Positions 1-64,000 of a DNA stretch of 64,000 bases are shown piece by piece; position 1 is the stretch's first letter, and the number at the start of each line of letters is the position of its first letter. The position numbers and the translations under genes are program-made. A model generated the notes under the pieces. It had not been told where the DNA came from and did no database searches. It worked only from the letters and a program-made list of their open reading frames with translations. The DNA is taken from contig NC_087074.1 in the NCBI RefSeq assembly GCF_026151205.1, positions 14,506,667-14,570,666 of the forward strand, given 5' to 3'. The stretch is from Bolinopsis microptera. Its lineage: Eukaryota; Ctenophora; Tentaculata; Lobata; Bolinopsidae.

Positions 1-17
1 TCTCTCTCTCTCTCTCT

Positions 18-455
<438 letters not shown>

Positions 456-887
456 GCTCCAGGGCTTCCTTGTACTCTTCAACAGCCGCCTATTAGTTAT
501 AATATATTCTCGCGACAGCAGCCATCAATTTGTGTGGTATTCTCACGGCAATGTGTTAAAACGATCAACCTCGTACCAATATACTCTAGGCTGTCATGTT
601 TGAAAATCTGTAAAATATAATCTCTCCTAATTTGAAAATTAACATTCCCCCGTCTTTAGCATGACAGGTATGTTATGTACCCAATATATAATTGTATATA
701 ATATGTCAGGTATGTAGTGGAATATACTTATAATATGTAAAATATATGTTAAATATCAGTGCGCGTGTACTTTAACATGTCTTTTAATTGCTAACATGTC
801 AATTTGGAGGAGTAGTAAGAGTTCCCAAGTTTTCTAAGAAATATCTCAGTGTATGTACTCACTACTCAGAGACCCTTGTACATATTA

Positions 888-1192
888 CAGTAAAACCCCG
901 ATTTACCGTATACTGTATAGTTGGGAGAAGAAAATAGTTCGGTAAATCGGGGTTTTGACTTTTGGGTCCTCGTCACATGGTTTGATGGTTTCTCTTTGCA
1001 CAATACTGGTTCCTAATTAGCCATTATGAGTATTGAGTAATGATTCACAAGTACTAAAGTAAGGGGAAGTAACTAGTCTGATAAGCTCGCTTGACATCAG
1101 GGACCCATTTATAACCCGTATTTCAAAAGATCACCTGATATCAAATTAAATATGTAGACATTTTGGAGGTACGGTAAATCAGGGTTTTACTG
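888..1192. mobile_element. pogo/Tigger-like MITE, 305 bp
   Basis: The element has 23-bp terminal inverted repeats with one mismatch, beginning CAGTAAAACCCCGATTTACC at 888 and ending with its complement at 1192. It is flanked on both sides by TA (886-887 and 1193-1194), the target duplication expected for Tc1/mariner-superfamily elements. The CAGTNNANCC-type end resembles pogo/Tigger termini. A further inverted copy of the terminal motif lies just inside the left end (about 940-959). No transposase frame is present, so it is non-autonomous. Confidence 0.85.
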
Positions 1193-1194
1193 TA

Positions 1195-9801
<8,607 letters not shown>

Positions 9802-12090
9802 GTGAGTACAGTAATTGATAAGCGATTTTTTTATGTTTAAGTTTAAAGGATGTTATCAAAAGATAGTCTAAACTTTGGAAATAAGGTTAACTAGCAATAT
9901 TAACGCTGATCCAGGATCGCATTTTGATACAGACTTCCGCAGCCGTTACTATGACCAGCATTGGTTGCTCGTTAAATGTCATTTACTGGAACTAATTTTC
10001 CTTGCATGTGCGCATCAGACTATAATCTATACTATAATTTAAACTTGACGAAATTTCCCCGGCAACGGGGAAAAAACACCGAAAATCGACCTCAAAATGA
10101 CCCTCTGGTGATGCCAAACCCAGCTCGCAAATGGAGTTGAAACCTCGCCATTTTTAGCAGGGTTGTAGAAAAAGGATAGGAATAGGCTATAGCATTCTTA
10201 GAATTTTGATTTAGGCTTTAGATTTTTTATAATTAACGTCGGAAGTGAGGTAAAATAACCGTTAGAATAATGTCGTTTGTTTGGGGACTGGTTTGTAAGC
10301 CAGCCAATGTTTACGAATATAATATTAATAACTTTATTACATAATCATAAATATATATCATAAATAGATCAAATCTGAAACACAAATTTGCACGCAGTTA
10401 ATAAATTTATAAAAAAAAGAAAATGAAAAAAAAAGGTTTATTGATAAAAACAAAATATGGAGCACTCTGTGCTTCCAACAGCCTTTCAGACTCGCGCTAA
10501 GTTTGTTAGGGACTGATTTAGGATATCGTAGATATTGCTATGCCATGCCATTAGTTTGGATATGTAGTGTTTGTGATTGTTGAAATCAATTAATCACGGT
10601 TTGTGCTGATAGGAAAATAGTGATAGTGGGGAATGTGGCAGTGTAAATATGGACCTGGAATTTAGGATGTGTGGCTTATCCATTAATATTAGTTGCCGCT
10701 AGTCTGTGATCAGTTTGTTCTGGTTTTTTTGTGTGCAAATATATATTCATAGTTTATTTTTGTAATATCATATAATATATAGTACTTAATAATAACCATA
10801 TGACTAATAACTGATTTACTAATTAACTAATTAACTAATTCACTAAACTGATATAATGACCGTTGTGTCCAGTAACTTTCAGACACGTTGTGACCTTCTT
10901 AGACCTGGAATATTATGTAATAAGAAACTGGGCCACGTGTCATCGTCATTTTCACTCTGCAGGTTCAAGAGTATGCGTTTTGTAGCCGATTTAAAAAGGT
11001 TTATGGAAAAAAGTGTGGGTAGGGTGCTTACATTTGCATTTACAGCATAAATTGAGAGTAAAGGTCCTTTGAAAAACATCGAAGATCTGAAATGTGTGGT
11101 GTTGTACTCGGCTAACCAGGATGCTGCAGTCACGTGATCTGAGTTTGCAGTGGGTGCATTTTCTGGGATAGTCATACAGATTTGTTGAGGGACTGAGCTG
11201 CGGAAATGTTTGATTCGGTGCATGAGAATTAGTGTGTTTTTTACAATAACACTGTGCACCGTGAGTAATACCATTGTTAGGAAAAAATTGTTGTGTGGGT
11301 GTCTGGCAGTCGACCGTCTTTGTAAAACAGTAAATTAATGTGACCTGGCATTACTGCCCCTATACCCTGTTTTGTCGTGAGAAGAGTGAGTCAATGTGAT
11401 GTGTTTTTGCTGCAAACCCCCCATACAATTGAACAGAATTTAAATGCGATTGAACAAAACTTTTGATATATCTGTAGCCTTATTTGAATCGATAGGTGAC
11501 GTTTATGTTGTATACATAATTCCACTACATTACCGCATCATTTTTGATTCTAAAAGCGCCTTTGCTATGAAGCTTTAGAACCTGTTAGTTTTTATCTTCC
11601 ATTATATACGCAAGGAAACCGTGCTTCCCCTTTTATCGTTCTAATGTGTTCCCTGAAAATGAATATTTGAGTATTTTCAGTATTCTAACACGAAAAAGCA
11701 ATTGCATCTTTGTTTAGATGTAAGTGCAAGTCCATTACAGTCAACCCAGCGTATTTAGCTAAGGTTTACTGCGCGGTTGCTAGCAACTTTAAAATCTAGT
11801 CGCGAGCAATAACATCTTAACTACGCGCCGTTTGTTATGCTGTATGCTACGTCATAAATTCTATCTACCACATTTAACGCTCAACGCTATGACTTAGATG
11901 CATAACTTTGGTTGTGATTGGTTTTTTTGATGCTGTAAAAAAAGTATCGTTTTGGGAATCCCGAAAACATCAACGCTGTCGCCAATTGTAATTAAATTCC
12001 ATTATGTCTACTGTATAAACCAAGCTGTATGATGAAGAAAATAAAAACAGAACTATGTTTAAATTTCCTGAACAAAGCGTTTCGACTAGC
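9802..12090. other. Start of a 7.4-kb RSK intron, no gene recognised
   Basis: The intron runs from the donor at 9802 to the linker exon at 17251. This part is AT-rich and holds a short run of TAACTAATTAACTAATTAAC-type repeats around 10,800-10,845. A 131-codon minus-strand frame at 10,879-11,274 is the longest here but shows no recognisable motif. Confidence 0.5.
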
Positions 12091-12094
12091 GGGT

Positions 12095-12215
12095 TCTTGT
12101 CTACTATAATCTAATAGCATCAGACTATAAGCTACTATAATCGTACTATCATCAGACTATAATCCTCTATAATCTACTAGGATCTACCTACTATAATCTA
12201 CGATAATCTCACGCC
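12095..12215. repeat. Degenerate CTACTATAATC minisatellite
   Basis: Repeated, imperfect CTACTATAATC / CAGACTATAATC units (TCTACTATAATCTAATAG, CATCAGACTATAAGCTAC, CTACTATAATCTACGATAAT) form a short irregular array in the RSK intron. Confidence 0.7.
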
Positions 12216-12654
12216 TCGTTATCTATCGTAAATTAACTGAGTGAGGCGGAGCTGCGAGATCGAGAAGCCCCGTTTTAAAGTCACTATATGTTATAAGCAT
12301 AACACATCAAGGCGATTAAAAACGCAAATAACACAGTCGATTGGCTCATTCTCTGTTGATCATCTCTTTGGAGATTTGAGGTCTCTCAACTTTACTTAAG
12401 TTTGAGTGTGTCCCACAACCAAGGCACCATGCCGAGAAGTCCGCTGTGATGTATTTTAATACATAGATCCTGACCTAAAGGCAAGGAAGCTCTCAAATCT
12501 ACAGCAACAACAACAAAAGAAAAAAAAACACAGTCGAGTGGCGATATCATGATGTAACTCTTGATCTGAGACTCAAACTCATTCCACATAGAATGTTATC
12601 ATTGAGCATAAACTGAAACTCCTAATTCACACGTAGACCAGAAAATTGTTAGTA

Positions 12655-12998
12655 CTTTTGGGCATTAAACAGTACCATACCTTTGTAGATATAAGATAAA
12701 TTGTTGAATTTTGATTGAATTGAATTTTGATTGATATTGGATTTAGATTTAATTTAGGGTGCACTAAAGTTCGAAGTTAATCAACACGTGATTTTATGTG
12801 GCTTGGGCCGCTCCTAACTTGAATTTCACACGTGGCAAAGAATTTTAAATATCTTTTTGGCATTAATACACACCTTTGTATAAATGAATAATTGTGAATT
12901 TTGATCGAATTGAAATTTATCGAATTTGAAATTTGATCGATTTGATTTTTGATTGAATTGGATTTAGATTTAATGGAGGTGCCTAAAGTTAGTGCATA
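12655..12998. repeat. Imperfect direct repeats of about 130 bp
   Basis: Two copies (about 12,655-12,779 and 12,853-12,998) share GGCATTAA, CACCTTTGTA, TTGAATTTTGATTGAATTG and GGATTTAGATTTAAT in the same order, followed by a GGTGC-CTAAAGTT block. Internal TTGATTGAATT units vary in number. It appears to be a diverged tandem duplication. Confidence 0.75.
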
Positions 12999-13742
12999 GT
13001 CACTTTGACCTTCTGACTGCGCCCCCAAACATAAGTAGTACGTATACCAGCGCTAAAGCTTGGACAAAGTTGTGCTGTATATTTTAGAACAACACGAAAA
13101 CGAGCACACAATATGTAAACCCATTATTTAAAAAAGCTAAATGTGCTCAGACTCTTACCCCTACTACTTAAATTTTAAACTGTTCTCGCTCACCTGAAGA
13201 ACTGGACAAAAAATAATAAATAAAATCCTCTAACAGATAATCCTACCAGCACACACTGAATGATCTAGGGCTTTGCTTAGTTTGTGCTTGTGCACGAGGG
13301 CCAGTGCCAATGCTAAGATGGCAAGTACGTACGGTATACGTACCTTGAATTAGCTGGTACGGTACTTCTTAAATAAAGTAGGCCTGAAAGGTTACAAATC
13401 CAGTTTGTTAGCAATGACAAGCGTAGTATAAGGTTGCGACCTGACGAGCTGAAAAGCTGGTGTTTCGGATACGGCAACGAAAATGAAGCTTATGAGTTTA
13501 ACGATAATTACAAGTTAGTATAGTGTAGTACCGGTTATGTTGTGTGTTTATTTTGCGACTCTAGTTCGTCTCAATTATTATGAATGATACAATACAAATA
13601 AAAAATTGCCATAAGTCCTGAAGAGAGTGATTCAAAATGTGAAAAAAAAATTGTACTTACAGGGCCTGGTACCGTAACGTACCTTAAAAGTAGCGTACCG
13701 TAAGTACTTAAAGCCCTGTACCGTACTACTTTGCCATCTAAG

Positions 13743-14727
13743 GTGCAATGTGCACGGAAGCCAGTGCAGTGTGCACTGAAGCCAGTGCAAAATGTGCACT
13801 GAGGCAGTCAAATGCTCTGAGGGCTGGTGCAATGTGCAACTGAGAGCCAGTGCAAGGTGCAACTGAGGGCTGGTGCATAAATCGTGAAAAGGTAAAGCCA
13901 GGGGCTCTCAAGGATAAAAGGGGTAGATCGTTGAAATGGAGTAGTTGCGTTAAATACCCTCTCAGCTCGCTAAGGGTATCCGATTTTAAAAGTGAATTTA
14001 AATCCGGTTAATCCGTTTAATAAATTTATAATTAAGTCGTGATGCAGCCTCTCTCTGAAACCATATATTAACAAGGAAACTGAACCAGTGGTATGACAGG
14101 GAGGTTTACAGTATTATTAAAAGGGAAGCGATTTAACTCACTGCTTTTCCTGATTCCAGGATCACAGTTTTTATCAGAATTTTTTATGTAAGCTTAAGGT
14201 CGTTGTCACCACAGTCACAGTCTTTGCAACATGCCCACGTCAGCAAACGGAAATGGGTTTACTTTAAATTAACTGAAGCAATCAACGATACACAAACTGA
14301 GTTTACTGTTTCCGTTATTTATATTATACCGTGCGTTACAAACTTGCTGAGGAGCCAGTGCAATGTGCACTGAGAGCCAGGCCAGGGCACTGAGGCCGGT
14401 GTATAAATCCTTGAAAATTAAACCAGGGCTCTCAAGGGATATCGTGAAAGGAGTAGTTGCGTTAAATTCCGCGCAGCTCCAGGGCCCGGATTTAAAAAGG
14501 GAGTTGTTAACTTCGGCTAATTGTAAGAGCATTTTAAACACACCATTTGATAGAAGTATGTAAGCTTTAACGTCGTTGTCACCAGCTGTCACAACTCACA
14601 GCCTACTGGGCAACATGCCACTCAGCAAACGGAAATATAAACTTTGAATTACTGGAAGCAATCCAACTGAACTCAGAACTGAGTTCAGCTGTTTCCGTGA
14701 TTTATATAACCGTCGTTACAAATCCCC
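13743..14727. repeat. Diverged tandem duplication with a CCAGTGCAATGTGCACTGAG minisatellite core
   Basis: A block with repeated GCCAGTGCAATGTGCACTGA units (13,743-13,880) is followed by a CCAGGGGCTCTCAAGG...GTAGTTGCGTTAAAT block and then by a TAAGCTTAAGGTCGTTGTCACC...GCAAACGGAAAT...GTTTCCGT block (14,188-14,345). The same three blocks recur in order at 14,352-14,727. The second unit is shorter because it has fewer minisatellite units and a deletion. The GTGCAATGTGCAC unit is nearly self-complementary. Confidence 0.8.
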
Positions 14728-14729
14728 GT

Positions 14730-15250
14730 TCACGCTACTGATCTATTAGACGGCTTGGTGATGACTTTAGTCGTTTAAACATGCAATGAACGATATTTTT
14801 CTCCAAAATTCTAATATAACCCTGACATTTTAAATGGAACCTCCCCATATTGTCGCGCGTAAGAAAAGGTAACTCCGAGTGCGGTGCAGTGGCGACTTAA
14901 AATAATAGTGGTGTTTATTAAACACACTATATTTATAAATGAATAAGTTCAGTTAGATCAAGGAATGACCTACATCGGAACTGAGTTAAGAAAGTTAGAA
15001 GTCAGCTCTTATTTATACTGCAGTCTACCTACTACCATCGCGCGTTAGGTCTCTTTAACGCGTTACCATAGATAATTTGCAACAATCTATTCAACATGGA
15101 CCAGAAAAGATGGCTATTTCAATAAAAGGCTGTGTTGAGTATTGAACTTGAAGCTCGCGTGAACCACCAACCAAAAGACTGCCTTGAGGCCAATAGACCG
15201 CCTAGCGAGAAGGATTATTGTCAAATACGTTCCATCCGGCTGCAAATATT
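14730..15250. other. RSK intron segment, nothing recognised
   Basis: No coding exon or repeat is recognised between the tandem duplication and the outermost detectable point of the large inverted repeat. Confidence 0.5.
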
Positions 15251-15330
15251 GATTGACATGCGCGTGACCTCATCAGTCGACCGTCGAATCGTTTAGACAA
15301 CACGGACACCAATGTTCCAATATGCGGTAG

Positions 15331-15815
15331 TTAATATTTACCAAAACCCAGAATCAATGTAGAAGTGGACCGCGCTCCAGTGTCTCTCTTGCCCAACAAA
15401 AAGTAAATGATATTAATTTGATTGACCGTTCTCAAATGCAAAATGATACCGAGAATGTAATCGTCCGCTCGCTTTTTGATTATAATGTCAGGGGTAAACT
15501 TTATAAAGCGAAAATATAAACTGATATCTTCATTAATAAGGAGGAAAGTTTCAACGATTTCGAATTTTTCCTTTAAAAAACATTTGTCCTTGTGTTTAGG
15601 AAGCATATCGGTCGATCACTGACTGAATAGTGAATAGGCCACTTAATACGCATTCCAAGGGCATTAAATTCATATATAAGGACATTAAACTGTCGTGGCA
15701 AAGCAAAATTTGGTTTGAAATCACGATGAGCAAATTTCTCACCTTTCGCACGTGCAAACTTTGAGCGGAGGTTTGCGTGCGCATCCAATATTGATTCGCC
15801 GTAAAAGTTTTGCAT
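15331..15815 (-). CDS. Unrecognised open region in two overlapping frames, possible small gene
   Basis: Two minus-strand frames, 15,573-15,815 (80 codons) and 15,331-15,606 (91 codons), join if one base is missing near 15,600; the other arm has an extra C at the matching place (...GCTTCCCTAAAC). The joined product would be about 165 residues, rich in Ile, Phe, Leu and Lys, with stretches such as RDFKPNFALPRQFN and ILGIILHLRTVNQINIIYFL. I do not recognise a family. The mirrored copy at about 63,050-63,925 is broken by frameshifts and by an inserted inverted repeat. It lies antisense in the RSK 9,801-17,251 intron and may be chance or a decayed element. Confidence 0.2.
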
Positions 15816-16499
15816 GATGGGTTATATATAGTTTATAAGCAAGCAAAGTTTCAAATATTTCAAAGAAAACTGAATCACAACGGCACTCTAAAGTTTGAAA
15901 AAATGTCGAAAACAGCAATTTCAGTGATTTTAGCATTTCTATCATTTGGGGGATGTCCCCACGTGTGCAACTTTTCGCTTTTCAACTTTAAAACTAGCCA
16001 ATGCACAATTATACCTATAAAAAGCAGAACTGGAGCTCCACAACCCAAGGCATGGCCAACACCAAGAATAACGAAATCCAAAATTGACGTTTTTAGAAAA
16101 TAATGCTTCAAAAAAGCACAAACTTCAATGACGAATATCTTTATGAAGGAGCAAGAAGCTAAAAAACTTTCCGGTAGATTTTCATAATGCGTGAACATTG
16201 ATCTAGAGGCAAATTTTCCATCAGTTTTTTGAATAAAATTACTCCTTAATGGTTAAAATTAAGTTTAAATTATTAACTTTGTTTAAAATATCAAGTTTAA
16301 AAAGACAACGGAGGACGTCATCAAGGTGTTGCAGAGAGACGCATCCAAATATTTTTTATACAATGTAAACTAAAGTGTAAACAATTAGTTGCAAGACCTG
16401 TGGTCGAAATGCTGTATCTTTTTACTTTGAATCTATGGACACTTAAATTCAGGATACAATTTGACTGGCAAAGCGTCTATCCTGAATATGTAGTATTAA

Positions 16500-16990
16500 A
16501 TAATCACGACAATCGAGCGTAAAACAGGGTTTCTAGAAAACCCACTCCCGAGCCTCGGAAACCTGAACTTTTGTTTGCAGTCGATTTGTCCAACGTCTAG
16601 ACGGCCAGAAAAAATTTTTTTCCAGATCCTAACTCATTTTAACATGGTTTTAAAGGCACCGATTTTCGTATAACAGTGCGGGCGAGTATTTAATGCAAAG
16701 TTCGGAAAATTCTCAACAGAACTATTTTTATTCCGTCATCTTTGACATAAAATTGACAAGTTTTGAACAAAAATAAATCTGCTGACGACTTCCCGATGAG
16801 TCTTTAAGCAGAAAAACTCCTGCTGAGGCGTGGGCCTCGGACAGCCGCCGCCCCGAGTGCACGCTTCGCGTGCACGAAAGAGGCTTGTAACGTGTACCAA
16901 AGGGGTATAATATAAGGGGTATGAAATAAATGGGTACAAGTATACCCCATTAAATGCTACGTCTTGCTTGCAGCACCGTGACAGCGATAG
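16500..16990 (+). repeat. Dispersed repeat family A, copy 1 (left arm)
   Basis: This is the left-arm equivalent of 61,843-62,352. It carries the shared blocks found again in copy 2 at 21,835-22,215: a tract around CAGATCCTAACTCATTTTAA with CATGGTTTTAAAGGCACC, then an ATTCTCAACAGAACTATTTT-like stretch, a TTTGACAT stretch and a GTCATCGGGAAG-type end. The GTGCACGCTTCGCGTGCAC hairpin (16,857-16,875) survives here, while the neighbouring GC-rich hairpin is garbled. Confidence 0.75.
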
Positions 16991-17565
16991 CTCAAAACTG
17001 GGAATAAATTTGTAGAAAAGTTGGTGATATTAATTCCATACGTGCAACAGCAAGACAGAAGCATACCTGACGTCAAACCATAAACTCGCATTATACTGGC
17101 CTTACCCTTAAAAACTGCGCGAGCATATCGCTTCTAGAAACATTCAAAGGGCATAGGTGATATCACCGAATTTATTACAATAGCTTCAGAGTTTCAAATA
17201 TTATTATAAAATACAGATTTAGCTGTTTATATAATCAATTCCCTAGCTAGAGACTAAACAAAAGGCGTTGAAACCTCCCTTCCGACCTACAATCGGTACG
17301 AACGAACTCATTACTTGACACTGAGTTCACTGTTAAGGTACCTAGTGAAGCCCCTGCCGCGCCAGTCAGCGCTGCTTCTCATCCCCCCAGTGAATTCACT
17401 GTATTTAGATGATAGGTATAAAGCAGTTAATTGGATTTACTTTTATATATATTGTTTTAACATTCGAATTCCCCAGTCTCTTTTTTTGAGACTGACATAA
17501 TGTTATCCTCAGATAGTTCATAAGTCGATTCACTTCGGCGCTGCCATTCCTAACAATTAAGTTTT

Positions 17566-17579
17566 GGGGGGGGGGGGGT

Positions 17580-17608
<29 letters not shown>
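17566..17608 (+). other. 43-base poly-G block inside an RSK exon equivalent
   Basis: Forty-two G and one T replace the part of the exon that in the other arm encodes the [12 protein letters not shown] segment. A similar but shorter G block (25,919-25,930) replaces a non-G sequence present in the other arm. Such blocks in one arm only are more likely a base-calling or consensus fault than biology. Confidence 0.85.
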
Positions 17609-17610
<2 letters not shown>

Positions 17611-17963
17611 AGAGATATAAGAGTCACAACAGGAAGAAAATTCCCTTGACTAAAATACCCCTATATCTGAGGAGTAGGAAGTGTTAGATGTTCACTGGCT
17701 TACGATCTTTCTCTCAGTGATATTGAGTTAGTTTGTTAAGTACGAAACTTGAAACAGGAGAGGGAGAGCATAGTTTTTGGTCAGTACGCACTGTACGACT
17801 TTTAAAAGGTGCCGAAACTGTACGAATTTTAAAAAGCTGTCGAGAATTTTACCGAATTTTAAACCATCTGATCCACCGTCCGATTTGAAAAACCTGGACA
17901 GTTTGCTTCGTCAGAGTTTTGCGGCACTATTGGCACTATACAGACAGAAAAACACTAGACCGA

Positions 17964-17984
17964 ACACACACACACACACACACA
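17964..17984. repeat. (CA)n microsatellite
   Basis: About ten CA units in the RSK intron after 17,716. The mirrored (GT)n is at 60,885-60,906. Confidence 0.9.
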
Positions 17985-18819
17985 TCTATTGAGATTATAG
18001 TATAGATGTTTATAATATACCTGGATTCGTTCGTCAATTAGCACGATTATATTTATATTGAGCACATATTTCCAGCCCAAAACATTTCCAAGTTCAGTGA
18101 TTTCATCTGGGATAGATGAACAGTGTTACTTGTCACGGAGGACCATTCTTGCATTGTAAATTGCATTATAGGAGCGAACCCCTGATGTACAGTGGTTTTA
18201 TAAAATCCAGTCGCAAACGGTCCGACTATTGGAGATAAAATAAAATAAATCTCGGTTATGTAAATTCTCGTTATTAGCACCACGCCAGAGAAAATATCGA
18301 GTCTAGACCAGCGAACTTGATGCAGTATACTAATGCAATAAATACACCTCACAGGTTGGAGATGTTACGAGTGGGAATCGAATGAAATAGAATCTGCTTG
18401 TCCAAAGTTGTCGAGCTCTATTAAATTGCAACGTTCATCTATAAATTTCAGCACTGAATTTGCTACTTTTCTATGGAACGATTTGTTGTAGAAACACTGT
18501 TTCAATTCATTAAAGAAAAACTTTAAAGATCTGTTTATAAGTGCTATCGTTAATGTGTGCTGTACATCAATCCTGATCGCCATGATTAATAGTAGTAAAT
18601 ATCGCAAAGAATGCCAAGTAAAATCAGGATATTCGTTGAAAATGAAAATTATTTCCGATCCATGACTCAAAGTGCACAAAAGATCAAGGACAAGGTTAAC
18701 GTCGAGGTTTTTTTTTGTATATGGTAGCTGTCGTCCGTGCCTGCGTGCGTGCCTCGGCGAGCGTACGTGTCCGCCCACTGTCCGGCCTGCGCAAAGTTTA
18801 TGTTGCGCGAAAAACTAAA

Positions 18820-19914
18820 TTAAGGGGGGGGTTCACCGAATTTGTGTAACTTGGTTTCGAGATAGCATAGTTGTTGACCACAACCTAAGACCAGTGACCG
18901 AACTTTTGAGTGGGTCCCGACCCCACCGCCAAACGTGACCAACATCCCAATTTTACGGTGCTCTACTTGTAGCTATGGTTCCTATCTCGTTTAGGAATTT
19001 TCATCCAAGATGAAAAAAAGGACTGAGGTATAGCAAAAAACCATATGACCATATTTGGCATACGCACCAAATTTGATCGATTTTCCCATAAATTGGTCAA
19101 ATATCAATTATTTTTGAAGAAAAACCAACTATATATGAAGGTAAGCCTATACTACACTTTATCATGATTTATCAGCCTCATATCTACCAATTGCGGATTC
19201 TATGTTCAAAAAAAATTTGCGGTCCAAATTCCAAAATTGCACGCTACATTTAAAGTTGGCCGCAAAATTTTTAAAGCCTAACTCAAAATTCGGTCCCAAA
19301 ACTAAGTCATGAGACAAATCTACGTTGATTCTAAAATTTCAGAAAAATATTTTGAAACCCTATGGATTTTCAGTTGTTTGTGAGCGAAGTCATTTTGCAA
19401 AATATCGCAACTGAGATTAGGGCAATTTTGTTCATTTTTTGCGATTATTTAACATAGAAATCTTCATTTAGGTAATACTGAACGATAATCAATAGATAAT
19501 TGTAGATAGGCTTACCTTCCTATAAAGTTGGTTTCAGCTAATGATTGAAGTGACCAATATAATATTTTTGGGCCCCCCCCAAAATCGATCAAATTGGTGC
19601 GTATGCCCTTATAGGGTCATATGGGTTGTTTCTCATAACTCAGTCATTTTTTGCCAATCTTGATGAAAATTCAGCTACAGTGCAGGAAACCACTAGCGAC
19701 AATAAACACTTAATCTGACTGTGGCAGGTTTCCGGTATTGCTAATGTGTCCCAATTTGGACCAAATATGGGCGGTGCCTGCCCCGCGGGCACCGTTTTGG
19801 CGGTTTGGGGCCGGACCCCCTAAAAATGTGGTCACTGGCCAGTTTTGGTCAACTACTATCTCAAACCATTTGTCACAAAAAAATCAGTGAACCCACCCCC
19901 CCCCCCCCCCTAAA
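18820..19914. mobile_element. Foldback (long terminal inverted repeat) element, left-arm copy
   Basis: Equivalent of the cleaner copy at 58,917-60,023. It begins TTAAGGGGGGGGTTCACC and ends in a poly-C/TAAAA end. Both long inverted arms are recognisable: GTAAGCCTATACTACAC is inverted around 19,510, and CATATGACC...GCATACGCACCAA is inverted around 19,595-19,625. Here the two internal arms disagree with each other at many positions, while in the right arm they agree almost perfectly. It lies in the RSK intron between exons 17,716 and 20,731. Confidence 0.85.
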
Positions 19915-21834
19915 ACAATTGTTGGCGGCGCGGGCAAAGGTGCAAGTACGTACAATGTTAATTTCACCAGTACGCATCCCGCTAGGGACTAATTGATAAG
20001 AATACGCATAGTATAGTAGTTTGATTAGTAATGACAATTTTGCAAAAGAGCCGTGCAGGTTGCAGAAAACATATTGGTTACAAAGAAATATACACGATTT
20101 CCAAAGGAAATAGAATATATCAACTGGGCGCGCTCGCCTTCTACGCTCCGCGTACTGCATGGGTTAGAACTGCAAAGACTGGGGGTCCCTCAGGTGGTAA
20201 ATGGAATAATGATCAAATACGCAAACACGATCGGGAAATTGAGCGCTTTCACAAAAAGAAAAGCGCTGCATTCTTGTTTTTTAGTGTCGCTTCTGAAAAA
20301 ATTCTAATGAATTTAAACCATAAAAAAATCTATCATCATATCGATTCCTGAATAATGGTACTGTAGATAAAGAGGTATTTAACCTCGCCTAAAAGCACCG
20401 GTGTTTGAAAAGTACTTATCTATCAAACGGACTCTAGTTAATTTAAAGAGTGAAGTTCTTTCGATAAATCCAAGTTCGAAAATTTATGAAGGCAATTGTT
20501 CTCGACTAATCCCAACTGAAAAAAGGTGCCGACTGTACGACATTTTTTACGACTTTTTTGTATGAACTGAACCAACTATGGGGAGAGCACTACAATTTTT
20601 TGCTATATTATTAGTTTAACATTGAATGACCGTCAGTTAAAAATTTCTAATACATAGATTTCTATTTTAAAAGAGTGCCCTTCTAAATTGGAAATGTAGT
20701 GAGTAGTCCTCTTTTCCCTCCAACTCACAGTTCACAGTGTAGACACATAAATCAGGAGTGGACTCCGCGTCAAGATAATTGACAATTTAATACATCCTGA
20801 GAAGAATTCAGATCTTTGCGATCCCCACTCACCCCAACATTATAATTATAAAGACGTAGTCGATGATGGCAGAAGTGAATTTGAAACTTTTTCGGGTATT
20901 TTTAGTAAGTAAGATAATTTATTTACAATTCAAAATTCAAACAATTTTATGATTCAACGTTCAAAGTACCTCAGTGAGCAAAGCACTCAGACAAATCATT
21001 GCTTACAGAACCAAATTTATTATACTGTGTTCTTGAGATATAACCTGAAAAATGACTGCTGGGATGATAGTTCGAGTCGATGCAGGGAGGGAACTGTTGG
21101 ACCAGAGAGTAACCACATGCTTTCAGTGAGCGTGAAAGCTCGAGCAGCATGTACAGTGTGGTTAAAAACTGTCAACTTTCGCTTCACCAAGAGGGTGTCT
21201 GTAAAAAGTTTAATCTTGTTAATCGTTTAAAACACGAGGTCGTGATCATGATTAGTCACTGCATTTTCACCGAAGTATTAGTAATAGTAATGTTGTCTGG
21301 CTCAACAAAAGAAAAATATATATTCTATAAACTATAACCCAATGCATTTCTAGGTAGCTCACAGAGATTTAAGCCCAGTAATATAATGTACTGTGAACTA
21401 GTCATACAAACCTACCTCTCTCCGGATCGTTGATTTTCGGTTCGCCAAGCTGAGATCAGAAAACGGCCTACTGATACCCCCTGCTATAACCGCGAACTTG
21501 TAGCCCCAAAGGTCGTGGTTAGGTTATTGAACCATTTTATATGAAAAGGGCTGTTTTTAGTAAATATTTACTATTGTCTGTCAGCTGATTCTTTAGTGAA
21601 CCTGTGTCCCTGCATTTAAACTAATCATTTGACGGACAATCCTTGTTACAACCGTTCCACTTTCATATTAAGCCAGCAAGGTTTATTATGCTGCCATTGA
21701 CATTGAGTTTGAGTTCCTCTGTACACGATTTTCTGGGTAAGATTATACACTGGCTGATTAGTAGTAATGTTTCAGTTAGATTATTACGGGATGATGAAGT
21801 ATAGGTAAGTATCTAGAAGTTCACGAAATCTGTC

Positions 21835-22215
21835 GTTAAACAGGTGCCAGGGGCGTTCCTGAAACCTATACTCCTGAAACTTTAAAACACTGTTTTAGCA
21901 GCGTTTGGGCTAACCAAATGCAAAATTTCAGATCCTGAACCTATTTCAACATGGTTTTTAAACACCTGACATATGCATTTTGGAGTTTTTTTTTAAACCG
22001 TTTTAACGCGGCGTATTATATCAAAATATCTTTAAATCTCCACATAGCATGTAAATATTCCTTCATCTTAAACATTGAATTAGAATAGTTTGAAACTAAC
22101 AAATTAACCTGTTGAAAACCACTTCGATGAGCCTAAATGAAAGAAATAATATAATGAGTATAATGGCTGTCGGCTTTGCGTGCCAGCACTGTCCCATGTC
22201 CAGAAGGAAGACACT
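21835..22215 (+). repeat. Dispersed repeat family A, copy 2 (left arm)
   Basis: Equivalent of 56,553-56,945. Shared blocks with copy 1 include CAGATCCTGAACCTATTTCA with CATGGTTTTTAAACACCTG, TGAAACTTTAAAACACTG, CATAGCATGTAAATATTCCT-type sequence and the CAGCACTGTCCCATGTC end. It lies in the RSK intron between the exons ending near 21,736 and starting at 22,580. It lacks the GC-rich hairpins of copy 1. Confidence 0.75.
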
Positions 22216-23341
22216 TATGAGGCTTGTATGTTTCTGATGAAATTTCTGATAATTCCGTAGATTTAAGGTACTAAAACTTTTTAATACTTCACACGACACA
22301 TAACAAATAATTTGAGAACATGTATAATCAACGTTTTAGTTGCACAATTTTCTTTACCTGAAAAAAAGAAGTTACCCTATTTCGCATACGGAAGTATCAG
22401 AAATGTCACAGTGTTAGGTTATGATAGGTGTACAGCTATTGAATACTCTTTCGTAAATGGGTGGATATGTGAACTAGTTCCCTAGAGTAACCAGATGTTA
22501 ACTTTCCAACTTGAACAACTTAAACGTAATAATAAGTTGAGGAGATTTTTGATATCGTCTACAATCGTGTTACTTTCAGCATACGCCATTCGCATTGTCA
22601 GACACAGACAGTCCCCCCGGGACAATTCTAGAAACGAATAGTAAGGGAGTGTTTGACATGACCGCCGTCTTTGAGTCATATCCTCAACGCAAAGGAGCTA
22701 GCAAACTCTTCTGGATGTAGATCCTAGTAGATCTTAATGATTGATGTTCATCGGGTGTTCCAAAGGTGTGGGTAATTTTCAACTACGTATATAAATTGTA
22801 ATTCATTCTGGTAGTAGGAATTTCATTCGTATTAACTATAATGTCCTATTATCTTTAAATATTATAAGGCGTCGGATCACTGCTCAGAAAATAATATCAC
22901 ACTCGTGGATAGCTAAACGTGACAAACTTAACAATTCAAAACTTGAGAGAAAGGGAAAGAACTCCATCAAGGTTAGCAATTGCAAGATGTTTTTTATTTT
23001 AAAAAAGTAATTCTTCATCCACAATTCACATGGACATTGGACTGGCATATTTAAAAGCTGTTATGACCGAACCAATTCCCCTGACTCAAAATAAGACTGT
23101 GTTCAGAATAAAATGTTTGATGCTACCGCTCAGCCCGGAACTCTCCACTCCGGGCCCGAGTTGGCTCCAGTCCAATCTTCCTTCCTCTACCCCCGTCGCA
23201 AAGCAGATAAACCTGTAGCACAAAACCGACAGTATATGAAGTGATCTGATGTGTGACAGACTAGCGAACGAATACATTTGGTCACATCGTGATCTGAAAC
23301 CGGTATTATTTAATGACTTGAATTAATAGATTTGTATCTAC

Positions 23342-23347
23342 AATAAA
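23342..23347 (+). promoter_or_regulatory. Polyadenylation signal of RSK
   Basis: AATAAA lies 124 bases after the RSK stop codon at 23,216-23,218, a normal distance for a 3' end. The matching site in the other arm reads AAGTAAA, one base different, consistent with the general noise between arms. Confidence 0.55.
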
Positions 23348-23349
23348 AA

Positions 23350-26300
23350 GCCGCAACACTCAATACGTGTCAGGCCGGCGCGCATCCATTGGTTTCCCGC
23401 GGAGGAAATCTCCCGGACGTGGTCTTTGAACGTTGGACGCGATTAACCACTATAAAGCTCTGATATCCTCCTGAACGAGGCCGTCCTCAACGTTTCTGTT
23501 GAAGTCTCCGGGTGGGTATCGCGGCGTCCGTCCAGTGGACGTTTTTCTTTGGTTTAAGTTTGTTGGCTGATTCTATTGCTATATAAATACATGGGCCGGT
23601 CTGAAAGACATCTCCCCATTCATTACGATATCATTAATTTAAGTTTATAGTATGAGCCAATTAATAGACATCATTATATAAATCATCAAATTATAAACAG
23701 TAATTTATTTTTGAGAATCTGACGGCCTTTAGTAACCATTATCCTGACATAACCAACAGTGAAAACGACCGATATCAAAAACATCACAAGGATGGATTCT
23801 GCGGTTAACGCGAATTATTTAAGGATTTGTTTTATGAAAAATTGTCACGCTTTATCACCAATTTTGCGTACCTTATTGACCTTTTTATAGACGACTCCTA
23901 TTTGATTATTTTCCCCTGTAATGAGTATGATAAGGGCCGCATATCATTTTGGCCGCTCCCAGTTTGGTTCGTCTCAAAAAGGGCCGATGAGGTATTTTGT
24001 TAACTTAAACTGTAATATTGACGAAATGTAATTTTTAGCGACACTTTGTTAATAAATGATATCACGTCATTTTCTTAAGAAATTATTTTAATCACCAGCA
24101 ACTAACAACTTAATTATTTAGCTATGGTATGGAAGTACTAAAGACCATTTGAGCGGTCCAGATTTCCGAACTTCTTGATTCCATTATTTAACGTATGGTC
24201 TCCTTCACTGTGATTCTCATTACTTTTTCTGTAACTCCCATCTCCTTTATTACCCCCATTTTTGAGTGCTAGTGGAACAGGGTCTGCCAACAATCCGTAG
24301 GTTTACCCCCTTCATAATCACTGTTGCTTCAGAAAGCTAGGAGTTTTTAGATTTTGTATGGTTTGAACCTGAATTTTGGTTCGTTTAATTTTCCAGGCTT
24401 GCCGTCCCAATTTTTCACTTGCTGCCTTACTGTTATACATTATTATAGAGCGTGCGTATATTCTTGACTTGAATTATGAAAGCTATCTTGTACATAATCT
24501 AGGAGAACAGAAATATTATGCTAAATGTGTAATGGCAACTGTAATATGAAGGATGACACGTTGTCATTGAGATAATCCTTCCTTGTCCTCTTAAATGATT
24601 TCATTCCCTATTTCTCGAGAACCGTTTGTCGTCTAGATAAGAAAATCTTGTATCCGAATTTTCTAACATGAAATTAGGGAATTTTGCAAATTGCTTGAAC
24701 AAACTATAAATATTAACGTCACGAATGGTGCAGTTTTTTTCAGAACTTGTAGTGGTGCATCTTTAAAGCCCTACGAATTCCACAGGATAAGAAATTTAAA
24801 ACACAAAATTCTTATCGCTGAACATCACCTTTCAATTTTATGCATAAATAAAGCGAAATTGGACCACCCAAGATGCTAACGTCCACACATCAATACGGGG
24901 CACAGCAAATGTTTTTCCAGAGAAAAATTTTCTAAATCAAAATGGTTTTGCTAGATATAAGTGATTGGAGTCTTTAGAGACATGGGAAGCATATGGATGG
25001 GTGTAGTGGTCTGTATTCCGGGTAGCGATGCAATTTGATTACACCACAGTTACGGTTTATTAAACTTTTACCTGCACTGCCTGTCTGTCCACGGTTTGCT
25101 GCACCCCTTATTTTATTGTTCTGATATAGCTGGTCTTGATTGAAGGCCTCTCTGACCGAGGATTTATTTTTAGATGTAAATACAATAATTTTATTCCTAT
25201 GAAAATCACGAGTTTTAATTTTCTGTGTTTTAATAATATTAATGAAAACTCTTTTTTAAGCGTCAAATAAAATCAAACAATTCTACTCCAGCGTACTTTA
25301 ACATTTAATCGCAATGATGTGTTAATTGAATTAATATAAGGAGCAAAGCACAGTATTTATCAAATAAGTTGGCCAGCTGCGGTTATTTGACATAATGCAT
25401 ATAAAATCTAACATATAAATATTATTGAATCTAATTCTAAAACACTGCACATCGAATCAAATACATGCACATTGTACCTAACTTATTGGCAATCAATTTG
25501 GCGGCTTGAAGTGCCGGACCCATAGTTTAATGATAAAATGATTTTCGGCAAATCAGTTTCACTGTAAGCGATAAAAGATTCCTTCCATATTACCGTAACC
25601 ACCGTAAATAAGGGGGTTTAGAAACGATGCACTTGTGTCATTTGCAAACAGTAGCTATGTGTCCTTTCCCAAGGAGGGGAGGAGTGTAAAATGACAGAGA
25701 ACTAAAATCTGGCATAAGTAATAAATGAACAATTGAACAACTACCAGCTAATCAAACAAATATTAAATATGCAGTTTAAGTTTTAACTGTACAAAACATG
25801 CTCTATACATAATGAATTTTATAGTATAAAAATCTGCAGGTCCCATCTTTACATAATTCATTCGTAGCATATTCATAATCCACGTGGTGGTATGTAATAT
25901 CACAGCACCACAGGGCAAGGGGGGGGGGGGACCAAGCCGTGATGTGTCTCATAGCACATAATCTTGAATCTAAATAACACGTATCTAGCAACCATGAAAC
26001 TTTAGCCAATACCCAGTGGCCAGTATATAGTACTATTGTAATAAAATTAGCCCTAAATTAGGTAACGAAACCATCATGTGTGCAATTTATAAACCGATAA
26101 AGCCGCGCAAATTTAGAAATCCGGGCGCGTGAGCACACTCACTGCACCATAACAAAGTGTAATACCACTAAGCATTGGACTTCGCGGCAGCTGTAAATGA
26201 CATAGATTGTTCCACAACAATATGTCATTTTGACTTTTGAGATATTGCCATGATACGGACCACTACAGCTATAGTCCTGCCAATTAAAACTGGCACCTGA

Positions 26301-27510
26301 AATGAGAACAGAGGAACTGTGCGATGAATAACAAAACTTATCGGGAATGTGAGACATATTGGCTGGCAGCCATGATGCAGTTGGTTCGACCATGCAGTTT
26401 CGCTATGAAACTCGCGAGCATTAATAGTCTTAGGGAACAAGTTGCAACGATGCAATGGTGTCACGAGCCCTTTGGTGACGTTCCAATATCCAGGAACAAT
26501 CGGATCACACTATTAGAGGGCGGCATTTTCGTGACCATCTTCTGAATTTTCTTAAAGTCGAACCAGCCTATTTAATGTCGTTGCATGACTATACGAGAAA
26601 AAGCATTGCTATTTGTATAAAAAAAAATAAACATGCAATGCTCACATGCATTAAAGTTAGTACTTCAAGAACATGCATACTGAGAGTTGGCCTCATGCCA
26701 TACTTTGTAAAGTCACACAAACTGGTCGGTGAATATTATGCAAGTTTTAAAACAATAATTAAAAGTTGACTGCTTCAGTAGATTCAAGTTACTAGGTACT
26801 TACTCTACCCAGGAATGCAAAAGAGTAAGTCACAGATGTTTCGAAGTCCTGAAAAAATTTTAAGGGCAAATTCCGAATCGTTTAATTTTTTGTCGTTTCA
26901 GATTATATTGAGTTAGAACGATGATTTAAAATGTAAAAAAGCGTGTTATTCACGAATACAGATCATTCTACAGTTCTCACTGGACCACGACCTAAGAAAG
27001 CTTCAGCAAACGAAACTCACACCGCTTTATTCTAGACATTCTTACATGTTAGATGCTTCTCTTGACAATCTATGTCATTAAATTAAATGACGGTACCATC
27101 TTATAAGTTACACAAATAAAAGGGGTGTAAGTATAACTTGGATTAATTCTGCTTCTAGTTTGCGGAATCAAAGCCTTGTTGCGTAACTAACCTTACTGTG
27201 TCTGAATCCTAAACTGATAGTTAACATACCTTCAAGTTCGTATGAAGTAATAATGAGCCGAGTTGATGTCTTGTTTTCTCCTTATTTTGTGGTGATGTGA
27301 AGACGGTAACCACCCCGTATTCTGAGTGGGTCGGTGCCGCTCTGCAATATTATAATCAGTTAGTTTAGTAAATTAATCTAGCTGGGTTTGTGTAAAAACA
27401 GTCCGTTTTACCTTATAGGGAATAATGAAGATGTAAACATGTAATGATGAAACGTATTTACAGTGTTTTAAATTGTCTGAATTTAATGAGTATGGAGTAA
27501 AAATTAGTTA
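23350..27510. other. Intergenic or intronic stretch, no gene recognised
   Basis: Several short frames occur (for example 26,324-26,769) and partly persist in the mirrored copy (a shared VSTSRTCILRVG stretch at 26,650-26,690 and 51,980-52,040). None has a recognisable domain or a consistent splice structure. A 12-base poly-G at 25,919-25,930 replaces an unrelated sequence in the mirrored copy. Confidence 0.4.
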
Positions 27511-27514
27511 CACG

Positions 27515-27768
27515 TCAAGACATAGTCAAAAACCTAATCGAGTCCGGAGTCACTGTTATCCTGGAGCGGTGTGACACTCCGAGTGAGTCCGGGGACTCCG
27601 GTCTGGGTTTGGTGGCCAGTTTTTTGAGCAGTCTCCCAGTTCCCCTTTTCTTGGGTTGTGGAGTTTTGTCAAAGAGCTCGTCGAGTCCTGTTTCTCGTAC
27701 CACACGTGGTTCTGAGTCCGTTTGAGAGGACTGATACTAGTCGGGTGTTCGTGAAGAAGTTATCTTGG
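27515..27768 (-). CDS. Putative terminal exon of an unrecognised basic, Pro/Ser-rich protein (left arm)
   Basis: On the minus strand a CTATCTTTCAG acceptor is followed by an open exon. It encodes QDNFFTNTRLVSVLS and then, after an apparent one-base shift, EPRVVRETGLDELFDKTPQP, a basic KKRGTGRLLKKLATKPRP segment, ESPDSLGVSHRSRITVTPDS and a stop. The mirrored copy (50,910-51,166, +) preserves acceptor, stop and most residues but shifts frame elsewhere. Low complexity and charge suggest a disordered C-terminal tail. Upstream exons were not identified and the family is unknown. Confidence 0.4.
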
Positions 27769-27769
27769 C

Positions 27770-29642
27770 TGAAAGATAGAGATGATGAAGTTTCGTGCGA
27801 GGGTCATCTATTTCATGAAGTAGTTAATACATGGCCATTAAGTATTAGTGTCCTGGTTTCTACACGAGGCCAACTAGACTTTAAAATAGAGCTATTAATT
27901 CATAACACCCAAGATGGTACACATTTATAAAACAACCATAGTTTTTGAAGGTAAGGTAAAATACATTTGGAAACCGCAGCTCGAGTCGAGGATAACTGAC
28001 TTGTTTAAAATTTACGCTTAATAACGTCGAGTCATTTGAAAATGCGGGTAAAATATCCCTGTTGTTATTCCAATATTCCTGTTATCGTGCATCTAGATGT
28101 GTCACTGCCCCGCCGAGTTAGTCCCAATACTGATAAATCAATGTGGACAATCTGTCTAAAAAACTCGCTCTATATTGCGGAACGTCCACGCTTGCCCTTG
28201 ATTTTTAGAATTGAAAGAATGTGAAGAATGAATGATATCTATGAATTACATCTATATTCTTTTAATTGTGGCCATGTTTTCGGAGAAATTCGATAAGGTT
28301 GGACAATTTTGATTTAATAAATATGCCTCCAAACCATATTCTGAGGCAGAGAGTGGGTCTATTCTCTAATCTAAATTCTAATAGTGATCTGAGAAAAAAG
28401 GTAGCTGTGAAGAAAAAAACATTTAAATCAAATAATGTAAGACTTGGTCATTACATTTGCCAAGACTTGTTCATTTTCATCCTTGGGATTTTCGTTTTAA
28501 CTTCTAGAACTGGGTTCTGGCATAATTTTGGATGGTGCCCCAAAGTAATCGATATCACTGGGCCTAATAGCATCGACCTCATTTTTATTTTGACGCTGTT
28601 TTCATTTTGAAGAAATCAATTTTATAAACCGTAATTTCTTCAAAATGAGGTTCTACGCAAACAGTAGTCCGCAATGCCAATATAGTTGGGTCGTAATATG
28701 TATTTTTATTTTACAATTGACGAAGACCATCCCATATATAAGATTTGAAGATCAGTCAAATATTCGTGACACTCATCATGATCACATCAGCTTTATTTTT
28801 AGGTTACACTTAATACTCTGTAGTCTAAGACCCTAGCTAGACGGTACGTAACGCGTCACGTAATCGATTAAGCAGCGGAAGTTTTGCTTTTGAAGTTATC
28901 AGTCGCAATCCAATTTCCTTCACCCATCCTCTTATCAGAAAAATATTAGTATCAGTCTGATCGTCTGCGAATTAATTAAAATAGGTTAAAGTCACAAATT
29001 CTTAAAATAAAATGGGATTCTACCAACTAGAAGATTTTCGTACACGCGCTATCCCACAATCTGATCGGGTCAGTATGTAAATATTTCAAGGGCACACGTG
29101 GGGTTTTGATGTCGTCAAAGTGGCTGCAAATTCTCTGCAGTTTCGACTTTCGGAATCTCAATCTCATGCAAACCATTGCATTAGTTACTTTGTCCTATGT
29201 CTCATAATACCATTTCAACACTGAATCATCGTCAGTAATGAACGATCGAACTCTCAATTTCTGACTCGATTTTAACAGGACGATTAAAAAGCTGTAATCT
29301 AAAGTCTCCCGTTCCTACCAAAGATGCTATTTGTTAACGGATCTAATCAAAGGAGCAAAGGTCCTCTAAAATGATTAAAAAATACAACAAATCATCAAAA
29401 AGTTTTAAAAAGCTTATTAGTCATTTTGAAAGTATACAGTCCCAAAAGGGCTTTTTTTTTCGTACTGTTTTTGATAGTCAAATTTGCCTCTGAAATACAG
29501 AAAAAAGTACCATATTTCGGAAGGGTCTGACATAGCTGTATTTGATTCTTGAGTTTTAGTAAATTGCCTGGTTTTGATATAATCTTTTCTCTCACATTAT
29601 AACTTTATTCCTCAAGTTTGGTAACTCAATCTTATATTACAG
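27770..29642. other. Stretch between the basic-tail exon and the secreted-protein gene
   Basis: It contains the conserved 15-bp hairpin at 28,602-28,648. A 60-codon frame (28,036-28,224) corresponds to a cleaner 63-codon minus-strand frame at 50,447-50,638 that reads MRYISLLLFQYSCYRAS near its start. No domain is recognised, and coding status is uncertain. Confidence 0.35.
28602..28648. repeat. Perfect 15-bp inverted repeat (left arm)
   Basis: TCATTTTGAAGAAAT (28,602-28,616) is followed after a 17-base AT-rich loop by its exact complement (28,634-28,648). The same structure is preserved without change at 50,030-50,076. Confidence 0.85.
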
Positions 29643-30657
29643 GTAGATATATCTCATAATGAATTTGCTTCTGGTAACATTTGGTTGCGCTATCTTCATA
29701 CCTCTTACTACTGCCTCTTTCAACTCTACCGAGATTTTGGAAGAAGTGAGAGGTATTCTCCAGAAAGTTGAAGAAACTCCGGACAGGATTTTCGAAATAG
29801 AGCTAGCTTTGGCAGAGATGGATTAAGAAGACGAAACTTTAGTTAGCAGTGCAGTAGATCTGGCTCGGAACATAAGAGAACAGCTGATTGACTTTCCACC
29901 AACCATCTACAAAGAACTGTTTAATTTAGAACTGAACTTAAACAGACTGGCAACAGACGTCGAGTCAAAGGAAGAAAAATCGTGTGCGAACATGGTACCT
30001 TGGCATGAACTTGAATCCAAAAGATGGCACATCATGAAACGATGAGGATGGGGGCCGGATGATGAAGAGTTTATAACTTTGAGACCAAGCCTCTGTCTCA
30101 AAAAATTCACAGATTAAAGATATGGACCCTGGCAGAGACATAGTACAGTTGGGAGACCTAGTTAGGGAAACAATCACCGCCTGGGTTCACAACCTTGGTG
30201 ATGATCCTGTCTTTGGTGTAGGAGGAGACTTGGCTTTTAACTGGGGATACTCTGATAATGGAAACAGGATAGTTTTTACTGGGGATATTTGTCACCAGAG
30301 GGAGACGGGAGTGGATGATGACAACACACACGGCCTTGGGAATCACTTTTCTATCAACCCTAAAACAAACCAACAATCTTATCCTCTATGGTCCCATGAG
30401 GTATCCAACATTCAAGACTGCCCACTGGCAACATGTAAAAGTGTCACAGTTTAAGGTACTGACCATGGAACGGGGCCTCACCTGAAAAGCGGACCAGTAT
30501 ATGGAAATTACGCTATCTATGGTTGTCTGATACCTGAAGACGTCCCAACATCTGTTTCTTGGAACCAGTAATGGATGACAGATGGCCCAATTAGAAATTG
30601 GAGAGAATTAAGAACGAGACCAGTCACAATTAAACAACGCTTGCTTTTAGTCATGTA
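29643..30657 (+). CDS. Putative secreted protein of unknown family (left-arm copy, frameshifted)
   Basis: A TTATATTACAG acceptor precedes ATG at 29,659. The first 20 codons form a clear signal peptide (MNLLLVTFGCAIFIPLTTAS), followed by a charged, probably helical or coiled-coil region (EILEEVRGILQKVEETPDRI), a TAA near codon 56, then SAVDLARNIREQLIDF and SCANMVPWHELESKRWHIM. After a frame change, 30,122-30,454 encodes MDPGRDIVQLGD, VFTGDI and DDNTHGLGNHFSINPKTNQQ. The end near 30,657 is judged from the mirrored copy. Comparing both arms, a product of about 330 residues is likely: an extracellular protein with an N-terminal helical part and a Gly/Asp/Asn-rich C-terminal domain. I do not recognise the family. 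Frame breaks differ between arms, pointing to sequence errors. Confidence 0.5.
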
Positions 30658-30659
30658 AA

Positions 30660-33555
30660 GATTATTGTTTTAAATATATACCAAGACTTTTTTGCATGTT
30701 AGAAAAACGAAAAACATTAGTTTTCTCTTAAAAGATACATTGTGAATTTTATTTGATAAATGAGTTTTGGCAAACCTCCCATTTGTCTCTTAAAGATACA
30801 TTGGAATTATATTAGAGAAAGAGTTTTTGTCCGCCCGCATACGTGGGTCCATAAACAAACAAAAATGGGTCAAATCATACCTCTATCTTCGTTATCACCA
30901 GTAGCCAAGGCATGCTGACTCTGGAGCCACTAGTCCAACTCAGATTCTGTGCGGACATCATCATACCAAACACACCGGATTAATACACAATGATAAATCA
31001 GGAATGAAATTTGTTCACGTAATAAATACTTTCGATAAGAATTTGTGCAACAGACCCTGCATTATACCCTAAGTCTGTAAGGTCAAGAGTATTTTTTATT
31101 TTTTTTTTTCTTTCCTTTAAAAATTTTTTCTTTCGTATGGCCCCGATACTGTAATAAAAAATAATACACTTACAGTGAAACATTTAAGAAATGTTCTGAC
31201 CTGGTGTTTTCATCCATTTGGTGGTGGATGCGCCTGCCCATGACTTCTTCATGTACATCAATACATTAAAACTAGAGTGTTTTTGTTAGCAGCCACTCAT
31301 CATAAGAGCAATAATAATCAAATTTTAGTCGATAATTGTATTGAAAATAGGAACCGCCCACAACCACAGTTAACATCTAATAAACTTGATTGCTTTTGCA
31401 ATTAACATTTGAACTGTTCACTAAATTTAATTCTTTTCAAAAATACTGCACAAATTAATATTTGTAAAACCCAGGTACTGTATAGAAAATGGCATTTTCT
31501 AAACGTACTAACGGTTAAATAAACTTTAGTACAGTAAAACTCTGATTTACTGCAAACCCCCAAATTGGGCCTAATGTATATAATACATAACGATCATAAC
31601 CATGATTTACCGCAGACGCCTGTTTTTACTTCACTGTCACGTTTTGCTTCCCCAAAGCAGTAAATCTGAGTTTTCACTATACTTTTATTTGTTCGAAATG
31701 CATATTGGTGACTCACTAAAGGTGAATTCCAAACAAATAGCTTTTCCGGCGAGTAGATGTACTAGATACTCAGAAATATCTCTCGCTCTCGTTCTGGTCA
31801 TCGGTTTCATGCCTCCCTCTTAAGAGGGAAGCCTGATCACCTTGCCCACAGAATGCAACTTCTGGCTAGCTACACCCAGGAGTAGTGTGTCCCAGTTTTA
31901 GGTTGGGTTTTAGTCTAGTTCCTGATGTGAACGCCTAGGGGTTTACCCAAAGAGATCTTCCCTTTCGGGTTATTGACTTGATCCATCATAATTGATATGT
32001 GATTGAGTTTTCTGATGATAATTTCCTCCATTTGTGAGAAATTTTACCAAATATCCTCAATCTGAGAGTCACAGCTGGATCCTTTGATGTATTCGCAAGG
32101 AAGTGCTGTGAAGTGTTGCTTCCTCCGGGGCAGTGTTCGCAGTCTTGCGTCGCAAATGGACAGTGTTTTGCCTCAATCTTGAAAGAAGCTAGTGGCGGTG
32201 ACCTGCCAGTAGCCATCAAGATGTGAATTCCTGAAATAAGATAATAATCAGAACAAAAAGAATGTTTTTGGTATATAATAGCTTGGTAAAGTTGAAAAAA
32301 AAGGTTAGGTATTATACCATATTATACCATATGATACAGACATTCGAATTGTGTAATTAAGTGTTAAGATGCGCATTAGGTTAACCAGTAACGTTTCGCA
32401 TCAATATTACATACAAAATTCAACATGAAATTTTAAATGCAGGAAGCGACGTTAGTTTTGTTTTTGTTTTTTAGTAAATACTTTTCAAATTTTACAGAGT
32501 ACAGCTATAAGATGAAGATAAAATAAATCGTTCTAAATATCGCCCCCATCGTAAAATAGATGGCACCCAAACACGGTAACACAATAGTGAACTATTCCGC
32601 ATAACTAGGACCCATTACATCGAATTAATCTTAAGCCAAAAATTATGAAAACTATTAATAACAAACCAAATCATGGTGATTACTGTGATATAGAGTCAAA
32701 ATTGTATTGCCAATACGTCAAAGTCCAGATACATTAGATACAGTCTGAAATGGTCATTATGGTGAGAAGGTGTGCGAATGAAGGTTAAATGAGTTGAAAG
32801 TATAGAAGGGTTAGATAAAAAAATTAAATAAAACAACTTAATTAATAAAATATGGGGAGCATAGGAACTAGGCTAGACTGTGGTTTCACTATCCAATAAA
32901 ACTTTCCAGAGATCTTAGTGACATCACTTTGAAAAAGACTAGTAACTCAACTGGTCTTACCTGTAAAGGGAGTCCATTCCACAGTATTGGGTTCTGAGAA
33001 AAATGATGTTGCCAGTGGGCTATTTAAGGTACATGTGGTGTGTGAATTCCTGACTTAACTTAGGTAAAATGATGACACAATAAGACAGACTGTCGAGTGG
33101 CAAGTCTTATCGAGAAGTGCCCGGATTATAAAGTAGAGATGTGAGGCAGCGATACAGGAATTAAATTGTTAAGAACTTTGTGGAAAAAAAAAAGATCATG
33201 CCAAGTCAAACGTTGTGAACAAAGGGAGAATGGCGACACACTTGCACTTTTTTGACAATATTGCTCAGTGGAGACTGCGGCGCTCTCAACGAATCCATTA
33301 ATAGCTCTCTTTTGGAGACTTTAATTTATCACTAAGTGATTTATTAATAAGCCAGATTAGGGAACAATTTCAATGGCTACGAACCAGGGAGAGGTAAAGC
33401 GCCCGGCGACGTTTCTGATCAATGACAATATGGCCATCTCTTCTGACCGGAAATAAATAAATATATACAACATTTTATAACCGCCTATAGCTAAAATCAC
33501 TATAAACTCGATATAATGTAATCCTGGAGATAAACTCCAGTGCTTCTAAAGCGGC
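30660..33555. other. Stretch holding only a small MITE
   Basis: Apart from the MITE at 31,532-31,678, I see no recognisable gene. Frames at 30,998-31,183 and 31,986-32,219 are short, and the latter is not maintained in the mirrored copy. Confidence 0.4.
31532..31678. mobile_element. Short pogo-like MITE (left arm), about 150 bp
   Basis: It begins CAGTAAAACTCTGATTTACTG after TA and ends with the near-complement CAGTAAATCTGAGTTTTCACT. An internal GATTTACCGCAGAC repeats the terminal motif. It belongs to the same TIR family as the 305-bp MITE at 888-1192. Confidence 0.7.
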
Positions 33556-33559
33556 TCTT

Positions 33560-34561
33560 ACATTAACGACTCAGTTTAATTGAAAAGGAACATGACAAGT
33601 TCGTACCTATGTAAATGCTAAATCAATCAAATGCTAGAGAAAAGAAGTATGTTTTAAGTTTGGGCTTGAAAGATGTTACTGACTCAGCTGTCTTAGGTCG
33701 GATGCAAGGAATTTAATACTTTAACTGCACAGTGACTAAATGCTTTCCTCATGTGTTGACATAGTTAGGAGAGGCCGGAAAAACTAAGTAAAAATAATCA
33801 TTATCAAGACGGACTTTTTGAAAACTTGCTGCCCCCTAGGAGATATCAACTCTTTAAAGTAAGGAGAGCGATATATTTAAACACTTGAGGCAAGTAGGGC
33901 AATCTAAAATCTATTCTAAATCCTAACTGGTAAAAATGAACTGTTCTTAAAGTGGAGTAGTGTGTGCCTTTCGTCCTCTCCCGAAAAGAATTCTTACAGC
34001 AGAATTTTGCACCTTCTGTAAACGACTTAACATCTTAAGAGCTCAGTCCCAAATATACGCTATTTGCAATAATCATTCTAGAGAGTTCTAGAGCATGAAC
34101 AAGCTGAATCTTAAGTTAAAAGCCATACAATTTGTTGGCAGGCTTAGTATAAATTCTGTCGCACGACTATTTCCAACTTAGCTTAAGAACATCGACGCCA
34201 AGATCTTTTTCCTAACTCTACATACACAAGAGGAGAGCCATCAAGATTATATGCGAATGGAGAGATTAAGATGGGGGTTCCTGATACAAGAAGCACTTTA
34301 ACATTGTGCTGGATGGAATCGCATTTTGTTTCTATGCCCAGTCAGAGAGATAGTCTATAATCCAGTTTGTAATTAGTATTATCTGAGGATGGAATGTAAG
34401 TTACGCCAGATTTTTGCATCATCGGCATACAAAACAATTACAGTATTATCCGAAAGCCAAGAGGGAATATCATTGAAAACATGAGAAATAACAATACAAA
34501 ATAAAATAATATAGCAATGCAATATAAAAGAAATGACAAATCGTCCGACGTCCTGTAACAA
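33560..34561 (-). mobile_element. Degenerate non-LTR retrotransposon (LINE) reverse-transcriptase fragment, left arm
   Basis: Read on the minus strand, 34,379-34,561 encodes NDIPSWLSDNTVIVLYADDAKIW, containing the YADD catalytic motif of LINE reverse transcriptases and its usual NDIP.....Y context. Downstream pieces in shifting frames match the thumb region: KDLGV, CDRIYTKANKLYGF-like, LQKVQNSAVRILFGRGRKAH-like and RIDFRLPYLPQVFKYI-like stretches. The order fits a CR1/Jockey-like element. The N-terminal RT and endonuclease were not seen, so the copy is 5'-truncated and non-functional. Confidence 0.75.
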
Positions 34562-36270
34562 CTTATTTTTAACAGTATCACTCCGTTAATTGGCGAAATT
34601 AACAAATATAAGCACAGATCTCGTCCATTTTTACTTCGATTGCAAAGTAAAATAATATCAAATATGATTTGCGCGGCGCGTCCGAAGCAGCAGTCCTCGC
34701 AAAATCTGTCCGATTTTATTGTTATTTTATTTGTATCTCAGCTGCTTTGTTTGAATTTTTTTTGAAATTGTCGATATGCAAAAAAAAAAGTTTTTCAAAA
34801 ATGTTTTAAAAATATGTTTTTTGCTTTTAATTATTTTTAGGTTTTTTAAAATAGTTAAATTCGATATTTATGTTTAACCGACGATGTCAAAACGTCAATT
34901 CTTCCGCCCAGCTCGACAAGTGGTCTAGTATAAAAGTTGTCCGATTCTATGTGTGGGCGCGTTTATGATGCCGCCCGTGCGCCAGTATACAGTGCGTTTT
35001 ACGAATTTTTTTGGCAAAAAACAACCGAAAGTATTTTTTATCCCCTTAAACTTTGGCTATAACGTTGGTATGACCCGCCGCGCAACGTGGGCGAGGCGCC
35101 CCCTATTTGTTGAAAAACAATAATGACTAGTAACAGTCAACCCCGACGCGCACAGATGGGACCTCCTTTGACGTTTATTATTGCTTATTCTGATAGGAAA
35201 CCCTTTTGTAGCCGAATAAAATTTCTAAGTTTTTATTTAGACTATCAATAATGAGACAGTCCGCTTGTAAATTGTTTATTTACATGTACAATTAAAGTTG
35301 TGTCTTTACGTTATGAAGTTTGTCAAAGCAATAGTTTAAATAAGTATCTTTGTTAACAAGATTCACAAAAAAACAGAAATTTTTGGTGAGTGAAAACAGC
35401 AGAACTAGTTATTTTATGTAGAATCATGAAAATCTTTCTAGCCATATCTGTGAAATTGCCAACGCGCTGGTTTTAAAAGACGCGCATCAAATGACACATT
35501 TGCGGTTTGATTATACAACGAAACTGTTTGGCGGATTAATAGTCTAATTCGCTTGTATTATTGCGTACGTCCACGTTCATATTTGACATTAGTTGGGGCG
35601 CGAAACTTTTCTTTCCTCACGCTGTGGTTTTTTGTTGTCTGAGAGCATCATTGTATACCGGGCCAATACTACAATACTTCATTATTCCATTGTATAGTGT
35701 TATTCTTTCATCTAAACTTGATTAGACCATAATTATATGACTTCTTAGCTTGTAGAGCCTATACCTTCGCGAGGAGGGCTAAAATAATATTATCTGGTTA
35801 TATCATACAGTTTGAAACTGGGACGAAGGCGGGGAGTTTTACTATTTCATATTTTGTTTTATTTGGTTTGTTTTTTCCATTTTATTATTATTCATAAATT
35901 TTAACGTTTAACTTTAAAACAAGCAAGTGTTGGACGCCAGTTAAGACTGTGGACTAATTGATCACCGGTAAGTTTTTGGTTATTTGTACCTTTTTTATCA
36001 TGTAACAACATTGATGTCGCAAATTTTAGTTAAAAGAGTAAATCAAAGTGGTTAGTAACAAGTTACCAATTATTGAACTCAACTACACTTAGATTCGTGG
36101 TTTTAGGATGTATATTTAGTAATATTCCCGCGTTGGCAGCCGTATAGGTAACACTAGACCATCACTAAGTCTTTTTCGACACCTTTCTGTGATGAAGATA
36201 ATCATATTAACGTAACAAGTTCAAGAAAACCAGACAATGACGTTTTTAGTAAAGCAAACTTTTCGATGCG
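34562..36270. other. Stretch with a possible first exon, otherwise unrecognised
   Basis: It carries a GGACTAATTGATCACCG/gtaagt donor near 35,967 that is roughly kept in the mirrored copy and could end a first or non-coding exon of the gene whose terminal exon starts at 36,277. A GC-rich region around 34,950-35,160 has no recognised content. Confidence 0.3.
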
Positions 36271-36276
36271 TTTCAG

Positions 36277-36572
36277 GGTATTGTTGTATATAAGAACTCT
36301 TTTTAAAAGCCGACAACAAAGAGGAAATAAAAAGTGGCAAGATTATTCTCCAGAAACAGGAATTCAGTTGCAAGGGGAACTCTTGGACAGTAAGATTAAA
36401 AGCTAGATTCAGTCCAGGGAACTGTTTGAATAACCGCTGTAGAAAATACTGTTCAACTGAGATTAAGGTCTTACTGTGCTGCTGTGTCAAAAAACGCCCC
36501 AGCTCTGCCTCCACGCAGAGAACTTGAAAAAGATATATTAAATCATTTCAGCAATGGCCCGCCAATGGCTGA
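36277..36572 (+). pseudogene. Putative terminal exon of an unrecognised protein, frame-broken left-arm copy
   Basis: Equivalent of the intact minus-strand frame at 42,147-42,433. The acceptor GCGTTTCAG/GGT and the TGA following CAGCAATGG (36,570-36,572) are kept, but in-frame stops and indels break the middle. Confidence 0.4.
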
Positions 36573-37156
36573 CTATAAGGTCCATGGCCGAACAAAAACA
36601 GGCACATTTCTAGACAAATAATTTTAGTGAGATTTAAATACCCCTCGGATCAAGGAATAGAAAATTTCTTGTAAATTTAAGGAATCAAATGTTTAGTAAG
36701 TAAAAGCATTTATTCCATTAAAAACACAGTCCCACGACTTGACCCTTAATTCTGACTTGAACAAACATTTTTACTCTGGAAAGTCAACCATTATGTCTAA
36801 ACGTGTACTTGTAGCAGTCCTCGTAGCGTGATGGTTGCCTGCTCTCGTACGGAAGGGCTCCCCGTGTGGTTCGTGTAAACGTCTAGGGATTGCCTGCAAC
36901 CTGTACGAGTATTATTGTGGCCGTGGTCCTTACAACTAATTCCACCCCGTAGCGCTTGGTAATTTATTAAACGAAGATGAATACAGTAGAATACTAAAAT
37001 TTGCGTGATCTTATAAAATGTTGGTATGCGTAATAAGCTTTTAGTTTTTCATATTAAGTTTTTAAATAATGATATATAAGGACTGTAGTCTTCACTTTTT
37101 AAATATTCGCAGTCTATAATTGTGCTTTGGTTACTCTTTGTTTTTTGTTCGAGCCT

Positions 37157-37668
37157 TTTATTAAAATCGAAGTTTACAGTCACGAGGTTGATCCTTTGGG
37201 AGATATTGAAATCCTGGCATAGGAAGTGGGGAAATCGTATCGTCCCCTGAATAGGGCTTAGCAGTCGAACCCACGAAAGCTGCTCCTTCGTTTTTTAGGG
37301 CAACTGTCAAGTGTGCAAGGGATCCCTCTACCTCGTAACGGAGCGGTCTGGCTCCATGGGGCTCGGAGTAAAGGTTGATAGTTGGGTTGCAAGACGTCAT
37401 TAAATCTAATAATGTTTTTTAATGTGCATACTCATTGTTCATTAACCTTAAGGTCAGTGACTTAAATCGTACCTGTGGAGTATCCCATGAAATTTTCCCG
37501 GCTATGCTTGTGATGGCCCTCGCGCATAGCCATTAGGGCATGCGCCGTACAGCTGCACACGAGCTTGGATTGGCCCGCTAACGTTGCTTCAAAAAAGTTC
37601 CTGCGATTATTGCATAACGGGAAATAGTACCCGATACAATTTGATTTTCTTCTCATTAGAAACTCCAT
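37157..37668 (-). CDS. Fragments of an unrecognised gene, 3' part (left arm)
   Basis: On the minus strand, 37,462-37,668 is open with FFEATLAGQSKLVCSCTAHA and MREGHHKHSRENFMGYST, followed by a possible donor (CACAG/gtacg). A second open stretch, 37,161-37,400, ends LPKDQPRDCKLRF and a TAA that overlaps AATAAA (37,157-37,162), a plausible polyadenylation signal. The mirrored copy at about 41,060-41,575 keeps the AATAAA but shifts frames. Possible earlier exons lie at about 37,700-38,260 (an ADW-containing stretch). The 5' end would run into the palindrome turn, so the gene is cut. No family recognised. Confidence 0.3.
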
Positions 37669-37699
37669 TTATCTATACCGAACTCATTGTCTTAGCCCT

Positions 37700-39340
37700 A
37701 TTGCCAGCTAACCATCTGAAAACCTACACGGGCATTCCTTTTTTTTGTGGATTCCGCTGTCAATCAGCCCCTGGCCTGATCGTCTTTAAACAAAGGAGCG
37801 TGGATCCTAAAGGGAAATTTTGTTGGTGTTCACGAAACCCATCAATGTGTTCCAGAGGGTTAGCCACATTTTCAGACGATTTTCAGCTGTTATGTGCGTC
37901 CTCAACGGATATAAGGAATCATAACAGGTTGGGCCCAGTCAGCTTCCGTTGTAGAACCGAAAGGAACCATATAAATATAATTTTTTTTTTGTTAAATTGT
38001 TATACATGTCAAAGTTCTCAGATTTTTGAACAGGTTCGACTAACTATTATGCGACGTCAATACATCTCCTTATTTTGCCCGGACAAGTTTTGGTGTGTTT
38101 TAATGCGTACTTCCAGTTAGTGAAAAATTGCGTTTACCCATTCCTCTCTCATGACACACTGGACTTTTCGGGGAAAAGAATGTCCCGGGTTTGCCGGATA
38201 GACATTTGGTCCTTTCCTCCCGCATCTAACATGGAGCTTAGTGAGGTTATGGCTGGGCGATAGTCACTGGTTCTGGTACCTGCGCTACTTGCCAGGCTGT
38301 CCCGATTACCCAGGATTCTTCCCAGTACGTGAAAGCCCCAGCCTGTTTGTTATTGCATCATTTATGAAAAATTAGGAATGTACAATTTATTAGCGTGCAA
38401 TGTAACCAAAAATCTATTCTCCCACTCTTCTAAGTTTATAAGAAACAAGTATCTGAATGTTTAAAATGTTACGTGACTCTATCGTGAGCAGCTAAACGGA
38501 AACCTGTTCAAGTTGTGGGTAATAGTCAAGAAGACGCCTGAGGGTTTGTCACAGACTTGTGGAGTTGTGTAAAAGACAACCCCAAACAATTTGGTTCATT
38601 CTTCGTGTATTCATTTTTGTTTAGGAAAACTATCGTAACTTCTCTCCGAACGTCATGTACGCTAGTTTCCTGGCTCCAAACCGCAACCGCTGGACAGGGT
38701 ATGCTTCTCTATCAGAGACCTGCCAATTTCAATTGTTTACCAGCGCTAAAGCCACACCAAAAAGTTGTTTTTTTTCGTGTCGATAAAGATGTTTAGAGTC
38801 CGGATGTTAGTATATGGCACGCAAATATTCAATCGTAATAATATGACTAAGCAATGGACTCACCGATATCGTGGGGGGCAAACTAGAATTAACTCTGTTT
38901 AGGATTTGTTCTTGGCAGTTGATCCTAAAAATATCCGTGGACTTGAGCACAGTAGCGATTATATTTGGGTGATACTTTTAAAACAACTGACGCCCAGCTT
39001 CGCTCTTTTACAAATAGAATATTGTTGTTTTATGGTCGGCTACACCTTAGTTGTGTACTTTGTTTCAAGTGCTAGTATCGTCAGTCTTGGAACCTTAAGT
39101 AAGGTCTGTTCCCTGTGTTGTCTCTCTCCAAGTAAACTTTTGTCGCTCAACTGCCCTCTACAGTTTTTAAGCTCTTTGACTGGTTGCCAGTGCTTGTTTT
39201 GGCAAGCTGGAGGGACACGGGGAAGAATGAATAATCGATTTTCCCAACAGCATCTTGTTCCCTGCAATTGTGCTGATTCCGGAAGCAGTTGGTTTACGCT
39301 CTCATCTTTCTGTAGGATGAATATCGGTCATTAAAAATTG
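37700..39340. other. Stretch next to the palindrome turn, frames ambiguous
   Basis: Frames on both strands (37,584-38,120 +, 38,906-39,334 +, 39,040-39,267 -) are open but differ in which frame is open between the two arms. I cannot decide which, if any, is coding. Confidence 0.3.
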
Positions 39341-39348
39341 GGGAATTA

Positions 39349-39403
39349 TAGGCCTGGCAAGGTTTTCAGCCTAATTAGAGCTATCAATTCCTTGACAGCC
39401 TAT
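39349..39403. other. Turn of the giant inverted repeat
   Basis: On the left, GGGGAATTATAGGCCTGGCAAGG is mirrored on the right by TTCCTTGACAGCCTATAATTACCC. Only about 25 bases (TTTTCAGCCTAATTAGAGCT and a few more) lie between the arms. Such a tight turn is usual for fold-back chimeric reads; natural palindromes more often have longer spacers, although short ones exist. Confidence 0.9.
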
Positions 39404-39404
39404 A

Positions 39405-41580
39405 ATTACCCTATTTAAAGGAACGATATCCATCCTACAGAAGGATGAGAGCGAAACAAATGCCTTCCCGGAATCAGCACAATGCAGGGAACAAAAGCGT
39501 TGGAATATCAATTATTCATCTTCCACCCGGATTCCCCGACCAGCTTGCCAACACACTGAAAACAGTCCAAAGACTAAAACTGTAGAGGAAGTGAGAAACA
39601 AGTTTGATCTGGAGAGAGAAACCACCAAAGGAACAGACATCTAAGTTTTCCAGACTGACGTACTAGCAACTTGAAAAAGTTACACACTAGGTAGCGACAG
39701 AAAACAAGCAATAGTCCTTTAAAAAAGAAGCTTGGCTCAGTTGTTTAAAGTGTACTCACAATCAAAATATAATCGCTACTGTCTCAAGTCAAGGATAGTT
39801 TTTATGGATCAACCGGCCAAGGAAGACTAAAAGAGTTAATTCTAGGTTTGGCCACAACGAGTATCGGATCAATGTTAGTTCATATTAAACGATGAATATT
39901 TTAGTGCCATATAACTAAAATCCGGACACTAAAATTCGTAGCGACACGAAAAACAACTTTTTGTGTGGAGTTAGTGCTGGTAAAACAAGTGAAATTGCAA
40001 AGGCTCTGATAGAGAAGAACTACCTTCACGAGTTTGCCGGTATGAGACAGGAACTAGCGTAAATGAACTTTCGGAGAGAATACGATATTTCCTAACAAAA
40101 TGAATACCCGAAGAAATGAACAAATTGTTTGGGGTTGTATACTACAACCCTCCACAAGTCTGTGACAAACCCCTCGGAGTCTCTGACTTACCCACTACTT
40201 TGAAAGTGTACGTTGATCTGATCACGTAGCACGTAACATTGTATTACATGCTATACTTGTTTTCTACTAACTTAGAAGAGTGGGAGGAATGTATTTTTGG
40301 TTTACATTAAACAAATATATTTTGTAATTCCCATATTTTCATATATGACGCAATAACAAACAGGCTGAGACGTTCACGTACTCGGGAAGAATCCCTGATA
40401 AATCCGACAGCCTGGCAAGTAGCAGCAGATACCAAAACCCAGTGACTCATCCGACCTGCCACTAACCTCACTAGATCCATGTTAGATTTGCGGAGAAAGA
40501 CCAAAGTGTCTATCCGCAAACACGACAGTCTTTTGTCCCCGAAAGGACAGGTTTCATGAAGAAATGGAAGACAAATTTTTTAACTAACTGGAAGTACGCA
40601 GAAAACAACCACCCAAAACTTGTCCGGCAAATATGGAGATGTATTGACGTCGATATGAGGAGTCGAACCTGTCAAAAATTCTGAGAACTTTGACATGGTT
40701 GAACAATTTACTGATAGTTATATGTGTTTCATAGGTGCTAACAACGAAGCTGACTGGCCCAACAATGTTATGGATTACCTTATATCCGTTATGACCGCCA
40801 CATAACACTGAATCGTCTGAAAAGGCTGGCTAAACCCGCGTGGAACACATTGTTGGTTCGTGAAAACAACAAAATTTCCACCGTTAGAATTCCCACGCTC
40901 CTGTGTTTAAAGACGAGCAGGAACCAGGGGATGATTGACAGCCGGAATCCCACAAAAAAAAGTAATGGCCATGGGAGGGGGTTCAGACCTGGGTTGAGCT
41001 GGCAATTGGATAAGATAATGAATTTTCGGTATAGATTAAATGAGTTTTTAATGAGAAAACAAATTGTAATCGTACTTTTTCATGGTCAGCAAATAATCGC
41101 AGGAACTTTGTGAAGCACGTTAGCGGCAAATCAAAGCTCGTTGCAGCTTACGGAGCATGCCCTAAATGCTAATGCAAGCGAGGCCTCTCAAGCATAGACC
41201 ACGGAAAATTCCATGTAGACTCCCAACAGTACGATTTAAGTACACGACCTTAAGGTAATGAAACTTTGAGTTCACATTAAAACACAATACTTAGAGTAAT
41301 GACGTCTTGCAAACCAACTATCACTTTACGCAGGCAGCAAAAAAATTCACCATGGAGCCCAGAGCCCTCCCACCCGCCCGCCCCCCCCGCCGCAACCCGA
41401 TCCGAGTATAGGGTTCCTTGCACACTTACAGTTTGCTCTCAAAATAAAGAAAGAGCCAGCTTTCCGTGGGACTGGCTAAGCCTATTCAGAGGACGATTCG
41501 ATTTACCCAATCCTAGGACAGGATTATATTCTCCCAAAGGACAACCTCGTGAACTGTAACTGCGATTTAATAAAGGCTCG
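39405..41580 (+). pseudogene. Mirrored fragments of the unrecognised gene cut by the turn (right arm)
   Basis: Open pieces include an EEVRNKFDLERETTKGTDI stretch near 39,580-39,640, a stretch after 40,730 (ANNEADWPNNVMDYLISVMT) and the 3' part at 41,299-41,575 with AATAAA after the stop. Frames shift relative to the left copy, and a C-rich error-like run occurs at about 41,380-41,395. No family recognised, and the sequence as given is not translatable. Confidence 0.25.
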
Positions 41581-42146
41581 AACAAAAACAAAGAGGTAAA
41601 ACAACGCAAAATGTAAGACTGCGATATTACTGTGAAGACTACAGTCCATATTTATCTTATTAAACTAAAATATGAAACAAAAAGCATTATTACGCATACC
41701 ACAATTTTATAAGAATCACGCCAAAGTTTAGTATTCTACTTATTCATATTCGTTTAAGAATCTACCAAAGCGCCCTACGGGTGAATTTGTGTAAGAACAA
41801 CGCCACACTAATACTCTACCATGTTGCAGGCAACCCTAGACGTTTTACACGAACCACCACGGGAGCCCTTTCCGTACGACTGCAGGCAACCATAAAGCTA
41901 ACGAGGAAATGCCTAATAGACACGTTAGACCACTAATTGTTGACTTTTCCAAGTAAAATGTTTGTTCAAGTCACTGAATTAAGTCAAGTCCGTGACTGTG
42001 TTTTATGGAATAAATGATTTTAACCTTACTAACCATTGATTCCTACAATTGACAAGAAATTTAGCTATTCCTTGATCCGTGTGTATGTTAATCTCACTAA
42101 AATTATTGTCTAGAATGTGCATTTTTTCAGGCCATGACGCTTAAAG

Positions 42147-42433
42147 TCAGCCAAGTGGCCATTGCTGAAATTGAATTAATTTATCGTTCGTCAAGTTCCT
42201 GCCGGGAGGCAGTGCTGGGGGAGTTTTTGACACAGCAGCACTGTAAGACCTAATCTCAGCTGGAACATATTTTCTACAGCGGTTCAACATTTCCTGGACT
42301 GAATCTAGCTCGTTTAATCTTTTGTCCAAGATTCCCCTTGCAACTGAAGGACTGTTTCTGAGAATGAAGCTTGCCACGTGGATTGCCTCCTTGGGTGTCG
42401 CGTTAAAAAAGAGTTCCATATATACAACAAACC
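42147..42433 (-). CDS. Putative terminal exon of an unrecognised protein (right arm, intact)
   Basis: After the acceptor GCGTTTCAG/GGT on the minus strand comes an open exon of about 95 codons. It includes MELFFNATPKEAIHVASFIL, RNSPSVARGILDKRL, VQEMLNRCRKYVPAEIRSYS and a SKTPPALPPGRN tail, then TGA. The helical character and absence of low complexity make it more convincing than most frames in the arms. Upstream exons were not identified, apart from a possible exon ending near 42,763. No family recognised. Confidence 0.4.
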
Positions 42434-42439
42434 CTGAAA

Positions 42440-44125
42440 CGCATCGAAAGGTGTTTTACTAAAACGCATGTGGGTTTCTTGAACTGGTCTAAGTAATATG
42501 AGTATCTTCATCACAGAAAGGGGTCGAATTAGTATGTAGTGAGGTATTAGTGGTTACTACTATAACGGCTGCCTACGCGGGGAAAATAATGACGAATAGA
42601 ATCCTATAACACCGAATCGAATGTAGTTCACGATTCACCCGACTGCGCAGACGAAGTAACTGATCAGTTATACTAAAACTTGTGATAAACTCCTTTATCT
42701 AAATAAGTGCTAGACATCCAAAATGTTACATGCAAAAAGGTACAAATAACATAAATTACCGATGATCAATTAGTCCACAGTCTTTTTCTGGCGGCCAAAC
42801 TTGCTTGATAAAGTTAACGTTAAAATTTATAAAATAATAAATAAAAATGAATAACAACCCAATAAAACAAAATAGGAAATAGTAGCCACCCCGACCTTCA
42901 GTCCCCAGTTTCAAATGAAGTTATACCAGATATTTATTTTAGCCCTCCTCGCGAACGGTAGCTTAACACTAAATCGAATAATTACAGTGGTCTACGATCA
43001 GAGAAATTAGATGAAAGACTAAACTATACAAATGGATAATGAAGGGTTATTGTGTAGGCCCGGCGATACAATGATGCCGCCAAGACCAAAAACCTAAGGT
43101 GAGAAGAAATTCGCGACCACAACTATGTCAAATAATGACGTGACGTCACGCAATAATACCAAGCAGAATTAGAATTTTACTCCGGCAAACAGTTGTGTCG
43201 TTCGATAATCAAACGCAAATGTGTCATTGTGCGCGGCCTTTTAAAACCAGCGCGTTGGCAATTTTCACAATATCGGCTAGAAAGATTTTCATGATTCACT
43301 ATAAAAATGACTCAAGTTATGACTGTTTCAAATCCACCACAATTCGTTTTTTTGTGAATCTTTTTACAAAGATCTTATTTAAACTATTGCTTTGCAAACC
43401 TTACAGAACGTAAAGAAACAACCATTTAGTGTACATGTAAATGAAACAATTTAAAAGCGGACTGTAGCAAGATGGATAAGGCTAAGAATAAATGATAATT
43501 TTATGCGGCGACAAAAGTGTCCCTATCAAGAACCAATAAAAAACGTCCAAAGGAGGTCCCATCTGTGCGCGTCGGTGACTGTTAATAGTCATTATTTTTT
43601 CACAGATAGGGGAGCCCGCCAACTCGTGCGCGGCGGTCATACACGGAAACAAATTTAAGGATAAAATTGTTTGTTTTTTTGCCAAAAATATTCGTAACGC
43701 AATGACTACGGGGCCGCCACCGGGCCGCATCCAGTAACGCGACCACAAATAGATCGGACAAACTTGTACTACTAAACCACGTCGTCCGAGCTGCGGCGAA
43801 GAATTGACGGTTGGACATCGTCGTAAAATAAATATCGAAATGATGAACCCAGTTTGGAATAACTAAAATAATTAAAGCCAAAAACATATTTTGATTTAGT
43901 GTGTTGAAAAACGTTTTTTGTTTGCATATCCGACTAATTTAAAAAAAAATTTTCTTCCAACTAAAGCAGCTGCAGTATACTAATAATATTAAAAAGAAAT
44001 CGAAATAGTGTGAGACTGTGCCCTTCGACGCGCCGCGCAAACTCATATTTGATATTATTTACTTGGCATCGAAGAAAAATGGACGAGATCGGCTGTGTAT
44101 TTGTTAATTCGCAATTATCGGTGAG
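42440..44125. other. Mirror of 34,562-36,270, nothing recognised
   Basis: Frames on the minus strand at 43,482-43,887 overlap each other in different frames and are not kept in the left arm. No domain seen. Confidence 0.3.
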
Positions 44126-44129
44126 CCGT

Positions 44130-45100
44130 AAAATATTTGTTACAGGACCGTCGACGACTTGGTCCCATTCCTTTTAATTGCAGCTATATTTGTTAATTTG
44201 TAGTGTTTATTTATCATGGTTATTCAATGATATTCCTCTTGGCCTTTCGATAATACTGATATTGTATTTGTAGGCGAATAAACAAATCGCGTAAAATACA
44301 TTCATCCTCTGTGAATACTAATTTACAAATGGAATATAGACTATCTCTCTGAACGGGGCACTAAGTAAACAAAATGCGATTCCAGCCAGCAAAATGAAAG
44401 TGATTAATTGTTTCAGGAAAACCATCTTTCTCCTCCATTCGCAGATAATCGTGATGGGCTCTCCGCTTGTGTAATGTAGATTAGAAAAGATCCTTGGAGT
44501 CATGTTACTCCTAAGCTAGTGTTGAATAGTCTGTGCACAGAATTTAAGACTAAGCTGCAACAACTTGGGGGTATGGGTCTTTTAAACTGAAGATTCAGCG
44601 TGTTCATGCTCTAGTAACTCTCTAGAATTGTTTATGGCAAGTAGCGTCTATTTGGGACTGAGGCTCTTATGATGTTAGGCGTTTACAGAAGTGCAAAATC
44701 TGCTGTAAAGTGATTTTCGGGGAAGGACGAAAGGCACACACTTATCCACTTCTTAAGAAGTTCATTTTCTACCAGTTAGATTTAGAAGAGATTTAAGATT
44801 GCCCACTTGCCGACAAGTTGTTTATATAATATAGCTCCTCCTTACTCAAAAGTTGATATTCTCCTAGGCGCAAAGGTTTTAAAAATGTACGTCCTTGATA
44901 AGATGAGTTTTACCTTAGTTGTCCGCCCTCTCCTAACTATGTAAACTCGGAGAAAGCTTTTGTCACTGTCAGTTAAAGTTTTAATTCCTTGCCATACGAC
45001 ATAAGATCTGCGAGTCAGGTCTTCTTTCAAGACCTAACCTGTAAAACAGTCTTCTGTTCTCTAGCATTTGAAGGGATTTTTGCATTTACATAGTAAAACG
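44130..45100 (+). mobile_element. Degenerate LINE reverse-transcriptase fragment, right-arm copy
   Basis: Mirror of 33,560-34,561. The stretch around TTCAATGATATTCCTCTTGG and TGTATTTGTAGGCGA matches the NDIP...YADD part of the left copy, but with changes that destroy the catalytic motif. Downstream thumb-like pieces (GGAAGGACGAAAGGCACACA; CTCCTAGGCGCAAAGGTTTT) follow in the same order. Confidence 0.65.
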
Positions 45101-47025
45101 AACTTGTCTATGTCGAATTTTCAATAATCAAGCTCAGTTTAATGTAAGAGCAGCTTTTAGAAGCTCTGGAGTGTATCTCCAATTAAATTAGATCGAGTTA
45201 GATGAGTTAGCTATTAAGGCGTTATAAATGTGTATTTATTTATTTATTGATGTCAGAAGAGATGGCCATTTTCCCCATTGATCAGCAACGTCGCCGGGAC
45301 TTTACCTCTCCCTGGGTCGTAGCCAAATTACGAAAATTGTTCATAATCTGGCGCCCCTGTCTAAATCAACTAGTGATAAATTGAAAGTCTCCAAAGAGAG
45401 GCTATAAATGGATTCTGTCTGAAGAGAGCCGCAGTTTATCCCCACCTGAGCAATATGTCAAAAAGGCAAGCTGGTCGGACAGACTCCCGGTGTCGCAAAA
45501 GTTGTGACTGAATGATCTGATTTTTTTCCACAAAGTTTTCTTACAATTTAATGTCCTTATCGCGCCCTCACTGAGCTCGCGTTAGTCAGGGCACTTCGCG
45601 ACTAAGACGTTGCCACCTCGACATCTGTCGATTGGTCATCATTTTACCTAATTAAGACAAATTCACACACCACATGTACCTCAAATAGCCCCAATGGCAA
45701 AATCATTTTTCTACAGAACCCATATACGGTAATGGACTCCCTTACAGTAAGACAATTGGGTCCTACTAGTCTTTTCATAGCTGAGGTCACTAACATCGAT
45801 GGAAAATGTGTATGGATAGTGAAACAACAGGCCTAGCCTAGCGCTTTGCTCCCTTATTATATTATTTAAGTGTTTTATGAATTTTATTTATCTACCCTTC
45901 CTATACGGTCATCTCATATCACACTTCATTCGCACACCTTCTCACACTTAATGACCTAATTTCAGACCGGTATCAAATGTATCTGGAAGTTTGACGTAAT
46001 GAAATACCACTTTGTGACTCGATATCCACATTATTCACCATGGTTGTGTGTTATTAAATATTTTTCATAAATTTGGGGTTTTTATAATTCGAAGTATGGC
46101 CAAGTACTGCGACATAGTCCACGAATGGTTTACCGGTTGGTGCCCATCATATTTTAACAGATGGCGATAGTTTGAACGATTCTATTTTATATTCATCTAT
46201 TGCTGTACTCTGTAAAATTTGAAAGTAGTTAATAAAAAAAAAAAAAAACTACCGTCCGCTTCACGAGCAGTGAAAATTAATGTTGAATTTTTGTATGTAA
46301 TATTGATGCGAAAACGTTACTGGTTACAGAATGAACGATGTCGTTAACACTTAAATGACACAATTCAATGATCTGTAGTAATATGGGATCATATGGTATA
46401 AATACCTAACCTGTTTCCAGTACCAAGCATTATATACAAAAAAATTTATTTTTGTAGGACTTATTATATATTTCCGACTCACATCTGATGGCTACGGTCA
46501 GGTTCCCAACAGCCACTACTTAACTTTCAATTGTGGCAAGACAATGTCAATGTTGAGACGCAAGACTCGAACACTGACCAGGGGAAGCATAAACTTCACA
46601 GCACTCCGCTGCGATATACACCTAGTGGATTCCCACTGCTGACTCTCAGATTGAGGATAATTTTGTAAACTCTCTCACTATGAGGAAATTATCAACAGTA
46701 AACGCCAATCACATCATCTTTTGTGAACAGCACCAAAATACCAGAAAGGGAGTATCCTTTGGTTAAACCCCGAGGAGTTCACATCAGGAACCTAGAACTA
46801 AAACCCCATCCTAAACTGGGCCGACCCACTCCACTCCTGCGTAGCTAGCAAGTTGCATTTCTGTGGGCAGGATTAAGCTGCCCTCATAAAGTGGGAGGCA
46901 GAAACCGTGTGACCAGAACAAGGAGCGGAGAGAGGTATGAATAGCTATACACTACTCGCCGAAAAAGCTATTTGTTTGAATTCAAAGTTTTGGAGGCTCC
47001 AAATGCTTGCGATACAAATAAAAGG
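45100..47025. other. Mirror of 31,680-33,560, nothing recognised
   Basis: No coding exon, RNA gene or repeat other than the flanking LINE fragment and MITE is recognised. Confidence 0.4.
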
Positions 47026-47028
47026 TTA

Positions 47029-47154
47029 GTGAAACTCAGATTACGAGGTGGGGATGGCAAAAGTGACAGTAAAACAGTCTGCGGTAAATCGGGTTGATCG
47101 TTCAGGTATATACATTTAGCCCAATTGGGGGTTGGCAGTAAATCAAGTTGACTG
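47029..47154. mobile_element. Short pogo-like MITE (right arm)
   Basis: Mirror of 31,532-31,678. The ends GTGAAACTCAGATTACG and GCAGTAAATCAAGTTGACTG are diverged inverted repeats next to TA. An internal GCGGTAAATCGGGTTGATC carries the terminal motif. Confidence 0.6.
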
Positions 47155-48027
47155 TACTAAGTTTATTAACAGTTAGTAAGTATAGAAAATGACATTTTTA
47201 TAGCAAGTACATGGTTTTTTACATATAAGTTTGTGCATGTATTTTGACAAGAAAATTAAAAGTTTGGGGACAGGTCAAATGTTATTGCAAATGCATTCAA
47301 AGTTTTAGTGATGTTTACTGGTGTGTGGCGGTCATATTTTACAATACCTTATATCGACGTAACATTCGATTATTATTGCTATTAATGATGATTGGCTCGA
47401 CAATACACTCTATTTGATTGTATCTGATGTAACCCTGAAGAAGTCATGGGCCTCGAGCATCTCACCACCATATGGATGAAAACACCAGTAAGACACTTAT
47501 TAGAATTGATTCGACTGTAAAGCGTATTTATTTTTCGTATTAAGTAAAGGGGCCATAAAAAGAAAAAAAGTTTTAAGAAAGAAAAAAAAAATAAAAAAAA
47601 TAATGTGACCTTTACAGAATTAGATATAATGCTGGTAGGGCACAAATTAATATCGAAACGTTTATTCCGTGGAACAAATCATTCCTGATTATCATGTTGT
47701 GTTTTAATCAGTGTGTTGGTTTGATTGATGTACCACAGAATCTGAGTTGACTAGTGATATGAAGTCAGCATGCTGGCTACCGGGTGAGACAAGATACAGG
47801 TATATTTGAAAACATTTTTGTTTTTTATGACACCCCCACGTTATGGGAGTACAAAAACTCATTTATCAAATATAATGTCCACAATGTATCTAGTTAAGAG
47901 AAATGGGGAGGTGCAAAAACTCAATTATCAAATATAATTTCCATTGTATCTTTTAAGAGATAAATAATGTGTGTCTTGTTTTCTACATGAACAAGTCTCT
48001 GGTATAGAATGAAACAATAATCTTTAC

Positions 48028-49018
48028 CATGACTAAAAGAAGAGTTGGTGTAAGTGGGACTGTAAGTCGTTCTAATTCTCCTCCAATTCTAATCTGTGCC
48101 TCTTGCTTCAAGACTGGGTCCCAAGAAACCAATGTTGGAAATCTTCAGGTCATTCAAAACATAGATACGTAATTGCCCTATACTGGTCCGCGTGTCATGT
48201 GAGGCCCCGGCCATGGTCAGTACTTAAACGGGTGACACGTGTAATGTGGCCATGGGCATTCGGGATGTTGATTACCTCATGGGACCATAGAGGATAAGAT
48301 TGTTGGTTTGTTTTAGGGTTGATAGCAAAATGATTCCCAAGGCCGTGTGTGTTGTCATCCATCACGCCGTCTCCCTCGGGTGACCAAATATCCCCCAGTA
48401 AAAAACTATCCTTTCCATTATCAGAGTAGCACAGTGTAAAACCAGTCTCCCCTACACCAATGACAGGAGCTTCACCTAGTTGTGAACCCCAGGAGCTGTG
48501 TTTCCATAAATAGGTCCTCCCACTGTCACTATGTCTCTGCCAGGGTCCATATCTTTAAATCTTTGAATTTTTGAGACAGAGATTGGTCCAAAGTTTTAAA
48601 CTCATCATCATCCGCCCATTCCCTCATCGTATTCCATGATGTGACCATCTTTTGGATTCAAGTTCATGCCAAGGTACCATGTTGCACACGATTTTTCTTC
48701 CTTTGACTCGAGTCCTGTTGCAGTCTGTTTAAAGTTGTCAGGTTTTCTAAATTAAACAGGTTCATTGTAGATGGTTGGTGAAAGTCAACACTTTCGCTGA
48801 TGGTCCGGAGCAAATCTACTGACACTGCTAACTTTAGTGTCGTCTTCTAATCCATCTCTGGCCAAAGCTAGCTCGATGGCGAAAATCCTGGCCGGAGTTT
48901 CTGCAAATTATCTGGAGAATACCCTCACTTCCGTCCAAAATCTCGGTAGAGTTTTATAGGGCAGTAGTAAGGAGGGATGATGATAGCCGCAACCAAATGG
49001 TACCAATAGCAAATGCAT
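48028..49018 (-). CDS. Putative secreted protein of unknown family (right-arm copy, frameshifted)
   Basis: Mirror of the gene at 29,643-30,657, with ATG at 49,016-49,018 on the minus strand. The best-kept part reads MDPGRDIVTVGGPIYGN, then (after shifts) PVIGVGETGFTL, GDIWSPEGDGVMDDNTHGLG, NHFAINPKTNQQSYPLWSHE and VINIPNAHGHIT. Here the C-terminal part reads more sensibly than in the left copy, whereas the N-terminal signal peptide is better on the left. The mature protein may hold a Gly/Asp-rich extracellular domain. No family recognised. Confidence 0.45.
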
Positions 49019-49019
49019 T

Positions 49020-50905
49020 ATGAGAGAATTGACCTGTATTATAAGATTGAGTTACCAAACTGAGGAATACAGTTTATAATGTGAGAGAAAAGATTATATC
49101 AAAACCAGGCCAATGTACATCAAATCAAGCAATCAAATACAGCTATGTCAGAACCTAAAAATATGGTAATTTTTTTCTGTATTTCCGAGGCAAATTTGAC
49201 TATCAAAAACAGTACGAAAAAAAAAGCCCTTTTGGGACTGTATACTTTCAAAATGACTAATAAGCTTTTTAAAACTTTTGGATGAGTTGTTGTATTTTTT
49301 AATCATTTTAGAGGAACTTGCTCCTCTTGATTAGATAAGTTAAACAAATTGCATCTTTGGTAGGAAAGGGAGACTTCTCAGACTTAACAGCATTTTATTA
49401 CGTCCATGTTAAAATCGAGTCAGAATTGTAGGAGTTTCAGATCGTTCTTACTGACGATGATCTCAGCGTGAACTGATTATTATGAGACATCCGGACAAGT
49501 AACTAATGCAATGGTTGCATTGAGATTGAGATTCCGAAAGTCGAAACTGCGAGAATTTTGCAGCCACTTTGACGAACATCAACACGTGATGCCCTTAAAT
49601 TTAAATACTGAACCGATCAGATTGTTGGATAAGAGCCGTGTACGAAAATCTTCATAGTTGGTAGACATCACATTTTATTTTAAGAAGTTGGGTGACTTTA
49701 AACCTTGTAAGAATTCGCAGACGACAGACCTGAGTACTAATATTTTTGCATACGAGAGGTGAAAGATATTGGAATTGCGACTGATAACTTCAAAAGCAAA
49801 ACTTCCGCTGCTTAATCGATTACGTGACGCGTTACTACCGCTAGCTGGGTCTAGACTACAAGTATTAAGTTGTGAACCCTAATATAAAGCCGAGGTGATT
49901 ATGAGGAGTGTCACGAAATATTGACTGATCTTCAAATCTTATATATGGTTGTCCTTCGTCATTTGGTAAAATAAAAATACATATTAGACCCAACATATGG
50001 CATTTGCGGACTACCGTTTCGAGAAAACCTCATTTTGAAGAAATTACGGTTTATAAAATTGATTTCTTCAAAATGAAAACAGCGTCAAAATAAAAATGAG
50101 GTCGATGCGATTAGCCCATGATAGCGCTTACTTTGGGGCCACCATCCAAATATCCAGAACCCATGCTAGAAGTGAAAACGAAAAATCCCAAGGATGAATA
50201 TGAACAAGTACTTGGCATAATGTAATGACCAAGTCTTACATTATTGAATTTAAATAGTTTTTTGCTTGACAGCTACCTTTTGTCTCGATCACTATTAGAA
50301 TTTAGATTAGAGAATAGACCCATCCTCTCTCCGCCAGATTATCTGGTTGTGGAGCATATTATATAAATCAAATTGGACAACCTTATCCGAATTTCTCAGA
50401 AACATGGCCAAAATTACAAAGAATTAGATGTAATTCCCATAGTTAATCATTCATTCTTCACATTCTTCACATGTCTAAAATCATGCAGCGTGACGTTCAG
50501 CATTAGAGCGAGTTTTTTAGACGGTATGTACACATGATGATCTGTAATCTGGACCAAACTAGTCGGCACCGGACCACATCTAGATGCACGATAACAGGAA
50601 TATTGGAATAACAACAGGGAAATATACCGCATTTTCAAATGACACGTACGTATTAAGCGTAAAAATTTAAAACAAGTCAGTTTTATCCGCGACTCGAGCT
50701 TGCGGTTCCAAATGTTTTTTACGTACCTTTCAAAACTATGGTTGTTTTATAAATGTGTACCACGTGGGTGTTATGAAATTATAGCTCTAATTTTTAAGTC
50801 TAGTGGGCCCTCGTTAAAACCAGAAACCAATACTTAATGCCAAATGTATTACTAATTCATGAAATAAGATGACCCTCGCACGATACTCATCATTCCTCCT
50901 ATCTT
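49020..50905. other. Mirror of 27,770-29,642
   Basis: It contains the conserved hairpin (50,030-50,076) and a 63-codon minus-strand frame (50,447-50,638) with a hydrophobic start. No recognised family. Confidence 0.35.
50030..50076. repeat. Perfect 15-bp inverted repeat (right arm)
   Basis: TCATTTTGAAGAAAT at 50,030-50,044 and its complement at 50,062-50,076 match the left-arm hairpin at 28,602-28,648 exactly. Confidence 0.85.
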
Positions 50906-50909
50906 TCAG

Positions 50910-51166
50910 CCAAGATAACTTCTTCACGAACACCCGACTAGTATCAGTCCTCTCAACGGACTCAGAACCACGTGTGGTACGAGAAACAGGACTCCGACGA
51001 GCTCTGTGGACAAAAACGCCACAACCCAAGAAAAGGGGGAACTGGATCTGCACAAAAAACGGGCCACCAAACCAGAACCGAGTCCCCCGGACTCACTCGG
51101 ACTTGGCCACCCCGCTCAGGAATAACAGTGACTCCGGACTCGATTCAGGTTTTTGAATTGTCTTGA
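50910..51166 (+). CDS. Putative terminal exon of the basic, Pro/Ser-rich protein (right arm)
   Basis: The acceptor CTATCTTTCAG at 50,899-50,909 is followed by QDNFFTNTRLVSVLSTDSEP and RVVRETGL in one frame. The sequence then shifts frame relative to the left copy and ends with ITVTPDS and a nearby stop. The first half is intact here; the second half is intact on the left. Confidence 0.4.
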
Positions 51167-51169
51167 CGT

Positions 51170-54100
51170 GTACTATTTTACTCCATAACTCAATTATATT
51201 CCAGACAATAAAAACACTGTAAATACGTTTCATCATTACATGTTTTACATCTTCATTATTCCCTATAAGGTAAAACGGACTGTTTTTACACAAACCCAGC
51301 TAGATTAATTTACTAAACTAACTGATTATAATATTGCAGACGAGGAACCGACCCACTCCAGATTACGGGGTGGTTACAGTCTCTCACAATCACCACAAAT
51401 AAGGAGAAAACAGCATCAACTCGGCTTCATATCTACTTCATACGAACTTGAAGGTATGTTAACTATCAGTTTAGGATTCAGACACAGTAAGGTTTAGTTA
51501 CGCCAACAAGGCTTTGATTCCGCAAAACCTAAGAAGCAGAATTAAATCCAAGTTAACGTACACCCCTTTTATTGGGTAACTTATAAGAGGAACCGCATTT
51601 TTAAATTTTAAGACAGAGAATGTCAAGAGAACATCTAAATTGTTAAGAACGTCTAGAATAAAGCGGTGAGTTTCGTTATGCCTGAAAGCGTTATAGTCGT
51701 GGTCCAGTGAGAATGTAGAATGATCTGATATTTCGTGAAATAACACGCTTTCTTTACATTAAATCATCGTTCTAACTCAATATAATCTGAAACGACCTAA
51801 AAAAACGGAACGATTCGGAATTTCGCATTTAAATTTTGTAAGGATTCCGAAAACACCCTGGAAATACCTTTTGGTATGCGGGTAGAGTAAAGCTACCTAG
51901 TAACTTGAATCTACTGAAGCAGTCCAACTGTTGATTTATTGGTTTAAAACTTGCTAAATTATCAACGACCGTTGTGGACTTTACAAAGTATGGCATGACG
52001 CCAACTCTCAGTATGCATGTTCTTGAAGTACTAACTTTAAGCAGTGAGCATGCATGTTTATTTGCTACAAATAGCAATGCTTTTTCTCGTATAGTCATGC
52101 AACGACATTAAATAGGCTGGTTCGACTTTAAGAAAATTCAGGAAGATGGTCACGAAAAATGCCGCCCTCTAATAGTGTGATCCGATTGTTCCTTGGAAAT
52201 TGGACGTCACAAAGGGCACCGTAAACATTGCTTCGTTGCAACTTCGTAACTAAAGACCTATTAATGCTCGCGAGTTTCCATAGCGAAACTGCATGGTCGA
52301 ACCAACTGCATCATGGCGGCCTGCCAATATGGTCTCGCATGCCGACTAAGTTTTGTTAATTCCGCACAGTTCCTCTGTTCTCATTTCAGGTGCCAGTTTA
52401 ATTGGCAGGAACTATAGCGTATGTCCGTTTCATGGCAAATACTCAAAAGTCAAAAGACATAGTGTTTGTGGAACATCTATGTCATTTACAGCTGCCGCGA
52501 AGTCCCAATGGATTAGTTGTATACACTTTGTTATGGCTCGCAGTTAGTGTGATCACGCGCACGCGAATTTCTAAAATTTTGCCGGCTTGACGGTTATAAG
52601 TGCACACAGATGGTTTTCGTGACCTAATTTAGGCTAATTTTTATTTACAGTATACTATATACGCCAATGGTATTGGCAAAGTTTCATTTCTAAGAATAAC
52701 CGTGTTATTTCTGATAAGAATATGTGCTAGAACAAAATTCACCGGCTTGGTACAACAGATGAAATGCTGTGTGCTGTGATATTACATACACCAAGTGGAT
52801 CATGAGATTTGACTACGATGGATCTATGTAAATGATGGGACCTGCAGATTTTTATACTATAAAATTCATTATGTATAGAGCAATGTGTGTAACAGTTATA
52901 CTTAAACTGCATATGTAATATGTGTTGATGAGCTGTTGTGTTCCAATTGTTCATTTATGAAATAGGCCAGATTTTAGTTTCTGGCATTTTCACACTCCTC
53001 CCCTCCTTGGAAGACACAAGCTACGGTTTGCAAATGACACAAGTGCAATCGTTTCTAAACCCCCTTATTAAGCTGGCTACGTAATATATGAAGGATCTTT
53101 TATCGCTTACAGGAAACTTGTGTAGCCGAAAAGCCATTTATTATGAAACTAGGGGTCCGGCACGATCAAGCCGCCTAAGTGATTTGCCATAAGTTAGGTA
53201 CAATGTGCATGTATTTGATTCAGATTTGCTTTTTTAGAATTAGGATTCAATAATATTGGAGAGGTGATGAGTTATAGGCATGATGCCAAATAACCGCAGC
53301 TGGCCAACTTAGTTGAATACAATAAGGTGCTTGTGCGCCTTATATTAATTCTATTAACACATCATTGCGATGAAATGTTAAGTACGCTGGAGTAAAGGGT
53401 TTTGGATATATTGATTGGACGCTTATAACAGAGTTGTTCATTCTTAGTGATTAAAACACAGAAAATTAAAACTCGTGATTTTCATAAGAATAAAATTATT
53501 GTATTTACATCTAAAAATAAATCCTCGGTCAGACGAGGACTTCAATAAGCCAGCTCTATCAGAACAATAAAATAACGGGTGCAGCAAACCGTGGACAGAC
53601 AAGGCACGTGGCAGTAAAAGTTTAATAAACCGATAACTGTGGTGTAACTAAATTGCATCGCCTACCCACGGATTACCGCACCAATACACCCATCCATATG
53701 CTTCCCATGTCTCTAAAGACTCCAATCACTTATATCTAGCAAAACCATTTAGATTTAGAAAATTTCTCTGGAAAACATTTGCTGCCATAGGGATGTACTT
53801 TTGCATCCTTGGGTGGTCCAATTTCGCATTATTTATGCATAAAATTGAAAGGTGATGTTCAGCGATAAGAATTTTGTGTTTTAAATGTCCTTAAAAAATT
53901 TCTTAGCCTGTGGAATTCGTATGCGAGCTTTAAAGGGCACAAAAAAGTTCCTGAAAAAACTGCACAATAGTGACTTTAATATATAGTTTGTTCCAACAAT
54001 TTGCAAATTCCTAATTTAATTTTCAGAAATTCGGATACAAGATTTTCTTATCTAGACGACAAACGGTTCTCGAGAAATAGGGAATGAAATCATTTAAGAG

Positions 54101-55500
54101 ACACAGGAAGGATTAATACAATGACAACGTGATCATCATTAATATTACAGTGACATAATACATTAGCATAATATTTACTGTCTCCTAGATTAGTACCAAG
54201 ATAGCCTTTCATAATTCAAGTCAAGAATATACGCACGCTCTATAATAATGTATAACAGTAAGGCAGCAAGTGAAAAATTGGGACGGCAAGCCTGGAAATT
54301 AAAACGAAAACCAAATTCAGCGTTCAAAACATACAAAATATAAAACTCCTAGCTTTATGAAGCCGACAGGAGTGAAGGGTAAACCAATTCGGATTGTTTG
54401 AAGCACCCTGTCCACTAGCACTCAAAACTGGGGCTAATAAAGGAGATGGAGTTTACAGAAAAAGTAACTGAGAATCACAGTGAAGAGACCATACGTTAAA
54501 TAAGGGTATCCAAGAAGTTAGGATAATCTGGACAGCTCAAATGGTATTTAGTAACTAAATACCATAGCTAAATAATTAAGTTGTTAGTGATTGTGATAAA
54601 TAATTTCATAGAAAATGAACGTGATATCATTATTAACAAAGTGTCGTAAAAATTACAATTTCATCAATATTACAGTTTAAGTTAACAAAATACCTCATCG
54701 GCCCTTTTTGAGACGAACCAAAACTGGGAGCGCCAAAATGATTTTAAAAATTTTTTTTTGTTGCGGCCCTTATCTTACTCATTACAGGGGAAAATAACTC
54801 AAATAGGAGTCGTCTATAAAAAGGTCCATAATGTACGACAAAAAGGTGGATAAAGCGTGACAATTTTTCATAAAACAAATCCTTAAATAATTCGCGTAAC
54901 ACGAAGAATCAAATAATTGTGATGTTCTTGATATCGGTAGTTTTCACTGTATAGGTTATGTACAGGATTAATGAGTTACTAGGCAGTCAGATAATAAAAA
55001 TAAATTCTGTATAAATAATTTGATGATATATATAATGATGTATATTAATCGGCTCATACCTATAAACTTAAATTAATGATATCGTAATGAATGGGGAGAT
55101 GTCTTTCAGACCGGCCCATGTATTTATATAGCAATAGAATCAGCCAACAAACTTAAACCAAACGAAAAACCGTACACTGTGAAGGACCAGCAAGAGATAC
55201 CAACACGGAGACTTCAACAGAATCGTTAGGACTGACTCGTTCAGGAGGAATATCAGAGCTTATAGAGGTTAATCTGAGTCCAACGTTCCAAAGACCAAGT
55301 CACGGGAGATTTCCTCCGCGGGAACCAATGGAAGCGCCGCGCATGACCAGTATTGAGTGTTGCGGGCCTTTACTTGTAGATATAAATATTTTACATTCAA
55401 GTCATTAATAATACCCCGGTTTAAGATCACGATGACTGAACAAAATGTACTTCGTCGCTAGTCTGTCACACATCAGATCACGTACATATACTGTCGGTTT
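51170..55500. other. Mirror of 23,350-27,510, no gene recognised
   Basis: It includes a GC-rich stretch at about 55,090-55,350 (mirrored at 23,370-23,620). This could hold an exon or promoter (KLKPKKNVHWTDAAIPTRRL is readable in the left copy, minus strand), but frames disagree between the arms. Confidence 0.35.
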
Positions 55501-55504
55501 TAGG

Positions 55505-58500
55505 CTACAGGTTTTTCTGCTTGCGACGGCGGGCTAGGAAGGAAGATTGGACTGGAGCCAACTCGACCGGAGTGGAGATGTTTAGGGCTGAGAAGGTAGC
55601 TTCAACCATTTTCTGAAACAACAGTCTTTATTTTGAGGTAAGGTGAATTGGTTCGCGTCATAACAGAGTTTAAAATACGGACCAGTCCCCCAAGTCCAGG
55701 TGAAATGTGATGAAAGAATTACGTTTTTAAAAATAAAAAAAATCTGGCAATGGCTATCCTTGATGGAGTTTCTTTCCCGTTCTCGCAATTTTGAAGGTGA
55801 AGTTTGTCACGTTTAGCTATCCACGAGTGTGATATATTTCTGAGCAGTGATCCGACGCCTTATAATATTATAAGATAATAGGAAATTATAGTTAATACGA
55901 AATTGAATTTCATACTACAGAATGAATTACAATTTATATACGTTGTCTGAAATTTACCACAAATTTGGAAAAAAACGATGAAACTCAATCATTAAGATCC
56001 TACCTAGGATCTACATCCAGCATGAGTTTGATAAGCTCCTTTGCGTTGCTGGATATTGACTCCCAAAGACGGCCGGTCATGTCAAACTCTCCCTTTCCTA
56101 TTCGTTCTAGAATTGTCTCCGGACTGTCTGTGTCTGACAATGCGAATGGAGTATGCCTGAAAGTAACACGATTGTAGACGATATCAAAATCTCTCCTCAA
56201 CATATTATACGATTAAGTTGTTCAAGTTGGAAAGTTAACATCTGGTTACTCTAGGGAAAATAGTTCAAATATCCACCAATTTACGAAAGAGTTTAATAGC
56301 TGTAACACCTACTCATAACCTAACACTGATATGATATGATGACAATTTCTGATAATTCCGTATGCGACATAGGGTAAATTCTGTTTTCAGGTAAAGAAAA
56401 TTGTGCAACTAAACGTTGCATATACATGTTCTTAAATTATTTGTTATGTAGTAGTGTTGAAAGTATTAAAAGTTTTAGTACTTCAACATATACGGAATTA
56501 TCAGAAATTTCATCAGAAACATCACAACGCCTCATAAGTGATCTTCCTATCTGGACATGACAGTGCTGGCAAGCAAGACCGTCAGCCATTATACCTCTTT
56601 ACTATTATTTCTTTCATTTAGGCTCATCAGAAGTGGTTCAACAGGTTAATTTTTTAGTTTCAAAATATTCTAATTCAATGTTAAAGATGACAGGAATAAT
56701 AAATAGCTATGTGGAGATTTTAAAGATATTTGCATAAAATACGCCAGCGTAAATTCGGTAAAAAAAAAACTCCAAAATTGCCATATTCAGGTGTTTAAAA
56801 ACCATGTTGAAATTAGGTCAGAGATCTGAAATTTTGCATAGCGTCTAGACCAAATCGACTGCTAAAAAGTGTTTTAAAGTTTCAGGAGTATAGGTCTTCT
56901 GGAACCCGCCCCTGGAACCTGTTTAACGACAGATTTTCGTGATATTATAGATATTACCTATAATTATATAATACCAGTAATAATATAACTGAACATTACT
57001 AATATTCAGCAGTGTATATTCTTACCCAGACAACATAGTGTAAAGAAGGACTCCCAAACTCCAAATGTCAATGGCAGCATCATAACCTTGCTGCTTCAAT
57101 ACCTGAAGTGGAACGGTTGTAACAAGGATTGTCCCAGTCAAATGATTAGTTAAACTGTAGGACAACAGGTCTCACTAACAGAATCAGATGACAGACAATA
57201 GTAAATATTTACTAATAACAGCCCTTTTAATTAAACTGGCTTCAAATAACCTAACCACGGACCTCTGGGGCTACAAAGTTAGCGGTATAGCAGGGGGTCA
57301 TCAGTAGGCCGTTTTCTGATCTCAGCTCCTTGGCGAACCCGAAATCAACGATCCGGAGAGAGGTAGGTTTGTATGACTTGTCACAGTACATTATGTTACT
57401 GGGCTTCAAATCTCTGTGAGCTACCTGCAATTCATTGGGTTATAGTTATAGAATCTTACTATTTTTCCTTTTGTTGAGCCATACAAGTACAACATACTTA
57501 TTAATAATACTTCGGTGAAAATTCAGTGACTAATCATGATCACGACCTCGTGTTTTAAAAGATTAACAAGATTAAACTTTTACAGACCCCCTCTTGGTGA
57601 AGAAAGTTGACAGTTTTAACCACACTGTACATGATCTCCGCAGCTTCACGCTCACTGAAAGCATGTGCGTCTACTATCTGGTCCAACAGTTCCCCTCCCT
57701 GCATAAGCTCTAGAACTATCCATACCTGCAGTCATTTTTCAGGTTATTTCTCAAGAAACAGTATAACAAATTTGGTCTGTAAGCAATGATTTGTATGAGT
57801 GCTTTGCTAAATTGAGGTACTTGAAAGTTGAATCTTAAAATTGTTGAATTTTGAATTGTAAAAGTAAACTTATCCTTCACTACTAAAAATACCCCGAAAA
57901 TGTTCTCAAATTCCCCACCTTCCTGCCATCATCGAATACGTCTTTATAACTGATAATGTTGGGGTGAGTGGAGTATCGCAACAGGATCTGCACTTCTTCT
58001 TCAGGATCGTACTTAAACTTGTCTATTATCTTGACCGCGTAGTCCACTCCTGACTTTATGTGTCTACACTGTTGAACCTGTGAGTTGGAGGGTTAGAGAC
58101 TACTCACTACATTTACAATTTAGAAGGGCACTCTTTTAAAATATGAAATCTTTGTCATTGAACATTTTTAACTGAAGGTAATTCCAATGTTAAACTATAA
58201 TATAGCAAAAAATTGTAGTGCCTCTCCCCCATAGTTGGTCAGTTCATACAAAAGTCGTAAAAAATTCGTACAGTTCGGCACCTTTTTTCAGTTCGGGATT
58301 AGTTCGAGAAAAATTCGCCTCATAAATTTTCGAACTTGGATTTAATCGAAAGAACTTAAATCTTTAAATTAACTCAGATGTCAGGCCTTTGATAGATAAG
58401 TACCTTTTCAAACAACCGGTGCTTTTAGCGAGGTTAAAATACTCTTTATCTACCAGTACCATTATCACGAAATCAGATATGAGTCAAGATTTATTTTATG

Positions 58501-61500
58501 GTTTAAAATCATTAAGAATTTTGTTCAAAGAAAGCGACCACTAAAAACAAGAAATGCAGCCGCTTTTCTTTTGTGAAAGGCCGCTCAATTTCCCGATCCG
58601 TGTTTGAGTATTTGATCATATTCCATACCACCTGGGGACCCCAGTCTTTGCTGTTTATAACCATGCAGATACGGCGGAGTGACAGGCCGAGCGCCGCCCA
58701 GTTGATATAATTCCATATTTAATTTGGAAATCGTGTATATTTCTATGTAACCATTATTGTTTATGCAACCTGACACGGATCTTTGCAAAATTGTAATACT
58801 AACTCAAAATAATAATACTATGAGTATGCTATCAATTAGTCCCTAGCGGGATGCGTACATGGTGAAATTAACAATGTACGTACTTGAACATTTCAGCACC
58901 GCGCGCCAACAATTGTTTAAGGGGGGGGGGGGGGGGGGGTTCACCCTGATTTTTTTGTGAAACTTGGTTTCGAGATAGTAGTTGACCAACAAACTAGGAC
59001 CAGTGACCAAACTTTTGAGGGGGTCCCGGACCCCAACCGACAAACGGTGCCCGCGGGGCAGCCAATTTAGCCAAATACCCTGAACATGCCCACAGTCCAG
59101 ATTTTAGGTGCTCTACTTGTAGCTAGTGGTTCCCTGAACTCGTATATGAATTTTCATCAAGATTGGACAAAAAATGACTGAGTTATGAGCAAAAAACCAT
59201 ATGACCATATTTGGGCATACGCACCAAATTTGATCGATTTTGGCCCAAAAATTGGTCAAATATCAATATTTTTGAATGAAACCAACTATATATGGAAGGT
59301 AAGCCTATACTACACATTATCTATGATTATCAGTTCAGTATCTACCTAATTGTAGATTCTATGTTCAAATAATCGCAAAAAATGAACAAAATTGCCCATA
59401 TCTCAGTTCGCGATATTTGCAAAACTGACTTCGCTCAAAACAATAGAACTCAATAGGGTTTCAATATTTTTTCATGAAATTTTCAGAATCAACGTAGAAT
59501 TGTCTCATGACCTTAAGTTTTGGGACAGAATTTTGAGTTAGGCCTTTAAAAAAATTTTGCGGCCAAATTCTAAATTTAGCAGTGCAAATTTTGGAATTTG
59601 GCCGCCAAATTTTTTTTGAACATAGAATCCGCAATTAGGTAGATACTGAGCTGATAATCATAGATAATGTGTAGTATAGGCTTACCTTCCATATAAAGTT
59701 GGTTTCATTCAAAAATATTGATATTTGACCAATTTATGGGCCAAAATCGATCAAATTTGGTGCGTATGCCCAAATATGGTCATATGGTTTTTTGCTCATA
59801 ACTCAGTCATTTTTTGTCCAATCTTGATGAAAATTCATAAACGAGTTCAGGGAACCACTAGCTACAAGTAGAGCACCTAAAATCTGGATTTTGGGCACCG
59901 TTTGGCGGTTGGGGTCCGGGACCCCCTCAAAAGTTCGGTCACTGGTCTTAGTTTGTTGGTCAACAACTGCTATCTCGAAACCAAGTTTCACAAAAAAATC
60001 AGGGTGAACCCCCCCCCCCTTAATTCAGATTTTCGCGCAAAATAACTTTGCGCAGGCAGACACGTGGGCGACACGTACGCTCGCTCGCAGGCACGCTCGC
60101 AGGCACGGACGAAAGCTACCATATACAAAAAAAAACCTCGTTCGTTAACCCTTGTCCTTGACTCTTTTGTGCACTTTGAGTCATGGATCGGGAAATAATT
60201 TTCATTTTCAACGCAATATCATTGATTTTAATTGGATTTCTTTGCGATATTACTACTAATATATCATAGAGATCAGGATTGATGCTACAGCACTCATTAA
60301 ACGATTGCATTTTATAAACCAGATTTTAAAGTTATTTAATTGAATTGAAAAGCTGTTTCTAAAACAACCGTTCCATAGAAAAGTAGAAAATTCAGTGCTG
60401 AACTTTTATAGATGAACGTGCAATTTAAAAGAGATCGACAACTTTGTAAAGCAGATTATAATTACATATAGTATTCCCACTCCCGGTACATCTCAACCTG
60501 TGAGAGGGTATATTCTTGCCATTAGTTTAACTGCGTCAAGCTTACGATGGTCTAGACGCGATATTTTCTCCTGCGTGGTGCTATATAACGAGAATTACAT
60601 AACCGAGATTTCATTTTATTTTATACTCCAAATAGTCGGCATCAGTTTGAGACTGACTTTTATACCACTGTACATCAGGGGTCGCTCCATTAATGAAATT
60701 TACCAATGCAAGAATGCCTCCCTCCGTGACAAGTAACACTGTTCACTACATCCCAAGACTGAACATCACTGAACTTGGAAATGTTTTGGGCTGGGAAAAC
60801 TATGTGCTCTATATAAATATAATCGCTGCTATTGACGAACGAATCCAGTATATTATAACCAATCTATACTAATAATCTCAATAGATGTGTGTGTGTGTGT
60901 GTGTGTCTGTCTAGTGTCTGTCTGTCTGTATAGTGCCCAAATAGTGCCGACAAAACTCTGACGAAGCCAAATGATCAAGGTTTTTCAAATCGGTCGGTGG
61001 TAAGTGGTTTAAAATTCGGTAAAAATTCCTCGACAGCTTTTTAAAATTCGTACAGTTCGGCACCTTTTAAAAGTTCGTACAGTGCGTACTGACCAACTAT
61101 GCTCTCCCCTCTCCTGTAAAGTTTAGTAATTAACAAATAACTCAATATCACCTGAGAGAAAGATCCGTAGCCCAGTGTAACATCTAACACTTCATACTCC
61201 TCAGATATTGGGGTACTTTTAGTAAAGGGAATTTTCTTCATGTTGTGAATATCTATATCCTCTGTCTTATCTTCTTTTGTAGGATTGGCAGCGCAGTAGC
61301 TGAATCCTTTGAATATCTGAAGAATAAATATGTCAGTATCAAAAAAGAGACTGGAATTCGATTGTTAAAACAATTTATATAAAAAGTAAATCAATCTAAC
61401 TGATTTATACCTTTAATCTAAATTAAGTCGATTTCTCACCTGATGAGATGCAGCGCTGACTGGAGCGGAAGGGGAATCACTAGGTACCTTATCAGTGAAC

Positions 61501-61577
61501 TCAGTGTCAAAGTAATGCAGTTCGTTCGTACCGATTGTAGGTCGGAAGGGAGGTTTCAACGCCTTTTGTTCTAGTCT
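55505..61577 (-). CDS. RPS6KA: RSK linker and C-terminal kinase domain, mostly intact right-arm copy
   Basis: Nine exons in order on the minus strand: 61440-61577, 61152-61316, 57919-58077, 57588-57725, 57263-57424, 57026-57102, 56004-56156, 55759-55858 and 55505-55612. The first seven join in phase. They encode the linker (turn motif SDSPSAP, hydrophobic motif FKGFSYCA), then the CaMK-type kinase: GYGSFSQ loop, DYAVKIIDK lysine, AHRDLKPSN catalytic loop, [25 protein letters not shown] with the ERK-phosphorylated threonine, and [15 protein letters not shown]. The eighth exon is 3 bases shorter than its left-arm copy (22,869-22,971) and reads less well. The last encodes [10 protein letters not shown] and ends [11 protein letters not shown] and TAG. 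FLARRR matches the ERK-docking motif. The family normally runs on to a PDZ ligand (STAL/TTL-type), which is absent here. This is part of the same gene as 4,568-9,801, displayed inverted. Confidence 0.93.
56553..56945 (-). repeat. Dispersed repeat family A, copy 2 (right arm)
   Basis: It shares in order with 61,843-62,352: ACAGTGCTGGCAAGCA, GGCTCATCAGAAGTGGTTCA / GACTCATCGGAAGTCGTTCA, GATGACAGGAATAA, GATTTTTAAGAAATTTGCAT-like, CCATATTCAGGTG, AAACCATGTT, AGAGATCTGAAATTTT and GCGTCTAGAC...CAAATCGACTGC. It lies in the RSK intron between exons 56,156 and 57,026. Confidence 0.85.
58215..58290. repeat. Dispersed repeat family B, copy 1
   Basis: The tract CATAGTTGGTCAGT...TTCGTACAGTTCGGCACC is found in the opposite orientation at 61,045-61,110, in two different RSK introns. 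The left-arm equivalents are near 20,518-20,590 and 17,765-17,850. Confidence 0.7.
58917..60023. mobile_element. Foldback element with about 400-450 bp terminal inverted repeats, bounded by TTAA
   Basis: It starts TTAA then a G run and TTCACCCTGATTTTTTTGTG (58,917 on) and ends with the mirror image and TTAA (to 60,023). The inverted arms (58,917-59,370 and 59,628-60,023) match at about 98% by eye over shared parts such as GTGAAACTTGGTTTCGAGAT, AGGTGCTCTACTTGTAGCTA and GTAAGCCTATACTACACATT. The left arm carries an extra tract of about 45 bases near 59,050-59,095. The roughly 260-base centre has no coding frame. TTAA at both ends is the target duplication of piggyBac-type elements, but the poly-G/poly-C ends are not a standard piggyBac terminus. 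It is non-autonomous and lies in an RSK intron. Confidence 0.9.
60885..60906. repeat. (GT)n microsatellite
   Basis: About eleven GT units, followed by short CTGT units. Mirror of 17,964-17,984. Confidence 0.9.
61045..61110. repeat. Dispersed repeat family B, copy 2
   Basis: AATTCGTACAGTTCGGCACC then CGTACTGACCAACTATG matches the inverted tract at 58,215-58,290. It lies immediately downstream of the RSK exon 61,152-61,316 in gene orientation. Confidence 0.7.
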
Positions 61578-61842
61578 CTGAAGGGAATTGATTAATAAAC
61601 AGATAATTATGTATTTTATAAATTATATTTGAACTCTGAACTATTGTTTAAATCTAGGTGATATACAACTAAAAGAAGCCCCTGAATGTTCTAGAAGCGA
61701 TATGCTAGCCGCAGTTTTTAAAGGGTAAGCCAGTATAATGCGAGTTTATGGTTTGACGTCAGTATGCTTCTGTCTGCTGTTGCAAGTATGGAATTAATAT
61801 CACAACCTTTACTACAAATTATTCCCCAGTATTAGAGCTATA

Positions 61843-62352
61843 GCTGTCACAGTGCTGGCAAGCACGACCGTTGCATTTATTGTGGGTATACTATGTACCC
61901 CCTTTACTATTATACCCCCTTTGGTACACGTTACAAGCCTCTTTCGTGCACGCGAAGCGTGCACTCCGGCCGGAGGCGGCGGCCGAAGGCCACCGCCTCC
62001 GGCAGGAGTTTTTCAGGCATTAAGACTCATCGGAAGTCGTTCAGCAGATTTATTTTTAGTTCAAAACATTCTAATTTGATGTCAAAGATGACAGGAATAA
62101 AAAATAGTTATGTTGAGATTTTTAAGAAATTTGCATAAAATACTCGCCAGCACTGTTATACGAAATTCGGTAAAAAACCCAAAATCGCCATATTCAGGTG
62201 CCTTAAAAACCATGTTAAAATTGAATTAGAGATCTGAAATTTTTCAGGGCGTCTAGACGTTGACCAAATCGACTGCAAAAAAAGTTACAGGTTTCAGGAG
62301 CATCGGGAAGTGGGTTTTCTAGAACCCCTGTTTTACGATAGATTGTCGTGAT
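61843..62352 (-). repeat. Dispersed repeat family A, copy 1 (right arm)
   Basis: This is the cleaner, longer copy of the family also present at 56,553-56,945. It includes the GC-rich double hairpin at 61,946-62,003, which copy 2 lacks. No terminal inverted repeat or target duplication was recognised, so its class is unknown; it could be a SINE-like or MITE-like element. It lies in the RSK intron upstream of exon 61,577. Confidence 0.85.
61946..62003. repeat. Two adjacent GC-rich hairpins with GAA loops
   Basis: First: GTGCACGCGAAGCGTGCAC (61,946-61,964), an 8-bp perfect stem with a GAA loop. Second: GCCGGAGGCGG (61,969-61,979) pairs with CCGCCTCCGGC (61,993-62,003) and encloses a GGCC-GAA-GGCC inner stem-loop (81-91). 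They stand out sharply from the AT-rich surroundings. Confidence 0.85.
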
Positions 62353-62530
62353 ATATATATACATACATATTCAGGGATAGACGCTTTGCCAGTCAATTGT
62401 AACCTGTATTTAAGTGTCCATAGATTCAAAAGTATAAAAGATACAGCCATTTCCGACCACAGGTCTTGCAAATAATTGTTTACACTTTAGTTTACATTGT
62501 ATAAAAAATTATTTGACGTCATAAACACCC

Positions 62531-62548
62531 CTTGATGACGTCATCAAG
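62531..62548. promoter_or_regulatory. 18-bp perfect palindrome containing a CRE consensus
   Basis: CTTGATGACGTCATCAAG is a perfect palindrome centred on TGACGTCA, the CREB/ATF full site; a second GACGTCA half-type site lies about 20 bases away (62,514-62,521). The left arm retains only GACGTCATCAAG. It is intronic, so function is uncertain. Confidence 0.35.
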
Positions 62549-63401
62549 TTGTCCGTTTTTAAAACTTGATTTTTAACAAAGTAATAACTTTAAAAATTAA
62601 TTTTACACCATTAAGGAGTAATTTTATTCAAAATCTGAGGAAATTTGCATCTTAGATAATTGTTCAAGCATTCTGAAAATCTACCGGAAAGTTTTTTTAG
62701 CTTGCTCCTTCATAAAGATATTCGTCATTGAAGTTTGTGCTTTTTTGAAGAATTATTTTATAAAAACGTCAATTTTGCGATTTAGTATTCTCTGGTGTTG
62801 GGCCATGCCTTGGGTTGTGGAGCTCAGTTCTGCTTTTTATAGGTATAAATTGTGCATTAGGCTAGTTTTAAAGTTGAAAATCGAAAAGTTGCACACGTGG
62901 GGACACGCCCAAATTGATAGAAAATTGCTAAAATCACTGAAAATTGCTGTTTTCGTCATTTTCTGTCAACTTTAGAGTGCCGTTGTGATTACAGTTCTTC
63001 TTGAAATACTTTGAAACTTTGCATGCTTATCAAACTATATATAAAACACCATCATGCAAAAATTTACGGCGATTCAATATTGGATGCGCACGCAACATCC
63101 GCTCAAAGTTTGCACGTGCGAAAGGTGAGAATTTTGCTCATTCGTGATTTCAAACACAAATTTTGCTTTGCCACGACAGTTTAATGTCATTATATATGAA
63201 TTTAATGCCAACTTGAATGAGTATTAAGTGGCATATTCACTATTCAGTCAGTGATCGACCGATATGCTTCCCTAAACACAAGGAAATGTTTTTAAAGGAA
63301 AAATTTCGAAATCGTTGAAACTTCCTCCTTATTAATGAAGATATCAGTTTATATTTCGACTTTATAAAGTACCCTGACATTATAATCAAAAAGAGATGAT
63401 A

Positions 63402-63924
63402 TTTTACCAAAACCCATAATCATGGGTAGAGTGGACCGCTGCCAGTGTCTCTCTTTCCCAAACAAAAGGAAATGATATTAATTTGATTGACCGTTCTCAA
63501 ATGCAAAATGATACCGAGAATGAAATCGGTCGCTCGCTTTTCCCATCCATTTACAATTGTAATAGATTAACTTTAAGAAGAACTGCCCAAAGGCAGCTGT
63601 ACTCGGCAATAAAGATTCAATAAACTTCAGCTTATTCAATAAGTTATAACTACCACCCTTGTCCCTTATCCCGAAATACTAGGTATCGACCCGAACGCAA
63701 CCCAAAGAGATTTTTACAGCATCTGATTGATGTAATCAATCGAAACTTATTTATACAATTCGTAAGCCGTGAATGAATGGGAAAAGCGAGCGACCGATTT
63801 CATTCTCGGTATCATTTTGCATTTGAGAACGGTCAATCAAATTAATATCATTTCCTTTTATTTTGTTTGGGAAAGAGAGACACTGGCAGCGGTCCACTCT
63901 ACCCATGATTATGGGTTTTGGTAA
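63402..63924. repeat. Near-perfect inverted repeat (about 145 bp arms, 234-base centre) unique to the right arm
   Basis: 63,402-63,544 and 63,779-63,924 are inverted copies differing essentially by one 5-base indel. The second copy is the collinear sequence shared with the left arm (15,325-15,470); the first copy and the centre 63,545-63,778 have no counterpart there. It may be a foldback insertion or a local strand-switch duplication. Confidence 0.85.
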
Positions 63925-64000
63925 ATATTAAATACGCATATTGGTAACATTGGTGTCCGTGTTGTCTAAACGATCGAACGGTCGAATGAGAGGTCACAGC

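Follow-up and report, generated by a model that had tools for sequence, protein, structure and literature searches.

A 48-kb palindrome in the Bolinopsis microptera assembly is very probably an artefact of gap filling with a fold-back long read

We analyzed a giant inverted repeat in a 64,000-nucleotide stretch of assembled Bolinopsis microptera DNA (hereafter “the window”) and conclude that this palindrome is very probably an assembly artefact, i.e., a gap between two clean contigs, A and B, closed with an uncorrected fold-back long read, and absent from the animal’s chromosome. The original prediction had left two options standing, a real palindrome of unusual size or a fold-back chimeric read: the fold-back read is now strongly supported, while a real palindrome is disfavoured by the false right flank of contig B and by the linear order in which A and B can be joined.

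The mirror is present in the deposited sequence. Self-BLAST returned an inverted match far exceeding chance, as a single reverse-complement alignment over 15,469–63,396 (50,064 columns, 82.8% identical when gaps are included). With flanks added, the mirror extends discontinuously, reaching 8,496 on the left side and, outside the window, 69,497 on the right. The right arm thus extends past the window edge as anticipated, while the left start is not at 15,250, since pieces reach back to 8,496. Past these two limits, only weak short matches were detected within the window and its flanks (10 kb to its left, 2.5 kb of which are N, and 26 kb to its right). The proposed 85–90% identity does not hold uniformly along the arms: in 500-base bins, gapless identity is 89–97% at left coordinates 15–30 kb and 83–91% from ~30 kb up to the turn, with a gapless-column identity of 90.5% for the left half of the self-alignment, and 1,121 of the 1,471 gap events between arms are single-base. 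The turn is nearly free of spacer, as claimed, with a measured loop of 27 bases where ~25 had been placed at 39,350–39,400. Two open reading frames of ≥150 aa occur in the window, one in an arm, inside the noisy block described below (178 aa, TTG start), and the other outside the arms; this list covers uninterrupted frames and cannot show intron-split genes. A scan with a bacterial-code program yielded no tRNA gene, and a 415-aa frame at 6,029–7,276 matched no Pfam family. Ten stop-to-stop frames of 92–119 aa lie in, or at the edge of, the window’s portion of contig B.

Table 1 Features of the inverted repeat and its surroundings, in window coordinates.
Feature	Position	Strand	Remarks
Clean contig A	1–11,280	+	Final part, 8,496–10,277, matches outer end of contig B
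Dispersed 1.48-kb repeat, left side only	10,275–11,753	+	Right arm has the uninterrupted site
Uncorrected, very probably gap-filling sequence, ~37 kb	11,280–48,273	+	Left onset inside repeat; right end by change-point
Dispersed 0.68-kb repeat, yardstick	33,451–34,125	+	Mirror ~44,578–45,250
Inner-arm yardstick, part of larger repeat	35,581–39,211	+	Clean copy C1:16.45 Mb; mirror 39,540–43,133
Mirrored transposon end, two copies of ~165–183 bases	39,211–39,536	.	
Turn	39,363–39,389	.	27-base loop between CAAGG (39,358–39,362) and CCTTG (39,390–39,394)
Clean contig B	48,273–64,000, on to ~69,490 outside the window	+	Placed reversed relative to contig A

Between the two contigs lies a continuous noisy block, which takes in the left arm inward of 11.28 kb, continues through the turn, and covers ~9 kb on the way back. 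Its error rate is roughly 10–14%, the adjoining sequence is clean on either side, and both limits are abrupt (~11.28 kb and ~48.27 kb) although the mirror carries on beyond them. On the left, quality breaks at ~11,275, within the 1.48-kb repeat: against each of 8 genome copies, this repeat shows 0–7 differences per 100 bases in its first ten bins (mostly 0–3), and 12, 7, 16–18, 19–20, and 10 in the later ones. On the right, the change-point at 48,273 has a support interval of 48,141–48,529. The cleanness of contig A was measured over 10,275–11,270, a stretch sharing 99.2% identity with one of its copies elsewhere (5 transitions, 2 transversions). For contig B, positions 62,360–63,396 carry 4–6 private differences of ~1,050 relative to 10 genome copies, compared to 145–152 in the mirrored left stretch, and 61,850–63,396 differs from a genome copy by 16 transitions and 13 transversions; the rest of B was judged clean from a steady arm-to-arm difference rate over 15.5–30.4 kb. 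The final ~50 bases of B ahead of its right-hand junction look noisy.

Repeats with copies elsewhere in the genome provided yardsticks for each arm separately. Relative to the 3,603-base copy at C1:16.45 Mb, 380 positions are changed in the left inner arm and 431 in the right, coinciding at 42 positions (45 expected by chance) with 10 identical changes; because so few changes are common to both arms, the C1:16.45 Mb copy can itself be considered clean. For the 0.68-kb repeat, comparison with 9 genome copies (median distances 0.3–1.5%) gave 80–82 left-private, 88–89 right-private, and 13–20 shared differences across 692–703 columns. The same held for 164 columns of the transposon end at the turn, where 6 genome copies are identical to each other: 22 changes are confined to the left arm and 18 to the right, 3 are common to both arms, and 3 columns differ in all. 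This strongly supports that the arms differ by independent, read-like errors and not by mutations. In the assembled sequence, noise affects both arms within ~9 kb of the turn, and the sequence underlying them could still be identical.

The error spectrum and its direction are informative about the origin of the noise. Compared to clean B, the left block at 15,469–29,500 shows 4.3% mismatches, 4.2% insertions, and 5.5% deletions, with 546 transversions and 68 transitions. Control pairs of repeat copies gave transversion-to-transition counts of 20:20, 24:27, 5:7, and 4:5; a fifth pair, at 112:20, includes a copy at C3:2.8 Mb that itself looks noisy. We infer that the noise is raw CLR error. Counted on the + strand of the window, the ratio of T>G to A>C changes relative to the C1 copy is 71:14 before the turn and 68:16 after it, and the two do not differ (P 0.69), while a bias mirrored with the arms would predict 16:68 on the right and is rejected (P 7e-18). 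The corresponding counts are 12:2 and 23:3 for the left and right copies of the 0.68-kb repeat, and 219:28 for the left block against clean B. Since the T>G excess continues unmirrored through the turn, the block behaves as one continuous read. This bias marks read direction and is not the fingerprint of one read; that the same read stands on both sides of the turn is the simplest inference, and a single fold-back long read is most likely what makes up the whole block. Elsewhere, the noisy stretch at C3:2.8 Mb likewise has 24 T>G to 5 A>C, and the fill right of contig B has 13:13.

The clean ends of the two contigs coincide. Read in reverse, the outer end of B (67,046–69,497) matches the final part of A with 2 substitutions and 4 gap events over 1,766 aligned bases (both substitutions and 3 of the gap events fall in a 1,341-base segment, the remaining gap event in a 425-base segment), so that A followed by reversed B gives an ordinary linear order for which no turn is needed. 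The 1.48-kb repeat found on the left only probably represents an insertion in the heterozygous state. The first base of the window is directly preceded by 2,500 N.

A separate, genuine flank for the right arm was not borne out. A locus at C3:18.9 Mb carries both the dispersed repeat found at 68,682–68,982 (offset 68,504) and the array matching 69,501 onward (offset 68,505), with 517 unrelated bases between the two that are array sequence at all three further loci compared. Given the matching offsets and these unrelated 517 bases, the filler right of B was placed according to projected distance, which makes the right flank a splice onto a repeat array. The artefact account requires this second false fill at the array-bearing flank, and the splice is established separately from the noisy block.

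The turn itself sits in a transposon end. The host repeat has an uninterrupted copy at C1:16.451–16.458 Mb, which ceases to match at 39,211, where a transposon with terminal inverted repeats of ~0.84–0.90 kb begins; the element is cut ~180 bases in, and the sequence then reverses. When aligned by eye to three genome copies (six ends in all), the loop bases match the terminal sequence, with read errors. Two other origins for the turn were considered and rejected. A missed sequencing adapter would find no room, the loop being the transposon end itself (judged by eye, without an adapter-sequence search), and a self-contained 326-base element is not seen elsewhere, i.e., among the at least 80 matches listed, only the window matches the full 201-base query. 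The linear continuation past the turn, with the transposon’s other end and the rest of the host repeat, was sought, and judging from coordinates the junction was in none of 11 matches, a result that is neutral to mildly adverse for the artefact reading.

The tools involved fit this account. The assembly was made with PacBio CLR, wtdbg, HiRise, TGS-GapCloser, Purge Haplotigs, and Pilon (PMC10232365), and TGS-GapCloser preserves scaffold order and orientation, chooses gap-bridging reads, and, as published, corrects candidate reads in a step that can be omitted (PMC7476103). We hypothesize that contig A is truly followed by reversed contig B, with an overlap of ~1.8 kb, and that the heterozygous 1.48-kb insertion at this overlap probably kept the two apart. 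Judging from the overlap, scaffolding would have put B the wrong way round, and the gap closer would then have sought a read linking A to B’s wrong end. Only a doubled-back read, i.e., a template followed by its own complement, could bridge such a gap, and it would have been inserted uncorrected as the ~37 kb between 11.28 and 48.3 kb; here the noisy block and its boundaries are observed, and an origin in one read is the likely interpretation. This read would turn at 39.38 kb, ~180 bases into the transposon terminal repeat, round a 27-base genomic loop, most likely after a DNA end snapped back on 3–4 matching bases during library making. The other gap of B would have been misfilled by a read originating in a 4-kb repeat array of the kind found at C3:18.905 Mb, anchored via the dispersed repeat; the splice is observed directly, and the software step is our reconstruction. 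Neither the read correction of TGS-GapCloser nor Pilon polishing reached the noisy block, which counts against the artefact account.

A real but very young palindrome with ~30-kb arms would require the assembler to have collapsed the arms and one honest uncorrected read to have spanned the gap. The noise would then be technical and the turn genuine, formed by snap-back repair of a broken chromosome end in the transposon terminal repeat, and such repair in vivo would leave the same 27-base loop and short matching sequence. Consistent with this, the assembled A and B have different flanks and are distinguished by one repeat insertion, no more than 2 substitutions separate the clean outer parts, and the expected linear continuation was not found among the 11 matches. 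However, the sole support for a second chromosomal context, the right flank of B, is a mis-splice from an array elsewhere, A and reversed B already form an ordinary linear sequence, and the turn is confined to a noisy block, with an error bias that keeps a single direction from one side of the turn to the other, which makes this scenario very improbable.

An old inverted duplication whose arms diverged 10–17% by mutation could account for one collinear inverted alignment of 48 kb at 83% identity, but each arm departs independently from nearly identical copies elsewhere, transversions exceed transitions eightfold with an unmirrored strand bias, sequence quality changes suddenly at 11.28 kb and again at 48.27 kb, and there are 2 substitutions between the clean outer arms. 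The error spectrum, the strand bias, and the private changes acquired independently by each arm lead us to reject it, leaving a negligible residual probability. Equally little credence can be given to a head-to-head join of two haplotype contigs made in scaffolding, without any fold-back read. The left-only 1.48-kb insertion, with its uninterrupted site on the right, does look allelic; yet a plain join would leave clean sequence or N at the turn, whereas the turn falls within a continuous noisy block, and the equal read-direction bias on both sides makes it most likely that one molecule’s read crosses it. The haplotype difference is instead part of the main explanation, a gap filled with a fold-back read.

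Under that explanation, the spurious 48-kb palindrome, and probably also a spurious second repeat array, drop out of consideration. Even without reads, the assembly suffices to identify a false palindrome, using dispersed repeats as clean yardsticks, the balance of transversions and transitions, and whether the error bias keeps the read direction or is mirrored between the arms. Counts of genes and duplicates and the dating of repeats call for caution here and in other uncorrected fills of this assembly.

Natural chromosomal palindromes, e.g., those of the primate Y, also combine large mirrored arms with a short spacer, and in the primate Y, gene conversion keeps the arms alike and independent reads carry them. 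In contrast, read errors separate the inner arms here, and a single noisy block carries the turn. Closer parallels are technical. In PacBio data, the Pacasus paper describes artificial palindromes in error-rich long reads, harmful to assemblies as here, although theirs arose from polymerase switching during whole-genome amplification (PMC6218980). Fold-back artefact reads, in which a read continues into its own reverse complement and the two halves are often separated by few bases or none, are treated as technical artefacts in the Breakinator paper, whose PacBio samples showed hardly any of them (PMC12870357). The present case shares with those reads a sequence followed by its own reverse complement with a short loop, and differs from them in that it was built into a chromosome sequence via gap filling and in that the fill is asymmetric, with ~28 kb out and ~9 kb back.

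The giant inverted repeat of the original prediction is present as sequence in the window, where self-comparison recovered it as a single reverse-complement alignment: positions 15,469–63,396 align with their own reverse complement at 82.8% identity over 50,064 columns (gaps counted), and the left half of this alignment reaches 90.5% in gapless columns only. Once neighboring sequence is included, the mirror can be followed, with interruptions, leftward to 8,496 and rightward to 69,497; it turns at a 27-base loop (39,363–39,389). The window corresponds to C3:14,506,667–14,570,666 of the genome searched (264,652,675 bases in 232 contigs), in which the arm interior at 49,500–53,500 had two matches, both inside the window. 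We consider this palindrome almost certainly an assembly artefact, in which uncorrected sequence (the noisy block) lies between two clean pieces, contig A on the left and contig B, probably placed reversed, on the right.

Contig A ends (8,496–10,277) in the same sequence that forms contig B's outer end (67,046–69,497), with 2 substitutions and 4 gap events over 1,766 aligned bases, so that A followed by reversed B is an ordinary linear order. The two contigs likely stayed unmerged because of a left-only 1.48-kb repeat, probably a heterozygous insertion. Against each of eight copies, the first 1,000 bases of this repeat mostly show 0–3 differences per 100 bases (maximum 7, for one copy), and the following stretches show 12, 7, 16–18, 19–20, and 10; this jump places the end of contig A at ~11.28 kb. 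On the right, the arm-to-arm difference rate shifts at 48,273 (support interval 48,141–48,529; log-likelihood gain 80), beyond which the right arm is clean where measurable: 62,360–63,396 carries 4–6 private differences of ~1,050 against 10 copies, versus 145–152 in the mirrored left stretch. The two boundaries thus enclose an uncorrected block, 11.28–48.3 kb, that includes the turn. Left of window base 1 is a run of 2,500 N (an assembly gap or a withheld stretch), itself preceded by an array with a 48/96-base period. Contig A also contains a 416-aa open frame on the minus strand (6029–7279), which by its motif looks like a sulfotransferase; a Pfam search of this frame returned 0 families.

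Repeat and gap-fill features associated with the mirrored arms
Feature	Position	Location	Basis
Dispersed repeat, 1.48 kb	Window 10,275–11,753	Left only; right arm with an uninterrupted site	Junctions compared
Second uncorrected gap fill, 4-kb tandem array	From C3:14,576,167 (69,501 through at least 90,000 in window numbering)	Beyond the window's right edge	

Dispersed repeats within the arms, with copies elsewhere in the genome, served as yardsticks for the arm differences. For a 0.68-kb repeat (33,451–34,125 and its mirror), compared over 692–703 columns with nine of the listed copies, whose median mutual distances are 0.3–1.5%, private differences numbered 80–82 on the left and 88–89 on the right, with 13–20 common to both. 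At the turn, where the six compared genome copies are mutually identical, 164 columns gave 22 private differences on the left, 18 on the right, 3 shared, and 3 at which all three sequences differ. Relative to a 3,603-base copy at C1:16.45 Mb, 380 positions were changed on the left and 431 on the right, 42 of them coincident (45 expected by chance) and 10 with an identical change; with so few changes shared by both arms, this copy is itself clean. Judged from these comparisons, the arms differ through read errors and not mutation. Before the shared repeat, the stretch fetched at C1:16.45 Mb holds a 177-aa frame (positions 3–536) that by eye resembles a retrotransposon protein fragment.

The error spectrum was compared with that of control repeat copies. 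Against clean contig B, noisy left-arm sequence (15,469–29,500) shows a transversion-to-transition count of 546:68, and its inserted and deleted bases amount to 4.2% and 5.5%. Control pairs gave 20:20, 24:27, 5:7, and 4:5, and clean contig B against a repeat copy gave 13:16. A fifth control pair gave 112:20, since one member, at C3:2.8 Mb, itself looks noisy. T>G changes outnumber A>C changes 219:28 in the same left block, 71:14 (left) and 68:16 (right) adjoining the turn when both are read in window direction, and 12:2 (left) and 23:3 (right) in the 0.68-kb repeat. Differences belonging to the arms themselves would give a bias that is mirrored beyond the turn. The observed bias keeps its direction instead (P = 7e-18 for a mirrored table, 0.69 for an unmirrored one), which is what one read crossing the turn would give. 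The bias is not confined to the noisy block (24:5 at C3:2.8 Mb), and the fill right of contig B gives 13:13; it therefore indicates a read's direction and not its identity. The assembly seems to hold further fills of this kind: another stretch that looks uncorrected, C3:2,795,350–2,803,962, has 112 transversions to 20 transitions against a C1 copy and a T>G to A>C count of 24:5. A ~43-base G run at 17566–17608, within the noisy left arm, is probably a read error; 42 of its bases lack a counterpart in the clean right arm.

That the palindrome is real, very young, and spanned by the same noisy read is very improbable. Such a reading would draw on the right flank of contig B, the only apparent sign of a second chromosomal setting of the arm, and this flank is likewise false. 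From 69,501 it is noisy (118 transversions to 25 transitions against a copy at C3:18.905 Mb) and forms part of a 4-kb repeat array also found at that and other loci; the units in the fill are 83–85% identical with transversions in excess, so that much of their difference is probably read error. The array in the fill appears to derive from one such as that at C3:18.905 Mb, where a dispersed repeat matching window 68,682–68,982 directly precedes the array. Offsets to the window at this locus are 68,504 for the repeat and 68,505 for the array (from locus position 996). The 517 bases between the two matches are unrelated to the window, and at 3 of 3 other loci fetched (from 4 further long matches) they are part of the array, at 97.6–98.7% identity. 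Equal spacing and unrelated intervening bases would fit a gap closer anchoring a read on the dispersed repeat and cutting at the contig's projected end. With the flank false, the sole apparent support for a second setting of the arm is lost.

The turn itself falls within a transposon end, ~180 bases in; the element has terminal inverted repeats of ~0.84–0.90 kb and is inserted in a repeat whose uninterrupted C1 copy stops matching at 39,211. Aligned by eye, the loop tracks the transposon's own sequence, with 3–4 matching bases at its base, leaving no room for an adapter. A search of the assembly did not recover the true continuation expected past the turn.

The artefact probably arose during scaffolding and gap closing. 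The published Bolinopsis microptera genome comprises 265 Mb, 13 chromosomes, and 346 scaffolds (PMC11797021), versus 232 contigs here; it has 97.23% of its bases in 13 chromosome-scale scaffolds and was built from PacBio CLR reads with wtdbg, HiRise scaffolding, TGS-GapCloser, and Pilon polishing (PMC10232365), a pipeline that we infer applies to this genome. TGS-GapCloser keeps order and orientation as given and picks among gap-bridging reads (PMC7476103). If contig B was set reversed in the scaffold, ordinary local reads could not join A to its inner end, and a fold-back read could; such a read would most likely have come from snap-back of a DNA end during library making. Both the gap closer's correction step and Pilon left the noisy block unmended. 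In the text excerpts of the cited fold-back-read literature, CLR reads are without a report; fold-back and palindromic long reads as such are known artefacts (PMC12870357; PMC6218980).
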